Positions 1 to 64,000 of a stretch of DNA of 64,000 nucleotides are shown one piece after another. Where the stretch lies: assembly GCA_903822975.1 (NCBI GenBank), contig CAIJRD010000012.1:558001-622000 (forward strand). Reading direction: 5' to 3'. This DNA comes from an uncultured Sinobacteraceae bacterium. GTDB taxonomy: Bacteria > Pseudomonadota > Gammaproteobacteria > Nevskiales > Nevskiaceae. Under the pieces are notes generated by a model. That model did not search any database. It was not told where the DNA came from and worked only from the letters and a program-made list of their open reading frames with translations. How positions within the stretch are numbered: the stretch's first letter is position 1; each line of letters starts with the position of its first letter. Made by a program: the position numbers and the translations under genes.

Positions 1-1
1 G

Positions 2-607
2 CGTCCGGAAGTGCATCGCGCGCAAGACCGATCCGCCGGACGCCTGCGTTCGGCCGGTCGCGGATTCATCCATCTCGATCTGCGCGTGGTCGATGCGCAG
101 GAACGCGAATGTCCGCGCGGCACGATCGGCGAGATCGTCGTGCGCGGACCCAATGTGATGCAGGGGTATCTGAACCAGCCGGAGGCCACCGCGTCGGCAG
201 TGCGCGACGGCTGGCTGCACAGCGGCGATTTGGGTTACATGGATGAAGACGGCTATCTGTTCGTGGTCGACCGGCTGAAGGACATGATCGTGTCCGGCGG
301 CGAAAACGTTTACAGCGCCGAAGTGGAAAACGCGATCGCGCAGCATCCGGCGGTGGCCGCCTGTGCGGTGATCGGCATTCCGAGCGAGGAATGGGGCGAG
401 TCCGTGCATGCCGCGATCGTTCTGCGCGCGGGTTCGAGTCTCACCGAAGCGTCGCTGGCCGCGCACTGTCGCCGACTGATCGCCGGCTACAAATGTCCGC
501 GCAGCATCGAGCTGCGCGACAGCCTGCCGCTGACCGGCGCCGGCAAAGTGTTGAAACTGGAACTGCGCGCACCGTTCTGGAAGCACCGCTCGCGAGCAGT
601 GAATTGA
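2..607 (+). CDS. Acyl-CoA synthetase (AMP-binding), C-terminal part
   Basis: The 3' end of an ANL-superfamily acyl-CoA ligase gene that enters the window already open; the first full codon starts at base 2 and the TGA stop is at 605-607. About 200 residues are visible. They include the end of the N-domain (GYLNQPEAT, SGDLGYMDEDGY), the hinge (DRLKDMIVSGGENVYSAEVE) and the C-terminal lysine motif (TGAGKVLKLELR) whose Lys catalyses adenylation. Family knowledge: it activates a carboxylic acid to its CoA thioester with ATP and CoA in the cytoplasm. It converges on the aromatic operon. The substrate cannot be read from this fragment. Confidence 0.9.
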   Translation, partial: RPEVHRAQDRSAGRLRSAGRGFIHLDLRVVDAQERECPRGTIGEIVVRGPNVMQGYLNQPEATASAVRDGWLHSGDLGYMDEDGYLFVVDRLKDMIVSGGENVYSAEVENAIAQHPAVAACAVIGIPSEEWGESVHAAIVLRAGSSLTEASLAAHCRRLIAGYKCPRSIELRDSLPLTGAGKVLKLELRAPFWKHRSRAVN

Positions 608-675
608 GCGAATGCTGAGGAGTCGCGACGGCATCCGTATTTCGATCCGAATCCGCATCCGTACCTAGGGCGAAC

Positions 676-1104
676 TCAGTCGTCCGTCGCGCGCTGCTGC
701 ATGCGCGCCACCACCGCGATCGCGCGTCGCAGATCGCTCGCATCGTTCTGCAATTGCTGATCCGCACCCGAGCCGATCGCCAGATCCGCTTCGAACGCGG
801 CTTCGCTGGTTTCATCCAGCGCGCGCCAGAGCTGCACATGCAAGTGTTCGAGTTCGATTGCGTTCATGCAGCCTTCGCCGCGCGGCGCGCAGGACACGAA
901 GCGCAGGATCGCCATCGCCGGCGACTCCCCATGCGTGCCGACCACCGCGCACGCCGGACGTTCGCCGAGCTTGCCGCCCGGCGGTGGCGGCGCGGTCACG
1001 TGCCCGACGCGCTTGCCGCCCGGCGGTGGCGGCGTATTCACGCGACCTGGTTCTGCGGCCGTTGGCAGGTTGCGGCGTCGGTGCGATCCGTTCGGCGCGT
1101 TCAT
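676..1104 (-). CDS. Hypothetical protein with PPPPGGK repeats, end of the aromatic operon
   Basis: Unrecognised 142-residue ORF whose ATG overlaps the stop of the upstream hydratase gene by four bases, which supports translation as the last gene of the operon. Its N-terminal half is low complexity: PPPPGGK occurs twice, 14 residues apart, because a 42-bp DNA unit is duplicated (969-992 and 1011-1034). The C-terminal part (from [10 protein letters not shown], residue 80) looks like a short helical segment ending in MQQRATDD. A shorter product starting at the internal ATG at 865-867 (63 residues) is equally possible. No function is proposed. Confidence 0.4.
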
Positions 1105-1997
1105 GCGTCACCAAATGCGGCGCGCACCGAGCCGAGCCCGGCGATCCGCGTTTCGAATACGTCACCGGGACGCGCGGCGACCATCGGACCCAAGGCACCC
1201 GACAACACGATATCGCCGGCCAGCAGCGGACGCCCCATCCGAACCATCCTGCGCGCCAGCCACAACGCGGCGTTGAGCGGATGCCCGAGGCAGGCCGCGC
1301 CGCTGCCGCTGGATACTTCCACATCGTTCTGCGTCATCGTCATAGCACAAGCTCGCAGGTCCAAACCGTCCAGCTTGAAGGGTGTATTGCCGAGCACGAA
1401 CAAGCCGCTCGACGCGTTGTCGGCCACGGTATCGACCAGACGAATATCCCAATTGCTGATGCGGCTGCCGACCACTTCGATCGCCGCCACCGCAAAGCCG
1501 ATCGCGCGCATCAGGTCGGCAACGGTCGGCTGCTCGATCGTTAAATCGCGATCGAGTACGAAGGCGACCTCGGCTTCGGCTTTCGCCTGCAGCACACGCG
1601 GCAGCGCAATTGGTTCGCCGTCGACGACTGCCATGTCGGAGAACAGCATGCCGAAGTCGGGCTGATCGACACCGAGCTGACGCTGCACCGCAACCGAAGT
1701 CAGCCCGATCTTGCGACCTACCAGACGACGCCCCTCGGCGAGCCAGCGTGCAGTGTTGAGTTCTTGCACACGGTAGGCGGCGTCGAGATCGGTCGGCGCG
1801 ATCAGTTCGCGCACCGGCGCACAGGGCGTGCCGCTGGCGTAAGCCGCGCGCAAGCGTGCGGCGGCTTCGGCGACAACGGCGTCGGCGGTCGGCATCCCGG
1901 TCACGGGCGCGGGCACGGGCGCGGGCACGGATGCAGGCGAAGCCGCAGACGCAGACGCAGCCGGTCCACGCGCCGCGATCGGGCTCGCCGCGGTCAT
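1101..1997 (-). CDS. mhpD: 2-hydroxypenta-2,4-dienoate (2-keto-4-pentenoate) hydratase
   Basis: Fumarylacetoacetase-fold hydratase of the MhpD/DmpE/CmtF family, which adds water to 2-hydroxypenta-2,4-dienoate to give 4-hydroxy-2-oxovalerate. The metal-binding Glu pair is visible in KAEAEVAF (about residues 139-146), with a third Glu in AIEVVGSRI (172-180). The family signature [15 protein letters not shown] follows (189-203). The chosen start overlaps the hydrolase stop (ATGA). It gives an Ala/Pro-rich extension of about 34 residues absent from typical 260-residue relatives, so translation may instead begin at the internal Met 35 (MPTADAVV). It sits between the hydrolase that makes its substrate and a small unknown gene. 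Confidence 0.9.
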
Positions 1998-2869
1998 GCC
2001 GCTACCTTCAGCGTAGCGCCGCCGAAGAACGCTCGCGCAACGCGATTGAATTCGTCCGGCGCCTCATATTGCGGCCAGTGCGCGCCATCGGCCTGCATCA
2101 CATACAACTCCGCGTTCGGCATGCGTGCACAGGCGGCGCGTGCGCATTCGAGATCGTGAATCGGATTGTCGCGCGTCCACAGCAGCATCGTCGGCGTGCC
2201 GATCTGCTCCAGCGGCAGCAGGAATTCGTCGTGGCGCGGCAGCATGCGGTTGACCATCGGCGAGACTTCGCGGCCCTCCGGCATCGTGTAGTAGTGCAGA
2301 CGCAGCGCCACCAGTTCGTCGGTGATCAGATGGTGATTGCTCGGATGGATCAGCCAGCCGATGCGCGCGCGCACGCTCTCGGCGCTCGGCGCCTGGCCTG
2401 CAGCTTTCTTCGACAGCTCCATCAGGTTGGTCATGTCGGCGCGGCCTTTCTCGCTGACGATCGGAATGCCCGCGCCGGTGTTCAGCATCAGCCGGTCGAC
2501 GCGTTGCGGATACTTCGCCGCGAAAAAGCCCGATACCCAGCCGCCGAGCGATTCGCCCGACAGATGCGCGCGCGCCAGACCCAGCGCGTCCATCAGCTCT
2601 CGCAGTTGTTCGGCCAGCACCGGCGGCGTGTATTCCATCGCCTTGCGATTCGACAGACCGTGGCCGACGTAGTCGAACGCGATCGTGTGGAACTCGTCGG
2701 ACAACGGCACCAGATTCTTGCAATAGGCTTCGAGATGTCCGCCGATGCCGTGCTGGAACAGGATCGCCGGTGCATCGCGGCGGCCGGCTTCGGCCACACG
2801 GATACGCCCGTAGCTGGGTGTATCGACGTAGCGGATCTCGGCGCCGAGGTGGTCCTGCCAGAGGCTCAT
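1994..2869 (-). CDS. cmtE: Meta-cleavage product hydrolase (alpha/beta hydrolase, CmtE-like)
   Basis: Alpha/beta-hydrolase of 291 residues that should cut the ring-cleavage product C-C bond to release a carboxylic acid and 2-hydroxypenta-2,4-dienoate. Visible elements are the oxyanion-side HGIGGH (40-45), nucleophile elbow GESLGG (Ser107), an acid around [10 protein letters not shown] (Asp234 or Asp239) and His264 in DGAHWP. The start at 2869 is fixed by an ATGA overlap with the repressor gene; a longer reading would run back into that gene. In the p-cumate model the acid released is isobutyrate; that substrate assignment rests on the CymR-like neighbour and is inference. Confidence 0.85.
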
Positions 2870-3528
2870 CGTTTGACTCCCTTGAGTACGTTGATATGCG
2901 CCGCGATGATCAGCTTCCACTCGCTCATCAGCGACGCAAAAAGTTTTTCGTCGCGCTGCCACAGCGCGCGTACCGCGAAGCCGCGAATCAGGCTGAGCGT
3001 CAGCCACAGCACCGACTCCGCCTTCGCGCGCGGCAGCCCGGTGTCGCACAACACTTTCAGCCAGGCCTCTTCGACGGCCCAGCGATTGGCGCGCGAATAC
3101 TGATAAACCTCGTCGCGCAGTGCGCGGTTCTTGCTGCCGGCGAGCACCAGATCGAGGATCACGTTGAAGTCGGGGCCGAGAAAGAAATCCGCCGCGTCGC
3201 TCATGATCGCGGCGATCGGATCACCGCCACGACTCGCTGCCTGCGCGCGTGCGGTACCGCGCTCGAGGCTTTTGGTCAGCAGGTGGGCGGCCGTCGCCAG
3301 CACCAGACTGTCCTTGGTCGGGAAGTGATGCTGCTGCGCGCCGCGCGAAACCTTGGCGGCGCGCGACACTTCGTCGGTGCGCAAGCCGGCATAGCCTTTT
3401 TCGTGCAGCACGCGGGCCGCTGCCTCGACCAGCCTTTGACGCATTTCATCGCTGCGCTCGGCCTGCGTGCGTCGCTTGAGCGTGCCACGCGCCGGCTTCT
3501 TGGATATCACGCTGTCAATGCTCGACAT
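2866..3528 (-). CDS. cymR: TetR-family repressor, CymR-like
   Basis: TetR regulator of 220 residues. The HTH region (KRRTQAERS, GYAGLRTDEVSRAAKVSRGAQQHHFPTK) and the ligand domain (AADFFLGPDFNVILDL, RANRWAVEEAWLKVL, RGFAVRALWQ) resemble, from memory, the cumate-responsive CymR of Pseudomonas putida F1 at many positions. CymR represses p-cymene and p-cumate genes until cumate binds. Unusually, the gene lies inside the catabolic operon between ferredoxin and hydrolase. It overlaps the ferredoxin stop by 14 bp and the hydrolase start by 4 bp, so it would be autoregulated with the pathway. No site resembling the published cumate operator was noticed; the shared palindromes here have another sequence. 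Confidence 0.82.
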   Translation of the reverse strand: MSSIDSVISKKPARGTLKRRTQAERSDEMRQRLVEAAARVLHEKGYAGLRTDEVSRAAKVSRGAQQHHFPTKDSLVLATAAHLLTKSLERGTARAQAASRGGDPIAAIMSDAADFFLGPDFNVILDLVLAGSKNRALRDEVYQYSRANRWAVEEAWLKVLCDTGLPRAKAESVLWLTLSLIRGFAVRALWQRDEKLFASLMSEWKLIIAAHINVLKGVKR

Positions 3529-3862
3529 GCAGCACTCCTTCGATCACACGCACCGGATAGGTCATCAGCGGCTCGCTGCACGGCGAGGCGATCGCCGCAC
3601 CGCTGGCAATCTCGAAGCCGCACAGATGCCAGCCGCAGACGACGCTGGCGTCGTCGACCATGCCTTCTTCCGACAACGAGGCGGCCTCGTGCGTGCAGGT
3701 GTCGGCAGTGGCGTAATACGCGCCATTGAGGTTGTACAGCGCGATGCGCGTACCGTCCGGCAACTGCGCGCCCTTAATCTCGCCTTCCAGCACTTCGTCG
3801 GCAGCGCAGATCGCAAACAGCTTCGATAGAGTTCGTTCCATGGATTCGAGTTCGGTTTCCAT
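3515..3862 (-). CDS. cmtAd: Rieske-type ferredoxin of ring-hydroxylating dioxygenase (CmtAd-like)
   Basis: A 115-residue Rieske [2Fe-2S] ferredoxin that passes electrons to the terminal dioxygenase. The cluster ligands are clear: Cys56-x-His58, then 17 residues, then Cys76-x2-His79 (DTCTHEAA and VVCGWHLCGF). The ATG at 3862 abuts the SDR stop (TGATG); a GTG one codon upstream is also open. No dedicated ferredoxin reductase (CmtAa-type) lies in this operon, so electrons must come from a reductase encoded elsewhere, possibly shared. Family and cluster ligands are certain; pairing with the adjacent dioxygenase is inferred from operon position. Confidence 0.9.
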   Translation of the reverse strand: METELESMERTLSKLFAICAADEVLEGEIKGAQLPDGTRIALYNLNGAYYATADTCTHEAASLSEEGMVDDASVVCGWHLCGFEIASGAAIASPCSEPLMTYPVRVIEGVLHVEH

Positions 3863-4620
3863 CACAGCATCGTGGTGCCGCCGTTGACGCTGATCACCTG
3901 CCCGGTGACGAAGGCGGCTTCCTCGCCAGCCAAGTAGGCGACCATCGAGGCGATCTCATGCATTTCGCCGGCGCGGCCCATCGGCACGATCGCGGTGACC
4001 TTGCGCGCCAGCTCCGGATCGCGCTTCGCCACTTCGGCGAGTTGCGGTGTGTTGACGACGCAGGGTGCGACCGTGTTGACGGTGATGCCGCACTGCGCGA
4101 ATTCGCGCGCGAGTCCGGTGGTCATGCCGTGCATGCCGCCCTTGGCGGCGTTGTAGGCCGCGTGGTCCCACAAACCGTTGCGTACCGAATCGGCACCGAG
4201 GTTGACGATGCGGCCATAGCCCTGCGCCTTCATCAGCGGCAGTGCGTACCAGCAGCACCAGATCGCGGTCCACAAGTTGCGATCGATGGTGGCGCGCAAG
4301 GTCTCCGGCGTGTGTTCGAGGAACGGTCGCAGGATGCCGCCACCCGCATTGTTGGCGAGGATGTCGAGACGACCATAGTGCTGCGACGCGGCGGCAATGG
4401 TGCGCGCCGCGACATCCTGCTGCGCGAGGTCGCCGGCTTCGGTGGCGACTTCGGCACCGCTGCTGCGCAGCTTCGACGCGGCTTCCTGCAACAGCTTGGC
4501 GTCGAGATCCGCCAGCACCAGGCGTGCGCCTTCCTGCGCGAATCGCTCGGCGATCGCATAACCGATCCCGCGCGCGGCACCGGTGACGACTGCAACGCGG
4601 TCTTGCAGTCGACGTGTCAC
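3862..4620 (-). CDS. cmtB: cis-dihydrodiol dehydrogenase, SDR family (CmtB-like)
   Basis: Short-chain dehydrogenase of 252 residues. TGAARGIG (13-20) binds NAD, NNAG is at 90-93, and Ser145, Tyr156 and Lys160 (YNAAK) form the catalytic set. It ends in a typical VNGGTT tail. The open frame runs much further upstream, but the homologous protein starts at a GTG (4618-4620) that overlaps the extradiol dioxygenase stop as GTGA, so that start is preferred. In this operon it should oxidise the cis-dihydrodiol made by the dioxygenase to the catechol, reducing NAD. Substrate identity (2,3-dihydroxy-2,3-dihydro-p-cumate) is inferred from context. Confidence 0.85.
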   Translation of the reverse strand: MTRRLQDRVAVVTGAARGIGYAIAERFAQEGARLVLADLDAKLLQEAASKLRSSGAEVATEAGDLAQQDVAARTIAAASQHYGRLDILANNAGGGILRPFLEHTPETLRATIDRNLWTAIWCCWYALPLMKAQGYGRIVNLGADSVRNGLWDHAAYNAAKGGMHGMTTGLAREFAQCGITVNTVAPCVVNTPQLAEVAKRDPELARKVTAIVPMGRAGEMHEIASMVAYLAGEEAAFVTGQVISVNGGTTML

Positions 4621-5597
4621 GCGAGCGCGCCGCTGTGCTCGGCAGAGACGCGCGCAGCGCCGGCACTTGCGGCGTTCGCGGCGCTGGATGGGTTCGCATC
4701 GGCAGCCTGTTCGATCTGGCCGATCTGACCGAACGCGGGGGTTGGCACGCTGCCCCAGGCGTCGAGTGTGCCCGGCACCGGTTCCAGCAGCCGCGCTTCG
4801 CGTGGCTGGATTTCGGGAAAGGTCTCCATGCCAAAGCTGTATTCGACTGTCATGCGGTCCGGATCGAGGAAGTACAGAAAGATGCTTTCCGACGGCTGAT
4901 GTCGGCCGGGGCCGAACACGATCTCGACCTCGGCCTTCTTCATGCGATTCATCGCGACACCGACATCGTCGATGTCCTGCACCATGAAGTTGACGTGATT
5001 CAGGTGATCGTTGGCGCCGGTCAGAATCGCCAGCGAGTGATGCAAAGGATTCGGAAAGCAGCGCAGGAAGGCGGCAAAGCCCGGCACGAAATCCGACACC
5101 CGGAAGCCGAGCTTGTCGGTGAGAAAGCCAAGCGCGCCATCGAAGTCGGCAACGTTGAGCACGACATGACCGAGCCGCTCGATCTTGGTGACGCTCGGCT
5201 TGTAGGCCTGCGCCAGCTGCATCATCTGCACGAAGAATTCGAAGCACAGGCCGCTGCCCGGCAGGCGAAAACGAAATGCCGCGACCGTGCGCAGCCGCTT
5301 CAGCTCGGCCGCTGCCACCACTTCGATGGCGAGCCCGAGTCCGGCGATGTAGTCGCGTGCGGTATCGAGATCGGCGCGGCTTTCGAGTTCGAAGCCGATG
5401 CGCTTGATGCCGGGCACCTCAGCCGGATACAGCAACAGATTGTGATGATCGCGCGAGCAGCGCAGCGCGACGACATCGTCCTGCGCCTCGCTCAGATCGA
5501 GGCCGACACGGTCGCGGTAGAAGGTGCTGCTGGCGGCGAGGTCGCTGACATTCAAGGCGACGTAGCCGAGACGGCGATAGCGGAACGGAATCGTCAT
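4617..5597 (-). CDS. cmtC: Type I extradiol ring-cleavage dioxygenase (CmtC-like)
   Basis: Two-domain vicinal-oxygen-chelate dioxygenase of 326 residues. The iron ligands are His144 (RLGHVVLNV), His201 (HLNHVNFMV) and Glu252 (MTVEYSF). PLHHSLA (185-191) and GRHQPS (231-236) supply the usual active-site residues. It cleaves a catechol next to the diol; in the p-cumate pathway this is 3,4-cleavage of 2,3-dihydroxy-p-cumate. The last 40 or so residues (SSAANAASAGAARVSAEHSGALA) form an Ala/Ser-rich tail beyond the normal domain end, possibly unstructured. Its stop overlaps the SDR start, and it lies 10 bp after the dioxygenase beta gene. Confidence 0.88.
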   Translation of the reverse strand: MTIPFRYRRLGYVALNVSDLAASSTFYRDRVGLDLSEAQDDVVALRCSRDHHNLLLYPAEVPGIKRIGFELESRADLDTARDYIAGLGLAIEVVAAAELKRLRTVAAFRFRLPGSGLCFEFFVQMMQLAQAYKPSVTKIERLGHVVLNVADFDGALGFLTDKLGFRVSDFVPGFAAFLRCFPNPLHHSLAILTGANDHLNHVNFMVQDIDDVGVAMNRMKKAEVEIVFGPGRHQPSESIFLYFLDPDRMTVEYSFGMETFPEIQPREARLLEPVPGTLDAWGSVPTPAFGQIGQIEQAADANPSSAANAASAGAARVSAEHSGALA

Positions 5598-5607
5598 AGC
5601 TGGCTCC

Positions 5608-6102
5608 TCAAAGGATGATGCTGATGCGACCGTTCGGCTTGAGGCCGTCCATGTCGAGTACGCAGCGCTTCTCGCGAATGCGCAGGCCCTGCTCGGTCAT
5701 CACCAGTCGGTTGCGATAACTGCCGATGTAGATTTCGGTGTGGCCGGCCTTGGTGCGGTAGGTCAGCACGGCCGCACCCACTTCGAGTTCGTCGGCGTGA
5801 CGCGCGCGGATGCGCACGTTGCTGACGAGGTGACGTGTCTTCGAGCGCGGGAATTCCGCATGTGCGGTGCGCTTGAGCAGGCGCTCGACACGCTGCTCCA
5901 GTCGGAAGCGATCGTCGGCCACGTAGAACAGCGTCGTATCCGGCGAGGCATCGGCGGCAACGTCGGTGGCCGGCACGTAATAGCGTCCGTCCTCGGCGAA
6001 CAGCGCCACCCATTCCTTCAGCCGCCACTCGTCGAGCAGTTCGGCTTCCAGGTACATGAAGTCTTCGACTTCGCTGCGGCTGACATCGGCGAGTGATTGC
6101 AT
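5608..6102 (-). CDS. cmtAc: Ring-hydroxylating dioxygenase beta subunit (CmtAc-like)
   Basis: Small NTF2-fold subunit (164 residues) that packs against the catalytic alpha subunit in alpha3beta3 dioxygenases. Family features visible are the N-terminal EVEDFMYLEAELLDEWRLKEW segment in two overlapping parts, LFAEDGRYYVP, DDRFRLEQRVERLL, SKTRHLVSNVRI and a closing YIGSYRNRLVMTEQGLRIREKRCVLD. It starts 12 bp after the alpha gene stop, the standard arrangement. The beta subunit has no redox cofactor; it is structural and sometimes shapes specificity. Confidence 0.93.
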   Translation of the reverse strand: MQSLADVSRSEVEDFMYLEAELLDEWRLKEWVALFAEDGRYYVPATDVAADASPDTTLFYVADDRFRLEQRVERLLKRTAHAEFPRSKTRHLVSNVRIRARHADELEVGAAVLTYRTKAGHTEIYIGSYRNRLVMTEQGLRIREKRCVLDMDGLKPNGRISIIL

Positions 6103-6114
6103 GCTGCGGATCTC

Positions 6115-7389
6115 CTAGCTCGCCGTGGCCTGAACACGCGATTGCCAATGCGTCCAGAACGCGCGCATCTGCAGTTCGTCGTCGTAGCCGACGCGCTCGC
6201 GACCCATGCCTTTGGAGATATCGCTCCAGGGCGCTTCGAGCAGATTGGCGAAGCCGCGCTGGCATTGTTCGAGTGCTTCGACATCGTCGGGCGTGGCGAA
6301 GCCGCCGGGGCCGAGGAATTCGAGAAAGTTGGACAAGCGATACTTGCGCGCCCAGGCGCTTTCTTCCTGCGGCGCCAGCGCCCAGCCGTACACCTGCATC
6401 GCATCGGGTGCGGTTGGAAAATACGTGCGCACGGTGATCGCCATGATGTCGTTGATCACCAGGTTCGGAAAGATGAACAGGTTGCGGTTGGAAAATGCGA
6501 TGCGGTCCGCGCGTTCCTTGCCGAAGCGTGTGTGCAGACGCTGATAGACGCGATCGAGTTCCTGCTTGCCGTCTTCGCCCCACAACGGAATCCACTGAGC
6601 GACCGGGCGTCCCCAGGGCGCGCGGTATTCGATCACCGCGTGGCCGTTGCCAAGATCGTAGCCCTCGCCTTCGAACGGCACCGGCGACATGCTGCCGTTG
6701 GAATTTTTCAGGTAGTCGACGTAGGTCGCATGCGTGTTGATCGCGTGATAACCATCGATGCTGTTCTCGGTCAGCAGTTTCCAGTTCGCCCGAATCTGAT
6801 ATTCCTGCGTGCCGCCGACCAGTGCCATGCCGGCCTCGGATTGATCGACCACGATGTCGATCCACTCCTTTGCATTGCCGAGGTAATCGCCGAGGCTCTG
6901 CACGCCGCGATCGAAACAGACGAACCAGAAGCCGCGGTACTGATCCAGACGCGGCACCGGCACCAGATTGGCCGAGCCGTCGGCATTGAAATCGTCCGGA
7001 TAACATTCCTTGCCGGGCTGCGATTTCAGCGCGCCATCCGCGCCGAACACCCAGCCGTGATAGAAGCACTGGAACGACTTGGCATTGCCAGCGCGTTCGC
7101 GGCAGACCTGCGCACCGCGATGCGGACAGGCATTGAAGAAAGCATGCACTTCGTTCTTCGCATCACGCGTCAGCAACAGCCCGCGCCGCGCGATGGTGCG
7201 CGTGACGAAGGCCCCGGGTTTTTCGATTTCGCTGGCATGACCGATGTAGAGCCAGCATTTGTCGAAGATCGTTCGATATTCATCGGCAAACACTTGCGGG
7301 TCGACGAAACTGCGACGCGCGACCTTGAAGGTCTGCTTCGCGGGATCGATCCGCACGGCGGGAGCGGCTTTCGGCTCAGCGAGATTCAT
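6115..7389 (-). CDS. cmtAb: Ring-hydroxylating dioxygenase alpha subunit (p-cumate dioxygenase-like)
   Basis: Catalytic oxygenase subunit of 424 residues. The Rieske ligands are Cys88-x-His90 and Cys108-x2-His111 (NACPHRG, QCFYHGW). The mononuclear iron site is Asp212, His215 and His220 ([11 protein letters not shown]), with a distal Asp near 368 (ATPDDVE). It inserts O2 into an aromatic ring to give a cis-dihydrodiol. The neighbours (CymR-like repressor, extradiol enzyme, lower pathway) favour an alkyl-benzoate such as p-cumate as substrate. A biphenyl- or cinnamate-type substrate cannot be excluded from sequence alone. The gene follows a zinc-ribbon gene after a 59-bp gap containing a repeated GAAGTTGAATCG-type motif. 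Confidence 0.88.
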
Positions 7390-7448
7390 GGACGTTCGGC
7401 TCGGAAGTTGAATCGGAAGTTGAATCGGAAGTTTGGTTGGAAATGGGC

Positions 7449-7694
7449 TCAGGAAATGACTAACTCGGCGGCCTTCGGAATGTCGAACTCACTACCGCAG
7501 GCGTCGCAGGTGATGTCGCTGCAACCGCGCGGATCGCTCAGATAGCCTTCGAGCGCCGCATTGCAACTGGGGCAATGGAACCAGACCTGCAGCGCCTGCA
7601 CCTGCACGTGCATCACCTTGAGCCGGCTCGCCGGACGCGCTGCGTCCTGTTGTGCCTGAGTGTCGACCGCCACAGTCTTTGCTGTGCTTTTCAT
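7449..7694 (-). CDS. Small zinc-ribbon-like protein in the dioxygenase operon
   Basis: Unrecognised 81-residue protein. It carries two CxxC knuckles, [10 protein letters not shown] and [13 protein letters not shown], spaced about 20 residues apart, the layout of a zinc ribbon or rubredoxin-like metal site. The start codon overlaps the ligase stop (ATGA), so it is translated with the operon, just ahead of the dioxygenase alpha gene. Possible roles are a metal-site assembly helper, a scaffold or a small electron carrier. None is established, and the four Cys could bind Zn or Fe. Confidence 0.72.
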
Positions 7695-9457
7695 GTTGTC
7701 CCTCTCCTATTGCTGAACTCGCTGAACTGCTCTTCTCGGAACTCCACCACCTGATCATTCGCGCCACGCGCGGCTTCGCGCGCACGCAATTCGGCGCGGC
7801 GAATTTTGCCGGACACGGTTTTCGGCAACTCCGCGAACTCGATTGCGCGAATGCGCTGGAATGGCGCCAGCCGCGTGCGCGTGAAGGCGAAGATCGCGCG
7901 TGCGGTTGCAGCGTCGGCGGCCACACCCGGCTTCAAGACGACGAAAGCCTTGGGCACGCACAAGCGCTTGGCATCCGGCGTTTCGACCACGGCGGCTTCG
8001 GCCACGGCCTCGCATTCGATCAAGGCGCTTTCGAGTTCGAACGGCGAGATTCGATAATCGGAACTCTTGAAGACGTCGTCGGTGCGACCGACGAACCAGA
8101 AATAACCTTCGGCGTCGCGGCGCGCGACATCGCTGGTGCCGTAATGACTGCCGCCGAGCGCGGACGCGCTGCGTGCCGCATCACCGTCGTAGCCCATCAG
8201 CAGACCGGCGGGACGCGGGCTGAGTCGCACCGACACTTCGCCTTCCTCGACCGACTGCCCCTGATGATCGAGCGGCTCGATCACGTAACCCGGCAGCGGT
8301 CGGCCCATCGAACCCGCGCGCAGCGCTTGGCCCGGCGTGTTGCCGAGCATCGCGGTCGACTCGGTCTGACCAAAGCCTTCGCGCACTTCGAGGCCCCAAG
8401 CCGCCTGCACGCGCGCGATCACTTCCGGATTGAGCGGCTCGCCGGCGCTGGTGACTTCGCGCAGCGAAACCGGAAAGTCCGCAAGTTCGCAGAGGATCAG
8501 CGCGCGCCAGGCGGTTGGCGGCGCACACAGGCTGCTGACGCCGCAGCGCGCGATCGTCTGCAGCGTGCGTGCGGCATCGAATGCCGGCTGGTTGTAGACG
8601 AACACGGTGGCGCCCACGGTGAGTGGTGCGAACAGGCAGCTCCAAGCGTGCTTGGCCCAGCCGGGCGAGCTGATGTTCAGATGCACGTCGCCCGGCTGCA
8701 GGCCGAGCCAGTACAGCGTGCTCAGATGCCCCACCGGATAGCTGCGCTGCGTGTGCAAGACCATCTTCGGTTTGCTGGTGGTGCCCGAGGTGAAGTACAG
8801 CAAGGCAGCCTCGCCGGACTGCGTCGGCGCATCCGCAGTGAAGGCTTCGTCGGCGCGCGCCACATCGCGATAGTCGATCCACGCCGTCGGCACCGCCTCG
8901 CCACCGACCAGCACGCGGCAGCATCCGCCGGCGATGCCGTCGAACTTCGCAGCGACACTGGCATCCGCGACGATCGTGGTGATGCCGGCGCGTGCAACGC
9001 GATCGTCGAGTTCAGCCGCCGACAGCAAGGTCGTTGCCGGACACAGCACGGCGCCGAGTTTCAGCGCGGCCAGCATCAGTTCCCACAGCTCGACACGGTT
9101 CGGCAGCATCAGCAGCACGCGGTCGCCACGGCGCACGCCGAGTCCGCGCAGGAAATTCGCGCAGCGATCGGACGCGCGGCGCAGCTGATCGTAGCTGCGC
9201 TGCGTTTCGCGGCCGTCGTGCTCGACGATCCACAGCGCGGTCGCGGCGTTGTCGCGCGCGATCACATCGAAATGCTCCAGCGCCCAGTTGAACTGCGGCA
9301 GGTCCGGCCAGCGGAAGCCGGCATACGCGGTGGCGTAGTCGTTGCGATGTGCGAGCAGGAAGTCGCGCGCGCGGCGGAACTCCTCGCCCGCACCAGTCGT
9401 GGATCGCAGCACCGGGGATGCAGCTGCGCTGTCAACGCGAATCACGGACGTGCTCAT
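7691..9457 (-). CDS. Acyl-CoA synthetase, medium-chain/AcsM-like
   Basis: ANL-superfamily CoA ligase of 588 residues with the ATP-binding YFTSGTTSKPKM motif, GQTESTAMLG, the hinge GRTDDVFKSSDYRISPFELE and the catalytic Lys in TVSGKIRRAELR. The FKSSDYRI hinge and overall layout resemble acetyl-/medium-chain acyl-CoA synthetases (ACSM, benzoate- and butyrate-type) rather than the long-chain FadD group. It lies inside the meta-cleavage operon. The simplest reading is that it activates the acid released by the hydrolase, isobutyrate in the p-cumate model, for CoA-linked oxidation. The frame starts 9 bp after the aldolase stop. Confidence 0.85.
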   Translation of the reverse strand: MSTSVIRVDSAAASPVLRSTTGAGEEFRRARDFLLAHRNDYATAYAGFRWPDLPQFNWALEHFDVIARDNAATALWIVEHDGRETQRSYDQLRRASDRCANFLRGLGVRRGDRVLLMLPNRVELWELMLAALKLGAVLCPATTLLSAAELDDRVARAGITTIVADASVAAKFDGIAGGCCRVLVGGEAVPTAWIDYRDVARADEAFTADAPTQSGEAALLYFTSGTTSKPKMVLHTQRSYPVGHLSTLYWLGLQPGDVHLNISSPGWAKHAWSCLFAPLTVGATVFVYNQPAFDAARTLQTIARCGVSSLCAPPTAWRALILCELADFPVSLREVTSAGEPLNPEVIARVQAAWGLEVREGFGQTESTAMLGNTPGQALRAGSMGRPLPGYVIEPLDHQGQSVEEGEVSVRLSPRPAGLLMGYDGDAARSASALGGSHYGTSDVARRDAEGYFWFVGRTDDVFKSSDYRISPFELESALIECEAVAEAAVVETPDAKRLCVPKAFVVLKPGVAADAATARAIFAFTRTRLAPFQRIRAIEFAELPKTVSGKIRRAELRAREAARGANDQVVEFREEQFSEFSNRRGTT

Positions 9458-9466
9458 CGTGCGCGT

Positions 9467-10495
9467 TCAGGCAGCCGCTTTTGCGCGTGCCAGATCGAGC
9501 GCGACATCCTCGATCATGTCTTCCTGGCCGCCGACGGTCTTGCGTCGACCCATCTCCACCAGTATGTCGCGCGCCGATACGCCGTACTGCGCGGCCGCGC
9601 GTTTGGCGAACAGCAGGAAAGACGAGTACGCGCCGGCAAAACCGAGCGTGAGCGCGTTGCGATCGATACGAACCGGGAAATCGAGAATCGGCGTGACCAG
9701 GTCTTCGGCGACGTCGGTGACCTTGTACAGATCCACGCCGGTATCGATACCCATGCGCTCGCAGACGGCAATGAAGACTTCCAGCGGCGTGTTGCCCGCA
9801 CCGGCACCCATGCCACCGCAGGCGCAGTCGATGCGCGCAGCACCTGCGGCGACGGCCGCGATGGAATTGGCTACGCCCATCGCCAGATTGTGGTGACCAT
9901 GGAAGCCGATTTCGGTTTCCGGCCGCAGCACTTCACGCAGGCGCGCAACACGTTCGCTTACGTCCTCCGGCAGCATGTAGCCCGCCGAATCCGTGGTGTA
10001 GATGCAGTGCGCGCCGTAGCTTTCCATCAGCAGCGCCTGTTCGGCGATCTGCTGCGGCGAGGCCATGTGCGACATCATCAGGAAGCCGACGGTGTCGAGG
10101 CCCATCTTGCGACCGAGCGCGATGTGCTGCTCGGACACGTCGGCCTCGGTGCAATGCGTTGCCACGCGGATCGTGCCGATGCCGCAGTCGGCCGCCATGC
10201 GCAGCTCATCGACCGTGCCAATGCCCGGCAGCAGCAGCGCCGACACCTTGGCCTGCTTCATCAGCGGAATCACCGCGCGCAGGTAGTCTTCGTCGCTGGC
10301 CGCGGCAAAGCCGTAGTTCACCGACGCGCCGCCGAGGCCGTCGCCATGGGTCACTTCGATCAGCGGCACGCCGGCATCGTCGAGTCCCGTCGCGATCGTC
10401 TTCATTTGTTCGATCGTGATCTGATGACGCTTGGGATGCATGCCGTCGCGCAGCGACATGTCGTGTACCCGAATCTTTCGGCCACGCAGGCTCAT
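9467..10495 (-). CDS. mhpE: 4-hydroxy-2-oxovalerate aldolase
   Basis: DmpG/MhpE-type class II pyruvate aldolase of 342 residues. [14 protein letters not shown] near the N-terminus provides the Arg-Asp metal/substrate residues. [29 protein letters not shown] and [17 protein letters not shown] are family hallmarks, the last from the metal-binding His/Asn strand and active-site loop. It splits 4-hydroxy-2-oxovalerate into pyruvate and acetaldehyde. Its start overlaps the stop of the acetaldehyde dehydrogenase gene by four bases. The two proteins normally form a channelled complex that hands acetaldehyde across directly. Confidence 0.96.
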
Positions 10496-11439
10496 GTCGC
10501 GAGCTCCTTTGTTTTGGACGCCGTTTCGGCCGCCGCACTCGTCTGCGGCTGCCAGCGCCCGGCCAGCATTTCGCCTGCGAACACTTCGCCGGTGCGCGCC
10601 GCCGCGGCGGTCATGATGTCGAGATTGCCGGCGTACTTGGGCAGGTAGTCGCCAAGGCCTTCGACTTCCAGATAAATCGACACGCGCTTGCCCTCGAACA
10701 CCGGTCCGTTCTTGAGCCGGTAGCCCGGCACGTACTGCTGCACTTCCGCCAGCATTGCGTGGACCGACGCGGTGATCGCGGCCTGATCCGGTTCGTCGGT
10801 GGTCAGGCAGTGCACGGTGTCGCGCATGATCAGCGGCGGCTCGGCCGGGTTGATGATGATGATCGCCTTGCCGCGCGCGGCACCACCGACGCGCTCGACT
10901 GCGCGCGCCGTCGTGCGGGTGAATTCGTCGATGTTCTTGCGCGTACCGGGACCAACCGACTTCGACGACACCGTGGCGATGATTTCGCCGTAGTCGACCG
11001 CCTGTACGCGCGACACCGCGGCGACCATCGGAATCGTCGCCTGGCCACCGCAGGTGACCATGTTGACGTTGCCGGTGCGGCTTTCGAGCTGTGCCGCGAG
11101 GTTTACTGGCGGAATGCAGAACGGACCGATCGCAGCCGGCGTCAGGTCGATCATCAGCACGCCGAGCGCGCCGAGCTTGCGCGCGTTGTCGGCATGCGCG
11201 TAGGCCGAAGTCGAATCGAAGGCAATGCGGATGTCATCGGCCGCCACATGCGCGAGCAACGCATCCACCCCGCCCGCCGTTGTTTTCAGCCCAAACTGCC
11301 GGGCTCGCGCCAGACCTTCGGACGCGGCATCGACGCCGACCATCCAGACCGCCTCCAGCAATTCGCTGCGCTGCAGCTTGTACAGCAGGTCGGTGCCGAT
11401 GTTGCCCGGCCCGATCAGCGCGCATTTGATCTTGTTCAT
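10492..11439 (-). CDS. mhpF: Acetaldehyde dehydrogenase (acylating)
   Basis: DmpF/MhpF-family enzyme of 315 residues that turns acetaldehyde, CoA and NAD into acetyl-CoA. [10 protein letters not shown] (10-19) is the nucleotide loop and Cys130 in [11 protein letters not shown] is the catalytic thiol. The start at 11439 is chosen because [13 protein letters not shown] matches the family N-terminus and an AGGA sits five bases upstream; a start nine codons earlier is open but unlikely. As the first gene of the minus-strand operon it lies 71 bp below the palindromic operator at 11510-11529. Confidence 0.95.
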
Positions 11440-11509
11440 CTCCGTCCTGGTTGGATCGCAGCCCACGCCTGTCTGGCATGGCGCGTTATTCTGTTTGGTA
11501 CGTCACACT

Positions 11510-11529
11510 ACCTTATGGTTCGTTACGAT
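11510..11529. promoter_or_regulatory. Palindromic operator O1 upstream of the lower-pathway operon
   Basis: ACCTTATGGTTCGTTACGAT, one of six sites sharing TATG at positions 5-8, TA at 15-16 and T at 20. It sits between the divergent acetaldehyde dehydrogenase (minus) and patatin (plus) genes, so it could control either or both. The AT-rich stretch around it (TTATTCTG, ACTACCTTATGG) is the only promoter-like DNA in this 290-bp gap. Confidence 0.6.
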
Positions 11530-11731
11530 TGCAACATTCAGGCTGTATGGCTTGTAAGTTGTGCGTTGCGGCAACGGGTAGCCGCCTGTGCCGGGCCTCA
11601 CATGTCGCCGTGCGGACGCCTGATGGCACCCACTCGCCACCTTCGTCATCGTCTGTTTCAAGTCTGCAAGCTGACATACTCGTCCACGCGCATCGCACGT
11701 CGCACACCTTTCATACGCTCGCGTCCATCCC

Positions 11732-13204
11732 ATGAATTCGGTCCTGTCGGCGACACCCAACACCAAGCCTTTCATGCGATCGCGCAGTCTGCGGCGCGCG
11801 CTCTCGGAGGCGCATGATTACGACACCTGGTCGCAGACCGCGCGCGCGCTCGACGACTTGAGCGGACGCGGTGACTGGAAGCTGCGCGAGCGCAGCAGCC
11901 TGTACGACTACACGACGATCGGCGAAAAACTCGAAGAGCTGCGCGATGCGCGCAAGCGCGGCGACAGCCGCCGCATGGTGTTCGCACTCGAGGAAGGCGT
12001 GCACGGCAACCTCGGCGGCATGGGCCGCGCGGTGCTGTACAGCAAGGCGCAGTTCGGCACCAAGAAATTGATCGGCGATTACGTCGCCACGGTCGCCGAC
12101 ACGCTATTGCACATTGAGCGCCTACCTGAGCAAACCATGCGGCACGTCGACAAACTCGACCTGTTCCGCCGCGCCAGTCATTGCTACGGCCGCTCGGCAC
12201 TGATGCTGAGCAGCGGCGGCATGCTGATGTACTTTCATTTCGGCGTTGCCAAATGCCTGTTCGAGCAGGGCGTGCTGCCGAACACGATCTCGGGTTCGAG
12301 TGCCGGCGCGATCGTCTCTGCCGTGCTGGCCACACATACCGACGCCGAACTCGAAGGCTTCTTCACGCCCGAGAACATCTGCTTCGGCGAGCAGTGGAAA
12401 CCGAATCTGCTGGAGCGCGCGACCGGTCTGCGCCGCATCTTCGGTACGGCCGCGTTCGAGCACACCTTCGAACGCCTGATTCCGGACCTGACGTTTCGCG
12501 AGGCCTTCGCGCTCTCGGGTCGTAACGTCAGCATTTCAGTAAGTCCCTGCGAGCGTCATCAAAGTCCGCGACTGTTGAACGCGATCACCTCGCCGCATGT
12601 GCTGATCCGCTCCGCGGTGCGCGCGTCCTGCGCCATCCCGGGACTGTTCGAGCCGGTGCAGTTGCTGGCGCGCGACAGTTACGGCAAGACCGTGCCGTAT
12701 TTGAAGTCGCGCTGGATCGACGGCGTGTTCGCCGCCGACTTGCCGGCGCGCCAACTGGCGCGGCTGTACGGCACCAATCACTACATCGTCAGCTACATCA
12801 ACCCGGTGCTATTGCCGACGTTCCGCGATCACAAACTCGAAAGCGATCGCCTGCGGCCGCTGATGCGGATGCTGAAGGGTTCGTTGCGCAACCTGGCGAA
12901 ATCGACCGATGCGAAACTGGGCAAATACTTTCCGGAATCCTCGCTCGGCGTGGTCAACAAGGTGATTCACGACCTGCTCTCGCAGGACTACGTCGGCGAT
13001 GTGAATATCGCGCCGCACCGCCGCTTCGTGTCGCCGCTGAAGCTGGTATCGCCGCACACCAACGAAGAGATTGCGGAGGTCATCCTCGAAGGCGAGCGCC
13101 AGACCTGGCCGCGTGTGGAGATGATCCGCAATTCCTCCAGGATCAGCCGCACGCTCGACGAGATCCTGCGCCGCGCCGGCGAGCCGGGGCTCGTGGCGAG
13201 TTGA
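11732..13204 (+). CDS. Patatin-like phospholipase with N-terminal DUF3336 domain
   Basis: Protein of 490 residues. The N-terminal 140 residues match the DUF3336 layout (LRDARKRGDSRRMVFALEEGVHGNLGG) found in fungal TGL-type and proteobacterial lipases. A patatin domain follows with the oxyanion loop SSGG (160-163), nucleophile GSSAG (Ser190) and the dyad Asp in WIDGVFAADLP (near 330). It hydrolyses acyl esters of phospholipids or triacylglycerols. It has no signal peptide, so it is probably cytoplasmic or membrane-associated. It is divergent from the aromatic operon with the shared operator between them; a functional link is possible but not shown. Confidence 0.88.
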   Translation: MNSVLSATPNTKPFMRSRSLRRALSEAHDYDTWSQTARALDDLSGRGDWKLRERSSLYDYTTIGEKLEELRDARKRGDSRRMVFALEEGVHGNLGGMGRAVLYSKAQFGTKKLIGDYVATVADTLLHIERLPEQTMRHVDKLDLFRRASHCYGRSALMLSSGGMLMYFHFGVAKCLFEQGVLPNTISGSSAGAIVSAVLATHTDAELEGFFTPENICFGEQWKPNLLERATGLRRIFGTAAFEHTFERLIPDLTFREAFALSGRNVSISVSPCERHQSPRLLNAITSPHVLIRSAVRASCAIPGLFEPVQLLARDSYGKTVPYLKSRWIDGVFAADLPARQLARLYGTNHYIVSYINPVLLPTFRDHKLESDRLRPLMRMLKGSLRNLAKSTDAKLGKYFPESSLGVVNKVIHDLLSQDYVGDVNIAPHRRFVSPLKLVSPHTNEEIAEVILEGERQTWPRVEMIRNSSRISRTLDEILRRAGEPGLVAS

Positions 13205-13250
13205 ATGCGGCGATGCAGCGGTGAGCACAGCCCTGAAGGCCGCGCGATTT

Positions 13251-13372
13251 CGAGTTCCGAGTTCCGAGTTTCGAGTTTCGAGTTCCGAGTTCCGAGTTCC
13301 GAGTTTCGAGTTTCGAGTTTCGAGTTTCGAGTTCCGAGTTTCGAGTTTCGAGTTTCGAGTTTCGAGTTTCGG
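13251..13372. repeat. 7-bp tandem repeat, CGAGTTY, about 17 copies
   Basis: A satellite in which CGAGTTC and CGAGTTT alternate without interruption for about 122 bp, just after the patatin stop. Because 7 is not a multiple of 3, each reading frame yields a heptad peptide (for example SKLETRN on the minus strand), so the open frames across it are artefacts. Copy number is likely to vary between strains by slippage. Confidence 0.95.
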
Positions 13373-13421
13373 ACTCTAGGCTCCGCATCAAAAATGAATT
13401 CCTGCGCGAACCGGAATCGAC

Positions 13422-13748
13422 TCAGGGCGCCACAGAGTTTCCCGCCTCGAAGACCGGACGGAAGAAGGTTCGGTCGTAGCGCACGATACAGCGCGTGTCG
13501 CGCGCGTACTTGAAGGCCGCGATGCATTCCGGGTCGGCAAAGGAAGCGAGCCGATACTGCTCGTACAAGGCCAGGCTCGGGAACGTAAAGATCGCGATGG
13601 CAACGTCGCTCGCACCTTCGGACGGCAGGAAATAGCCCTGGTGCGTGCCGCCGAAACGGCCGATCAGGGCGATCCACAGGCGGCCGTAGTGTTCGAATTC
13701 CTTCAGCTTGTAGGGGTCGATGACGTAATGAATGCAGCAACTGACCAT
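13422..13748 (-). CDS. NIPSNAP family protein
   Basis: Protein of 108 residues with the ferredoxin-like dimeric alpha+beta NIPSNAP fold: an N-terminal strand MVSCCIHYVID, then PYKLKEFEHYGRLWIALIGRFGGTHQG in a helix-strand, then IAIFTFPSLALYEQYRLA. Proteins of this type often sit beside catabolic genes and their reaction is usually unknown. The ORF ends next to the 7-bp satellite. Start at ATG 13748 is preceded by GGAGAATCC on the coding strand, a plausible ribosome site. Confidence 0.85.
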   Translation of the reverse strand: MVSCCIHYVIDPYKLKEFEHYGRLWIALIGRFGGTHQGYFLPSEGASDVAIAIFTFPSLALYEQYRLASFADPECIAAFKYARDTRCIVRYDRTFFRPVFEAGNSVAP

Positions 13749-14100
13749 GCAGGATTCTCCGGGGGTTAACGGTCCGCCATGAGTGTCGCACCACCGGATG
13801 CAATGCGGCAGCAGCCGGACAGCTCACCGGCCAAGTCGTGGCCTCCGCCATCGCGGTACATACGGCCTGATTGATCAGCCGCACAGCGGAATCGCGCCGA
13901 ATCTGAGGTTTCGAATTTGACGCCGCGCCTCGATCTGCTACGGCAGCGCAAACAGCGGCGATGTAGAAACGCGATCGACCTGAAGATGCTCGATTCCGAG
14001 CCGGCGTACCCGCCGGGAACGCGCATCCCGGCGGCTTCGCTTGCGCATTCGCCATGGTTCGCTTTAGTATCGTACCGCTATTAACTATCTCGATACTTTC

Positions 14101-14628
14101 ATGCGCGGAATCGAACGACTGGCCTCGGTTGAACGCAGCACCCCGCCGATGGCGGAGGCCTTGCCGCAGCTGCCGATGTCCGAAACCGTGCTGGTTCGGC
14201 TGATGCGCATCAGCGTGTTCGGGCTCGGCAACTACTTCGAGCCGGTGTTTCGTGTGCTCGGGCTCACCGAAAATTCGTTCCACGTGCTGTGTCTGTTGAT
14301 GGCCAGCGACCACGGCCGCGCATCGCCGAGCGAGCTCAGCGAACTGGTCGGCACTACGCGCGCGAACATGACGCGGATTCTCGATTCGCTGATCAACGAC
14401 GGCTTCGCTTCGCGCAGCGTGGAAGCGCACGACGCGCGTCGCCATTCGATCCGCATTACCGCCGCCGGTCGCAAAGCCGCCAGCGAGGCGGTACCGAAGA
14501 TGGTCGAACCGCTGAAGCGCGCGTTCTCGGGGCTCGACGCGGAGGAAGTCGCGCTGCTCGATCGCCTGCTGCGAAAGACCATTGTGTCGTTCGACCGCGG
14601 TGCGGCACCGCTGCGTGCAGCCGCCTGA
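14101..14628 (+). CDS. MarR-family regulator (module copy 1)
   Basis: Winged-helix MarR regulator of 175 residues. The core runs from FHVLCLLMASDHGRASPSELSELVGTTRANMTRILDSL (recognition helix) to the wing DARRHSIRITAAG. It is about two thirds identical by eye to the MarR at 61259-61786, and each precedes the same three membrane genes, so it probably controls that module. An AT-rich stretch (14069-14098) with GTATCG and CGATAC arms lies directly ahead of the ATG and may hold the promoter and autoregulatory site. Confidence 0.9.
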   Translation: MRGIERLASVERSTPPMAEALPQLPMSETVLVRLMRISVFGLGNYFEPVFRVLGLTENSFHVLCLLMASDHGRASPSELSELVGTTRANMTRILDSLINDGFASRSVEAHDARRHSIRITAAGRKAASEAVPKMVEPLKRAFSGLDAEEVALLDRLLRKTIVSFDRGAAPLRAAA

Positions 14629-14640
14629 AGCGCGCCAATC

Positions 14641-14672
14641 AGATCAATCACAGATCGATCACAGATCAATCA
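14641..14672. repeat. Three 11-bp direct repeats, AGATCRATCAC
   Basis: AGATCAATCAC, AGATCGATCAC and AGATCAATCA lie head to tail in the 103-bp gap between the MarR gene and the six-TM gene. One helical turn (about 11 bp) of spacing suggests a repeated protein-binding site on one DNA face. The equivalent gap in module copy 2 (61787-61839) lacks this array. Confidence 0.75.
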
Positions 14673-14731
14673 AAACTTAAAAACATAAACCGCCGACCAC
14701 TACGGCGTCATCGCGAGAGAGGAGCACGAGC

Positions 14732-15481
14732 ATGGACGAGAAAACGAGCCTCAGATACGAGTTGATCAGCGCATGGTGTGGACCTGCGTTCTTCATCACG
14801 TTCATCATTTTTTGGGTCATCATCGGGCATAATCTGCCGAACCCGTCGCCGGCGCTCAGCGCGGTCGATCTGGCTGCGCGCTATATCGAAAATCTCGGCC
14901 AGATTCGACTCGGCTTCATCATCTCGCTGATCACCGTGGTGTTCTACATGCCGTGGACCTGTGTGCTGACGGTGCAGATGTGGCGCATCGAAGGCAAAGC
15001 GCCGGTGCTGTCGCTGCTGCAGCTTCTCGGCGGTGCATTGACGGTGATGGTCGTCTCGTTCTCGGCGATGTTCTGGGTGGTTGCCGCGTTCCGTCCCGAG
15101 CGCGATCCGGCGATCACGCAGATGCTCACCGATACCGGCTGGCTCTGTATCGATCTGCAATATGCCTGCACGACCTTGCAGATGGTTGCCGCCGCGCTGG
15201 TGGGACTCGCCGACAAGCGTGCAGTGCCGCTGTTCCCGCGCTGGGTCTGCTACCTGACCATCTGGTGCGGCATCAGCTTCTTCCCGGCCAGCCTCACCGG
15301 CGTGCTGAAGACCGGCCCGTTCGCCTGGAACGGCGCACTCAGCTACTACATTCCGTACTTCTGCTGGTTGTGCTGGTACACCACCGCGAGCGTCTACATG
15401 ATCAAGGATGTGCGGCGCCGCATGTCGGGTGCCAGCGTACCGGCAACCAGCCGCGGCTTCGTTCCGGGAATGAGCGTCTAG
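14732..15481 (+). CDS. Six-TM membrane protein of unknown family (module copy 1)
   Basis: Integral membrane protein of 249 residues with about six hydrophobic segments (roughly 17-35, 56-76, 86-108, 134-155, 165-187, 205-225). Landmarks are AWCGPAF near the N-terminus, WRIEGKAP, AAFRPERD, DLQYACTTLQM, FPRWVCYLTIWCGISFFPAS and KTGPFAW. I do not recognise a named family. A close copy lies at 61840-62592 and two distant paralogues at 20833-21585 and 21633-22388. The conserved order with CoxIII- and CoxIV-like genes suggests one membrane complex. Conserved aromatic and Cys residues are present, but no His pattern typical of haem or copper sites is obvious. Confidence 0.85.
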   Translation: MDEKTSLRYELISAWCGPAFFITFIIFWVIIGHNLPNPSPALSAVDLAARYIENLGQIRLGFIISLITVVFYMPWTCVLTVQMWRIEGKAPVLSLLQLLGGALTVMVVSFSAMFWVVAAFRPERDPAITQMLTDTGWLCIDLQYACTTLQMVAAALVGLADKRAVPLFPRWVCYLTIWCGISFFPASLTGVLKTGPFAWNGALSYYIPYFCWLCWYTTASVYMIKDVRRRMSGASVPATSRGFVPGMSV

Positions 15482-15538
15482 GTAATAAGAAGCGGCGGCG
15501 CGTCAGTCCAGGCGCGCGCTTCGAATTCCCCCATCGGT

Positions 15539-15562
15539 TTCGCGCCGGCCGCACGGCGCGAA
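15539..15562. other. GC-rich stem-loop between six-TM and CoxIII-like genes (copy 1)
   Basis: TTCGCGCCG and CGGCGCGAA form a perfect 9-bp inverted repeat with a 6-base loop in the 178-bp gap. There is no T run, so it may be a processing or attenuation structure rather than a terminator. A different stem-loop occupies the same place in copy 2. Confidence 0.6.
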
Positions 15563-15659
15563 GCCTTTGGACTTCGAGGTGCAGGTCTGCATCGCCAGAT
15601 CACCGGCGCAACTCGCGCTACGCATTCGTCTGCCTTGCCGATGCCTTGAGTCCGCCCCA

Positions 15660-16256
15660 ATGAACGCAATTACCGCCGTCCCGGATCAGGCCGCGCCGAT
15701 CGCGCAGCGCCTGCCCGGCGATCGCGACGTCTGGATTTTCATCTGTGCCGAATTGCTGATGTTCGGCGCGTTCTTCATCGCCTACATCGTCAACCGTGCC
15801 AGCGAACTCGCCGTGTTCAACGATTCGCAGCGCACGCTGGACCGAACCTGCGGCGTCATCAATACCCTGATTCTGATCAGCAGTTCCTGGGCGGTGGTAC
15901 AAGCACTCGCTGCGGCGCGAAGCCGGCGACCGCAGTTGATTTCAACCTACCTCGGCGTCGCCATCGCGCTGGGTGTGGCCTTCATGCTGGTGAAGGTGTT
16001 CGAGTACACGGCGAAGTTCGAAGCCGGCCTGTCGATGCTGACCAACACCTTCTACATGTTCTATTTCTGCCTGACGATGATTCACCTGATGCACGTCGTC
16101 GCCGGCACAGTCATTCTCACCGTGATGTGGAACAAGGCTCGCGCCGGCGGTTACGACAGCGGCCCCTTGCAGGGCCTCGAAACCGGTGCCTCGTATTGGC
16201 ACATGGTCGACCTGCTGTGGATCTTCCTGTTCGCGCTGCTTTATCTGCTGCGCTGA
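15660..16256 (+). CDS. Cytochrome c oxidase subunit III-like (NorE-type) membrane protein, copy 1
   Basis: Protein of 198 residues in the haem-copper oxidase subunit III superfamily, with the five-TM NorE-type layout. It shows GDRDVWIFICAELLMFGAFF, INTLILISSSWAVVQAL, FMLVKVFEYTAKFEAG, NTFYMFYFCLTMIHLMHVVAGTVIL (in parts) and the closing GASYWHMVDLLWIFLFALLYL. Start 15660 is chosen because it makes the protein exactly as long as copy 2. No subunit I or II gene is nearby, so this is an orphan subunit. NorE-like proteins accompany nitric oxide reductases elsewhere, but no norCB genes are seen here. Confidence 0.88.
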   Translation: MNAITAVPDQAAPIAQRLPGDRDVWIFICAELLMFGAFFIAYIVNRASELAVFNDSQRTLDRTCGVINTLILISSSWAVVQALAAARSRRPQLISTYLGVAIALGVAFMLVKVFEYTAKFEAGLSMLTNTFYMFYFCLTMIHLMHVVAGTVILTVMWNKARAGGYDSGPLQGLETGASYWHMVDLLWIFLFALLYLLR

Positions 16257-16262
16257 CCGAAC

Positions 16263-16559
16263 ATGAATACCCTGCTGCGCAATACCAATCACCGCACCTG
16301 GCTCCTGCTGGTAATCGCCACCGCTGCAACCTACTGGCTGCGCGAAGACGCGCAACTCGGCGCCATTGCGGGCTTCGTGACGCTGGCGATCGCCTACGCC
16401 AAGGGCCGCCTCGTCGTCCTCGACTACATGGAGCTGCGGCATGCGCCACGTTTGTGGCGCAGCCTGCTCGAAGGCTGGCTCGTCGCGGTGACTGCAATCA
16501 TTCTGCTGGTGTATCGCTACGGCCTGCCCGAGTTCGGCGGCGGCAACGTCGCCGGCTGA
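16263..16559 (+). CDS. Cytochrome c oxidase subunit IV-like (NorF-type) membrane protein, copy 1
   Basis: A 98-residue protein with three predicted TM segments and the family landmarks NTNHRTWLLLVIATAATYWLRE, KGRLVVLDYMELRHAPRLWRSLLEGW (read in parts) and a C-terminal helix. It matches the prokaryotic subunit IV/NorF family that pairs with subunit III-like proteins. It starts 6 bp after the CoxIII-like stop, so the two are probably co-translated. Its copy-2 relative at 63290-63577 has the same layout. Confidence 0.85.
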   Translation: MNTLLRNTNHRTWLLLVIATAATYWLREDAQLGAIAGFVTLAIAYAKGRLVVLDYMELRHAPRLWRSLLEGWLVAVTAIILLVYRYGLPEFGGGNVAG

Positions 16560-16564
16560 AGCGT

Positions 16565-17005
16565 TCAACCGATGCGGTAGCCTTCGAACCAGTTGCGGAT
16601 CGAGTCGGGAATCGGTTGCGGTCGACGCGTGACTTCGTCGATCAGCACGATCACGGTTTCTGAAGTACCGAAGCAGCGATCGCCTTCGAACAGTCCCTGC
16701 CCGATGCGGCAGGAGCTGCGGCCGATGTCGAGCACGCCGGTGCCGACGTCCACCTGTGCGGGCCAGAACACTTCGCCGATGAAATTGAGGATCAGCTGCG
16801 CGGGCAGGAACATCGCACGCTCGGTGAAATGCTTGTCGACATAGCGGCGCAGGAACAAGGAGCGGCCGGTTTCGCAGAACGCCCCGAACGTCAGGTTGTT
16901 CGCGTGACCCACCAGGTCGGTATCGGACCAACGCACGTGTTCCTGCGTCCAGTGCGTGTAAGAGGTTCGCAGCGACGTCAGAGGATTGGAGGTTGCGGCA
17001 GGCAT
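16565..17005 (-). CDS. Acyl-CoA thioesterase, 4-hydroxybenzoyl-CoA thioesterase-like hotdog fold
   Basis: Single-hotdog protein of 146 residues with HVRWSDTDLVGHANNLTFGAFCETGR carrying the Asp of the 4HBT group, followed by VDVGTGVLDIGRSSCRIGQGLFEG. It would hydrolyse an acyl-CoA to acid plus CoA in the cytoplasm. The start at 17005 (MPAATSNPL) is preferred because the longer frame would run through the operator at 17037-17056 and into the divergent gene. The operator places it in the aromatic regulon. Substrate is unknown; it could relieve CoA sequestration during growth on the aromatic. Confidence 0.82.
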   Translation of the reverse strand: MPAATSNPLTSLRTSYTHWTQEHVRWSDTDLVGHANNLTFGAFCETGRSLFLRRYVDKHFTERAMFLPAQLILNFIGEVFWPAQVDVGTGVLDIGRSSCRIGQGLFEGDRCFGTSETVIVLIDEVTRRPQPIPDSIRNWFEGYRIG

Positions 17006-17036
17006 GGTGGGAGAGGCAGTAGATGGCGGCTGGATA

Positions 17037-17056
17037 TTGGTATGCAATGATACTAT
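17037..17056. promoter_or_regulatory. Palindromic operator O2
   Basis: TTGGTATGCAATGATACTAT, sharing TATG (5-8), TA (15-16) and T20 with the other sites. It sits in the 105-bp gap between the divergent thioesterase and class II aldolase-fold genes, 32 bp from the thioesterase ATG. Confidence 0.55.
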
Positions 17057-17110
17057 CTGCGAACCTCTCGAAACCCGTGGCGTCGAGCCCAGCGATCCAT
17101 CCGATCCCTC

Positions 17111-17800
17111 ATGAACCCTACTCACAGCAATCTCGATCGCGATCTGCGCTTGGCCGCTCGTGCACTCGCACGCGGCAATCTGGTTCACGCCTACGGCCAT
17201 TGCAGCGTGCGTCTGGACCGTCAGCATTTTCTCGTCTGTGCCGCCAAACCGATGGGGACGATCGGCAGCGGCGAGGCTGGCACCGTGGTTGCGATCGATG
17301 GCGCGCTACCCGAAGGCGTGCTGGGTGAAGTGCGCATTCATCAGGCGATCTATCGACTGCGCAGCGACGTCGGCGCCGTTGCCCGCATCATGCCGCCGCA
17401 GACCATGCTGCTGTCGCTGCTGCGCCGCACGGTGCGTCCGCGGCATGGCTTCGGCGCTTATTTCGCGCCGCAGCCCCCGCTATGGGAAGACCCGCGACTG
17501 CTGCGCGACGACGCCGCCGCGCTGAAGCTCGCCGAACAACTCGGACCCTCGAATGCGATCGTGATGCGCGCCAATGGCGCCGTCGTGGTCGGCGCCGACT
17601 TGGTCGAAGCCGTAGCACTGTCCTGGTTCCTCGAAGAAGCCGCACGTGTCGAAACCGCGTTGGCCAACCTCAAAGCCGATGGCGAGGAAACACTGTTGAC
17701 GCCGGACGAGACCAAAGCCCGCCAGGTCACCGCCGGCCGCGTCTACGAACGCATGTGGGACTACCTCACGCACGGCGACCCGGAACTCATCGCAGGTTAG
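17111..17800 (+). CDS. Class II aldolase/adducin-fold protein, candidate HCOMODA decarboxylase (CmtD-like)
   Basis: Protein of 229 residues with the class II aldolase/adducin layout: AARALARGNLVHAYGHCSVRL, EVRIHQAIYRLRSDVGAVAR, LWEDPRLLRDD, VMRANGAVVVG and an LEEAARVE helix. In FucA/AraD enzymes the metal is held by an HxH pair and a later HG. Here the equivalents are R92-I-M and N155-G, while Glu73 and His77 remain. p-Cumate pathways need a decarboxylase (CmtD) for the ring-cleavage product and, from memory, it belongs to this superfamily. No other candidate is present, so this gene may fill the gap. The operator next to it supports membership in the regulon. Confidence 0.62.
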   Translation: MNPTHSNLDRDLRLAARALARGNLVHAYGHCSVRLDRQHFLVCAAKPMGTIGSGEAGTVVAIDGALPEGVLGEVRIHQAIYRLRSDVGAVARIMPPQTMLLSLLRRTVRPRHGFGAYFAPQPPLWEDPRLLRDDAAALKLAEQLGPSNAIVMRANGAVVVGADLVEAVALSWFLEEAARVETALANLKADGEETLLTPDETKARQVTAGRVYERMWDYLTHGDPELIAG

Positions 17801-18088
17801 CGGCGCGCGTGTAAATCTGCTGCTCCCTGCGACGCAGGCTGAGGCCGTGCGCTGACGACCTACTGCGCACGCCCAAACATCTGGTGCGCCTTCAAACAGT
17901 ATTGCGAGAATCATCGTGTCGATAGCGACATGCTTGATAGATCGGCAGGCGCAGGTCTATCGTGTCTTGACGAATTGATCGGCCTCAATCTTCCACGGTC
18001 GTGCGTAAACAGGGACTTGGCGAATGGAAACCTGCGTTGAACCACGAACTCGGGTCCACTGGCTGCGGTTCAATCGGCGTTGGACCTT
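17801..18088. other. Intergenic region with a possible cassette boundary
   Basis: No gene is seen. TTGAACC (about 18033) and GGTTCAA (about 18067) form an inverted pair. GTTGGAC (18079-18085), which fits the integron core GTTRRRY, stands four bases ahead of the next ATG. A canonical left half was not found, so this boundary is only suggestive. Confidence 0.35.
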
Positions 18089-18490
18089 ATGGACAAAGTA
18101 GCATTCGTTAAGGAGATCGCCCGTGCACTGACCGAGACGCGGCGCACGCTAAGGAGGCGCGGCCTCCTTTCGATTCTGCTTCAGCTGCCGCTCGTGATCG
18201 GGATATTCGTCCTACTGCGCCTCCAGCCGTCTCGTACTGAGATGCTCTGGTACTGCCTATCCGCCTTTGCGATCTGCAACGTTGTCACGGCGAGCTTGGT
18301 TGTTTCGGTCAATAGGTCTTTCATTCGTAATTCGCCTGTGTGTCCGGCTTGCCAGAGGGCGGTTGGCACGATGACCTGGCGCAAAGTCCTAGCTAGCGGA
18401 AAGTGCGTGCATTGCGGCGCGCTCCTGTATACGCCGGTCCAACTAGGTGTTGAACGCGACGAACCTGCCTCCGGCGGGTCCGCGCATTAA
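18089..18490 (+). CDS. Small membrane protein with zinc-ribbon tail (cassette-like)
   Basis: Unrecognised 133-residue protein. Two hydrophobic segments, GLLSILLQLPLVIGIFVLL and MLWYCLSAFAICNVVTASLVVSV, are followed by CPACQRAVG and CVHCGALL, which look like a cytoplasmic zinc ribbon. The ATG at 18089 follows a GTTGGAC core by four bases, and the stop lies inside a well-formed attC-like site. Both features are typical of integron cassette genes. An upstream TTG at 18080 would add three residues. No function is proposed. Confidence 0.62.
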   Translation: MDKVAFVKEIARALTETRRTLRRRGLLSILLQLPLVIGIFVLLRLQPSRTEMLWYCLSAFAICNVVTASLVVSVNRSFIRNSPVCPACQRAVGTMTWRKVLASGKCVHCGALLYTPVQLGVERDEPASGGSAH

Positions 18491-18503
18491 CCTAGCGTTG
18501 GGT
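18437..18503 (+). repeat. attC-like recombination site (59-base element)
   Basis: A 67-bp imperfect inverted repeat bounded by GTCCAAC (18437-18443) and GTTGGGT (18497-18503). These fit the integron consensus cores RYYYAAC and GTTRRRY and pair with each other. The inner TAGGT and ACCTA boxes also pair. The centre, CCTCCGGCGGGTCCGCG, is GC-rich. The site overlaps the end of the preceding ORF and stops just before the next gene, the expected cassette geometry. Confidence 0.68.
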
Positions 18504-18506
18504 TGA

Positions 18507-18842
18507 ATGAAGTTTCGGGCCAAGAGCGTGGTCATAATCACGGCGCTCGTTCTTGCAGCGTTGTCTGGGCGGTACCTGTACCGCGAGGCGCATACCGAAG
18601 CCACCTTCACAAACGCTGAACGTGGGCAAAGCGAGGTCGCAATTTTGTCGAGCATCGGAGCCCCGGATGAGGTGCTTCCGTGCGGAGAGTATCTGTGGTG
18701 GAGCGGAGACCAGACTAATCCACCACGAAATGCTGGCCAGTGTAAAAAATGGGTTCGTTATGACTTCTTCCTGCATGCTTTTGCTTTCGGCTATTCCGGA
18801 GAGGGCAAATTGGTGTCTCGCTATGAATACAGTTCAGAGTAG
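18507..18842 (+). CDS. Hypothetical secreted or membrane-anchored protein (cassette-like)
   Basis: Protein of 111 residues with an N-terminal hydrophobic anchor or signal (VVIITALVLAALSGRYL). The domain contains ILSSIGAPDEVLPCGEYLWWSGD and AFAFGYSGEGKLVSRYEY, faintly like the SmpA/BamE fold in its G-x-P-x-V element. It is not recognised as a named family. It begins only four bases after the attC-like site, and lower GC than the surrounding catabolic genes supports separate origin. Confidence 0.6.
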   Translation: MKFRAKSVVIITALVLAALSGRYLYREAHTEATFTNAERGQSEVAILSSIGAPDEVLPCGEYLWWSGDQTNPPRNAGQCKKWVRYDFFLHAFAFGYSGEGKLVSRYEYSSE

Positions 18843-18849
18843 GCACGAG

Positions 18850-18906
18850 ACCCAACCGTCAGTCGAGCAGACGGCCCGTCAGCCATGGGCGAAGCAGGCG
18901 TTGACG
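18850..18906 (+). repeat. Weak attC-like site
   Basis: ACCCAAC (18850-18856) fits RYYYAAC and GTTGACG (18900-18906) partly fits GTTRRRY, 57 bp end to end, in the gap between two small genes. Pairing of the inner boxes is poor, so this is a candidate supported mainly by position. Confidence 0.35.
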
Positions 18907-18923
18907 TGCTTTGGTCGCCGCTC

Positions 18924-19385
18924 ATGAAACAACTTCGCGGCCACTGTCTGTGCGGTGCTGTCGAGTACGCCGTAGCAGACAACTTCGAGTACGTAGGGTT
19001 TTGCCATTGCTCGGAGTGCCGCAGGTTCTCGGGCTCGGCGTTCTCAGCGGTCGGCGGTATTTCCACAGCAGAGTTCAGGGTGCTCAAAGGCCAAGAGTCG
19101 ATCCGCCACTTTCCCAAGAGCGCGCACACGGTTTTGGGTTTCTGCAGCATTTGTGGCTCCAGCCTTTACGCGCAGAAACCGCTCCGCGGCATGCTGCATC
19201 TGAGGCTGGGAACGCTCGACGAATCTCCGAGCAGGGCGCCTCACTATCATTCTCACGTCGCCTCCAAAGCGCCCTGGCATCACATTGGCGACGACCTGCC
19301 GCAATTCGCCTCCAGCCGGACTGCCACCGTGGCTCAAGCATCGGTTCAATCCAACGGCCTCGGCTCTGGCGGGTCGGCGGCGTGA
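18924..19385 (+). CDS. GFA-family (glutathione-dependent formaldehyde-activating-like) protein
   Basis: GFA/CENP-V-fold protein of 153 residues. The zinc Cys sets GHCLCGAVEYAV, FCHCSECRRFSGSAFSA and FCSICGSSLYA are complete. Family members bind two zinc ions. A few were described as formaldehyde-glutathione activating, but most have unknown substrates. GFA genes are frequent integron cassettes. The C-terminal tail (SNGLGSGGSAA) reads into a GC-rich attC-like segment, as does the SGGSAH tail of the cassette two genes upstream. The start MKQLRGHC is preferred over an upstream ATG at 18885. Confidence 0.85.
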   Translation: MKQLRGHCLCGAVEYAVADNFEYVGFCHCSECRRFSGSAFSAVGGISTAEFRVLKGQESIRHFPKSAHTVLGFCSICGSSLYAQKPLRGMLHLRLGTLDESPSRAPHYHSHVASKAPWHHIGDDLPQFASSRTATVAQASVQSNGLGSGGSAA

Positions 19386-19407
19386 TTTGCCCATTTTTGC
19401 GTTGCGC
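19349..19407 (+). repeat. Candidate attC-like site, 59 bp
   Basis: ATCCAAC (19349-19355) fits RYYYAAC and GTTGCGC (19401-19407) partly fits GTTRRRY. The centre, GGCTCTGGCGGGTC, resembles the centre of the better site at 18437-18503. The right core deviates at one or two bases, so confidence is moderate to low. Confidence 0.42.
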
Positions 19408-19432
19408 GATTTATTCGGTTTGACTAAGCCTC

Positions 19433-19837
19433 ATGAACAGCAACGTCGATGTGATCGCCCGGTTGTTCGACGCGATCAATCGCAACGATATGCAGGCGCT
19501 CACCGACGACTTCGATCCGCAGATCGTGCGCGTCGAGCCTGAAGGGTTTCCGACGTCGGGTACGTATCGCGGAATCGCCGAGGTTCAAAACCACATCCGC
19601 AGAGGACGCGGAACTTGGGCCGAAGGCAGCTGCATGCCGGAGCGGTATTTCGTTGATGGCGACAAGGTCGTCGTCTACCTGCATGTCTGGGTCCGGCTTC
19701 TGGAACGAAGCGACTGGATCGATGCGCGATTCGCCGACGGTTTTGTTTTGCGCGACGGCAAGATCGTCGAGTATCGGAGTTTCGGTGAGCGCGTCGATGC
19801 GTTGCAGTGGGCGGGCATCGAAGACATCAGTTCTTAG
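19433..19837 (+). CDS. SnoaL/NTF2-like protein (cassette-like)
   Basis: Cone-shaped NTF2-fold protein of 134 residues: VIARLFDAINRNDMQALTDDFDPQIVRVEPEG, GTYRGIAEVQNHIRRG, then FVDGDKVVVYLHVWVRL and RDGKIVEYRSFGERVDAL. The family includes SnoaL polyketide cyclases and many uncharacterised proteins of similar size. No catalytic residues can be assigned with confidence. Its start follows the candidate attC site by about 25 bp. Confidence 0.8.
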   Translation: MNSNVDVIARLFDAINRNDMQALTDDFDPQIVRVEPEGFPTSGTYRGIAEVQNHIRRGRGTWAEGSCMPERYFVDGDKVVVYLHVWVRLLERSDWIDARFADGFVLRDGKIVEYRSFGERVDALQWAGIEDISS

Positions 19838-19962
19838 TAGCGCCGCATGCGGGTTGTGCACATAAAGCCGGCTGTATGGCTAAGACCTCGCTCAATCGAA
19901 CCACCGATGCTGCACAATCAATTCAACTTCTAATTGATCACTCGGATAGCGCATGAACACTA

Positions 19963-20337
19963 ATGAACACTAAGTTATTTAAAAGCCTGATCGCCGCCGT
20001 CGGCATAGCGTTCACGCTCGCTTTTTGCCTGGTGGTTGTTCCGGAGCTTGTGAATAAGCCGAATGTGATTGCTGCGTTCGCTGCCGGGTTTGTGAATCCG
20101 TTTGCAGCGGGCTATTCAATCGACACGATCGCGTGTTGGTGTGCGCTGTCTATCTGGGTCATCTATGAAGCCAGCACGAAGGGCATTCGGCACGGTTGGG
20201 TTGCCGTCGTCATTGGGATTGTCCCAGGCGTCGCAGCCGGGCTTTGCATGTATCTCCTGATTCGACTGAAGCAAGAAACTGCCCTAAGCGAGCCTTCTAC
20301 TCGGCTGCCTCAGTCTAATGGCGACGCTGCGGGTTGA
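19963..20337 (+). CDS. DUF2834-like membrane protein
   Basis: Protein of 124 residues with three hydrophobic segments: FKSLIAAVGIAFTLAFCLVVV, then SIDTIACWCALSIWVIYEAS, then WVAVVIGIVPGVAAGLCMYLLIRL. The pattern FVNPFAAGYSIDTIA with a closing LLIRLK matches the DUF2834 layout as I recall it; function unknown. The leader carries a duplicated ATGAACACTA, and the second ATG (19963) is the one in frame. This is the last small gene of the cassette-like stretch. Confidence 0.65.
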   Translation: MNTKLFKSLIAAVGIAFTLAFCLVVVPELVNKPNVIAAFAAGFVNPFAAGYSIDTIACWCALSIWVIYEASTKGIRHGWVAVVIGIVPGVAAGLCMYLLIRLKQETALSEPSTRLPQSNGDAAG

Positions 20338-20832
20338 CTGCGTTCCACGGCGTCTGTCGCGACGCATTTTGATCTGCCCGATGCGTCTGGCGGCGCTCTA
20401 CTAACGCCGTAAAAACGCGAATCGCAGTCGCTACTGCAGCTCGCTGCTGTTGACGACGGGCCTGATCTTCCGGGTGCCGCGCAGGCGCAGGTTCGGCGTT
20501 GTCGGATCGTTCGGCGAGATTTCGCTGTGATCGACCTCGACGGCGACGGCGACGGCGACGGCGACGATCCTGCCGACAAACCGAATAGTCCTGGCAGCGA
20601 TCGGGAATTCGATGGCTCAGCCGATCACCGCATTTGAGTCGCTGCGTTTCGACGTTGAACGCGAACGGGCGCATCACCAACATCGGTACGGCAGAGCACG
20701 GCGCCGCGCGGTGACGGCGAGTCCCACACGAGTTTCTATGGTGCACCAGCGCTGCAAGGCAGCGCTTTGCGTGGCAGCCTCACGCGCCGGCAAGGCTCCG
20801 GACTATCAGGCGATCAGGGGACCGAGCGGCCC
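20338..20832. other. Intergenic region with a 6-bp GACGGC repeat
   Basis: About 495 bp without a convincing gene. It contains roughly five copies of CGACGG in a row (20538-20567). The open frames here have low-complexity Arg-rich translations and are not supported. Confidence 0.6.
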
Positions 20833-21585
20833 TCAAGCGCGCATCGTGTTGCCAGCCTGCATCGTTACGCTCTGCGTCTGGCGCGCCTGCGCCAGCACGG
20901 CGCGGCGCATGTAGAACGCATGCGCATCGAGCCACACGCCCCAGATCACCATGGGCAGGTAGAAGCCCAGCAGACCGTGATAGGCGAACAGGCCGCTCTG
21001 CGTGAACGCAGGTCCGGCGGCGCAGGCCAGCACAACGGCACCGACAATCGACGCCTTTGCCATCCAGCGCGGAATCATCGGCTGCGCGCGCGTATCGGCC
21101 AACGACACGATCGCGGTGGCGACCATCTGCAGTGACAGAAACACCCAGCCAAGCAGGAAGCCTAGCCAGGCGACGTCGTTGAGTGCGACGACGATGTCGG
21201 GGCTCGCTGCCGGACGATACGCCGCGCCGATCCAGAAGCCGGCGTTGAGAAACACGATCACGGCGATGAGGATGCCGCCGATCGCGGTGGTGATCGACCA
21301 CAGCGGTTGGCGTCCCTCGATCTCGGCCAGCGTCAAGCCCATTTGCACCGAGGCGATCACCAGGAAGGCGCAGGCTACGATCAAGATCGAATTGCCGAGC
21401 AGCATGCCGTCGCGATAGGTCACGGTGAAGAATTTCGCAGTTTCCGCGGCGCCGAGATCGGCGGCGGCCGGCATCCAGAAGTGCGCGATCCAGAGCCAGC
21501 CGATTGCGGTCAGTACACTGAAGATCCAGGCGCAATTGAAGCCGAAGGATTGGTGCTGCAGCTTGGTGTGTGCGGCGATCGCCAT
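20833..21585 (-). CDS. Six-TM membrane protein paralogue (alcohol dehydrogenase operon, distal)
   Basis: Member of the same unrecognised six-TM family as 14732-15481, 250 residues, shown by CAWIFSVLTAIGWLW, VQMGLTLAEIEGRQPLW, GFWIGAAYRPAASPDIV, NDVAWLGFLLGWVFLSLQM, SLADTRAQPMIPRWM and SGLFAYHGLLGFYLP. GAGGAG precedes the ATG at 21585. It is more similar to the adjacent paralogue (21633-22388) than to the module copies. Position as the last gene of a four-gene operon with two dehydrogenases ties it to the aromatic pathway. No His motif for a metal site is evident. Confidence 0.82.
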   Translation of the reverse strand: MAIAAHTKLQHQSFGFNCAWIFSVLTAIGWLWIAHFWMPAAADLGAAETAKFFTVTYRDGMLLGNSILIVACAFLVIASVQMGLTLAEIEGRQPLWSITTAIGGILIAVIVFLNAGFWIGAAYRPAASPDIVVALNDVAWLGFLLGWVFLSLQMVATAIVSLADTRAQPMIPRWMAKASIVGAVVLACAAGPAFTQSGLFAYHGLLGFYLPMVIWGVWLDAHAFYMRRAVLAQARQTQSVTMQAGNTMRA

Positions 21586-21632
21586 GTGGAAACTCCTCGA
21601 TGATCGATGCAGTGGGTGCTGCGCGAGTGACG

Positions 21633-22388
21633 TCAGGCCGTGAGCCCGGAACCGGAGCGTGAGGCCGCCGATGTCGTCACGCGCACGCCGGAACTCCGCA
21701 GCAGTGCGCGCGCCATGAACCAGGAGTGAGTGTCGAACCACAAGCCCCAGATCACCATCGGCATGAAGTAGCCGAACAGTCCGTGATACGCGAACGGCCC
21801 ATGCTTGGTGAAGGCCGGAACACCGGCCGTGACCAAGGCAATGGCACCGACGATCGAAGCCAGCGACAGCCAGCGCGGAATCATCTTGGTGGCGCGGCGG
21901 TCCTGCAGCATCACCACCGCGGCGGCGATCATCTGCAGCGACAGGATCGGCCAGGTCAGCAGAATCGCGAGCCAGGCGCTGTCGTTCGACGACACGATCA
22001 CATCGGGGTTGGCACCACCGCGATAAGCGGCATTGATCCACAGACAGCAGCTCAGCATCACCAACACGACGATGCCGCCGCCGGCGAGACCTTGCACGAT
22101 CGCCCACACCGGCATCGGGCCTTCCATGCGCGCCATCATCGCGCTCAGCTGCGCCGTCCAGATGCCGAGGAAGCAGCAGCCGATGATCCAGATCGAACAA
22201 CCCAGTTCAATACCAAAGGCGTGCGCGTTGAAGTAACTCGCAGTTTCCGCCGGACTCAGGTCGGCATGCGCGGGGAAGAGTCCTTGCGAGATCCCGAACC
22301 AGCCGATCAGCGTCAGCACGGTGAAGATCGGTCCGCACCAGATCGCAAAGAGCTGGTTGTTACGACTGCTGCGTTCAGAAATATCCAT
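21633..22388 (-). CDS. Six-TM membrane protein paralogue (alcohol dehydrogenase operon, proximal)
   Basis: Six-TM protein of 251 residues of the same family: AIWCGPIFTVLTLIGWFG, MARMEGPMPVW, CCLWINAAYRGGANPDVI, NDSAWLAILLTWPILSLQM, LQDRRATKMIPRWL, KHGPFAYHGLFGYFMPMVIWG. The conserved pattern is an AW/IWCG first helix, E-G-x-x-P after helix 2, AAYR after helix 3, LQM in helix 4, PRW before helix 5 and G-x-F-A before helix 6. It lies 29 bp after the alcohol dehydrogenase stop with AAGGGGCGAG ahead of its ATG. Role unknown; an electron, quinone or substrate-handling membrane partner is conceivable. Confidence 0.82.
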   Translation of the reverse strand: MDISERSSRNNQLFAIWCGPIFTVLTLIGWFGISQGLFPAHADLSPAETASYFNAHAFGIELGCSIWIIGCCFLGIWTAQLSAMMARMEGPMPVWAIVQGLAGGGIVVLVMLSCCLWINAAYRGGANPDVIVSSNDSAWLAILLTWPILSLQMIAAAVVMLQDRRATKMIPRWLSLASIVGAIALVTAGVPAFTKHGPFAYHGLFGYFMPMVIWGLWFDTHSWFMARALLRSSGVRVTTSAASRSGSGLTA

Positions 22389-22417
22389 GGCTCGCCCCTT
22401 CGCCGCTCACGTTCGAT

Positions 22418-23539
22418 TTAGAACACCAGCACCGGCTTGATCGCCGCACCGGTCTCGGTCGCATGCGCCGCGTCGTTGATCTGCTCGAACTTGAACTTGC
22501 TGATCAGACGATCGAATGGGAACTTGCCGGCCTGATACCAGGCGAGCATGCGCGGAATAAACGTCTGCGGATCGGCATCGCCTTCGGTGATGTATTTCAC
22601 GCTGACACCGCGCACCAGCATGCTCATCAGATTCGCCGGCAGATTGGTGTCCGGGGGCGGCACGCCGATCAGCGCCAATGTGCCGTGCGGCAGCATGGTT
22701 TCGATGGCAACACCCATCACCGCCGGAATGCCGGTGGTATCGATGGCGTAATTCACGCCGCCGCCGCTGAGCTCCTTGATCTTGCCCAGTACGTCGGTGG
22801 TTTCCTTCGGATTGATCACATGCGTGGCACCGAGCGACAGCGCCAGCTTGCCGCGTTCGGCATTCGGCTCGACCACGATGACCATGCCGGCATCGATCGC
22901 GCGTGCGCCGAGCAGTGCGGACAATCCCACCGCGCCGCCACCGAACACCGCGAGCGTTTCACCGGCCTGCATGTTGAGCGACAGCACCGCCGCACCGGCA
23001 CCGGTCTGAATGCCGCAACCGAGCGGCCCGAGAATCTCCAACGGCAGCTTGTCGTCGACGACGACGGTATTGATCTCGCGTGCGATGGCGTACGTCGCGA
23101 ACGATGACTGGCCGAAGAACTGGCCGTGCATCATCGTGCCGCTCTGCGCCAGCGGCGTGGTGCCGTCGGCAGGCCGCACGCCGGCAAAGTTGTTGGCGAG
23201 GAAGTTGTAGCAGTACGCCGGCAGCGACTTCGCACAGTTCGGGCAGCTCTGGCAGGAATTGAAACTGAGCACGACGTGATCACCCGCCTTCAGTTTCTTC
23301 ACCTTGTCGCCAACCGCTTCGACGATGCCGGAGCCTTCGTGACCGAGCACGATCGGCAAGGGCACTGGAAAGCCGTCGCGGCACACCAGATCGGTATGAC
23401 AGATGCCGACGCCGACCATCTTGATCAGCACTTCGTCGGCGCGCGGAGCGGCAACGTCGATCGACTCGATCGTGAACGGACCACCAACCTGACGCACGAC
23501 GGCTGCCTGCGCCTTGTAACTCTTCACCGAAGTATTCAC
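22418..23539 (-). CDS. Zinc-dependent aryl-alcohol dehydrogenase (XylB-like)
   Basis: MDR-superfamily alcohol dehydrogenase of 373 residues in the class III/benzyl-alcohol group. The catalytic zinc set begins with Cys47-His48 (GICHTD) and His67-Glu68 (GHEGSG), with Cys in LGPLGCGIQTG. Structural zinc Cys are 96, 99, 102 and 110. FGGGAVG is the NAD loop. It would oxidise the benzylic alcohol formed by the XylM-like hydroxylase to the aldehyde. In P. putida F1 the corresponding CymB is, from memory, a different type of dehydrogenase, so this may be a non-orthologous replacement. No aldehyde dehydrogenase follows. Confidence 0.9.
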   Translation of the reverse strand: MNTSVKSYKAQAAVVRQVGGPFTIESIDVAAPRADEVLIKMVGVGICHTDLVCRDGFPVPLPIVLGHEGSGIVEAVGDKVKKLKAGDHVVLSFNSCQSCPNCAKSLPAYCYNFLANNFAGVRPADGTTPLAQSGTMMHGQFFGQSSFATYAIAREINTVVVDDKLPLEILGPLGCGIQTGAGAAVLSLNMQAGETLAVFGGGAVGLSALLGARAIDAGMVIVVEPNAERGKLALSLGATHVINPKETTDVLGKIKELSGGGVNYAIDTTGIPAVMGVAIETMLPHGTLALIGVPPPDTNLPANLMSMLVRGVSVKYITEGDADPQTFIPRMLAWYQAGKFPFDRLISKFKFEQINDAAHATETGAAIKPVLVF

Positions 23540-23594
23540 TGCTGTATTCCTGTGTTCATTGCGATTGAAAAAACTATTGCGGCCGCGGAGCAGT

Positions 23595-24629
23595 TCAGTC
23601 GGCGACCTTGATCAGCAACTTGCCGAGATTGCGGCCCTCGAACAGCCCCTGAAATGCTTCCGGCGCGTTCTCGAGACCGTTGACGACTTCTTCCAGCGGC
23701 TTGACGCTGCCCGCCGCAAGCCAGGCCTGCATGTCGCGGTGAAACGCCGCCGCGTATTGACGAATGTGATCGAACACCACAAGGCCGCGCAGTTGCAGTC
23801 GCCGGTTGATCAGTTCGTTGAGCAGACTCATGCTGTATTGATACTTGCCGCTGTAAACCGGCTCGCCGATGCGCGGCGTGTCCATCAAACCGCAGGCGGC
23901 GATGCGCGCGTTGCGATTCAGCAGTGGCATCACCGCATCGAGCGCCTTGCCGCCGATGGTGTCGACGAACACGTCGATCCCCTGACTGCAGGCCGTGCGC
24001 AATTTGCCGGCGAAGTCAGAGCTGCGATGATCGACGCAGGCATCGAAGCCGAGCAGATCGACCGCAATGCGGCACTTCTCCGCACCGCCGGCGATACCGA
24101 CGACGCGACAGCCTTTGAGTTTGGCGATCTGGCCGGCGATTTGTCCGAGTCCACCGGTCGCGGTGCCGACGACGACGGATTCACCAGATTTCGGTGGCGC
24201 CAGTTCATGCAGGGCAACATAGGCGCCAAATGCAGAAGCGCCATACGCGCTGAGTGCCTGTGAGGGATGCCCACTGCAGAAGTCGAGCTTGCGCACGCGG
24301 CTGCCGTCCGACACGCCGTAGTCCTGCCAGCCCCAGAATCCGCTGAGCAGTTCGCCAACCTTGTACGCAGGATTGTTCGATTCTTCGACGCGGCCGACGG
24401 TCGGCCCCACCATCACGTCACCGAGTGCGACCGGCTCGGCGTCGCTGCTGATGCGCTTGACGCGGGCGTACAGCATTACATCGAGCGACAGCCACAGGGT
24501 GCGCAATCGCAATTGACCGTCGGAGATCGCCGGCACCGCGCTGTTGTCGAGTTGAAAGCAATTTGCGGTGGGAACGATGTACCGCGGTCGCTCGACAACC
24601 AACACACGCCGGTTGATGTTCATCGACAT
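23595..24629 (-). CDS. NADP-dependent medium-chain oxidoreductase (CurA/PTGR-like)
   Basis: Zinc-free MDR protein of 344 residues in the leukotriene-B4-dehydrogenase/CurA group. It has RTLWLSLDVMLYARVK and GDVMVGPTVGRVEESN near the N-terminus, the NADP loop VVVGTATGGLGQIAGQIAKLKG and VFVDTIGGKALDAVMPLL. Such enzymes reduce C=C bonds conjugated to carbonyls. The start at 24629 has GAGGAGAG directly upstream; a longer frame would cross the operator at 24717-24736 and is rejected. It is the first gene of the dehydrogenase operon, divergent from the hydroxylase reductase. Confidence 0.85.
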   Translation of the reverse strand: MSMNINRRVLVVERPRYIVPTANCFQLDNSAVPAISDGQLRLRTLWLSLDVMLYARVKRISSDAEPVALGDVMVGPTVGRVEESNNPAYKVGELLSGFWGWQDYGVSDGSRVRKLDFCSGHPSQALSAYGASAFGAYVALHELAPPKSGESVVVGTATGGLGQIAGQIAKLKGCRVVGIAGGAEKCRIAVDLLGFDACVDHRSSDFAGKLRTACSQGIDVFVDTIGGKALDAVMPLLNRNARIAACGLMDTPRIGEPVYSGKYQYSMSLLNELINRRLQLRGLVVFDHIRQYAAAFHRDMQAWLAAGSVKPLEEVVNGLENAPEAFQGLFEGRNLGKLLIKVAD

Positions 24630-24716
24630 TCGCTCTCCTCGTACACCGATCGCGCCGATCGCGCCGACGTTTATTGTTGCAACGCATCCGGGTTGTAGGA
24701 TGCGTGCTTGTACATA

Positions 24717-24736
24717 ACGATATGGTAGCTTACGAT
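24717..24736. promoter_or_regulatory. Palindromic operator O3 in the divergent dehydrogenase/reductase promoter
   Basis: ACGATATGGTAGCTTACGAT, matching the six-site consensus at TATG (5-8), TA (15-16) and T20. It lies 88 bp above the minus-strand reductase start and 124 bp above the plus-strand ferredoxin-reductase gene, so one bound repressor could silence both directions. Confidence 0.62.
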
Positions 24737-24743
24737 ACTTAAA

Positions 24744-24782
24744 CAAGCTAGCACGTCAAGCTAGAACATCAAGCTAGTACAT
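24744..24782. repeat. Three 13-bp direct repeats, CAAGCTAGNACRT
   Basis: CAAGCTAGCACGT, CAAGCTAGAACAT and CAAGCTAGTACAT follow one another without spacers, between operator O3 and the ferredoxin-reductase gene. The array looks like an iteron-type or cooperative binding site and is not present at the other operators. Confidence 0.8.
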
Positions 24783-24859
24783 CTAAGAGCCGCGCACATC
24801 CGCCTGCAGGCATTCGCAGGCAAACCCGATGCAGCGCCGACCGTAGGCTGGAGGCATCG

Positions 24860-25930
24860 ATGGGGCTGTTCAAGTCGCTGTTTGGGCAAAAAGAGGCGAA
24901 GCTCGTCAACGTCGCCCCGTTCGGCTCGCAGTTCGAAGTCCCCAGCGGGCAGACCATGCTCGAAGCCGCGCTCGCTGCCGGCGTGCCATTTCCGCACAAC
25001 TGCACGGTCGGCACCTGCGGCTCTTGCAAGTGCAAACTGAAAACCGGTCGGGTCAACGCGCTCACCGATTTCGGCTACACACTGTCGCAGCAGGAGATCG
25101 CAGCCGGCTTCATCCTCGCGTGCCAGGCGATTCCGCGCGATGCGCTGACCGAAGTCGAAGTGGAGAGCCAGGCGCTCGATGCGCCCGCGCCGGAAGGCTT
25201 CGTCGCGACCTTGGCGGAAACCACGTCGCTGACGCACGACATCCTGCGCGTGACGCTGACGCTCGACCGGCCGATCAAGTTCGTCGCGGGCCAGTACGCG
25301 AACCTCAAATATCCGAACATCCGCCGCGCACGGAATTACTCGTTCGCCGATGCGCCCGATCGCGACGGCCGCAGCACGCTCAACTTCTTCGTGCGCAAGG
25401 TGCCGGGCGGCGCATTCACCGAAGATCTATTCGCCGGCAAGCTGGCCGGTGTTCCACTCGATCTGGAAGGACCGCACGGCAGCTTTCACTTGCATCCCGG
25501 TGACGCGCCGATGATCTGCATAGCCGGCGGCAGTGGACTGGCGCCGCTGCTGAGCCTGCTGGAGGACGCGCGCAAGAACCGCGTTAAACGGCCCTGTGCC
25601 TTCCTGTTCGGCGCACGCACGCAGGCCGACCTGTACGGCCTCGATCAGATTCAGCAGATCGCCAATGGCTGGGCCGACCAATTCGTGTTCCTGCCGGTGT
25701 TGTCGCACGAGCCCGCCGACAGCAGCTGGAAGGGTGCGCGCGGTCTGGTTACGCAGTTCATTACCGATGCGCTGCCCGGAACCGACTTCGCGACTGCGCA
25801 AGGCTACATGTGTGGACCGCCTGGAATGATCGACGCCGGCATCGCCTCGATGACCGAGATCGGCATGCCGCTGGAAGCGATCTTCTATGACAAGTTCACC
25901 GACGAAAGCCACAGCGCGAAGATGCCGTGA
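24860..25930 (+). CDS. Xylene/cymene monooxygenase-type electron transfer protein (2Fe-2S, FAD, NAD)
   Basis: XylA/CymAb-like reductase of 356 residues. A plant-type [2Fe-2S] ferredoxin domain comes first (Cys48, Cys53, Cys56, Cys88 in HNCTVGTCGSCKC and FILACQA). An FAD domain (RARNYSFAD, then PGGAFTEDLF) and an NAD domain (GGSGLAPLLSLLED, ending YMCGPPGMID) follow. It takes electrons from NADH and passes them to a membrane di-iron hydroxylase. The matching hydroxylase gene is at 31229-32353 in a separate transcript, unlike the adjacent arrangement known for XylMA and CymA. Both transcripts have the shared operator. Confidence 0.88.
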   Translation: MGLFKSLFGQKEAKLVNVAPFGSQFEVPSGQTMLEAALAAGVPFPHNCTVGTCGSCKCKLKTGRVNALTDFGYTLSQQEIAAGFILACQAIPRDALTEVEVESQALDAPAPEGFVATLAETTSLTHDILRVTLTLDRPIKFVAGQYANLKYPNIRRARNYSFADAPDRDGRSTLNFFVRKVPGGAFTEDLFAGKLAGVPLDLEGPHGSFHLHPGDAPMICIAGGSGLAPLLSLLEDARKNRVKRPCAFLFGARTQADLYGLDQIQQIANGWADQFVFLPVLSHEPADSSWKGARGLVTQFITDALPGTDFATAQGYMCGPPGMIDAGIASMTEIGMPLEAIFYDKFTDESHSAKMP

Positions 25931-26101
25931 GCGCTCGCTCGACAGTTGTCTCCGCCGATATTGTTTGGTGACGAGAGTGACTTCGGCCGTGTACTCACTC
26001 GCACCACAGCAGCAACTTCACTGAGTTTCCCGTTCCGCCCGTTTACACGCGCGTACCGCATCTGCCGAATCGCCGTCTCGCAATGCCACAGGAGTATTTC
26101 G

Positions 26102-26461
26102 ATGAATCTTCCGATGAGTTTGCTGCAGATCGCCTTCATTTTTTTCGCCTTGATCGCCGCAGGTGGACTGCTGATGGCTGGCCTGATCGCCGGCAAGATC
26201 GGCATTCCGCCGTGGCTTGGTCCCGTGCATGGACTCGGCGCGCTGGCCGCACTTGGCGTTCTGCTGGCAGCAGTTTTGAAGACACCCGATGCACCGCAGC
26301 ACGCCTGGTGGGCGCTGTACGTGTTCGCGGCCGGTTTCGCCGGTGGCGTGTTCTTGTTCCGCGTGTTGTTCCGCAATCGCGTGCCGATGCTGGCGATGGT
26401 TGCCGCGCACGGCTCGCTCGGCGCGATCGGTCTCTATCTGCTGTACGGCGCGGCGTTCTAG
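26102..26461 (+). CDS. Small four-TM membrane protein of unknown function
   Basis: Hydrophobic 119-residue protein with four likely TM helices: LLQIAFIFFALIAAGGLLMAGLIAG, PVHGLGALAALGVLLAAVL, HAWWALYVFAAGFAGGVFLF and MLAMVAAHGSLGAIGLYLLYG (parts shown). His residues occur at PVHGLG, APQHAWW and AAHGSLG, all near membrane borders, which would allow metal or haem binding but prove nothing. AGGAG stands 8 bases ahead of ATG 26102; a longer frame from 25946 is not supported. It sits between the hydroxylase reductase and the porin, all on the plus strand, probably in one transcript. Confidence 0.72.
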   Translation: MNLPMSLLQIAFIFFALIAAGGLLMAGLIAGKIGIPPWLGPVHGLGALAALGVLLAAVLKTPDAPQHAWWALYVFAAGFAGGVFLFRVLFRNRVPMLAMVAAHGSLGAIGLYLLYGAAF

Positions 26462-26523
26462 TCGCGGCACGACACTTACATCCGGCGTCGCGGCGCCCTG
26501 CCTGATCCACCCGACTTTCGCTC

Positions 26524-27798
26524 ATGCGCTTACGCTTGATTCCTCTGGTTGCCGCTTGCGGCCTGGCACCCTTCAGCGCACACGCAACCCTCGGCGTGTT
26601 CGAACACGGCTCCGGCATCAAGGCGCTCGGCGCCGGCGGCGTCAGCTTCGTCAATGCGGAGGATACCGGTGCGATCGCGGCAAACCCCGCCAGCGCGCTG
26701 GAACTCGGCAGTCGCTACGACCTCGGCATCGATCTGCTGATGCCGGACGCGCGGGCGCGCATCGCCGGCAACAGCCTGGGTCCGGACAAGACGTACGATT
26801 CGGATGCGCACCACTACTACTTCATTCCGCAGGCCGGCATCAGCTTCCCGATTGCGCCGAACTGGGCCGCGGGCATTACGGCTTACGCCGCCGGCATCGG
26901 TCCGGACTACACGCAGAGCCCCTATGCGCGATTTGCGTCGCCGGCGGTTGCGAGCCAGTCGCAGAGTGCCAGTCTGGCGGTGAAGATCTCCGGACTATCG
27001 CTGGCGCTGGCGCACAGTCCCTGGCCCGGTCAGACGTTCGGCATTGCGGTGAACTTTCAGCACGAGACGGTCGATGCCAAGGGACTGTTGCCGTTCGCCG
27101 GGCTTTCACAGGCACCGGACGAAGTCAGCAACGTCGGCAAGCACGGCGCATTCGGCGGCAGCCTGATGGCCGGCTGGAGCGGACGCCTGACGCCTTGGCT
27201 GAATGCCGGCGCCTCGTACCGTTCAAAGAGCTATTCGCAGAAGATTCACCAGTACGCGGGGCTGCTGCCCGATTCCGGCGAACTGGAACTGCCGGCGATC
27301 TATGGCGCGGCGCTGGCGTTCAAGCCGCTGCCGCAGCTGACCATCGAGACCGAGTTTTCACGACAGCAGTATTCATCGCGCCATGCGTTCGGCAATACCA
27401 TCGACGTACTTGCGCAGGGCAAGCCACTCGGTTCGTCGGATGGGCCCGGCTTCGGTTGGGGCGACCAGAATGCCTACAAGCTCGGCGTGGTGTATCAGGC
27501 CACACCGGATCTGCGACTGCGCGCCGGTTACATCTACGCAACCGCAAGCTTTCCGCCTTCGCAGACGCTGTTCAATCTGCTCGCGCCGGCGACGCTACGC
27601 AATCACTACACGCTCGGTGCAACCTGGGGTTTTCTGCCGCGCTATGAGGTATCGGGCTATGCCGCGCTGGCACAGCAGCGGCAGGTCTCCGGCCACGATT
27701 CGATTCCGGCCGCGTTCGGCGGCGGCGAGGCCAGTATCTCGAACGAGATGTTCCTGGTCGGCGTGTCGATCGGCCATCGCTTCGGACTGACGCAGTAA
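26524..27798 (+). CDS. FadL/TodX-family outer-membrane hydrocarbon porin
   Basis: Outer-membrane beta-barrel of 424 residues in the OmpP1/FadL/TodX group. A signal peptide (MRLRLIPLVAACGLAPFSAHA) is followed by the hatch-type N-terminus GSGIKALGAGGVSFVNAEDTGAIAANPASAL and alternating barrel strands to GVSIGHRFGLTQ. These channels move hydrophobic molecules such as fatty acids, toluene or xylene through the outer membrane. Known p-cymene and toluene clusters also carry such a gene (CymD, TodX), which supports uptake of the pathway substrate here. Confidence 0.88.
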   Translation: MRLRLIPLVAACGLAPFSAHATLGVFEHGSGIKALGAGGVSFVNAEDTGAIAANPASALELGSRYDLGIDLLMPDARARIAGNSLGPDKTYDSDAHHYYFIPQAGISFPIAPNWAAGITAYAAGIGPDYTQSPYARFASPAVASQSQSASLAVKISGLSLALAHSPWPGQTFGIAVNFQHETVDAKGLLPFAGLSQAPDEVSNVGKHGAFGGSLMAGWSGRLTPWLNAGASYRSKSYSQKIHQYAGLLPDSGELELPAIYGAALAFKPLPQLTIETEFSRQQYSSRHAFGNTIDVLAQGKPLGSSDGPGFGWGDQNAYKLGVVYQATPDLRLRAGYIYATASFPPSQTLFNLLAPATLRNHYTLGATWGFLPRYEVSGYAALAQQRQVSGHDSIPAAFGGGEASISNEMFLVGVSIGHRFGLTQ

Positions 27799-27840
27799 CG
27801 ACGCGAAGGCAGGCTGGCCGAAGGCGCCGCGCGGTCAATA

Positions 27841-27916
27841 ATCCGCTCGCGATTCCGCTCGAGATTCCGAGCGCGATTCCGAGCGGGATTCCGATCTCGA
27901 TTCCTGTCGGGATTCC
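27841..27916. repeat. Imperfect GATTCC repeats
   Basis: GATTCC recurs about seven times at roughly 11-12 bp spacing (CGCGATTCCGCTCGAGATTCC and similar) in the 264-bp gap between convergent porin and isomerase-like genes. The repeat holds no gene and could be a degenerate satellite. Confidence 0.7.
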
Positions 27917-28062
27917 ATTCGTTCTTCAGCGAGTCGACGACGACTGTACGGCACTCGCAAGGCGATCACGCGTGCTGGATTTGCGTAGCACTCGAACACG
28001 TCCGATTCGAGTCGCGACGACCGCCGTTTCGCAGCCGTCGCCTTCGAGTCCGGACCAGGGTC

Positions 28063-28542
28063 TTACGGCGTCGAGTTCGTTAGCGCCTGCTTGGCGATCA
28101 TGAACACGGCGACGATCGAGATCACCGCAAACAGCAGCGCCGGTGCGAGGCCGATGATCGACGCCAGATTCGAAGGCCCGTACTGGTTCGATGCAAAGCT
28201 GATCGCACGATTCGGCGCGAACAGTGCCGCCCAATAGAACACCGTGTTGGCCCAGCCGGTTCCGACCAGCATCCAGTAGAGGCGGCGCGACTGCTGCGCG
28301 CTCGCACCGATCACCGGCAGGATCAGCGCGACGATCATGATCAGGAACGCGTTCATCATGCCGCCGATGTGCGCGCGCACCCAGGCGTCGGTCTTGCCCG
28401 GAATACCCATCGGGATGATATTGCCCGGAATCAGTTCGAGTCCGCCGAGCAGGCTCACCAGCAATCCGATTCCGGCGCACATGCCGATCAGCAAAATCAC
28501 TGCGCCCTGACCAATCATCTTCTTCTGCAATTGTCCCAGCAT
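28063..28542 (-). CDS. Styrene-oxide-isomerase-like membrane protein
   Basis: Membrane protein of 159 residues with four TM segments, resembling StyC styrene oxide isomerase along its length: GGLELIPGNIIPMGIPGKTDAW, WVRAHIGGMMNAF, GTGWANTVFYW, FAPNRAISFASNQYGP and GLAPALLFAVIS. His58, Asn64 and Tyr103 fall at the same numbers as residues I recall for the StyC haem/active site. StyC is a haem-b enzyme that converts styrene oxide to phenylacetaldehyde by Meinwald rearrangement. The start at 28542 is set by the homology and by GGGAGAAGG upstream. It ends an apparent enoyl-CoA hydratase / ligase / isomerase series. No styrene monooxygenase gene is visible, so the substrate is open. Confidence 0.8.
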   Translation of the reverse strand: MLGQLQKKMIGQGAVILLIGMCAGIGLLVSLLGGLELIPGNIIPMGIPGKTDAWVRAHIGGMMNAFLIMIVALILPVIGASAQQSRRLYWMLVGTGWANTVFYWAALFAPNRAISFASNQYGPSNLASIIGLAPALLFAVISIVAVFMIAKQALTNSTP

Positions 28543-28661
28543 CACCTTCTCCCTTTGCCGTAACGCGCAGGTGCGCGCGCCTTGCTTATGCATCGCGCCG
28601 GATCGCGACGCCCCCTGAACAATTCCGCACCGCTGGACTTTCGACTTTCAGCTTGCAAGCT

Positions 28662-30233
28662 TCAGCTTGCGACTTTCTGCAGCGCGACGGCGAGTTGATC
28701 GCGCACCGCACGCTTGAGAACCTTGCCGGTTGCGGTCATCGGCAGCGCTTCGACGAAGTGAACCGACTTTGGCACCTTGTAACCCGCGATCAAGCTGCGG
28801 CAATGCGCGATTACTTCCTCGCTGCTGAGCGTGGCGTTCTCGGCGACGATGATCACCGCCGTGACGCGCTCACCCCATCGTTCGTCGGGCAGACCGATGA
28901 CGGTGGACACGCGCACCGCCGGATGTTTCTGCAGCGCCTGTTCGACTTCGCCCGAATAGACGTTCTCGCCACCGGTGACGATCATGTCTTTGACGCGATC
29001 GACGATGTACAGCAGCCCTTCCGCATCACGATAACCGGCATCGCCGGTGCGATACCAGCCGTTGTTGAGCACCGCAGCGGTCGCCTCGGGCTGATTCCAG
29101 TAACCGCCGAACAACGCTGGCGAGCGCACGACGAATTCGCCGGTCGCACCGTCGGGCAGCTCCTTGCCTTCCGCATCGACGATCTTGACTTCGATCAGCG
29201 GCAGCGGGGTGCCGCAGGCGCGCAGCCGCGGCTCGTTGTTGATGTCGTGCTGTTCCGGCCGCAGCAGCGTGATCGCGCCCGACGATTCGGTAGCACCGTA
29301 GAACTGCATGAACTGGCATTTCATTTCGGCCAGCGCGCGCTGCAGCAGCCGCGAGCTGATCGGAGAACCGGCGTACATCACCAGACGCAGCGAAGAGAAA
29401 TCCGTTGTCGCGGCGTCCGGATGATCGAGCAGCATCTGGATCGCGGTGGGCACCAGCGCGCAGATGGTCGGACGATCGCGCTCGATCAGCTTCAGCGTGC
29501 GACCCGGATCGAGCGCAGGCAGGATCGAAACGGTCGAACCGTTGTAGAGCGATTGCACCGACAGGCCGGTACCGACCAAGTGAAAGTTAGGCATCACCAT
29601 CAGCATCACATCGTCGGCCTGCCATTGCAGCGCGGGCTCGAAGTGTTCGCACAGGCGCATGTAGAAAAAGCCGCGATGCGTCAGCTGCACGCCTTTGGGC
29701 TTGCCGGTGGTGCCGGAGGTGTAGATCAAGACACCGGTATCTTCCGGCGCGATCGGCGCTTGCGGATCGATCGGCGCCACTGCGCCGATCCAGGCTTCGA
29801 ACTCGCCGGGTTCGTTGCTGCTGGAATCGAACTGGATGCAGCGGAATGCATTGGCACAGCGCGATTGCAGCGACTTCGCCATGGCTGCGAATTCACGATC
29901 AACCAAAATCACCGGGCAGCCGGCGTCCTCGATGACCAGCTGCAGTTCGGGTTCGGACAAGCGCCAGTTCAGCGGCGTTACCGCACAGCCGGCCTTGGCC
30001 GCGCCGAACAGTGCTTCGAAATACCGCGCAGAGTTCTTACCGATGAAGCCGATATGCGAACGATGAGCAACCCGCTCGGCGATCAGGGCGGCGCCGATGG
30101 CATTGCTCGTTTCTTCGAGCTGGCCAAAACTGCGCGCGCCGGCAGCGTCGATCAGTGCGAGCTTATCGGGCTGCGTACGCGCGTAATAGCGTGGAATGTC
30201 GGCGAGTGTTTTGATATCCGAATAAAGCCACAT
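28662..30233 (-). CDS. Acyl-CoA ligase (AMP-binding)
   Basis: ANL-superfamily CoA ligase of 523 residues. It carries IYTSGTTGKPKGVQLTHRG (ATP phosphate loop), FYGATESSGAITLL, DRVKDMIVTGGENVYSGEVEQAL (hinge) and ATGKVLKRAVRDQL (catalytic Lys). The closely similar hinge links it to the partial ligase at the window start. The ATG at 30233 has AGGGA seven bases ahead and begins MWLYSDIKTLADIPRYYA, a normal N-terminus; a longer frame would reach the hydratase stop region. It lies 61 bp after an enoyl-CoA hydratase gene, pointing to CoA activation and beta-oxidation of an acid. Confidence 0.9.
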   Translation of the reverse strand: MWLYSDIKTLADIPRYYARTQPDKLALIDAAGARSFGQLEETSNAIGAALIAERVAHRSHIGFIGKNSARYFEALFGAAKAGCAVTPLNWRLSEPELQLVIEDAGCPVILVDREFAAMAKSLQSRCANAFRCIQFDSSSNEPGEFEAWIGAVAPIDPQAPIAPEDTGVLIYTSGTTGKPKGVQLTHRGFFYMRLCEHFEPALQWQADDVMLMVMPNFHLVGTGLSVQSLYNGSTVSILPALDPGRTLKLIERDRPTICALVPTAIQMLLDHPDAATTDFSSLRLVMYAGSPISSRLLQRALAEMKCQFMQFYGATESSGAITLLRPEQHDINNEPRLRACGTPLPLIEVKIVDAEGKELPDGATGEFVVRSPALFGGYWNQPEATAAVLNNGWYRTGDAGYRDAEGLLYIVDRVKDMIVTGGENVYSGEVEQALQKHPAVRVSTVIGLPDERWGERVTAVIIVAENATLSSEEVIAHCRSLIAGYKVPKSVHFVEALPMTATGKVLKRAVRDQLAVALQKVAS

Positions 30234-30294
30234 AGCTGTTCCCTGCTGCTTTGATCCGCCGCGCGGTTCTGGCGCGAACGCTTTTGGTACCGCG

Positions 30295-31083
30295 TTAGCG
30301 CCCCTGGAATTGCGCCGGCCGTTTTTCAACAAATGCCAAGATCCCTTCGCGCGCATCGCTGGTCGCCGCCGCGCGCGTCAGTGCTTGCGCTTCGTCTTCG
30401 AGCTGCGCTTCATAAGGCTGGCCGAGTGCGCGGCTGAAGATGCGGCGAATCTCGCCATAGGCACGCGTCGGCCCCTTGCTCAACTTGATCGCAGCGGCCT
30501 CGGCGGCGGCGGCGACACTTGCATCGTCGACGACTTCGTCGACCAGTCCGGTCGACAGCGCCTGATCGGCGCTCAAGGTTTCATTCAGGATCAGGAACCG
30601 CCGCGCGCGTGCCAGTCCCATGCGCGACGACAGGCCGAAGGAAGCACCGGCGTCGCAGCTGTAGCCGATCTGCGGATACGCCGCGCCGAAGCGCGCCGAT
30701 TTCGCCGCGAACACCAGATCGCAATTGGCGACCATCGCAACCGCACCGCCCATTGCCGTGGCGTGCACGCAGGCGACCATCGGCGCATTCAAGCGCGCGA
30801 GTCGCGCCATGCCCATGTGCAGGCCGGCGGTCCACTCGCGGATCTTGTTCGGCAGCGTATCGAGCGATTGCGCAAACATCTGGATATCGCCACCGACGCT
30901 GAAAAAGCGGCCATTGGCGGTGAGCAGCACCGCACGCACGTCGTCGCGGCCGGCCAGCTCATTGGCGGCTGTAGCGATATCGGCGCAGAAACTGGCGTTG
31001 AACGGATTGCCCTTTTGCGGCTGGTTCAAGGTCAGTCTGGCGAGTCCATCGGCGATGCTGAGTTCGATTGATTCGTAAGTCAT
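30295..31083 (-). CDS. Enoyl-CoA hydratase/isomerase family protein
   Basis: Crotonase-fold protein of 262 residues. The oxyanion-hole segments are FFSVGGDIQMFAQ and HATAMGGAVAMVANCDLV. At the usual catalytic Glu position it has GYSCDAGASFGLSSRMG, where Asp replaces Glu as in PaaG-like isomerases and some hydratases. It would add water to, or shift the double bond of, an enoyl-CoA. It stands just below the terminator of the hydroxylase transcript and starts the hydratase / ligase / isomerase-like set. Confidence 0.9.
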   Translation of the reverse strand: MTYESIELSIADGLARLTLNQPQKGNPFNASFCADIATAANELAGRDDVRAVLLTANGRFFSVGGDIQMFAQSLDTLPNKIREWTAGLHMGMARLARLNAPMVACVHATAMGGAVAMVANCDLVFAAKSARFGAAYPQIGYSCDAGASFGLSSRMGLARARRFLILNETLSADQALSTGLVDEVVDDASVAAAAEAAAIKLSKGPTRAYGEIRRIFSRALGQPYEAQLEDEAQALTRAAATSDAREGILAFVEKRPAQFQGR

Positions 31084-31159
31084 ACGGTATATCGGCCTTA
31101 GGCTGGTTTCCTCGGCGCGGCGGCCGCTGCACGGCAGGGAGTGGCCACGACGTCCGGAT

Positions 31160-31199
31160 TAAAAAAAGCGCTGCCAGGCAGGTGAAACCTGGCAGCGCT
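31160..31199 (-). terminator. Rho-independent terminator after the hydroxylase gene
   Basis: AGCGCTGCCAGG (31167-31178) and CCTGGCAGCGCT (31188-31199) form a perfect 12-bp stem with a 9-base loop. On the minus strand it is followed by a run of seven T, 30 bp after the hydroxylase stop. It should end the acyl-CoA dehydrogenase / hydroxylase transcript. Confidence 0.93.
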
Positions 31200-31228
31200 C
31201 AAATCCCCATAGGAGGAGGGATACAGTT

Positions 31229-32353
31229 TTAGATGCCGACGGTCGCCGATTTGCGCGCCTGTACCTGTGGCTCGTTCTGCCAATCAGGCCAGCCGGCGGC
31301 GCGATTCTGCTTGGCGGCGATCGCCAACTCGTCGGGGGTGGCGAATTCCAGATCCCAGCGCTTCAGCGCCGGCTTGATGATGGTCTCGTGCCACAACGGC
31401 GGAATCAGCGCCGACAAGAAGCAGACGAACACGCTCGGCATCGGAATCGATTCCTTGTGCGGCGCCAGCTTGTAATAGACCTGATAGGAATTCAGATGAT
31501 GATCGGCGTGGTTGGTGATCTCGAACGCGACCGTGCGCGAGAACCAGCCCAGATGGTTCCAGACATGACGCCGGCCAATGGTCGCGCCTTTCAGACGCAC
31601 CAGACCGTAGTGCTGGAAGTAGTTGAACGACTCGACCCAGACGCGCGCGACGATCTGTGCGGCGAGCCCGCAGATGTTCGCGGTGATGCCGCCGATCGCA
31701 TAGAGCACGATGTGAAACAGCACCAGCGCCAGCAATGCGCGATACAGGCGGTGACGGATATTCCAGCGGCTCAGGCCACGCTTCTGCAGCGCATTGCCTT
31801 CCATGCGCAGCGCGTAGCGCGTGCTCTCCAGCAGCGCACGGCCGGTGAAACTGTAGAGGCCGACGCCCCGCGCAGCGGTATCGCCGTCCTCGGTGGTGGC
31901 GACATCGATGTGATGGCCGACGACGTGGCCGATGTCACGCGTACAGTCGAGATAGCACAGCTGTACATAGTGACCGATGAATCGCGGCAGCTTGCCGCGC
32001 ATGTGATACAGCTCGTGCGAAGCGGGCACCAGCGGAATCACGCCCATCCAGCCGACGCTCAGCACGCCGCCGATCATCTGCGCGGTGGTCAGGTGCTCGA
32101 CCGAAATGCGCCAGGCGAACGCCAGGTACAGCAGCAAGGGGCCGATCGCGCAGATCCAGATCGGCAGATTCGCCAGCGAGGCGTTGGTCATCTTGCGCAG
32201 GCTGTAGTCGCGCGGCAGCACGGTATCGAGGAGCGCCAGCGCCGGGAACGTCAGGATGCCGAGCCAGACGTAATCGCCACCCATGAACATGCCGGCGAAT
32301 GCGATGCCGAGCACCAGTACGGGGGTCCAGTATTTCAAATAGTCACTCATCAT
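31229..32353 (-). CDS. Membrane di-iron hydroxylase, XylM/CymAa/AlkB family
   Basis: Integral membrane hydroxylase of 374 residues. The histidine boxes expected for the di-iron site are HELYH (113-117), HVVGHH (143-148) and NHADHH (281-286), with further His248 (FQHYG) and His267. Hydrophobic segments lie around 10-45, 62-82, 92-110 and 205-235. It oxidises a methyl group to a primary alcohol using O2 and electrons from a XylA-like reductase (24860-25930). With the CymR-like regulator, p-cymene methyl hydroxylation is the preferred reading; xylene or alkane substrates remain possible. Start ATGATG follows GGAGAGAG. Confidence 0.88.
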   Translation of the reverse strand: MMSDYLKYWTPVLVLGIAFAGMFMGGDYVWLGILTFPALALLDTVLPRDYSLRKMTNASLANLPIWICAIGPLLLYLAFAWRISVEHLTTAQMIGGVLSVGWMGVIPLVPASHELYHMRGKLPRFIGHYVQLCYLDCTRDIGHVVGHHIDVATTEDGDTAARGVGLYSFTGRALLESTRYALRMEGNALQKRGLSRWNIRHRLYRALLALVLFHIVLYAIGGITANICGLAAQIVARVWVESFNYFQHYGLVRLKGATIGRRHVWNHLGWFSRTVAFEITNHADHHLNSYQVYYKLAPHKESIPMPSVFVCFLSALIPPLWHETIIKPALKRWDLEFATPDELAIAAKQNRAAGWPDWQNEPQVQARKSATVGI

Positions 32354-32419
32354 CTCTCTCCAGATATCCCTCTACAGAACGCGGCTTTGCAATCCACCGC
32401 ACCAGACTTTGGTTAGGCT

Positions 32420-33661
32420 TTAGGCCCTCGCCCGCACAACGGGGCCACTTTCCGGCCGGGCGGTCGCGCCAGTCGGTTTGACGATCGGCTGAACACGCTC
32501 ATGGCCGCGCGCCGCGCTGAACAGCGAGCGGCCGATGATCAGCTTCATGATTTCGATTGAACCGCCGGCGATCTTGACGATGCGCGAATCCGCAAATGCG
32601 CGCGAGATCGGGTATTCCCACATGTAACCCCAGCCGCCGAACAGTTGCAGACATTCGTCGGCCACGCGGCAATGCAGGTTCGATAGCCACATCTTCGCCA
32701 TCGCCGCATCGACTTCGTCCAACTCGCCGCGCATGAACGCAGAGATGCAGTGATCGGTAAAAACGCGACCGATCACGGCGTCGGTTTTCATCTCCGCAAG
32801 TTTGAATTGCGTGTTCTGGAAATCGCCGATGGTCTTGCCGAAGGCCTTGCGGTTGGCGGTGTAATCCACCGTCATCTCGATCAGCGTTTCAGCCACGGTG
32901 GCCGAGCGAATCGCCTGTGCGAGCCGCTCCTGTGCCAGCTTGGTCATCATCAGCTTGAAGCCTTCACCCTCGGCGCCGAGCATCGCGCTTGCCGGCACGC
33001 GGAGATCCTCGAAGAACAGCTCCGAGGTGTCCTGTGCCTTCAGGCCCAGCTTCTCCAGGTTCTTGCCGCGCTTGAAGCCGGGCAGCGAGGTATCCACCAG
33101 AAACAGCGTGATGCCCTTGGCACCGGCGTTCTCGGTCTTGGTCGCCAGCACCACCACGTCGCACAGCTGGCCGTTGGAGATGAACACCTTCTGGCCGTTG
33201 ATGACGTAGTCGTCGCCATCGCGCACCGCGCGCGTGCGGATGTTCTTCAGATCCGAGCCGGCGTGAGGCTCGGTCATGCCGAGCGAGCCGATGGCTTCGC
33301 CGCTGACCATCTTCGGCAGCCAATGCTTCTTCTGTTCTTCGCTGCCGAACGAGCGCACATAGGTGGCCACCAGATCGCAGTGAATCAAAAAGCCCGGACC
33401 GGTGAAGCCGCTGCGCGCCATCTCTTCGAATACGACCACGTCGAACAGGTAGTCGAGCCCGAGGCCGCCGTATTCTTCCGGCACCGTGCAGCACAGCAAA
33501 CCGGCATCGCCGGCTTTCAGCCAAAGCTCGCGCGGGACGATGCCTTGGCGTTCCCACTCGGCGTGGAACGGAGCGATTTCCTTCTCGATGAACTTGCGCA
33601 CCGATGAACGGAACATTTCGTGCTCGTTCTGGAAAAGGCTGCGCTGAAACATCAAAAACAC
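32420..33661 (-). CDS. Acyl-CoA dehydrogenase
   Basis: Flavin-dependent acyl-CoA dehydrogenase of 413 residues. It has FAD/substrate motifs MTEPHAGSDLKNIRT and VFISNGQLCDVVVL, the DTSELFFEDLRVP loop, RKAFGKTIGDFQNTQFKLA, QLFGGWGYMWEYPI, and the likely catalytic Glu in GGSIEIMKLIIGRSL. It dehydrogenates an acyl-CoA at C2-C3 and passes electrons to ETF. It is the first gene of the transcript that also carries the XylM-like hydroxylase, 24 bp below operator O4. Branched-chain acyl-CoA (for example isobutyryl-CoA) is a plausible substrate in the p-cumate scheme. Confidence 0.93.
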   Translation of the reverse strand: MFLMFQRSLFQNEHEMFRSSVRKFIEKEIAPFHAEWERQGIVPRELWLKAGDAGLLCCTVPEEYGGLGLDYLFDVVVFEEMARSGFTGPGFLIHCDLVATYVRSFGSEEQKKHWLPKMVSGEAIGSLGMTEPHAGSDLKNIRTRAVRDGDDYVINGQKVFISNGQLCDVVVLATKTENAGAKGITLFLVDTSLPGFKRGKNLEKLGLKAQDTSELFFEDLRVPASAMLGAEGEGFKLMMTKLAQERLAQAIRSATVAETLIEMTVDYTANRKAFGKTIGDFQNTQFKLAEMKTDAVIGRVFTDHCISAFMRGELDEVDAAMAKMWLSNLHCRVADECLQLFGGWGYMWEYPISRAFADSRIVKIAGGSIEIMKLIIGRSLFSAARGHERVQPIVKPTGATARPESGPVVRARA

Positions 33662-33684
33662 TCCGAAAACGGTTATTAAAGTCT

Positions 33685-33704
33685 ATCGTATGCTTCCATA
33701 CGAT
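33685..33704. promoter_or_regulatory. Palindromic operator O4, perfect inverted repeat
   Basis: ATCGTATG CTTC CATACGAT: perfect 8-bp arms with a 4-base centre, the best example of the shared site. It lies 24 bp above the acyl-CoA dehydrogenase/hydroxylase transcript, in position to block transcription. The rest of the 314-bp gap has a repeated TTGTTCGGYCAG motif (about 33926-33953) and no gene. Confidence 0.7.
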
Positions 33705-33975
33705 TGATGTAAAGCGCCTCGCCGGCTACGGCAATCGAAGGCCGCACGCTCACTTCTGCAAGCTTTTATCGATGAGTCGCTGCGTGCGCCAGCACACTTA
33801 GCAGCCGCTGATCTTGGCGGTACAACAACGACCCCACCCGGGCGGCTGACCGGCCGCAACGATGCGCGGCTGGACGGCGACTTCCCAGTCCAAATCGTCG
33901 TCCGGATCGTCGGCCGGCTCCTCGGTCAGTTGTTCGGCCAGTTGTTCGGTCAGACTTTGCGCGCGCTCGCTGGCG

Positions 33976-35121
33976 CTACAGCGAACGCGAAATCAGCTCA
34001 CGCATGATTTCCGAGGTGCCGCCGTAGATGCGCTGCACACGCGCATCGGCATAGAGCCGGCAGATTTCGTATTCGCGCATGAAGCCGTAGCCGCCGAAGA
34101 ACTGCAGGCACTGGTCGACCACGCGGCCGTGCATCTCGCTGCACCAAAGCTTGGCGATCGACGCGTCGGCAGACGTCAGCGCGCCGCGTTCGTGGCGGGC
34201 CAGGCATTGATCGACGAACGCCCAACCGACACTGAGTTCCGCCTTCAGATCAGCCAGCTTGTACCGCGTGTTCTGGAAGTCCATCACGGCCTTGCCGAAC
34301 GCACGCCGTGAACGCACGTAATCGCAAGCCAGATCGAACGCACGCTGCGCCGCTCCCATCGACGACAGCGCCAGCGTCAGGCGTTCCTGCGGCAGTTCGG
34401 TCATCAGCACGGTGAAGCCGCCACCTTCGGCACCGAGGATATTGCCGACCGGAACGCGCACTTCGTCGAAGAACAATTCCGAGGTGTCCGCCGATTTGTG
34501 GCCGAGCTTGTCGAGATTGCGGCCGCGGCGAAAACCCGGCCGGTCGGTCTCGACCAGCACCAGGCTGATGCCCTTAGCACCCGGCGCGTCGCTGGTGCGC
34601 GCAACCACGATGACGACGTCGGCATGCTGGCCGTTGGAGATGAACGTCTTGCTGCCGCTGACGACCAGTTCGTCGCCGTTGCGCACCGCACGCGCGCGCA
34701 CGCCTTGCAGATCGCTGCCGGTGCCGGGTTCGGTCATCGCGATCGCACACACGCTCGCGCCGCTGACCATACGCGGCAACCAGTGCTGCTTCTGCGCCTC
34801 GTTGCCGAAGTGCAGGATGTATCCGGCGCAGACGTCGCTATGAACGGAGAAGTCGCTCAAGGGCCCCGCATAGCCGGCATAGGCGATTTCCTCACCGATG
34901 ATGGCGTTGTGCAGGAAACTGCCGCCAGGTCCGCCGTAGCACTCCGGTACCTGTGGACACAGCAGACCGGCGGCACCGCCACTGGTCCAGTACTGACGAT
35001 CGACAATGCCCTGCTCTTCCCAGCGGGCAAAGTTCGGCGTGATCTCGGCCGCGATGAACCCGCGTACGGCATCGCGGAACATCGCGTGTTCTTCGTTGTA
35101 GACCGCTCGATGTTGCAGCAT
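33976..35121 (-). CDS. Acyl-CoA dehydrogenase
   Basis: Second acyl-CoA dehydrogenase, 381 residues, parallel in layout to 32420-33661. It shows MTEPGTGSDLQGVRAR, TFISNGQHADVVIVV, DTSELFFDEVRVPVG, RRAFGKAVMDFQNTRYKLA and the catalytic Glu in YGGTSEIMRELISRSL. The two proteins are clearly related but not near-identical, suggesting different chain lengths or steps. It lies 17 bp after the NPD-type flavoprotein gene, forming a two-gene unit. No copy of the shared operator was noticed upstream of that unit. Confidence 0.93.
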   Translation of the reverse strand: MLQHRAVYNEEHAMFRDAVRGFIAAEITPNFARWEEQGIVDRQYWTSGGAAGLLCPQVPECYGGPGGSFLHNAIIGEEIAYAGYAGPLSDFSVHSDVCAGYILHFGNEAQKQHWLPRMVSGASVCAIAMTEPGTGSDLQGVRARAVRNGDELVVSGSKTFISNGQHADVVIVVARTSDAPGAKGISLVLVETDRPGFRRGRNLDKLGHKSADTSELFFDEVRVPVGNILGAEGGGFTVLMTELPQERLTLALSSMGAAQRAFDLACDYVRSRRAFGKAVMDFQNTRYKLADLKAELSVGWAFVDQCLARHERGALTSADASIAKLWCSEMHGRVVDQCLQFFGGYGFMREYEICRLYADARVQRIYGGTSEIMRELISRSL

Positions 35122-35138
35122 GGCTGTCTACTTTCCGG

Positions 35139-36125
35139 TTAGAGACTGGCCGCGCGCGGCAAATCCACACCGCGCGAGACGCCCGCGCCGCGATACTCAT
35201 TGAGCAACTGTTCGACGGTTTCGGCGACATCGGCCACGCGATCGACGCAGCCGACGCCCTGGCCGGCGCCATAGATGTTCTTCCAGGGCTTGTGGCCGCC
35301 GTGCACATCGGAGAAGTCGATCTTGCCGTCCACGGCAAGCCGGTTCTGATCGAGGCCGGCGGCGGCAACGCTCTCCTTCAACCAGTTGCACATCACGCCG
35401 GTCACCGCCTTGGTGCTGACCACACCGTCCATACCCGCGCGCACCATCATCGCCCGGTATTCCTCGTTGACCAGACTCTCCGGACAGGCGATGAAGCGCG
35501 TGCCCATGTAAACCAGATCGGCACCGAGCATCTCGGCGGCACGCACGCCACGGCCATCGGAGATCGCGCCGCCGACCACGATCGGTCCATCGAAGAAGCG
35601 CCGCACTTCGGGCACGAAGGCGAACGGGCTGTAGGCGCCGGTATGCCCGCCGGCGCCGTGACACACGAGCACCAGACCATCGACACCCGCATCCACCGCC
35701 TTGCGCGCGTGCTCCAGCGACATCACGTCGGCAAACACCGCGCCGCCATAGCTGTGCACGGTATCGAGCACGCGCTTCGGCGAGCCGAGCGCGGTGACGA
35801 TCAGTTCAGGCCGGTATTCCTGCAGCAGTTCGAGCTCCTGCGCGAAGCGGTCGTAACTCGGATGCACGATCAGACTCACGGCCCAACCGCCAACGGTTCC
35901 ACCGGCTTTGCGCACCGCGGCGAGTTCGTCGCGGATGCGCAGGAACCAGTCGTTCAGTTGCTCGATGCTGCGCGCGTTCTGCGTCGGAAACGAACCCATC
36001 AGGCCGGCCTTGCAGGAGGCAATCACCAGTTCGGGACCAGACACCAGAAACATCGGGGCAACGATCACCGGCAAACGCAGGCCCTGGCGCAGACGCGAGA
36101 CGATCCGATCGGCAGATTGATTCAT
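35139..36125 (-). CDS. Nitronate monooxygenase / NPD-family flavoprotein
   Basis: FMN-binding TIM-barrel protein of 328 residues in the 2-nitropropane dioxygenase family. It has LPVIVAPMFLVSGPELVIASCKAGLMGSFP at the N-terminus, ADVMSLEHARKAVDAGVDGLVL, HGAGGHTG and GGAISDGRGVRAAEMLGADLVYMGTRF for FMN phosphate. The family includes nitronate monooxygenases and FMN enoyl reductases. Beside acyl-CoA dehydrogenases an enoyl-CoA-related redox role is as likely as nitronate oxidation. Start 36125 (MNQSADRI) was chosen over an upstream ATG because it fits the family length. Confidence 0.85.
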   Translation of the reverse strand: MNQSADRIVSRLRQGLRLPVIVAPMFLVSGPELVIASCKAGLMGSFPTQNARSIEQLNDWFLRIRDELAAVRKAGGTVGGWAVSLIVHPSYDRFAQELELLQEYRPELIVTALGSPKRVLDTVHSYGGAVFADVMSLEHARKAVDAGVDGLVLVCHGAGGHTGAYSPFAFVPEVRRFFDGPIVVGGAISDGRGVRAAEMLGADLVYMGTRFIACPESLVNEEYRAMMVRAGMDGVVSTKAVTGVMCNWLKESVAAAGLDQNRLAVDGKIDFSDVHGGHKPWKNIYGAGQGVGCVDRVADVAETVEQLLNEYRGAGVSRGVDLPRAASL

Positions 36126-36509
36126 GGGGAGATTCGCTGGTAGGTGTTTAGACGTGCGCAGTATCCGAAGCCCGCTCCGTGCATAAAAGCTTGCCTGCGT
36201 AACATTAATGCCGGCGTCAATCACGGCGACTCTGGCGCAACGTTTTAAGGCCGCGGGCGGAGCGGACGATTAGCCCCAGGATTTTGGAAGTCGGTACTGC
36301 GCCGCAGGATTGATCGCTGGATCTGGGCTGCACTCTGGCATTGCGCCCAATTCTTGATGGTCGAAGGCAGACTGCGCGCTGTACTTCGCCAAGCCGTATG
36401 CGTCCAACTTGAGCCGCCGGATCTGCACGGGCTCGATGCGAACTCGATGCGAATTCGATGAGACCTCGATGCAAGCTCGCCGCCGACGTAATCGGCGCCG
36501 GATGCTGGG
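36126..36509. other. Intergenic region with degenerate TCGATGCGAA repeats
   Basis: About 384 bp between convergent ends/starts of minus-strand genes. CTCGATGCGAA-like units recur three to four times at 36434-36475. No gene, terminator or operator copy was recognised. Confidence 0.5.
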
Positions 36510-37175
36510 CTACGGCATGACGCGCCAGGCACGCGTGAACAATTGCACGAGCGTTTCGATCCAGTGCCGTCGCGCCTGAGGATGCCGCGAAGGTTGAACC
36601 AGCAGGTATCGACCCGCACCGCTGGCCATGCCGGCGATCTGTGTGGCGGCGTCGTATGGAGAATCGATCGCGATCTGGCCTGCCTCCCGCAGTCGCTGCA
36701 GATAGTCGACCAAGGGGGCGACTGCCGACTTCGAATCGTTCAGCATCGCGCGACCGAGCTTCGGAAAGCGTCGCGCATCGGCAATCACCATGCGCATCAC
36801 CGCCATGTACTGCGGCTGCGTAAACCCATCGTAGAGCTTCTCGATGATCTCGCGCAGCACCTGCTCCAATGGCGCATGTGGATCTACGCTGAACGCCAGG
36901 CCATCGCGGACGCGCAGCTGGGCGCGCCGTGCGACTTCGACGAACAGCTGCTCCTTGGTATCGAACTGGCGATAGAGCGTGATCTTGGCAACTTCGGCGG
37001 TGCGCGCGATGCCTTCCATGCTGCTGGCTTCGAAGCCATGCGTAATGAACGTCGTCAGCGCGGCATCGAGAATGTTCTCCCGCAGGACCGAAGCCTGTGC
37101 GACGGTGGGACGTCCCGGCGCACGTCGTGGCGATGGCGTCTGTCGCAGGCGCGCCGGCTTCGGTGTCAGCGGCAT
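36510..37175 (-). CDS. TetR-family regulator, candidate master of the shared operator
   Basis: TetR protein of about 221 residues. The HTH is ILDAALTTFITHGFEASSMEGIARTAEVAKITLYRQFDTKEQLF, and the C-terminal domain contains LREIIEKLYDGFTQPQYMAVMRMVIADA. The start at 37175 (MPLTPKPARLRQTP) is preferred; the longer frame from 37301 would translate through the palindrome at 37264-37283. That site lies in the divergent promoter of this gene and the OYE gene, the usual place for a TetR autoregulatory operator. This makes the protein a better candidate than the CymR-like one for binding the whole site family. That is inference. Confidence 0.85.
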   Translation of the reverse strand: MPLTPKPARLRQTPSPRRAPGRPTVAQASVLRENILDAALTTFITHGFEASSMEGIARTAEVAKITLYRQFDTKEQLFVEVARRAQLRVRDGLAFSVDPHAPLEQVLREIIEKLYDGFTQPQYMAVMRMVIADARRFPKLGRAMLNDSKSAVAPLVDYLQRLREAGQIAIDSPYDAATQIAGMASGAGRYLLVQPSRHPQARRHWIETLVQLFTRAWRVMP

Positions 37176-37263
37176 CGCCGCGCCGAATCCGGGCCAGAGC
37201 CCGAGCCAGGCATCACCGGCATTGCAGCACAGACGCGCCGCAGACGGACCCTGCCGCTCGCAT

Positions 37264-37283
37264 ATGGTATGGTTACATACCGT
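37264..37283. promoter_or_regulatory. Palindromic operator O5 between TetR and OYE genes
   Basis: ATGGTATG GTTA CATACCGT, arms matching at 7 of 8 positions, between the divergent TetR (minus) and Old Yellow Enzyme (plus, 27 bp away) genes. Shares TATG, TA and final T with O1-O4 and O6. Confidence 0.7.
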
Positions 37284-37309
37284 ATAAGACACACTGAACA
37301 CACTCCTCG

Positions 37310-38407
37310 ATGAGCACCCTTTTCTCGCCCGCCCGATTCGGCAGGCTCGATGCCGCGAACCGTATCGTGGTCGCTCCGATGTGCCAGTACTCCGGCATCG
37401 ACGGAAGTGTACAGCCCTGGCATGCGCAACACCTTGGGCAGCTGGCGATCTCCGGCGCCGGTGTGCTGACGCTCGAAGCCACTGCGGTCGAACGCCAAGG
37501 CGCGATCACGCACGGCTGCTTGGGACTCTGGAACGACAGTCAGGCGCACGCACTCGCCAAGCTGCTAAGCGAGCTGCGCAGCTTTGCGCGATTGCCCATC
37601 GGCATTCAGCTCGGCCACGCCGGACGCAAGGGCTCGGCGCAAGCACCCTGGCTTGGCGGCGCGCCGCTGACACCCGAGCAAGGCGCCTGGACCACACTGG
37701 CGCCGTCGGCGCTGCCCTGGGGTCGCGACTGGCCGGTGCCCGAGGCACTCGACCAGGCCGGCATCGACCGCATCGTCGCCGCGTTTGCCGCCGCGGCACA
37801 GCGCGCCGATCGCGCCGGTCTCGATTTCATCGAACTGCATTCCGCGCACGGCTATCTGATGCACGCCTTTCTTTCGCCGATTTCGAATCAGCGCCGCGAT
37901 GGCTACGGCGGATCGCTTTCGAATCGCATGCGCTTTCCGCTCGAAGTGATGCGCGCGGTGCGCGCAGTTTGGCCGGCACAGAAAACACTGGGCCTGCGCA
38001 TCAATGGCACCGACTGGCTCGACGACGGCTGGCAGGTCGAAGATGCAATCGCGTATGGCCGCGCGCTGCTCGATGTCGGCGCCGATTATCTTTCGGTTTC
38101 CAGCGGCGGTGCGCGCGGCGGCGTGACGATCAAACTCGAGCCGGGCTATCAGGTGAGCTTCGCCGCCAAGCTGCGACAGGCGCTGGGTTGCCCGATCGTC
38201 TGCGCAGGCCTGATTGCCGATCCGGCGCATGCCGATGCGATCGTCACACGGGGCGATGCGGATTTCGTAGCACTTGCACGTGCGCTGCTCGACGATCCGC
38301 GCTGGCCGCAGCATGCCGGCATCAGCCTGGCGCAACCGCAGGACTTGCCGCCGCAGTATCAGCTGGCAGCAGCCGGGCGTTGGCCGCTCGCGCGTCGCGC
38401 CGCCTGA
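37310..38407 (+). CDS. Old Yellow Enzyme family NADH:flavin oxidoreductase (YqjM/XenA-like)
   Basis: FMN TIM-barrel ene-reductase of 365 residues. VVAPMCQYSGIDG carries the Cys25/Tyr27 pair typical of the YqjM/XenA subgroup. Further motifs are GIQLGHAGRKGSA, ELHSAHGYLMHAFLSPISNQRRDGYGGSL (substrate and FMN residues) and the C-terminal ADFVALARALLDDP. It reduces alpha,beta-unsaturated carbonyls with NAD(P)H. It is the first plus-strand gene after operator O5, followed 41 bp later by a dienoyl-CoA-reductase-like SDR. A role in saturating an unsaturated intermediate is plausible. Confidence 0.92.
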   Translation: MSTLFSPARFGRLDAANRIVVAPMCQYSGIDGSVQPWHAQHLGQLAISGAGVLTLEATAVERQGAITHGCLGLWNDSQAHALAKLLSELRSFARLPIGIQLGHAGRKGSAQAPWLGGAPLTPEQGAWTTLAPSALPWGRDWPVPEALDQAGIDRIVAAFAAAAQRADRAGLDFIELHSAHGYLMHAFLSPISNQRRDGYGGSLSNRMRFPLEVMRAVRAVWPAQKTLGLRINGTDWLDDGWQVEDAIAYGRALLDVGADYLSVSSGGARGGVTIKLEPGYQVSFAAKLRQALGCPIVCAGLIADPAHADAIVTRGDADFVALARALLDDPRWPQHAGISLAQPQDLPPQYQLAAAGRWPLARRAA

Positions 38408-38448
38408 AAATAATCCGCAAGCAACTAGAAAACTTTAAGGAGTGACCG

Positions 38449-39339
38449 ATGACACTATTCGACAAAAAAGCACTGTCCGGAAAACGCATCCTGATCACCG
38501 GCGGCGGCACCGGCCTGGGCAAGGGCGTAGCCGGGATACTCGCGGATCACGGTGCGCAGGTGCACCTGTGGGGACGACGCAGTGAGGTGCTGAAGCAGGC
38601 GGCCGATGCGATCAACGCGCGCAACCCGGGCTCGGCGTTCTTCCAGGCGGTCGACATCCGCAAGCAGGAACTGGTCGACGCCGCAGTCGGCGCGATCTGG
38701 TCCGAGCATGGGGCGCTCACCGGCCTGGTCAACAATGCCGCAGCCAACTTCATCGCACCAACCAAGGACCTGAGCCCGCGTGCGTTCGAAGCGATTACCA
38801 GCACCGTGATGAACGGCGCGTTCTTCACGACCCAGGCCTGCGGCAAGCGCTGGATCGACCAGGGCCTCAAGGGCTCGGTGGTGTCGACGCTGGTGACCTG
38901 GGTCTGGACCGGTTCGGCATTCGTTACGCCGTCGGCGATGGCCAAGGCGGCAGTGAACGCGATGACGATGTCGCTCGCGGTCGAGTGGGCACGCTACGGT
39001 ATTCGTATCAATGCCGTGGCGCCGGGACCGTTCCCGACCGATTACGCCTGGCAGATGCTGAGCCCAACCGAGGACAGCGCAGTCGGCGCAACCCAGGCCA
39101 GCGAAGTACCGATGGGCCGCTACGGCGAGATCCACGAACTCGCGAACCTGATGCTGCTGCTGCTCGGCGACGGCTGCGAATATCTCACCGGCGAGACGAT
39201 CTGCATCGACGGCGGTCACCATCTTGCAGCTCCTTCTACCTTCGCCGGCCTGACCAAGCTCGATGACAAGGCCTGGCTCAAAATCCGCGAGGCCAGTCAG
39301 GCCGCGAGCGCGTCGGCCAAGGCTCAGCGCAACGTCTGA
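38449..39339 (+). CDS. SDR family protein, 2,4-dienoyl-CoA reductase-like
   Basis: Short-chain dehydrogenase of 296 residues. TGGGTGLGKGVA binds the nucleotide and NNAAANF replaces the usual NNAG. The catalytic segment STLVTWVWTGSAFVTPSAMAKAAV has the conserved Lys but Ser/Met where classical SDRs have YxxxK, as in 2,4-dienoyl-CoA reductases. VAPGPFPTDYAW and ICIDGGHHL complete the fold. It probably reduces a dienoyl- or enoyl-CoA with NADPH. AAGGAG lies ahead of the ATG, and a strong GC hairpin follows the stop. Confidence 0.88.
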   Translation: MTLFDKKALSGKRILITGGGTGLGKGVAGILADHGAQVHLWGRRSEVLKQAADAINARNPGSAFFQAVDIRKQELVDAAVGAIWSEHGALTGLVNNAAANFIAPTKDLSPRAFEAITSTVMNGAFFTTQACGKRWIDQGLKGSVVSTLVTWVWTGSAFVTPSAMAKAAVNAMTMSLAVEWARYGIRINAVAPGPFPTDYAWQMLSPTEDSAVGATQASEVPMGRYGEIHELANLMLLLLGDGCEYLTGETICIDGGHHLAAPSTFAGLTKLDDKAWLKIREASQAASASAKAQRNV

Positions 39340-39381
39340 GCACCAGGCGCCGCACGACAGAATAGCGGCCTGCAGGACCTG

Positions 39382-39408
39382 CGCGGCGGCGCCGCGCCGC
39401 CGCGTTTC
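39382..39408 (+). terminator. GC-rich hairpin terminator after the OYE-SDR operon
   Basis: CGCGGCGGCG and CGCCGCCGCG form a 10-bp stem with a 3-base loop, followed by TTT, 42 bp after the SDR stop. The T run is short, but the stem is very stable. Confidence 0.7.
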
Positions 39409-39462
39409 ACATGCTCGATTCAAACGCCGAAATAATCGGCTCGCTGGACGACGGAACTAAGT

Positions 39463-39675
39463 CTAATTACGACCGCGACGTTTGCGTGCGGCCGATGCAC
39501 CGCGCCGTAACACGCTGGCCGCAGGAGGGCTCGGCGCAACCGCAGACTCCGCCAGCGTGCGCGTCTTCGTGATCGCCTGCTGCAAACCACGCACCCATTC
39601 CTGCAGGCGTCCCGGACCGTCCGCTTGCTGAAGTCTTGCCGGGGCCTCCAAATTCACTTCACTGCTGACTTGCAC
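39463..39675 (-). CDS. Small basic-tailed protein downstream of an operator copy
   Basis: Unrecognised 70-residue ORF: an amphipathic helix region (ARLQQADGPGRLQEWVRGLQQAITKTRTLAES), then a Pro/Ala linker and a very basic tail (RRGASAARKRRGRN). The only argument for it beyond the open frame is position: operator O6 lies 56 bp above the ATG in the orientation seen at other regulated genes. The tail could bind nucleic acid or acidic surfaces. It may also be a chance ORF. Confidence 0.45.
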   Translation of the reverse strand: MQVSSEVNLEAPARLQQADGPGRLQEWVRGLQQAITKTRTLAESAVAPSPPAASVLRRGASAARKRRGRN

Positions 39676-39730
39676 GAGAACGCTTCCCCAACGTCGCCGT
39701 TACCCGTATCACTACGCGGCCAAATCTATA

Positions 39731-39750
39731 TAGGTATGGTGCCATATCAT
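39731..39750. promoter_or_regulatory. Palindromic operator O6
   Basis: TAGGTATGGTGCCATATCAT, with GGTATGG and CCATATC nearly palindromic around a 2-base centre. It carries the invariant TATG, TA and final T. AT-rich flanks (CTATATA, ATTATTCAG) look promoter-like. The nearest ORF is the 70-residue one on the minus strand. Confidence 0.55.
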
Positions 39751-39753
39751 TAT

Positions 39754-40706
39754 TCAGAATTGAAGCGCGAACTGGGTGAATGGACCTAAGCTTCTGCGCG
39801 AATGAGTTTCGGTACCGCAGCGAACGATGCGATCCGCGCCGAAGCAAGTGCATACCCGGATCACTTCTGCCAGATCAGTTCTGCCAGATGAGATCAGCCA
39901 GATAAGTTCAGCCAGACAACTCTTGCTCGTGGCGCGACTTTCGAACGGCCGTTTGAGCGAAGTTGCACAGGTCCGCATCCCCCGAAGGATTCAGCACGAC
40001 AGTTCGTCACTCGGATTGCACCGCCCAGGGAGCCGACGCTCCGGTGGTACCTGTTCGGCTGATGGCAGACGCCAAGTCTCCGGGGCGCGATCGCGACCCG
40101 GTCTTCTGCGCGTAACGCGGCGGCGACTTTCGAGCCGGTCGGCAGATCCGCCGCGATCGCTTTGGCCGTGCCGTACGCACCCGACGACTGACGCGCAAGT
40201 AACCGCGCCCCGAGATGCTGAGCAGACGAGCCGGAACACCGTCGACGTGGCCACCGGTGCTCGCGAGGGGGCCTGCGAGGTGCGCGCACCACCTTGCATC
40301 ACCAGCCGCGCAGACGGCGCCTGTCGACTGCGCACCTGAACGCGGCACGGGGATTGCCTACGATTTGGCAGCAAATAGGTGCGAGCGCAGATCGGTTGGA
40401 GCGTCTGCGTCAACGCAACAGGCACTTGGGCAGGGACAAAAAAATAACTCGCGACGGCGCACGGAACGATCCGCAGGCGCCGCCGCCCTGATGCTCAAGG
40501 AATGGCGTCGTGCCCAAGTCAAACACCTCTTCGGCGGCAGGCATGCGCCTGCTCGAAACAACGGTGGGCGCCTTCCCCGCAGCAACCTTCTGCGTCCCCG
40601 TCGCAGCCTGCGTGCGTCGTCGCCTCTGCGCGTCCGACGTTCGGCGCCGCACGCCTGGCGGGATGCAAGGCCCCAGTTCCCACCGCAGTACGTAAGGAGT
40701 CGTCCG
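39754..40706. other. About 950 bp without a convincing gene
   Basis: Six-frame reading gives only Arg/Ser-rich translations without family features. GATCAGTTCTGCCAGATGAGATCAGCCAG-type short direct repeats (CAGATNAG, about 39870-39910) are visible. It may be a decayed gene or a long regulatory leader for the OmpA lipoprotein. Confidence 0.5.
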
Positions 40707-41246
40707 ATGTCTATCAACCGTCGCACCGCGTTCGCCTGCCTCGCCTTTGCGTTGAGCCTGCCGCTGGATGGCTGCATGCTGGCGACCAACGGCCTCGACT
40801 ACAAGCTGCAGGCGCCACCGCCCGCACCACCGCCACCGCCCGCGCCGGCTCCGATGGCGCCGCCACCGCCGCCACCGTGCTCGCTCAATGCACTCGGTGG
40901 GTGCAAGACCGGCGATAAAGTGGTGCTTACCGGCGTCAACTTTGCGCTCAACAAGTCGGAACTGACACTGAACGCCAAGTCGCTGCTCGATCCGGTTGCC
41001 GAATCTCTCAAGGCGACCAAGACCAAGATCGAAATCGGCGGCTATACCGACAACATCGGTTCGAGTGCGTACAACCTGAAGCTGTCGAGCAAGCGCGCCA
41101 AGTCGGTGATGGCGTATCTCGAGGCCAAGGGTGTCGATCCGGCGCAGCTGTCCGCAAGCGGCTACGGCGAAGCCATGCCGGTGGCGGACAACAGCACCGA
41201 AGACGGCCGCGAAATGAATCGCCGCGTCGAAATGAAGGTGATGTAG
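40707..41246 (+). CDS. OmpA-family lipoprotein
   Basis: Protein of 179 residues. The signal sequence ends in SLPLDGC, a lipobox-like site (Cys 23). A Pro-rich linker (APPPPPAPAPMAPPPPPP) and an OmpA C-terminal peptidoglycan-binding domain follow: GVNFALNKSELTLNAKSLLDPVAESL, GGYTDNIGSSAYNLKLSSKRAKSVMAYLE (parts) and NRRVEMKV. The DNA around residues contacting diaminopimelate (TDN, R in LSSKRA) is intact. It probably tethers the outer membrane to the cell wall. TAAGGAG lies eight bases before ATG 40707. A similar domain occurs in 54631-55917. Confidence 0.88.
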   Translation: MSINRRTAFACLAFALSLPLDGCMLATNGLDYKLQAPPPAPPPPPAPAPMAPPPPPPCSLNALGGCKTGDKVVLTGVNFALNKSELTLNAKSLLDPVAESLKATKTKIEIGGYTDNIGSSAYNLKLSSKRAKSVMAYLEAKGVDPAQLSASGYGEAMPVADNSTEDGREMNRRVEMKVM

Positions 41247-41311
41247 GCCGCGCGTATCGGGTCGCTGTGTCGCGCTGATTTACAGCGTTCAACGACGGCT
41301 GCAGCAAGGCG

Positions 41312-41347
41312 TACTGGAGGGCAGGTGAGCCCGATCGCCCTCCAGTA
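41312..41347. terminator. Bidirectional hairpin between convergent genes
   Basis: TACTGGAGGGC (41312-41322) and GCCCTCCAGTA (41337-41347) are perfect 11-bp arms with a 14-base loop. It sits between the OmpA stop (plus) and the 41366-41701 stop (minus), where a shared terminator is expected. No clear T run on either side. Confidence 0.68.
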
Positions 41348-41365
41348 TCGCCGTGCCGGAGGGAC

Positions 41366-41701
41366 TCAGGCCGCGCCGGAGCCTTCGGCCGCAGCCGAGT
41401 CCTTGGTATCGACATCGGCATCGGCATCGGCATCGGCAGGCTCCAGCTCGCTGCGCTGAATCTGATCGGCGGATGCCGATGGCAGGTGATACGCCGCTTT
41501 CATCTGTTGCAGGATTTCAAGAATCTGCATCGCCAGTTCCGATGACATCGCCACCTGCACCGCGGTCGCCGGTGTATCGGGCTGCATCGCCACATCCAGT
41601 TGCAGCATCACGAAGCGCGAATCGGTGGTGATCTTCACCCCGGCGCTTTGCGCGAAGCCGAGCGTTCCCTGCGGCAATGCGGCGAGCATGTCCTTGTTCA
41701 T
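41366..41701 (-). CDS. Hypothetical protein with acidic Ala-Asp tail
   Basis: Unrecognised 111-residue protein. A beta-rich core (GVKITTDSRFVMLQLDVAMQPDTPATAVQVAMSSELAMQILEILQQMKA in parts) looks like a small folded domain. The tail has ADADADADVD from a GGCATC tandem repeat in the DNA (41413-41440). The codon pattern fits a real gene. Function unknown. Confidence 0.6.
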   Translation of the reverse strand: MNKDMLAALPQGTLGFAQSAGVKITTDSRFVMLQLDVAMQPDTPATAVQVAMSSELAMQILEILQQMKAAYHLPSASADQIQRSELEPADADADADVDTKDSAAAEGSGAA

Positions 41702-42149
41702 TTTCTAGCGATTCCTGATGAGCGCTGCGACGTCCCGATCGGGGCCGCCGCGTGGCGTGGTTTTGGAGCGCAGGCCCTTCGGATTTCCTGACTTTCTCTG
41801 GATTTCTCCGAATTTCTCCGAATGTCCTCGGCACCCGCGCGCGCCGATTATCCTCCGGCCGCCGCCCGCGCGCTGCTGCGATCAAGCTACCGGCAGCAAG
41901 GCGACGACGACCAGCACCCGCATCTCCGCTGATTCGATCATCGCGCTGGCGCAATTGAATTCCTCGCCAGCAGCGAGCCGCGGGTCGGGCTTGGCGAACC
42001 TGACACCCCGGTGATCGGCCCGGCGATCGTCCCGCCGAGCCGCCGACGCCGCCGAGCCGCCGCCGCCGAGCTTTGTGGCTCGCCGATTGACTTTTTCTTG
42101 TTATATGATGATCATCATCTTATTGGAGTCCATCAACCGGAGTACAGCA
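41702..42149. other. Intergenic region with a perfect 14-bp palindrome at 42105-42118
   Basis: About 450 bp with no gene. ATGATGATCATCAT (42105-42118) is a perfect palindrome, 31 bp ahead of the SDR start, in AT-rich DNA after a TTGACT. It looks like an operator for a local regulator and differs from the shared catabolic site. Confidence 0.55.
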
Positions 42150-42962
42150 ATGAAATCGACATCGAAGATGGGAACCGCGCTGATCACCGGCGCATCCAGC
42201 GGTATCGGCGCGGTCTATGCGGACCGTCTCGCGCGGCGCGGTTTTGACCTGATTCTGGTCGCCCGCCGGAAAACCGAACTGGAGGCGCTGGCGACACGGC
42301 TCGGCGCAAGCACCGGAGCACACGTTCGCACCGTTGTCGCCGATCTCAGCACGCACGACGGCACGGCGGGCGTCGAAACGCTGCTGCAGGAAGACCACAG
42401 CATCCGCCTGCTGGTCAACAACGCCGGCACCGCGACCATCGGGCCTTTGGCGGGCGCCGATATCGGCCGCCTCGACCGCGAACTGCAGCTGAACATCGTT
42501 GCGCCGACGCGGCTCGCACACGCCGTGCTGCCGGGGCTGCTGGCGCGCAAGCAGGGTGCGATCATCAACATCGCCTCGGTGATGTCGCAGATGGTCCAGC
42601 CCGGAAATTCGGTGTACGGCGGCACCAAGGCCTACCTGCTGCACTTCAGTCAGGTGCTTGAACAGGAAGTGGCTGGCTCCGGCGTTCGCATTCAAGCGGT
42701 ACTGCCGGGTGCCACGCGTACCGACATCTGGAACGGTTCGGGTGTGGAATTGCATCAGCTGCCCGAGGAGATCCTGATGGATGTCGATGAGATGGTCGAC
42801 GCCGCGCTTGCCGGCTTCGATCATGGCGAGTCGGTAACCATTCCCTCGCTGCCCGATGTCGCGGACTGGCAACGACTGCTCGCCGCGCGCGAAGCGCTGA
42901 AGCCCAATCTGTCGCGGCAACACGCGGCTGATCGCTATCAGGCCGACAGCGTCGCTGCGTAA
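42150..42962 (+). CDS. SDR family oxidoreductase (DltE-like)
   Basis: Classical short-chain dehydrogenase of 270 residues with TGASSGIGAVYADRLARRG, NNAGTATIGPL, IASVMSQMVQPGNSVYGGTKAYL (Ser, Tyr, Lys triad) and VLPGATRTDIWNGSG. The MVQ/DIWNGSG features resemble the broad DltE/YqjQ-type group of SDRs with unknown substrates. The start at 42150 has CGGAG upstream; a longer frame would run through the palindrome. It stands alone. Confidence 0.9.
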   Translation: MKSTSKMGTALITGASSGIGAVYADRLARRGFDLILVARRKTELEALATRLGASTGAHVRTVVADLSTHDGTAGVETLLQEDHSIRLLVNNAGTATIGPLAGADIGRLDRELQLNIVAPTRLAHAVLPGLLARKQGAIINIASVMSQMVQPGNSVYGGTKAYLLHFSQVLEQEVAGSGVRIQAVLPGATRTDIWNGSGVELHQLPEEILMDVDEMVDAALAGFDHGESVTIPSLPDVADWQRLLAAREALKPNLSRQHAADRYQADSVAA

Positions 42963-43337
42963 GTCTGCTCTGATAGGGCGATCGGCGTGCAGCACTGCGC
43001 CGGTCGCTTGGCTTTGCGCGATGAGCGATGTAGCGAATCGAATCCATCCTGGCCGCGCCCTAAGTCCGCCACCGAACGGCTAAGGCGGCTCGGGTGTTGT
43101 TGGGAGCTTGGGTGGCGTCAGGAGACCTGAGGCGTCGCGCTCGCCTCGGTGCGTGGCAAAGCCGTTGATTCGCGCCTCGCCTGGCGAGCGCGCGAAAAAA
43201 GTGCGTCCAATGTGATTGAATGAAGTCACGGCGGGCGGTCGAACATGACCGCGCGATGCGAGGGGTCATGCGAGCATGACGTCATCGATCGCATCGAATC
43301 GCTATTTCAATCGGGCCGACGCCAGCAGGAGCATCCC
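42963..43337. other. Intergenic region, nothing recognised
   Basis: About 375 bp between the SDR and the SnoaL-like gene. No gene, clear terminator or repeat was found. Confidence 0.5.
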
Positions 43338-43751
43338 ATGACGCAGCTAAGCGCAGTGACCATCGTCGAATCGTTCTGGCGCGACGTCTGGCAAGCCTGC
43401 AATCCGGAGGCTGTGGACCGTTACGTCAGCGAGGATTTCATCATCACCAGCGGTGGCGTCGACATCGTCACGCGCGCGGCCTTCAAGCAATGGGTCGCCG
43501 CCTTCCAGTCGAAAATCAGCGGCCTCGAATTCGACATCATCGAAAGCTTCCAGAACGCCGACGGCAATCGCGTCGCCTCGCGCTTTCGCATACGCGGTCG
43601 TAACAACGGCATGTTCGGGCTCACCGCCGACCAGCGCGCAATCGATTTCAGCGGCACCGCGATCTGGGAAGTCGGCGACTCCGGCGAGTTGCGGCACAAC
43701 TGGGTCGAACGCAGCGCCTGGGAGTTGTATCAGCGCTTGACGCTTGCTTGA
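43338..43751 (+). CDS. SnoaL-like / NTF2-fold ester-cyclase-type protein
   Basis: Protein of 137 residues with the NTF2/SnoaL cone fold: TIVESFWRDVWQACNPEAVDRYVSEDFIITSGG, AFKQWVAAFQSKISGLEFDIIESFQ and AIWEVGDSGELRHNWVERSAWELYQRL. The VWQACNPEAVDRYV opening is characteristic of SnoaL-like ester cyclases as a broad group. No substrate can be assigned. GGAGCATCCC precedes the ATG at 43338. Confidence 0.85.
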   Translation: MTQLSAVTIVESFWRDVWQACNPEAVDRYVSEDFIITSGGVDIVTRAAFKQWVAAFQSKISGLEFDIIESFQNADGNRVASRFRIRGRNNGMFGLTADQRAIDFSGTAIWEVGDSGELRHNWVERSAWELYQRLTLA

Positions 43752-43839
43752 GCGCGAATGCGAAGTCGAATGCAAACGCGGCGGATGGCTTGACGATGAG
43801 CAAGCACGTCGCCACCTGGACCTCAGGACTCGAAGCAGC

Positions 43840-44691
43840 ATGACGGGTTGCAACGATGGCCCGCTTCTAACAACTGCCGTGCACGACGCGCTGCTGGCCG
43901 CCCGTGCGGCGGGCGGCGGCGAATTCCAATGCTCGTTCGATCTGGGTCGCACGCTGAGTCGTGCCACGGTGACTGCGTTGAACTGGACTTGGAACGAAAG
44001 GACTTATCCATTCCCGGACGTCTGCAAGGCGCGCACGATTTATTACTGGAATGGTGAAGACTTCACGCCGGTCGCGCGCTTCAGCGGATCGCTGATCAAG
44101 CTGGTGCCGACCGAATGGGGACCTCCTACATTCGAGATCGACGGCATCAAGATGCTGCCGACCGCGCAGGTATCGCCCTACGCCGACGCGCAGCGCAAGG
44201 TGGCGCTGATCCAGCCACGTGGCAAAGTCGTGCTGGATACCTGCGGCGGCCTGGGCTACTTCGCGGCCTGGTGCCTCGAAGGTGAAGCGCAGCGCGTGCA
44301 ATCGTTCGAGAAGAATGCGGATGTGATCTGGCTGCGCAGTCTCAACCCCTGGTCGCCCGAGCGATCCCACTCGAACGAGAGTGGCCACCGCCTGTCGCTT
44401 TGCCATGGCGATATCAGTGAGCAGATCGCCACACTGCAGGACCAGTCCGTGGACGCGATCTTGCACGATCCACCGCGCTTCGGAATTGCAGGAGAACTTT
44501 ATTCGCAAGTGTTTTACGCACAGCTCGCGCGCGTCCTCAAACGGCGGGGCCGGCTATTCCATTACACCGGCAGCCCGAACAAACTCACCAGCCGACGCGA
44601 CGTGCCCAACGAAGTCTCCATTCGGTTGGCACGCGCCGGGTTCTCTACCGAGCTGAACGGGGATGGCGTGCTCGCAATCAGGCAAGCCTAG
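43840..44691 (+). CDS. SAM-dependent methyltransferase, COG2521-like
   Basis: Protein of 283 residues from ATG 43840; an upstream frame from 43744 overlaps the preceding gene. The Rossmann motif I is VVLDTCGGLGYFAAW, followed by VQSFEKNADVIWLRSLNPW and VDAILHDPPRFGIAGELYSQVFYAQLARVLKRRG. This is the layout of the predicted methyltransferase group COG2521. An N-terminal domain of about 110 residues (YPFPDVCKARTIYYWNGEDFTPVARFSGSL) precedes it. Substrate unknown. Confidence 0.8.
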   Translation: MTGCNDGPLLTTAVHDALLAARAAGGGEFQCSFDLGRTLSRATVTALNWTWNERTYPFPDVCKARTIYYWNGEDFTPVARFSGSLIKLVPTEWGPPTFEIDGIKMLPTAQVSPYADAQRKVALIQPRGKVVLDTCGGLGYFAAWCLEGEAQRVQSFEKNADVIWLRSLNPWSPERSHSNESGHRLSLCHGDISEQIATLQDQSVDAILHDPPRFGIAGELYSQVFYAQLARVLKRRGRLFHYTGSPNKLTSRRDVPNEVSIRLARAGFSTELNGDGVLAIRQA

Positions 44692-44914
44692 CGCGACGCG
44701 CTTTGCGCGCAACGCGCCGGCGACGGGCTGCGAGACCAAGTCGCCCGTCGCCCAAAGGTGGACGTGCCCCTACAATGCTGCATACAAATACAGACTTATC
44801 GCGGATCGACGCGATCAACGCTCGGCCCGGCGTACGGCGACATCCATTTGGCTATAGATTGGACGCAACAGGCTTCCAAGGAATGAGGCAGACGACCGTG
44901 AGTACCGCAGCACC

Positions 44915-46087
44915 GTGAGCGGTTCGATTGGCGAAGCCGACGTCGCCGCCGATCTGAAACGCTGGGCCACACGCCCACGCCTTGCCGCACCGCTGGAACT
45001 GCAATTCCGCACGCACGTCCGTCGCGAGAAGCGTATGTCGCGCGCGATGTATTACCTGCTGACCGCCAGCATCTTCGTCATCACGCGCCTGTTTGGCTCG
45101 CAGCTGTTCCACACACCGCCGTCCATTCAGCTCTATTTCCATGGTGTGGAAATGTTGCTGGCACCGCTGTGCATGGCAGCGGCGATGATCGAATTGCTTC
45201 GGCTGCCGCAGCGCCTTGCTACCACCCTGCAGATTGGCGTCATGCTGGCGATCTGGAGCGGCGTGGTGACGCTGCGGCTCGTTTCCGGACTTCAGAGCTT
45301 CTACTTTCCACCATCGATCCTCGGGGTCGCGATGGTCGGCGCTGCGATGCTGTGTGGTTTCAGCTGGCGCCTGATCACAGCCGGAATCGTTGTCGCCAGC
45401 ATCGGCGCGATGCTGGTTGAGCTACGCCTGCCCAACCCCCAGCCGGTTGTGCTGATGAATCTGCTGGTCGACGCCATTCTGGCGACGCTTGCGGTGGTCG
45501 GCGCGTTTTTCGACGAGCGCCTGCATCGCCGACTGTGGCGGCAGGCGCGCACCTCGGAGATTCTTGCGCGGACCGATGCGCTGACCGGACTGGCGACGCG
45601 TGGTGAATTCAATCGCCGCTTCGTACAGACCTTTGCGCAAGCGCGTCGCGAGTCGGCAATGCTCGCAGTGATGCTGATCGACATCGATCACTTCAAATCG
45701 GTCAACGACACTTACGGCCATCTGTATGGCGACGAAGTTCTAAGAACGTTCGGCGCCGCCTTGCAGCGCGCGCCCGCGCGCCGACCGCTGGATATTCGCG
45801 CACGCTATGGCGGCGAGGAGTTGGTGATCGCCTGGTACGGCGTTGCGCCCAGCGCGATCGCGGAACTGGTCGAGCACGTCTTCGCCGAGGTCAAGAACCT
45901 GACGCTGGCAGCTCCGAACAGCAGCACGCCAGCGCCCCGCGTATCGATCAGCGCAGGGATCAGCTACGCGATTCCTCGCGGCGACATGAAGCCTGAAGCC
46001 CTGCTGCGTAAATCCGACGCGCTGCTCTACAAAGCGAAACGATTGGGGCGCGACTGCTACTTCATAGAACCATTGAGTCTAGAGTGA
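44915..46087 (+). CDS. Membrane-anchored diguanylate cyclase (GGDEF)
   Basis: Protein of 390 residues: five or six N-terminal TM helices (about 45-205), then a GGDEF domain beginning ARTDALTGLATRGEFNRRF with IDIDHFKSVNDTYGHLYGDEVL and the active-site signature YGGEELVIAW. An RxxD product-inhibition site (RPLD) lies five residues ahead of it. It should make cyclic di-GMP from GTP, with feedback inhibition. The start is a GTG at 44915 without a strong ribosome site; a start at the ATG near 45034 is possible. Confidence 0.9.
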   Translation: MSGSIGEADVAADLKRWATRPRLAAPLELQFRTHVRREKRMSRAMYYLLTASIFVITRLFGSQLFHTPPSIQLYFHGVEMLLAPLCMAAAMIELLRLPQRLATTLQIGVMLAIWSGVVTLRLVSGLQSFYFPPSILGVAMVGAAMLCGFSWRLITAGIVVASIGAMLVELRLPNPQPVVLMNLLVDAILATLAVVGAFFDERLHRRLWRQARTSEILARTDALTGLATRGEFNRRFVQTFAQARRESAMLAVMLIDIDHFKSVNDTYGHLYGDEVLRTFGAALQRAPARRPLDIRARYGGEELVIAWYGVAPSAIAELVEHVFAEVKNLTLAAPNSSTPAPRVSISAGISYAIPRGDMKPEALLRKSDALLYKAKRLGRDCYFIEPLSLE

Positions 46088-46215
46088 GGTAAAACGTCTT
46101 CGCTGGCGTCGAAGGTCAAGCCGAACACCGCCATCCGTTGGGAAATTTGGCGGGGCCGCGACGAAGCAGCGACGCGGCTCCATTGTCCCCAGACCTCACG
46201 GAACTTGCGCCACAG

Positions 46216-46497
46216 ATGCCGCAGATTCGCCCTTCGCGTTACTCGAACGACTATCAGAAACTGTTGAAGCTGCTATGTGCTCAGCGCCAGCGCGCCGGAT
46301 TGTCGCAGTCGCAAATCGCGCTCAGCATGAGCGTTTCGCAAAGCATGATTTCGCGGCTAGAAAGTGGTGCCGTTCGGATGGACCTGATCGACCTGCTCGA
46401 TTACATCGATGCGACCGATGGCGACCCGGTGAAATTCATCGCGCAGTTCACCAGCATTATCGGCTGGCCCAAATCGCGGGAGCCTGCAAAAAAGTAA
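46216..46497 (+). CDS. XRE-family helix-turn-helix protein
   Basis: Small Cro/CI-type regulator of 93 residues from ATG 46216; a TTG at 46138 would extend it by 26. The HTH reads QRQRAGLSQSQIALSMSVSQSMISRLESGAVRMDLIDLLDYI, typical of XRE proteins. A short C-terminal segment (GDPVKFIAQFTSIIGW) follows. It stands alone and its target is unknown. Confidence 0.8.
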   Translation: MPQIRPSRYSNDYQKLLKLLCAQRQRAGLSQSQIALSMSVSQSMISRLESGAVRMDLIDLLDYIDATDGDPVKFIAQFTSIIGWPKSREPAKK

Positions 46498-46720
46498 GCG
46501 GCGCGCACGTGCGCGGCACTGGGCTCGATGGATCCTCACCGATCGACATCGGGCCGCAGCACCGATTGAACGTTGGCCCATCTGGATCTGCGATGCCTGA
46601 GTGAAAGCGAGACTGCTTGATGCTTCATGATCGCTATCTTTGATTCACTCCCGATGGAATGCGCCCTTTAGGTCCTGCGAGCCCCTGACCTCGCTATGGC
46701 GCAAGCGCCGTTGCGACCGA

Positions 46721-46903
46721 TCAGGGCTTGCTCGGCGGATAGGCTTCTTGCAGTGCAATAGCACCTGTTTCGAGCAGAGACTTCAGGTTAGAGATGATCT
46801 TCGGCCAGCCACCAGACACGGCGCCTATGAGTTTCGAAGGCTCACAATCGATGGTGTGTGTGATGCTGAGTTTTACCGCCGCTCCGATCGGCTCGAGTTC
46901 CAT
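46721..46903 (-). pseudogene. AHSA1/SRPBCC-domain protein remnant, C-terminal part
   Basis: Sixty codons encode the C-terminal part of a SRPBCC/AHSA1-type protein: ELEPIGAAVKLSITHTI, EPSKLIGAVSGGWPKIISNLKSLLETG. This segment is highly characteristic of the family. The N-terminal hundred or so residues are missing; the DNA above 46903 does not continue the fold in any frame. The LCAT-like gene begins at 46982 on the other strand, so the remnant was probably cut by a deletion. Confidence 0.75.
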
Positions 46904-46981
46904 CGTGCAGAGCGAACTGCAGTCGCAGAGGCGCGAGAGTCTGCTGACGCCGGTTTGTTACTCTGATGCGGTGTCACTGCC

Positions 46982-48442
46982 ATGTGGGCTGAGCGGGAGG
47001 GCGACGTGCGGCGCGAAATTGGACGCAGCTTGGCTGCTTGGCTTGTTCTGGTTTCGGTGGCGGCCTGCCAGGAAAAAGTGGAGCCTGACTTAAGCCGGCT
47101 CTATGCCTCTGGCATGGAGAAGGCGCGCACGCCACCCGTGATTCTGATTCCCGGAATTCTCGGTTCGCGCCTCGTCGATCCGGCGTCGGGCGTTGAGGTG
47201 TGGCCAGGATCGGCAATCAACCTTCTGCTCAACTCGAAGCAGGATCTGGCGCTGAAAATCGATCCCAAATCGCTGCGACCGGTCGACCAGACGTTGCAGC
47301 CCGGCGGCTTGTTCGAGGAAGCGTTCAACACCGATTTCTATGGCGCGATATTGCGCACCTTGCGGACGTCCGGCGGTTTTGTGCCCGGCGAACTCAAACA
47401 TCATGCCGATCCGGAGGTACGCCGATACTATGTCTTCGCCTACGACTGGCGGCAGGACAATGTTGAAACCGCGCGTCGTCTCGACGCGCTGATCGAACAG
47501 ATCAGACGCGATTACGACGATCCACAACTCAAGGTCAATTTGATTGCGCACAGCATGGGCGGTCTGGTCGCGCGCTACTACCTGCGTTACGGAACGGCGG
47601 ATGCCCTCGAAGGCGAGGGCGATTTTCCGATCAACATGCGTGGCGCTGCCAAGGTCGGCACCTTGGTCTTGCTCGGCACGCCGAACCTCGGTTCGGTACG
47701 TTCTCTGCAAAGCATGATCCTGGGTCACAAGGTCGGACTCAGCCGAGTGCCACCGGAAGTGCTGGCAACGATGCCGAGCATTTACCAGCTGTTGCCGCAT
47801 CCTCTGAATACTTGGTCGGTCAACGCGGACGGCAACGATCTCGACTTGGACCTGTATGACCCGGACACTTGGAAGCGCTTTCATTGGTCGGTGTTCGATC
47901 CGGAGGTCTTGCGGCGAGTCCGTTCCCGTTTCAAGAATGCGGACCAGGCCGATGCCTACGTCGCGACCCTGCAGGCCTATTTCGTTCGAAATCTGGAGCG
48001 GGCGCGCCGCTTCATTTGGTCGCTGACATTTGAAGAGCCCAGCTCTGCGGTCAAGCTGGTGGTGTTCGGCGGTGATTGCGTACTGACGCCCGCGCGCATC
48101 GTCATCGAGCCGCAGGAAGGTGCTGCAATGGCGCGGCTGTTTCCACAAGACGTGCGTCATCAATCCAAAGGCGTCGATTACTCGCGTCTCATGTTGGAGC
48201 CGGGGGATGGCGAAGTCACGAAACCGTCGTTGCTCGGCCGGCAAGCGCTCAGTCCGGTTGCGCCGCGGCTCGATGCCCTGTTCTTTCCGCTGGCTTATGC
48301 GTTCTTTCTGTGTGAGAACCATGAGCATCTCACCGGGAATATCAACTTCCAGGACAACCTGCTCAACATCCTCCTGACCAGAGAGCGATCTTGGGATACG
48401 CCCGAACTCGCCCAATCGCCCACGGTAAAACGACCGCACTAG
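46982..48442 (+). CDS. LCAT-family lipase/acyltransferase, predicted lipoprotein
   Basis: Protein of 486 residues related to lecithin:cholesterol acyltransferases. A lipoprotein signal ends at SVAAC (Cys29). The mature part has PPVILIPGILGSRL, YDWRQDNVETARRL, the nucleophile elbow AHSMGG (Ser191), LGTPNLGSVRSL, a likely catalytic Asp in VVFGGDCVLT and His in CENHEHLTGN. It would hydrolyse or transfer acyl groups of lipids or esters in the envelope. It is alone between the SRPBCC remnant and an FMN reductase gene. Confidence 0.85.
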   Translation: MWAEREGDVRREIGRSLAAWLVLVSVAACQEKVEPDLSRLYASGMEKARTPPVILIPGILGSRLVDPASGVEVWPGSAINLLLNSKQDLALKIDPKSLRPVDQTLQPGGLFEEAFNTDFYGAILRTLRTSGGFVPGELKHHADPEVRRYYVFAYDWRQDNVETARRLDALIEQIRRDYDDPQLKVNLIAHSMGGLVARYYLRYGTADALEGEGDFPINMRGAAKVGTLVLLGTPNLGSVRSLQSMILGHKVGLSRVPPEVLATMPSIYQLLPHPLNTWSVNADGNDLDLDLYDPDTWKRFHWSVFDPEVLRRVRSRFKNADQADAYVATLQAYFVRNLERARRFIWSLTFEEPSSAVKLVVFGGDCVLTPARIVIEPQEGAAMARLFPQDVRHQSKGVDYSRLMLEPGDGEVTKPSLLGRQALSPVAPRLDALFFPLAYAFFLCENHEHLTGNINFQDNLLNILLTRERSWDTPELAQSPTVKRPH

Positions 48443-48544
48443 GAAGCGTCACAGCGATGAAGAATGCAGTTGTAAACGCAGTTGTAGGGGCCTAAGCGTC
48501 GCGATTGCGAGTCAAACGCCGCGAACTCGCGCGACGCGCGTCCG

Positions 48545-49135
48545 TCAATACGGCGGCGGCTGGCGTGCGCGTTGGGCACGTGCTGCTTCGGCCCACCATG
48601 CAAGATCATCGGCAAAGCGCGGGAAGCTACGTTCGAGCGCTCGCCCCGCATCGCCGGTTGGCTCGCCATCAGGGTTTAACGTCTGAGCGATTGGACCCAC
48701 GGCGAGCGTGCTTGAAATCACGATCATGCCCATCTCGGAAAGTGTGCCGTGCCAAGCAGTGGCGGCTCGCGCCCCGGCCAGTCGTCCTGCTGAATAACTC
48801 GCGATCGCAGCGGGCCGCCAATACCATTCCTCGAGAAAATGGTCGGTCAGATTCTTAAGGCCGGGCTGCAAACCCCAGTTGTATTCGCCGGTCACGAAGA
48901 CGAACGCGTCGGCGGCTTTGATCTTCGCGGCGAGTGCTTCCATGGCCGGCGGCGCCGATCCCGGCGGAAACTCCTTGTACATGCGATCCAGCATCGGAAG
49001 TCCAACTGTCTTAGCGTCGATCAACTCGACGCTATCGCCTCTTGCACGAAATCCAGCCACGATGAAATCAGCCAGCCGGATGCCCATCCGGTCTGATCGG
49101 TAGGAGCCGTAGAAGACGAGAATTTGGAGTCCCAT
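48545..49135 (-). CDS. NADPH-dependent FMN reductase-like flavoprotein
   Basis: Flavodoxin-fold protein of 196 residues in the NADPH-dependent FMN reductase (FMN_red) family. FYGSYRSDRMGIRLADFI binds FMN phosphate, VTGEYNWGLQPGLKNLTDHF is the second flavin loop (normally PEYN), and an SAGRLAGARAATAW segment follows. Related proteins reduce FMN, quinones or azo dyes. The start ATG is 49135. It marks the end of ordinary chromosome before the repeat-rich stretch. Confidence 0.88.
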   Translation of the reverse strand: MGLQILVFYGSYRSDRMGIRLADFIVAGFRARGDSVELIDAKTVGLPMLDRMYKEFPPGSAPPAMEALAAKIKAADAFVFVTGEYNWGLQPGLKNLTDHFLEEWYWRPAAIASYSAGRLAGARAATAWHGTLSEMGMIVISSTLAVGPIAQTLNPDGEPTGDAGRALERSFPRFADDLAWWAEAARAQRARQPPPY

Positions 49136-49375
49136 AATTAATTAACCTTGGCTTGCAGTTCGACCACCAGTAACAGACCCGTCGTGGTCCGGCCGGCATC
49201 ATCGAAAAGTGATGAACAGCCGAGAGCATAGTTCTTAGTCGTCTGGAAAACAGTCCAGACGCAGAGCGTGAATCCGACGCAAGGTGTCGAACTCGCAGCC
49301 GAGGCCTTACGCCGCGTATCCGCGAGTCTCTGGTTCGTTTCGGTCTGGGGAAAGCCGCCAACAGTGGGCCTCAGG

Positions 49376-49401
49376 CCGAAGGTCGGTAAACCGACCTTCG
49401 G
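49376..49401. other. Perfect 11-bp hairpin in gene-free DNA
   Basis: CCGAAGGTCGG and CCGACCTTCGG flank a TAAA tetraloop. There is no T run. The DNA from 49136 to about 49690 has no supported gene. Confidence 0.6.
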
Positions 49402-49522
49402 AGAGGGGACTGGTTGGCGGTGAACGTAGTCCGCACCGAACCCGTCTCTATGTAAATTCGCTGGTAACAGCGAAACTAACAGCGAATTTCGGCATTCTTG
49501 GGCCTCTCTGCTCTCTCAGATG

Positions 49523-49620
49523 CAGAAATACTCTCGTGAATGTGGGCACTTGTGAGCGAATTCTCCACTCATCCGAACAGCGAATTATCAGCTGGCTAGC
49601 AGCGAAATAAACTAAAAGAA
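49523..49620. repeat. Diverged direct repeat, copy A (copy B at about 50458-50555)
   Basis: The two stretches share GAAATACTCTCG, TGNGCACTTG, GAATTC, CGAACAGCGAAT, ATCAGC and CGAAATAAA in the same order and spacing. AGCGAA recurs in and around copy A, including TTCGCTG GTAA CAGCGAA just upstream (about 49457-49474). This looks like an old repeat family or two relics of one element. Confidence 0.6.
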
Positions 49621-49698
49621 CAGGTACCGGAGCTTCAGTTGTTGTAAGCGTCCTCGTTAATTTGTTCCCACGCGCCAGCTCGATGCGTCGAGCTGACG

Positions 49699-49803
49699 TC
49701 AGGCATTTTTTCGGATCACGTCCTGAAGAATCTGCTTGTCCAGGTTCAGGCCTGCCACGATTCGCTTCAGTCGCGATGCCTCGAGGCTTTTTAGTAGGTG
49801 CAG
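49699..49803 (-). pseudogene. IS3-family OrfA remnant, C-terminal end
   Basis: Translation gives SLEASRLKRIVAGLNLDKQILQDVIRKNA before a stop, matching the coiled-coil C-terminus of IS3-family OrfA proteins (LKxLVADLxLDKxMLQxVLxKK). The N-terminal HTH half and any OrfB downstream are absent or unreadable. Confidence 0.75.
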
Positions 49804-50079
49804 CGAGCGGGATGCCCGACCTGGGACGCTGCGGCGGCGCATGCGAGCTTTCCGTTGGCACGCGGATCGCCGATTGCGATCGGCTGTTGCTGCCGACTTG
49901 GGATCGACCAATTCTGAGCGCTCATGCTGATACCCGAGTCACCAGGCGCTCTCGATCTAAGTTGTTATCGAATTGATGTATTTGTTAGGACGGGCCGGTC
50001 AGCCCCGTGTTCAGTAGCCTGTTCAGCCGGCGATCAGAAGCAACACGTGATGCCCGACTTTTGATCAATCGAGGCGCAG

Positions 50080-50214
50080 CTATCCGGCATTTATAGCTGA
50101 CACCGCAAAGATGACTAATCCGACCACCAAGCAAAAGCCACCGAACTTTTGAGTGTGGACTTGGAACATTTCCACTGCGCCAAATAGGGCGAGCAACAAA
50201 GCAAATTTCGCCAT
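50080..50214 (-). CDS. Possible 44-residue hydrophobic protein
   Basis: A short frame encodes MAKFALLLALFGAVEMF, QVHTQKF and GGFCLVVGLVIFAVSAINAG: two hydrophobic segments joined by a short polar loop, like a small hairpin membrane protein. AAGAGA lies about nine bases upstream. No homologue is recalled and it lies among IS debris, so it is only a candidate. Confidence 0.35.
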   Translation of the reverse strand: MAKFALLLALFGAVEMFQVHTQKFGGFCLVVGLVIFAVSAINAG

Positions 50215-50407
50215 AGGCCAATTCTCTTTGTAAAATTTATACCGGCAATATATGGAGCCAGAGGGTTCCGATCATTAGCGCCATATCTTGCGCCCGTGCA
50301 TGCAAGCTGAGACCACATTTGTACAAAATACTGATCCAGGCGATCGACAAGAAAGACGCAGGCCCGATGTGAGTCCCAGCGATGTTTCCTCGGGTCCGCA
50401 GAGTAAG

Positions 50408-50624
50408 CACATTCTGGGTCATTCCGAAGTGCACGTTTGCATCCTCTGCCCTCTCAACCCCGAAATACTCTCGACAATATGTGCACTTGCGGGTGAATTC
50501 CCTAGGCACCCGAACAGCGAATGATCAGCGAAGTATCAACGAAATAAATTGTGATAAACAGTGACCGAAACAAATCGCAAAGCAATTGGCTGATAGCGTG
50601 CACTTCGAAGTAACCCAGAACATG
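50408..50624. mobile_element. Element-like segment with 28-bp inverted ends
   Basis: Bases 50408-50435 and 50597-50624 are inverted copies matching at about 24 of 28 positions (CTGGGT, TTCGAAGTGCACG and complement). They bound about 160 bp that includes repeat copy B and no gene. The right end abuts the IS3 OrfB fragment. Size and structure suggest a MITE-like or truncated element. Confidence 0.5.
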
Positions 50625-50836
50625 CGTGCTCGCCGGACAACTCAGCCCGCGAAGGCTTCTTCGGTTGCCTGAAGAAAGAGCTGTTTTACTCTCGCGACTG
50701 GCTGCCCACCACCATCGAGGAACTCGTCGCAGCCTTGGACGCTTATATCCGCTGGTACAACGAGGCAAGGATCAAGATCTCGCTGGGCTACCGCAGTTCC
50801 ATGCAACACCGCAGGAACCTAGCGATCGCTGCTTAA
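50624..50836 (+). pseudogene. IS3-family transposase (OrfB) C-terminal fragment
   Basis: Reads CSPDNSAREGFFGCLKKEL, then WLPTTIEELVAALDAYIRWYNEARIKISLG and a stop, the standard C-terminal end of IS3-group OrfB, including the catalytic Glu region (REGFFG). The rest of the transposase is gone; the frame begins abruptly at the inverted-repeat end. Confidence 0.85.
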
Positions 50837-50879
50837 CCAGTTCAAGTTTTCTGCCGCACCCTCGAGCGGTGAATATTCA

Positions 50880-51098
50880 ACCGGCAGCAACATCGAAGAG
50901 GTTTACCTCGGCGGATACGAGTCCTTCAACGACGCCACCACCACCCGCCTGCCGATCCTCATTTACGAGGTCTACAACGCAAAGCGATTACACTCGTCGC
51001 TCCGCTACGTCTCGCCGAATCAGTTCGAACAATCCCGCGCCCGGCTCGCCACTAGAATCTTTGACCCGCGCCGGTCCGGCCTCAGGGATTCACTCTAA
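50880..51098 (+). pseudogene. Second IS3-family transposase C-terminal fragment
   Basis: A different OrfB tail: NIEEVYLGGYESFND, LPILIYEVYNAKRLHSSLRYVSPNQFEQ, ending at TAA 51096-51098. The wording (EEVYL, YN.KRLHSSLGYVSP) identifies IS3-family OrfB of another subgroup. AGGGTCACTTTTCC just after the stop may be part of the element's right end. Confidence 0.82.
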
Positions 51099-51242
51099 GC
51101 CAGGGTCACTTTTCCACACGCGAACCCGGTTCGTCATTATTGATTCTTGCTTAGATTGCCAGTCAGGAAAATATCCGAAGCGGTTTCTTACGGTCGACGA
51201 CATATGAAAATCTGGCGGTACGTTTGGATTCAAGGAGTAGCC

Positions 51243-53384
51243 GTGTCAGCAGTACTGCGACCCAGGGTTCTCATCTTTCTTTCCTGTCTCATTGCGCAGG
51301 CATCAGTCTTTGCCGACGATCCGATCGAGGATCGCGGCGCTGTCGTCGAGCGGCTCGAACAGTCGGGCTTAAATCTGTATGTCGAGATCAACCGCCTAAC
51401 CGACCATGGCGCTTGCCCTGCTGAGAATTGGCTGCCGATCTACATCGGCACCGATCTCGACACCTTCTCCCTAGCCGAAGTCAGCGTGAAAGTCGACGAC
51501 GAGCCCGGACAGATCAAGAGTTTTGGACCGACCGAAGCCAAGAGTCTGGCTCACGATAGTCTCTATCAATTGCTCTGCATCCCGCCGTCGATAGGTCCGC
51601 ATCAGCTGCATATCGAGGTGAAGCTTCGTGAGGCCGATGCCGCCTCGAGTACCGCTGCAACCTCACTAGCTGATGACAAGACATTCGAAACCGAATCACA
51701 AACCACAGCAATCGCGCTTTCGGTATATCAGAAGCCGCTATTTTCGGCGCCCGCTCTGCGCCTGCAAGTCCTGCGGGGATTGCCTGCGTCAAACACGCGC
51801 ACAACAAGCGTCAGCGCGCTGCAGAGTTTCATTGGTGGCGCACCGAAGGGGACCTATTTGCTGGGTGACGCCGACGATCCGAATGTGCGCAGCGCCCATT
51901 ATCTGGCTGGCATCGGTGAGCGCTTCAGTGCTCTGACCAAACTGATGCGCATCCGCATCGATCACCCGAACGATTTACTCGCACCCGACTTCAATTTTGA
52001 ACTGGCTACTTCTCTGCTCGATGTCGGACTGCTTCAGGCCGCCTCCAACGCCGCGCTCGGCGCGCACGCCGCAGGTGAGCAGCGATCCCGCATTTTCGCT
52101 TTGCGCTTGCGCATCGCCTTAGCGTTTTACCAGCAAGGCGCATTGGCACGAGCTGAGAACCTGCTGGCTAAATTGCGCCCCCATATCGACGATCATCAGT
52201 TGATCGAATGGCAGGACGTGCAATCGCGCATCCTGCTTGCGCAGGGCCGCTATGCCGACGCCACGTCGCTGTTGTTGACCACCGAGAACAAAGCCAACTA
52301 TCCCTCCTACGTGCGCTATTTCAATCTTGGGGTTGCGCTACTAAAGACCGACCATTCCGATCAGGGTGTCACCGTGCTCGATCGCGTCGGCAAAGTCCCA
52401 ACCGACAATCTCCTACTGGGAACCCTTCGAGACCGCGCCAATTTAGTGCTCGGGTACTATTTCCTGAAGCAGCTTCAAGGCGCGACGGCGATCCCGATCC
52501 TCCAACGAATCTCGTCTTCGGGTCCGTACGCCAATCGCGCCTTGCTGGGGCTGGGGTGGGCGTGGCTGGCGCCATCGGGTAGCAAACAGCACAAATCCGC
52601 AATTGGTGACGAACGTACGGTCGGACGACCGCCGGAGGCAGTGTTGAATTACCTGCCCAATGGAAATGATCGAAATTTGTATCAGCGCTATGAACTTCGG
52701 CCGTTCGAGCGCGCCAGGGTGAGTGACGACGAGAGTATCCGGCTCAAGCAGGCCCTGACGGATTGGGCTGCACTCAAGTCGCGCGACACTACCGATCCAG
52801 CTGTGCAAGAAGGCCTGCTGGCGATTGGCTTTGCACTGGATCGGCTCGGTGCCCATGACGATGCAGGCAAGTACTACGAGCGTGGTGTCATAGCGCTCGA
52901 TGCCACGCGAGCGGAACTCCAGGCCACCGAGAGCTATTGCAGCGATGCGCACTGGATCGACCAGCTTTTGCAGCAGAAGGCGAGCGATGAGCCTGGCGAT
53001 CCGATCGTTGTGAGTAATTTCCCGCCGCCTCGATTCGCCGTGTTCCTCGACGACGTCATTGCGAGTGATGGCTTCCAGCAGGCACTGAAAAATTATCGCG
53101 ATCTGCTGCTGTTAGAGAACATGCTGCAGGCTGCAGAAACGAAGCTGGTATCGATTTCAAACGACAATCCTGCCGTGATCCAAACAATCGCATCTCTGCG
53201 TGCGCGGATTGCCGTGATGCGGCCAGAAATCATAGCAGCATCCGTAATAGAGGGGGGACGCGCCCGGGCGATGGCGATCGATGATCTAGAAGCCCAACAG
53301 CGCCTCTCCCGAACCTTATCTGAAGCCGGGCATTTCGAGCTCGCGCGGGCCTACGATCGCTCGTCACCTCATGCCCAGCCTTGA
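51243..53384 (+). CDS. Secreted TPR-like envelope protein of unknown function
   Basis: Protein of 713 residues from GTG 51243, chosen because AAGGAG is six bases upstream and the first residues form a clean signal peptide (SAVLRPRVLIFLSCLIAQASVFA, then DDPIEDRG). An ATG at 51204 would add 13. After a beta-rich N-terminal domain, helical repeats begin around residue 270 (FNFELATSLLDVGLLQAASNAALGAHAAG, ALAFYQQGALARAENLLAKL, RILLAQGRYADATSLLL), consistent with TPR. A second set follows (GYYFLKQLQGATAIPILQRI, RALLGLGWAWL). Periplasmic scaffolding is plausible. No family name is known to me. Confidence 0.75.
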   Translation: MSAVLRPRVLIFLSCLIAQASVFADDPIEDRGAVVERLEQSGLNLYVEINRLTDHGACPAENWLPIYIGTDLDTFSLAEVSVKVDDEPGQIKSFGPTEAKSLAHDSLYQLLCIPPSIGPHQLHIEVKLREADAASSTAATSLADDKTFETESQTTAIALSVYQKPLFSAPALRLQVLRGLPASNTRTTSVSALQSFIGGAPKGTYLLGDADDPNVRSAHYLAGIGERFSALTKLMRIRIDHPNDLLAPDFNFELATSLLDVGLLQAASNAALGAHAAGEQRSRIFALRLRIALAFYQQGALARAENLLAKLRPHIDDHQLIEWQDVQSRILLAQGRYADATSLLLTTENKANYPSYVRYFNLGVALLKTDHSDQGVTVLDRVGKVPTDNLLLGTLRDRANLVLGYYFLKQLQGATAIPILQRISSSGPYANRALLGLGWAWLAPSGSKQHKSAIGDERTVGRPPEAVLNYLPNGNDRNLYQRYELRPFERARVSDDESIRLKQALTDWAALKSRDTTDPAVQEGLLAIGFALDRLGAHDDAGKYYERGVIALDATRAELQATESYCSDAHWIDQLLQQKASDEPGDPIVVSNFPPPRFAVFLDDVIASDGFQQALKNYRDLLLLENMLQAAETKLVSISNDNPAVIQTIASLRARIAVMRPEIIAASVIEGGRARAMAIDDLEAQQRLSRTLSEAGHFELARAYDRSSPHAQP

Positions 53385-53705
53385 GTTGCTTGACCTGTTG
53401 AGCGATTCAAAGATTTGTCGGACTCGGCCAGGATCGGAGGCGGCAGATTAACGGGCATCCAATTCAGTATCGCGGCCGATTTTATTCACCTGGCCGATTT
53501 AGTACGTAGATATCGAATGAGTCATCCGTCATATCCTGATCGGCGTCAGTTTGGCACTATCTTTCGATACGGGTACAACGCATGAACATGTGATGAAAGA
53601 AGTCTGAAAACACGACTAACGTGTGATAGATTGCGTAACAAAATATAGCTCGAACTATAGGGTTGCATCGGTTGGCATTTCACTTTCGACTCAGGAGGAA
53701 TCAAC
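53385..53705. other. AT-rich intergenic region, promoter of the small secreted protein
   Basis: About 320 bp without a gene. The segment 53600-53660 (TAACAAAATATAGCTCGAACTATAGG) is AT-rich and probably holds the promoter. A strong CAGGAGGAA ribosome site ends it. Confidence 0.5.
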
Positions 53706-54035
53706 ATGTATCGCATCGCCATCCCCGCACTGCTGTTTGCCGTTTTAGCTTCGGCCAACGCTGAAGCTTCCGGCCTCCACCTCAACAGCGCGGTTGTCAA
53801 ATTCACCAGCAAGGTTCCGGTCTTTGATAATTTTGTGTCGTCTAAGGGAGTCACTCTGCCGGTTCTGGGAAAACTGCCGGGCTTGAGCCTGCTCTTGGGT
53901 TCGCGCGTTGTTCTGCTCGGCAACGTCAATATCGACGATCTACAGAACGGCGTCGACGTTGGGCACAGCGGGACCCAATATGCCGGGCAGCTTAGTCGCC
54001 AGCTCCAGACGGAACTCAAGCTGCTCAAGAACTAA
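53706..54035 (+). CDS. Small secreted protein of unknown family
   Basis: Unrecognised 109-residue protein. MYRIAIPALLFAVLASANAEA is a signal peptide; the mature part (VVKFTSKVPVFDNFVSSKGVTLPVLG, LLLGSRVVLLGNVNIDDLQNG, SGTQYAGQLSRQLQTEL) has no known motif. CAGGAGGAATCAAC is one of the strongest ribosome sites in the window, suggesting high expression. A hairpin follows 13 bp after the stop. Confidence 0.72.
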   Translation: MYRIAIPALLFAVLASANAEASGLHLNSAVVKFTSKVPVFDNFVSSKGVTLPVLGKLPGLSLLLGSRVVLLGNVNIDDLQNGVDVGHSGTQYAGQLSRQLQTELKLLKN

Positions 54036-54047
54036 ATGCTGATCCGT

Positions 54048-54086
54048 GTCTCGCAGCATTGCCCAATTCGGGCCAAGCTGCGAGAC
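54048..54086 (+). terminator. Hairpin after the small secreted protein gene
   Basis: GTCTCGCAG and CTGCGAGAC form a perfect 9-bp stem enclosing a second GCCC/GGGC pair. No T run follows, so termination is likely but not certain. The following DNA to 54630 has no supported gene. Confidence 0.6.
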
Positions 54087-54630
54087 CGGGTGAGTAGCGC
54101 TTGCCTGGCTGCTGCAAAATTGTCGTCTGATTTTTAAAGCGACACGCTCACTTCGGACATCCGCGTCGATGTCACAGTGAAGTGGAACTTCAAAGAACAG
54201 TCGTGTCGACCTTAGGCGGCATGACTGCTTCGTAGAAGATGTACCGGCCGAACGAATAACTTCAGGCTTGCAGTGAAGCCTTTTGGCGATCGCTACTGCA
54301 CGGTCGGCCGTGGCGAAAGCCAGAAAACTCAGCGGCTAGATCTTGTCGCGGGATTTGCAAGGAGCGCTGGGAGCCGGCTTCCAAGCACTCTCTTTGAATC
54401 TATCTCGTGAATAAAAGAGGCTAGCATCAAGGAGGGGTTAAGGAGAGGTGGCAGGAGCGACCAAGCGGGTCACGACTTGGATCAAATACATTTTTTAGCT
54501 GTATCGAAATGGCGCAACGAGGCGCAACGAGTGAAACCAGCTCGGCACTAGACGCAAACATTAGCCAGTGCGGCGCATCCATTCCCGCATTAAATTCGGG
54601 GATGAAGGTTCACCGCACCGGCCCGATCCG
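54087..54630. other. Intergenic region, nothing recognised
   Basis: About 540 bp of lower-GC DNA between convergent genes. Only a short GGCGCAACGA direct repeat (about 54510-54530) stands out. Confidence 0.5.
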
Positions 54631-55917
54631 CTAGTTGCTGGAGATCGCCGGTACTGCAGCCGGTTCAGGTGCGACATCGGCTGGTGCCGTAGCGGCGGCG
54701 CCTTCACTTGCCGGTTGGGCTGCGGTGACCGAGCTGAACGTCACCTTCAGCTCGACGCGACGATTGAGTTCGCGCCCTGCATCGGTGTCGTTGTCAGCGA
54801 TTGGTTTTGATTCGCCGTAGCCGACTGCCGTCATGCGCGAGGCGTCAATGCTCTTGGATTCCAGATACTCCACCACCGACTTGGCACGCGCATCCGAGAG
54901 TTTCTGGTTGTGTGAATCCGAGCCCCTGGAGTCGGTGTGGCCGCTGAGTTCGACCTTAATGTCCGGATGCGCCGTCAGCTCGTCGGCGACCGTGTCGAGA
55001 ATGCTCTTGGCGTTCGGCGTGAGTCGCGCCTTATCGGTCTGGAAGTTCACGCCGCGCAGCACGATGCTGTCACCCGTTGCACAACCTGATAGCGACACCT
55101 TGTCACCTGGCTCGGGTGTCTTGCACGGCGGCGGCAAGGGGCAGCCCTTTGCGTCCACCGGTGTGTTGGGCGGCGTGCCCGGGCACAGATCAATATTGTC
55201 CGATACGCCGTCACCGTCACTATCCGCAGGCGGAGCAACAGCAACGGGCACAACCTCGGCCGCTGACGGAGCTGGCGGTGGAGTGGGCGCCGTCAGCGGT
55301 AGGGGAATCTGCAGACCAACGCGCAGGATCGCGTCGTAATAGCGCAGCGGCGCATCCGGCTTCGGTTCCGTTTTTGGATCGTCCGTGGGCCGCTGCTGAG
55401 TGATGCCATCATTTTCGTGACCATAGCGGAAAAGCACTTCGGTGCGCAGACCGATGCGATAGCCGGCGATCTCCAACGGGAACAGATATCCCGAGCCGAC
55501 CTGTACCGTCGTTATCAAAAACGTTGTGGAGGTTTTAGCGTATTTGAGGGCATCTTGGACGCCGGCGCCGCCTATCCCGTACAAGCCGGGTAGCTTGTCG
55601 AAAGGAAATATCAACACATTGACATAACCACCGACCAGTTCGGTGCGCTTGGCGTAGGTGTATGTTGGGCCAGCCTCGAAAGCGACCGGCCCGCGGCGAT
55701 AGCCGCCCATCAGATCGACGCCCCCGCCCACGGTCGGACGATTGCCGCTGCCGAAGAAGCCGGTGCCAGTGCCCAGAACGCTTGCGTAACCGCCATCGCG
55801 GTAGAGCGGGTCCACCGCATCCGGGTCGCCAGCGGCCAACGCTGTCAGAGGCATTGCGCCGATCGCCGCTGACATCAACAACGACAATTTCATGAACTGC
55901 TTAGTACGAGTCTGCAT
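54631..55917 (-). CDS. OmpA-family outer-membrane protein with TSP3-type linker
   Basis: Protein of 428 residues. A signal peptide (KLSLLMSAAIGAMPLTALA) is followed by an eight-strand barrel-like N-terminal domain (GGGVDLMGGYRRGPVAFEAGPTYTYAKR and onward). A Pro-rich joint, one calcium-type repeat (DSDGDGVSDNIDLCPGTPPNT) and a C-terminal OmpA domain (NFQTDKARLTPNAKSILDTVADEL, SGHTDSRGSDSHNQKLSDARAKSV in parts, NRRVELKV) complete it. It links outer membrane and peptidoglycan. The start at 55917 fits the signal peptide with GGGAAGAG ahead. Confidence 0.88.
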   Translation of the reverse strand: MQTRTKQFMKLSLLMSAAIGAMPLTALAAGDPDAVDPLYRDGGYASVLGTGTGFFGSGNRPTVGGGVDLMGGYRRGPVAFEAGPTYTYAKRTELVGGYVNVLIFPFDKLPGLYGIGGAGVQDALKYAKTSTTFLITTVQVGSGYLFPLEIAGYRIGLRTEVLFRYGHENDGITQQRPTDDPKTEPKPDAPLRYYDAILRVGLQIPLPLTAPTPPPAPSAAEVVPVAVAPPADSDGDGVSDNIDLCPGTPPNTPVDAKGCPLPPPCKTPEPGDKVSLSGCATGDSIVLRGVNFQTDKARLTPNAKSILDTVADELTAHPDIKVELSGHTDSRGSDSHNQKLSDARAKSVVEYLESKSIDASRMTAVGYGESKPIADNDTDAGRELNRRVELKVTFSSVTAAQPASEGAAATAPADVAPEPAAVPAISSN

Positions 55918-56011
55918 GTCGATTCTCTTCCCTTGTGCACCACTCGATCGCCTTGGATACGAGTGGCGCAAGAAATTGCTTGGTCGTTTAACTGCTACTC
56001 CCGTCCCGTGA

Positions 56012-58525
56012 CTAGAACGTCACCTTGACGCGGGCGCCATAAGTCCTGGGTGCATTGAGCGTGGTCAGCACACCAAAGTCAGAAGCGTATTGGGTGATCG
56101 GGTAGTCCTGGCCGAAGATGTTCTTGACGAAGCCCGTCATCTCGATACCCCAAGGTGTATAAAAATAGCTGACGTGGGAATTGACGAGCACGTAGGAGTT
56201 TGTGGAGTAGAGCTTCTCTTGCTGCGGCGTGTTGAAGTAGCCCGAGTTGAAGTTTGCGTCGACCGCGAATTCCACAGTGTTGTCGCCGAAGTTGATGGCC
56301 TGATTGGCCTGCACGCTGGCAGTGAAGTCCGGCGTATTCACGATTTTGTTTCCCGAGAAATCCCGCTCCGGCAGCGGTGAGCCTGGCCCGAACGACAGTC
56401 CCGTCGTCGTGTCGAAACCGCGACCATTTTTGAAACTCACGTACTTACCGTTAAGGTATGTACCGGCCGCAGTGATCGCCAGACCCGGGTCGATCTTGGG
56501 GAGCACTTGCCAAGTCGTATCGAACTCGGCTCCGTAGATGCGCGCTTTCTTCGCATTGTCAAAGCGCACGACACCGCCAGAAGTGATCGACAGGAAGGCC
56601 GTCAGCAAGTCGTACTCGTCGATGTAGAAGGCCGCTGAATTAAACGTGAGCGTGCCATCGAACAACCGAGTCTTCGCACCGACTTCGTAGCTATCCACCC
56701 GCTCCGCTTTCACCTCATCCGGCGGCGTGAAGAAGTTGATGGTGTTGTAAGTGGGCGCAGTGAAGCCGCGCCCGAACGAGGTATAGAGCTGAATGTCGTC
56801 GAACGGGAACCAGTTCAGCGAAGCATGCAATGGAACTTGTACCGCTGTGACGTTAGGTACCGGGAACGTCAGCAGCGTGGTCTGCGCGGAGGGATCTTCG
56901 AGGTGCGGGTTTTCAGGCGGCAATATGATGCCTAGACGCCCCCCATGGAGGCCGCGGGTTTCTTGGTCGAGACGCGCGCCGAGTGTAAGGTTGATCGGGG
57001 TGCTCAGGTCGAAGATGCTCCGCACATTCAGCGTGCCCTGGAAGTAACCCGACAGCGATTTGGAACTGAGGATGCCACCCGCCACCAGCGTGGCGGGGCC
57101 CGTGAGTCCCGAGATCGGATTTAGGCCCACATTGGCCAGCGCCGCATTCAGAGGACCTGTGAAGTTAGCGGCGAAGTTCGGGGCGCCCAAGATCGCGGTA
57201 GGTAGGTCGGCGAAGCCGTTGGCGCCGCCGACCTGCAGCTCAAGGCTCGGAAAACCGCCGTTGCCCGTGAGATAGAACGCGCCCGCGACAAACGAGAAGT
57301 AGTTGCTGAAAGGCGTGCCCTTGTTCGACAGGAACTGGATCTCGGCGGTCTTCTGCGTTTGGAACTGACTGTCGGTGTAGAACGTCACCAGCGGCCGATC
57401 GGTACTGTCGAAATCCCACTGTGCAAATTGGATGTTAAGACTCTGGACCGAGGCCAACGCCTTAATTTCAATTGGATCGAGCTTCAAGTCCGCGTTGCCG
57501 CCCCAACTATAATTGTACCCAGCGTCGCCGCCGGAAAGATCGTGCGACACAGCCCGCTTTCCGGGCGTCGGATCCTTGGGCAAGAGGACGCCACCCACTG
57601 AGAGTAACGGGGCAGGCCGGGTCAGTTTGGTAAGCAGCGAAAGCGGATCCGACTGCTCGCCATAAACGCCGAACGCCGAGAGCGTGAGGTTGTCTAGCGG
57701 ATTCCACACTAACTTGGTGCGCGCGCCGCGCTGGAAGGTGTCGATCATCGGCCCGGAGACGTTCGTGTAATAACTATGCGAACGGTTGTTGTAACCGGAG
57801 AGGGTGGCGCCGAATTCCTCGCTTACGGGAAGGTTTAAAAAGAAACTCTGGTTGAACGCGCCGTAGTCGCCGATCTCCGCCGTGACGTCGCCGCCGAAGG
57901 CGCCCTTAGGATCGGGTGTCGTCAACGAGATGGCGCCGCCCGTGGAGTTGCGGCCGAACAGCGTGCCCTGTGGCCCCTTCAGCACTTCCACGCGCTCCAG
58001 GCGCCCTAGAACGTTGGCGGCGCCCTGCCCGGAGAGTTGCGGAATACCGTCAACGTAGACCGGCACGTTCGGGTCGGCCGAGGGCAGGAAAGCATCCGTG
58101 CCCACGCCGCGCAGGAAGATCACGGTATAACCGGCCTTGTCCTGTTCCACGAGGCCAGGCGTAACCGAAGGCAGGTCCTCAGCCTTCTTAATGCCGAGGG
58201 CGTCAAGCTTGTCGCCCGAGAACGCCTGCACCGAGATCGGCACATCTTGGATATTTTCGGTGCGACGCTGAGCGGTCACGACGATTTCTTCAAGCAATCG
58301 ATTGCCACCGCCGGACGCCTCGGCTGGCGCGGCCTCGGCTGGCGCGGCCTCAGCGGGAACAACAGATTGGACAGTGTCCGCAGGAGCGCCGTCTGTGGGC
58401 GTGGTTTGCTGGGAGGGCGCGAGCTGCTCGGTGCCGCTTTCCGCGGCAGTTGCTCCCTGCGATTGGGCCGCCATTGCCGGAACGGCCATGCCTGCAGCCA
58501 ACGCTAGACGTATTGCTTTTTTCAC
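56012..58525 (-). CDS. TonB-dependent outer-membrane receptor
   Basis: Receptor of 837 residues from a GTG at 58525 with AGGGGAG upstream; another frame start adds 13. The signal region is AIRLALAAGMAVPAMAA. A linker with AEAAPAEAAPAEAS repeats follows, then the plug (EEIVVTAQRRTENIQDVPISVQAFSGDKLDALG, LERVEVLKGPQGTLFGRNSTGGAISL) and a barrel ending GARVKVTF. The RRTENIQDVPISV opening is typical of receptors abundant in sphingomonads and related degraders of hydrophobic compounds; substrate unknown. It lies 94 bp above the OmpA gene in the same direction. Confidence 0.93.
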   Translation of the reverse strand: MKKAIRLALAAGMAVPAMAAQSQGATAAESGTEQLAPSQQTTPTDGAPADTVQSVVPAEAAPAEAAPAEASGGGNRLLEEIVVTAQRRTENIQDVPISVQAFSGDKLDALGIKKAEDLPSVTPGLVEQDKAGYTVIFLRGVGTDAFLPSADPNVPVYVDGIPQLSGQGAANVLGRLERVEVLKGPQGTLFGRNSTGGAISLTTPDPKGAFGGDVTAEIGDYGAFNQSFFLNLPVSEEFGATLSGYNNRSHSYYTNVSGPMIDTFQRGARTKLVWNPLDNLTLSAFGVYGEQSDPLSLLTKLTRPAPLLSVGGVLLPKDPTPGKRAVSHDLSGGDAGYNYSWGGNADLKLDPIEIKALASVQSLNIQFAQWDFDSTDRPLVTFYTDSQFQTQKTAEIQFLSNKGTPFSNYFSFVAGAFYLTGNGGFPSLELQVGGANGFADLPTAILGAPNFAANFTGPLNAALANVGLNPISGLTGPATLVAGGILSSKSLSGYFQGTLNVRSIFDLSTPINLTLGARLDQETRGLHGGRLGIILPPENPHLEDPSAQTTLLTFPVPNVTAVQVPLHASLNWFPFDDIQLYTSFGRGFTAPTYNTINFFTPPDEVKAERVDSYEVGAKTRLFDGTLTFNSAAFYIDEYDLLTAFLSITSGGVVRFDNAKKARIYGAEFDTTWQVLPKIDPGLAITAAGTYLNGKYVSFKNGRGFDTTTGLSFGPGSPLPERDFSGNKIVNTPDFTASVQANQAINFGDNTVEFAVDANFNSGYFNTPQQEKLYSTNSYVLVNSHVSYFYTPWGIEMTGFVKNIFGQDYPITQYASDFGVLTTLNAPRTYGARVKVTF

Positions 58526-59263
58526 CGCTGCTCCCCTGTCCACTGCTCTTAGTTGAGCGACCATCCGAAGCTAGCCGCCCGTAGATAAATAATTGCCACG
58601 CACGGCTATTGATGCCGCATCGTCGCCCTAGGGTTTCGAATCAAGCCTTTCGAAACCCGTCACCGCAGCAGAAGAAATCTGCTTCAAATCGCAATGCATT
58701 CCCGCCACCCATAAACCGCGCGCACAGCGGTTGATAGAACCAGCCATTCAATTGTTCACATCACCACTTTTCGACATCACTTGGATTAGAGCTTTGCTTT
58801 GCCTTGACTGCATTTCAATCGACTCAGCTTGGATTCGACTGAAGACCTCCCTGCAGGCATGTTTTATGTTGCATCGCGATACACGGACAATCCCTTAATC
58901 ATTAGTACTATTATAATTAATTAACTAACGATATGCTACCACACTACCTGCTCGCCGAAAATACCTTCCGGCTATCCGAAGATCAAATAGTCTTTAAGTA
59001 ACGCTTCGTTGTGGACGTGGCGGCATGACACGAAACGAGGTAATTCAATCGTTCTCTGGCCGTTCGCAAACGGCGGTCACGCTATCTGATCGCCAAAAAA
59101 GCAAGATGACCTGACTGGCGACTTTCGAATACGCGGTGTACTGCACGCCGAGTCAAACGTTGACCCAGTGCTAAGTTGATGGTGAAGATGCCTCGAAAAT
59201 TCGTAGTCGTTTAGAACGAGAGTTAAGGCCGCTTTGAAGCTCCCGAGAGGGATAGGAGAAGCG
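58526..59263. other. AT-rich promoter region of the TonB receptor with a half-operator
   Basis: About 700 bp without a gene. ACGATATGCTACCACACTAC (58928-58947) matches the left half and several right-half positions of the shared operator. It lies next to TACTATTATAATTAATTAACT, but 400 bp from the receptor start, so relevance is uncertain. Confidence 0.4.
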
Positions 59264-59893
59264 ATGAAGAAATCGAGATTTACTGAAGAGCAGATTGCTT
59301 ACGCGCTGCGGCCGGCAGAATCTGGGACGGTAGTTGCCGATGTCTGCCGCCAGATGCATCGAACTGGCGCGTTGGATACAGCAACGCCTTCAGGTTAGCG
59401 TACGGCGCGCCTGTCGCCTGGCCATGCTGCGACATGCCACACCTGGTACTGGAAGTCCCAGGCGCGCGACACCACAGCCCTGCGCATGCGGATTCGGGAG
59501 ATTGCTCATACCCGACCACGATTCGGCTATGTGCGAATCTGGATCATGTTGCGGCGAGAGGGCCGTTCAGATGGCCGGAATCGAATCCATCATCTGTATT
59601 GCCTCGGAGGTTTGCAGGTCCGAATGCGGCCACGACGTAAGAAGCGTCTCAGCCTGCATCGAGGCGCGGTCCCCTTGCCGACGGCGACGAATCAGTATTG
59701 GTCGATGGACTTCCCTCACGATCAACTGGCCGGAGGACGCAAATTCCGGGTGCTGACAGTGATCGATCAGTGGAGTCGCGAGAGTGTGTTGCTGGAGGCT
59801 AATTTCGCCCCCACCGGCCAGAACGTCGTCGATGCACTGGAAACCTTGTCACGCAACCGTGGGCTACCGAGATCACCTCGATCACGTCGGTGA
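59264..59893 (+). pseudogene. Decayed IS3-family element (OrfA and OrfB remnants)
   Basis: 59264-59398 encodes the OrfA start KKSRFTEEQIAYALRPAES and VVADVCRQM, then breaks off. From about 59395 on, shifted frames give OrfB pieces: RRACRLAMLRHAT, then LRMRIREIAHTRPRFGYVRIWIMLRREG, YWSMDFPHDQLAGGRKFRVLTVIDQWSRESVLLE (read in parts). The first DDE Asp (SMDF) is present, but the C-terminal third is missing. Several frameshifts and a deletion after OrfA residue 32 make it inactive. Confidence 0.88.
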
Positions 59894-60307
59894 AACATCG
59901 GCTTCGAATCCAGCGATGCCTACATTGTGCACGAAACCGCTTATAAATTTAGGCGGTTCTCCGACATATGACCGTGCCAACGGCCATACCTGCCACTGAC
60001 TATACCTTTGGAGTGAAGGGGATTCGTTGCGGCTAGAAACAAATATGCAAGCGGACGATTAACTGGTAAATTAATACCGCATCATCGATGGTGGCGACGT
60101 CGCAACGATATTTCTGGTCATTCGTCTGGCCGCTCTAAGGCATCAAACGTTGCTTATTGATCAGCCTATGGCAGCCCGCGACTTTTGCATCGAGCGATAA
60201 AACTGACATCGCATCCTGTGCATGGAGTGCAACTAGAACGTATTCAATGCCTGATCTCTGCCATTCGATTTTCGATAAGCAATCCAGAACCACGAGGTAT
60301 TGGGCGT
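59894..60307. other. Gap after the IS remnant
   Basis: About 410 bp of lower-GC DNA with no supported gene. It carries the leader of the MarR gene; no clear element end was found. Confidence 0.45.
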
Positions 60308-60856
60308 ATGCCTGAGATAACGTCGATGCGTAGGAAGGCCACGGAATCGTTGACGTCTATCACGCAGGCGATTGCTTCGGTAGGTGATAGCCCGCAGCTT
60401 GATATTGAATTGGGATTCCTGATTCACGACGTCTCAAGAATGCGGGCTGCTGCATTCGATCGCTATATCAAGCCACTGAATGTAAGCCGATCCAAATGGT
60501 ACATCCTCGCGCATCTTTCAGCCGTGGGTCCGTTATCACAGGCGGAGCTTGCTGAACGCTTGAAAGTTGGCCGAAGCAGCGTCGGCTCGGTTATTCCTGT
60601 GCTCTACCACGATGGTCTGGTGCGCCGACAGCCCAGCTCGACGGACCTGCGTCCAGATCGAATCTCATTGACGAGTCGAGGCAGAAGGCTCGTAGACCAA
60701 ATCATGGAGATTGAGACGGCATTTAATGATCGGATTCTTGCTGCTCTGTCCGTTGACCAACGCGAGCTGATGGCGAGCCACTTAAGCGTCATCAAGCAGG
60801 CCGCGGCCAGCGTTGTGGCTAACGGCGAGGGTATCGGGTCTTTAAGGTGGGTCTAG
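60308..60856 (+). CDS. MarR-family regulator (unrelated to the module regulators)
   Basis: Winged-helix regulator of 182 residues from ATG 60308. The DNA-binding part is WYILAHLSAVGPLSQAELAERLKVGRSSVGSVIPVL, with the wing PSSTDLRPDRISLTSRGRRL. It shares little with the module MarR proteins beyond the fold. It lies 400 bp upstream of the second module in an AT-richer stretch. Its target is unknown. Confidence 0.85.
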   Translation: MPEITSMRRKATESLTSITQAIASVGDSPQLDIELGFLIHDVSRMRAAAFDRYIKPLNVSRSKWYILAHLSAVGPLSQAELAERLKVGRSSVGSVIPVLYHDGLVRRQPSSTDLRPDRISLTSRGRRLVDQIMEIETAFNDRILAALSVDQRELMASHLSVIKQAAASVVANGEGIGSLRWV

Positions 60857-61258
60857 CTGTATCGAAGTGCGATCGTTATGCGCCACTCGGATTACGACTG
60901 TGCCCAGCGAATGCTCAAAGTGTCTGCAATTAGTGAACAGTTATTAAGACAAAACATCGGAATTTGACCGACTGAAAGCTTGTTCGCCGGGGGCTCACAC
61001 GATGGCACTGGGAAAACACCCCCCCTATAAGATGACGCATGCTCTAGGAAAACCTAAATCCGAGGATTTATAGAGCGACAAATACTCTCAACTGTTTGAG
61101 ACGGCGACGTTATTAAAACATCTGTCGTTCAATAGGTTATATGCGGGTCTGAGCTGATGTCGCGTTCGTGGCAGCATTGGCGTTTTGACACAGTGGCTTG
61201 TTTAGTCTGTATATCGTATGGCATTGTAACGATAAAGTGATAAACTATTCGCTAGCAT
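60857..61258. promoter_or_regulatory. Upstream region of module copy 2, with an operator-like palindrome
   Basis: About 400 bp without a gene. ATCGTATGGCATTGTAACGAT (61213-61233) has ATCGT/ACGAT arms and the TATG and TA cores of the shared operator with one-base wider spacing. It lies 26 bp before the MarR start, so it may be the MarR or promoter site. Confidence 0.5.
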
Positions 61259-61786
61259 ATGAAAGGTATTGAACGACTCGCATCGGTAGAATCCAGCACT
61301 CCCCGGATGGCGCGTGCTATTCCGGAGCTGCCTATGCTTCAGACCGTAATGGTTCGATTGATTCGCATTAGCGGCTTCGGACTTGCGAGCTATTTCGAGC
61401 CGGTATTTCGAGAGATCGGAATTAGCGAGCGAGCGTTTCATGCCTTGTGCCTTCTCGTAGCGAGTGAGCACGGCCGCGCGGCGCCCAGCGAGTTGAGCGA
61501 GCTTGTGGGTACTACCAGGGCAAATATGACGCAGATCCTGGATGAGCTGCTCAGGGATAAGCTCGTGTCGCGAACGCCTCATCCGCGAGACGGGCGCCGA
61601 TACGATATCAGTATCAATGCTGCAGGGCGCAAACGAGTGCGCGAAGTCGTGCCGCAAATAATTGAGCCGCTCAAGGATGGATTCTCGTTGTTGGATGCCG
61701 AGGAGTTTGCGTTGCTTGATCGGTTACTTCGCAAGTTAATCATCTCGCTTGACAAAAGCTCGCGCGCAATTAGCCGTGCCGCATGA
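61259..61786 (+). CDS. MarR-family regulator (module copy 2)
   Basis: MarR protein of 175 residues, the same length as copy 1 (14101-14628), with matching segments GIERLASVE, SYFEPVFREIGI, SEHGRAAPSELSELVGTTRANMTQILD and LDAEEFALLDRLLRK. Differences cluster in the wing and helix 5, so ligand or site preference may differ. Its codons are clearly richer in A/T than those of copy 1. Confidence 0.9.
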   Translation: MKGIERLASVESSTPRMARAIPELPMLQTVMVRLIRISGFGLASYFEPVFREIGISERAFHALCLLVASEHGRAAPSELSELVGTTRANMTQILDELLRDKLVSRTPHPRDGRRYDISINAAGRKRVREVVPQIIEPLKDGFSLLDAEEFALLDRLLRKLIISLDKSSRAISRAA

Positions 61787-61839
61787 TCGTTTATGTTTCT
61801 TAGTCGACTAGATCGACGTCACGCAGGAGGAGATACGGT

Positions 61840-62592
61840 ATGGATGAAAGAACAAGCTTACGTTACGAATTAATCAGTGCTTGGTGCGGTCCCGCATTTG
61901 TGATTACGTTCGTAATATTCTGGCTAGGATTTGGCCATAATCTGCCTAATCCGTCGCCCGCCTTGACGGCAACCGAACTTGCTACGCGTTACAGCGATAA
62001 CCTGAGCCAAATTCGTCTCGGTTTTATCGTTTCAATGATCACCGTCTGCTTGTATATGCCGTGGACCTGTGTGTTGGCGATGCAAATGTGGCGCATCGAA
62101 GGCAAGTCACCTTTGCTTGCGTCGCTGCAGTTCATGGGTGGCGCGCTCACCGTGATGGTTGTTTCCTTCAGTGCAATGTATTGGGCAGTAGCAGCATTCC
62201 GCCCTGAGCGGGCGGCATCGGACATTCAGACGCTCACCGACACGGGTTGGTTGTGTATCGACCTGCAGTACTGTTGCACGACATTGCAGATGGTTGCGGC
62301 CGCGCTCGTCGGCTTAGCAGACAAGCGGACTGTTCCTCTATTCCCGCGCTGGGTCTGCTATCTGACCATCTGGTGCGGTATCAGCTTCTTCCCGGCCAGC
62401 CTTACCGGTGTCATGAAGACTGGACCGTTCGCCTGGAGCGGCGTGCTGAGCTTCTACTTCCCATACTTCTGCTGGCTCTGCTGGTTCTCCACGGCTAGCG
62501 TGTACATGATCAAGGAAGTACGGCGCCGCATAACGGCATACGACGGCGTCAAGTCACCTGCGGGCACCTTCGCTTCCGGCATGAGCCGCTGA
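61840..62592 (+). CDS. Six-TM membrane protein of unknown family (module copy 2)
   Basis: Protein of 250 residues, about four fifths identical by eye to 14732-15481: DERTSLRYELISAWCGPAF, GHNLPNPSPALTA, YMPWTCVLAMQMWRIEGKSP, DTGWLCIDLQYCCTTLQM, FPRWVCYLTIWCGISFFPAS and KTGPFAWSG. Strong conservation at the ends of TM helices and in the loops between helices 4 and 6 suggests a conserved partner interface. GGAGGAG stands ahead of the ATG. The protein-level similarity despite different base composition argues for selection. Confidence 0.87.
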   Translation: MDERTSLRYELISAWCGPAFVITFVIFWLGFGHNLPNPSPALTATELATRYSDNLSQIRLGFIVSMITVCLYMPWTCVLAMQMWRIEGKSPLLASLQFMGGALTVMVVSFSAMYWAVAAFRPERAASDIQTLTDTGWLCIDLQYCCTTLQMVAAALVGLADKRTVPLFPRWVCYLTIWCGISFFPASLTGVMKTGPFAWSGVLSFYFPYFCWLCWFSTASVYMIKEVRRRITAYDGVKSPAGTFASGMSR

Positions 62593-62612
62593 TCGGGCAT
62601 CCCTCGGCAAAT

Positions 62613-62643
62613 CGCCCTCCGATGCGGCATCGGTCGGAGGGCG
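62613..62643 (+). other. Stem-loop between six-TM and CoxIII-like genes (copy 2)
   Basis: CGCCCTCCGA and TCGGAGGGCG are perfect 10-bp arms, with CCGATG/CATCGG nested inside. GTTAACCGTTTTC follows, so partial termination is possible. Position matches the stem-loop of copy 1 although the sequence differs. Confidence 0.65.
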
Positions 62644-62688
62644 GTTAACCGTTTTCATTCCATCATTCATCCAACTGAGCATTGAGCG

Positions 62689-63285
62689 ATGGATGGTCTT
62701 TCCGCAAATATGACCACTCCACGTGCTACGGATATTCGCATTCCTGGCGATAAGGATGTCTGGGTTCTGATCGGTGCAGAGCTTTTAACGTTCGGGATGT
62801 TTTTTGTTGCGTTTATCGGTTATCGCGCACTTGAGGTCGCACACTTCAATGCGTCGCAGACCGCGCTGCATCGCAATCTCGGCCTGCTCAATACCTTATT
62901 TCTTGTAACGAGCTCTTGGTGTGTGGTCCAAGCAGTGCGTGCAGCCCGGGAAGACAGACCCGCTTCGGTTGCCCGAAGCTTGGGCATCGCTATTTTGCTC
63001 GGCATCAGTTTCATGGTCGTCAAGGCACTCGAATACACCGAGCTAGTGAGCTCTGGTGTAGGAATGACGACCGACAATTTCTTCATGTTCTATTACTGCC
63101 TTACGATCATTCACCTTCTGCACGTGGTCGGCGGAACGGTGATTTTGACGGTGATGTGGGCTAACGCGCGAACCGGCCGATATCATTCCGGTAACACTAA
63201 AGGCCTTGAGACTGGTGCCTCCTATTGGCATATGGTTGATTTGCTCTGGATCTTTCTGTTTCCGCTGCTCTACTTGGTCAGGTGA
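62689..63285 (+). CDS. Cytochrome c oxidase subunit III-like (NorE-type) membrane protein, copy 2
   Basis: Protein of 198 residues, equal in length to copy 1, with IPGDKDVWVLIGAELLTFGMFF, LNTLFLVTSSWCVVQAV, FMVVKALEYTELVSSG, FFMFYYCLTIIHLLHVVGGTVILTVMW (in parts) and GASYWHMVDLLWIFLFPLLYL. The Glu in the second helix (AELL) and the His in TIIHLLH are kept in both copies. No catalytic subunit I gene is near. Confidence 0.88.
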   Translation: MDGLSANMTTPRATDIRIPGDKDVWVLIGAELLTFGMFFVAFIGYRALEVAHFNASQTALHRNLGLLNTLFLVTSSWCVVQAVRAAREDRPASVARSLGIAILLGISFMVVKALEYTELVSSGVGMTTDNFFMFYYCLTIIHLLHVVGGTVILTVMWANARTGRYHSGNTKGLETGASYWHMVDLLWIFLFPLLYLVR

Positions 63286-63289
63286 GCCA

Positions 63290-63577
63290 ATGCTCGCGTA
63301 TCTGCGCGATCCCCTGCATAGAACTTGGCTGTTGTTGGTGACGGCGACGGCGATCGCGTTTTTGCTTCGTGAAGACAATGTAATCGGGGATATAGCAGCC
63401 GCCGTGACAATTGTCATTGCTTGGCTGAAGGGCCGACTCGTAATCCTGGATTTCATGGAACTTCGACATGCTCCGCCGCTTTACCGGCGAATCTTTGAAG
63501 GATGGGCAATCCTGGTCTCAACCTTGCTCCTCGCGCTGTATTGGGAGGGGCCGGTTTTTTTTGCGTCGTTTAAATGA
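63290..63577 (+). CDS. Cytochrome c oxidase subunit IV-like (NorF-type) membrane protein, copy 2
   Basis: Protein of 95 residues with the landmarks PLHRTWLLLVTATAIAFLLRED, KGRLVILDFMELRHAPPLYRRIFEGW (in parts) and a third TM helix. It begins four bases after the CoxIII-like stop. The ELRHAP loop is identical in the two copies. Confidence 0.85.
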   Translation: MLAYLRDPLHRTWLLLVTATAIAFLLREDNVIGDIAAAVTIVIAWLKGRLVILDFMELRHAPPLYRRIFEGWAILVSTLLLALYWEGPVFFASFK

Positions 63578-63680
63578 TTTTGAATCACCCTTCGTTCTCT
63601 TTACCAGCGAGGGGCTAACAAAGACCAATAAAAGACCGACTCACCTTGGCGCGATTGTTGTGATCGAAGGAGGATCTGAA

Positions 63681-64000
63681 ATGCATAAAGCATTTGTCAC
63701 GCAGGTCGATACCGCCGGAACCAAGTTTCCACCTGTTCAGCGAAAAAAAATATTCTGCGGAGTCTGCGAAGGATCGTGCGGACTTGAAGCGACTGTTCAA
63801 GGGACCGAGCTAATCAGTCTGCTGCCAGATCCCGATCATCCGAACACTAAGGGCTTTGCTTGCTCCAAAGGCTTGGCGTTCGGCGCCGTGCGTGATGACC
63901 ACAATCGTCTTCTCCATCCACTCAAGCGGTGCCCCGACGGAAGCTTCGAGGAAATCTCGTGGGAACAGGCACTCGATGAAATTGGCGAGCGACTCAATGG
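63681..64000 (+). CDS. Molybdopterin oxidoreductase, N-terminal part (runs off the window)
   Basis: First 106 residues of a Mo/W-bis-MGD oxidoreductase. An N-terminal [4Fe-4S] domain reads KIFCGVCEGSCGLEATVQG with a fourth Cys in GFACSKGLAFG, then HPLKRCPDGSFEEISWEQALDEIG leads into the cofactor domain. This opening is typical of formate-dehydrogenase/BisC-like enzymes. No Tat signal is visible, so it is probably cytoplasmic. AAGGAGGATCTGAA is a strong ribosome site. It follows module copy 2 by about 100 bp on the same strand. Confidence 0.88.
   Translation, partial: MHKAFVTQVDTAGTKFPPVQRKKIFCGVCEGSCGLEATVQGTELISLLPDPDHPNTKGFACSKGLAFGAVRDDHNRLLHPLKRCPDGSFEEISWEQALDEIGERLN

Follow-up and report, generated by a model that had tools for sequence, protein, structure and literature searches.

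The 64-kb window analysed here (C12:558001-622000 in a genome of 4.46 Mb and 20 contigs) carries six copies of a 20-bp palindrome in front of catabolic and regulatory genes, which raises two questions: do these copies belong to one regulon, and which protein reads them? Our analysis points to the six sites being operators of a single large catabolic regulon that Nevskia-type bacteria share with related genera of the family. From sequence comparisons we lean, with modest confidence, towards MarR-C, a MarR-family protein, as the reader of the operator, and not towards the TetR protein encoded beside site 37264. The features on which the argument draws are the following, in window coordinates.

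676..11466, minus: putative operon running from a Rieske dioxygenase to an acetaldehyde dehydrogenase gene, with site 11510 in front
11510..11529, minus: operator-like palindrome ahead of the ring-hydroxylation/meta-cleavage operon, 43 bp from its first gene (acetaldehyde dehydrogenase)
17037..17056, plus: operator-like palindrome with a thioesterase-like gene (minus) on one side and a class II aldolase gene (CmtD-like, 17111-17800) on the other
24717..24736, no strand assigned: operator-like palindrome separating divergent dehydrogenase genes (minus) from a ferredoxin-reductase gene (24860-25930, plus)
32420..33661, minus: ACAD1, encoding an acyl-CoA dehydrogenase; this target is well conserved and serves as the regulon marker
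33685..33704, minus: operator with perfect 8-bp arms before ACAD1, at the same position in 18/20 orthologous promoters
33708..33713, minus: predicted –35 box TTTACA, 17 bp before TACGAT, a pattern found in 17/20 orthologous promoters
36510..37175, minus: TetR-A, with TetR_N and TetR_C_7 (AefR-like) domains
37264..37283, no strand assigned: operator between TetR-A and the OYE/SDR genes
37310..39339, plus: OYE-family oxidoreductase and SDR genes, regulon targets
39731..39750, no strand assigned: operator-like palindrome for which a convincing target gene was not found
58928..58947, minus: probable seventh copy of lower score (14.8), lying ~364 bp upstream of the gene for a TonB receptor (56012-58564)

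Six palindromic sites in the window

A preliminary description of this DNA had reported a shared 20-bp palindrome, and this observation is confirmed: all six 20-mers are present at the coordinates listed, TATG at positions 5-8, TA at 15-16 and T at 20 are invariant in 6/6, and the copy at 33685-33704 has perfect 8-bp arms with CTTC between them. When a strand-symmetric matrix built from the six sites was scored over the 63,981 positions of the window, the sites took ranks 1-6 (scores 21.1-28.1, the next being 14.8); with leave-one-out matrices they ranked 6, 6, 4, 2, 3 and 6 among the same number of positions. The exact core TATGN4CATA occurs three times in the window, against a mean of 0.095 and a maximum of 1 in 200 order-2 Markov simulations. 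With one mismatch this core is at chance level (6 vs 5.8 in order-2 Markov simulation of the window), and the bare core GTATGN4CATAC with up to two mismatches is not enriched within the 64 kb either (13 vs 12.7 expected). Because the bare core occurs at chance level in the window, the signal lies in the flanking positions of the palindrome. Blind clustering of palindromic 20-mers from the window at 7-8 mismatches, a setting that was too loose, did not single out the six sites. The absence of enrichment of the bare core in the window, together with the –10-like TAnnnT ends inherent in the palindrome, would suit a reading in which the sites are artefacts of chance, promoter composition or repeats. 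We regard this as very improbable, as it is contradicted by the leave-one-out ranks, by the genome-wide count of 58 vs 19 and by the recurrence of the site at the same position in 18/20 ACAD1 promoters, both described below.

The putative operon behind site 11510 encodes a Rieske dioxygenase, an extradiol dioxygenase, a hydrolase, a hydratase, a CoA ligase, an aldolase and an acetaldehyde dehydrogenase, and it includes the window's second TetR gene (2866-3528). In relative G012, one site (score 14.4; L271:16352) lies between divergent orthologs of the class II aldolase and the dioxygenase operon. The label thioesterase-like for the gene beside site 17037 is the name given in the preliminary description. 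The counterpart of the divergent promoter at 24717 carries sites in five relatives (G032, G021, G017, G005 and G077; scores 13.6-22.6), and homologs of the TonB receptor (~30-48% identity) in L198, L204, L206, L273 and L277 also have sites upstream. A 70-aa ORF had been proposed as the target of site 39731; the ORF in question (39463-39675, minus) was not called as coding, and we have dropped that assignment.

Genome-wide distribution and regulon content

In the genome as a whole, the pattern WNSGTATGSNNSCATACSNW with up to two mismatches gives 58 matches, against 19 for the reversed control (Poisson P 5e-13), so that operator copies exceed chance. The preliminary description had suggested comparing intergenic with coding DNA; of the 13 distinct sites that have no more than one mismatch, 10 are intergenic and three lie within genes, a split that rests on our own gene calls from codon usage and whose intergenic class includes four sites positioned in a weak ORF or on the 5' edge of one that is over-long, and a fifth in a region with no called gene. 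A counterpart of one coding site, C12:66035, occurs within the homologous gene of G013. The proposal of a regulon is thus supported, and the regulon extends beyond the six units first described.

Genes adjoining the sites encode AMP ligases, acyl-CoA dehydrogenases, an enoyl-CoA hydratase, a Rieske oxygenase, a DUF1329 protein and SDRs, and the same regions contain a fused isobutyryl-CoA mutase IcmF (1961 bits, cut-off 1500) as well as HMG-CoA-synthase-like and BcrABC-like proteins. The regulon's pathway looks catabolic. Steroid catabolism was considered and set aside, since HsaC (85 of 450 bits) and HsaD (123 of 400 bits) fall far under their cut-offs, and no steroid model of NCBIfam was above its cut-off among the matches listed per protein. 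Shared control links these poorly annotated genes, that is, the HMG-CoA-synthase-like, BcrABC-like and DUF1329 proteins and the TonB receptors, into one pathway.

Conservation and core-promoter overlap at ACAD1

ACAD1 orthologs of at least 78% identity were found in 20 of the 100 genomes searched, our own included, and a site scoring at least 12.6 lies directly before the gene in 18 of these 20; the exceptions are G035, where the score is 11.8, and G030, which has none there. Operator copies are therefore conserved at orthologous promoters elsewhere. The site is kept in front of ACAD1 in five genomes that have no TetR-A (G012, G013, G031, G065 and G077).

The conserved site coincides with a promoter-like pair. 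TACGAT (33685-33690, minus) is the right half of the operator 33685-33704, and TTTACA-N17-TAnnnT, in which TAnnnT is the right half-site, is found in 17/20 ACAD1 promoters, four of them in genomes without TetR-A (G012, G013, G065 and G077). With this spacing of 17 bp between TTTACA and the right half-site, the operator occupies the spacer and the –10 box at ACAD1. Overlap with the core promoter is thus found at predicted promoters, and such a layout suits a repressor. A second arrangement, noted by eye, places TTGAAG 17 bp before TATGGT (the left half) at 5/12 TetR-A/SDR promoters, our own genome not among them. Around the sites of our own genome, the promoter-like pair overlapping the site averages 7.5 in 36 hand-chosen orientations vs 6.1 at 2000 random intergenic positions, and scores of at least 9 are reached by 7/36 vs 1.2%, an excess that is partly built in by the motif itself.

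We infer a mechanism in which a dimeric repressor would bind the 20-bp palindrome, approximately ATSGTATGSTWSCATACSAT. With the palindrome lying over the –10 box and the –35/–10 spacer, bound repressor would keep RNA polymerase out of the target promoters, and an intermediate of the pathway would release it.

TetR-A and TetR-B beside their own sites

TetR proteins bind palindromes of about this 20-bp size, and the TetR encoded at 36510-37175 had been put forward as the controller on account of the adjacent site; under that proposal TetR-A would repress the whole regulon and autoregulate through site 37264. Orthologs (61-81% identity) are present in 12 of 60 relatives, and a site adjoins the gene in our own genome and in 11 of those 12. 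TetR-A is also confined to genomes with ACAD1 (13/18 vs 0/43 others among 61 genomes). These points favour its candidacy, which is nevertheless weakened by the persistence of sites in six genomes that have no close ortholog (G012, G013, G030, G031, G065 and G077), an absence supported by profile search. Among them, G013 has 28 motif matches vs 5 for the control. Because genomes without TetR-A keep their sites, the protein is not required, and the distribution of the motif does not follow it. In the twelfth relative, G002, the site stays before the SDR gene and not with TetR-A, which is ~4 kb away, and a different, TGAACTGTACGGTTCA-like palindrome stands in front of several among 17 distant TetR homologs. 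Control of the whole regulon by TetR-A is unlikely in our estimation, and TetR-A is more likely a companion or target than the controller. A broader look for palindromes typical of each family, in front of MarR genes and of distant TetR homologs, yielded no clear answer, most of the top-ranking ones being GC-rich.

The position of a site before a TetR gene cannot reveal which protein reads it, because TetR-B, a second TetR unlike TetR-A (C12:967715-968446), also has a site in front, in 5/8 genomes; the proximity of a palindrome to a TetR gene is only weak evidence for recognition by that TetR. TetR-B was rejected as the master regulator: it occurs in only 8/18 ACAD1 genomes (vs 0/43 others among the 61), and no site precedes it in 3 of its 8 genomes.

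MarR-C as a candidate reader

The gene for MarR-C (C11:117589-118215, minus) lies on a contig other than that of the window. Its product is recognised by the MarR models of Pfam, and in sequence it comes closest, among proteins of solved structure, to members of the MarR/SlyA family. In 17/18 ACAD1 genomes vs 1/43 others (61 genomes, G000-G060; Fisher P 6e-13), a homolog with 50% identity or more is present, although the genomes are related to each other and P values overstate their independence. MarR-C tracks the regulon better than TetR-A does (17/18 vs 13/18 ACAD1 genomes). G016, the sole MarR-C genome among the 43 without ACAD1, has sites too (22.3, 14.6), and G077, outside the 61-genome set, has sites and MarR-C with no close TetR-A. 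Two genomes with ACAD1 and a site have no close MarR-C, G011, an 88% complete draft whose only homolog is at 35%, and G065, at 90% completeness and in 480 contigs; conversely, G030 has MarR-C and no site at the ACAD1 promoter.

Raw motif counts point in the same direction as the ACAD1 marker when they are summed, not in every genome. Matches exceed control in the six genomes with MarR-C and without TetR-A (112/54, of which G013 gives 28/5), in the 13 with TetR-A (265/132, our own giving 58/19) and in the three with MarR-C and neither TetR (35/14), and they amount to 590/517 in the 43 genomes without MarR-C; these sums over 61 genomes lean on G013 and our own genome. At the level of single genomes, G021 (13/13) and G035 (27/23) have MarR-C and no excess, and G039 (22/8), G028 (30/16) and G003 (17/7) have an excess and no MarR-C.

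In our own genome, a site lies 91 bp upstream of MarR-C. Of 26 MarR-C homologs found (25 by identity, that of G077 by profile score), 20 were examined, with distances that are approximate as start codons were not settled. For eight of these 20 genes, a site with a score of 14.5 or more lies upstream, no further than 400 bp from the aligned part; four others follow a site that heads a putative operon (G005, G006, G012 and G017, in G006 after a 435-bp gap). Another five are preceded by nothing stronger than weak sites (10.1-11.2; in G035 there is also one of 19.7, ~550 bp away), and three have none in the 3-kb locus, including G013, the genome with the clearest excess. In G021 (L274), an array of site, MarR-C and CmtD-like gene, in that order, connects MarR-C with the window's pathway. 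We discounted a high-scoring site in front of a G001 MarR gene (L263), which is an AT-rich repeat.

Co-occurrence cannot separate reader from target for MarR-C, and two further readings have to be weighed. The first is that two or more of MarR-C, TetR-A and TetR-B share the operator, or that a master controls the genes of local regulators in a nested cascade. In its favour, each of the three regulator genes of our own genome has the motif in front, and TetR-B has it in its five genomes with TetR-A and in 0/3 without TetR-A. Against sharing, the recognition-helix regions of the two TetR proteins differ in sequence comparison (VAKITLYR in TetR-A vs VVDGTIYR in TetR-B), so that a common specificity would not be expected, and the sample is small. 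We rate this reading as improbable, on a par with control by TetR-A; it overlaps the one in which MarR-C reads the operator, and the likelihoods we attach to the readings do not sum to one. The second is that some other regulator reads the sites, to which we give slightly less weight still. The cross-genome profiles covered only MarR-C, TetR-A and TetR-B, and the clusters contain further HTH genes, for instance a MerR gene in L274 and an extra TetR beside TetR-A in some relatives. None of these recurred beside sites as often in the fetched loci, by inspection and not by systematic count.

Taken with these alternatives, MarR-C would be the repressor that reads the operator, and TetR-A and TetR-B probably belong to the regulon themselves, in narrower or secondary roles. 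The regulon is real, conserved and of a known kind, and from the genomic comparisons its reader is probably MarR-C. A more speculative extension, which we consider possible and rather doubtful, is a family-wide catabolic super-regulon, in which a global MarR-type regulator would act through dozens of operators and hold at least two TetR regulator genes under it, with local TetR circuits nested inside.

Comparison with known systems

Regulons of this kind have a precedent in another clade. The TetR proteins KstR and KstR2 govern steroid catabolism in actinobacteria, where one palindromic operator serves many catabolic operons. The system described here likewise spreads a single palindromic operator across many catabolic operons, and it differs in its clade, in that its best candidate reader is MarR-type, and in that no steroid model is above cut-off among the matches listed. 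MarR-C resembles MarR, SlyA and HosA-type repressors in its MarR domain and in its nearest solved relatives, which are MarR/SlyA-family proteins. MarR repressors are mostly known to control a single operon or a few adjacent ones, whereas the regulon here would contain dozens of sites.

Among the titles and abstract openings listed by our literature searches, none described this operator or regulon. Our analysis thus offers the exact operator and a candidate reader for an apparently undescribed catabolic regulon, and the palindromic operator with its promoter pair could serve as a biosensor part.

A further parallel is CymR of Pseudomonas putida F1, which controls a cumate-type aromatic operon with operator palindromes; here, too, a TetR gene sits inside an aromatic operon (2866-3528). 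The preliminary description had set the palindrome apart from the cumate operator, and this distinction holds up: the published P2-CuO, AACAAACAGACAATCTGGTCTGTTTGTA (PMC1654148), is unlike it, and the CuO core, ACAGACN6GTCTGT, has 0 matches in the window with up to two mismatches. Besides its operator sequence, the present system differs from CymR/CuO in a regulon that reaches far past the aromatic operon.

Further operator copies and regulatory genes

A second acyl-CoA dehydrogenase, with 93% identity to the regulon marker ACAD1, is encoded on the same contig as the window (C12, L273:13617-14804), where it is preceded by a site with a matrix score of 15.8 and has downstream of it a paralog of MarR-C, the MarR-family candidate reader of the operator. 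Another operator copy precedes benzoyl-CoA reductase/2-hydroxyacyl-CoA dehydratase subunit-like genes and a BadF/BcrA-type activator (L122:10613-14106), a gene set kept across several relatives. The contig also encodes the fused isobutyryl-CoA mutase IcmF (L122:105-3374; 1961 bits against a cut-off of 1500), and in another genome, G013, the operator lies immediately in front of the IcmF ortholog (L203:6251). The presence of IcmF would fit the release of isobutyrate from an isopropyl-bearing ring compound.

Within the window, a second TetR gene (2866-3528) lies in the ring-cleavage operon, and the matching operon of G012 carries a 63% homolog. In several relatives, an additional TetR gene (216 aa; L110:9071-9721, and neighbouring genes at other loci of the genus) adjoins TetR-A, the TetR gene beside site 37264; this gene is not among the gene calls beside TetR-A in the window. 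A MarR gene (14101-14628), located upstream of cytochrome-oxidase subunit III/IV-like genes, has only distant similarity to MarR-C (19 bits) and an 84% counterpart in G006. The approximately 2.7 kb past the SDR gene (39340-42074) hold a single short called gene, yet contain site 39731; this region is possibly a decayed gene.
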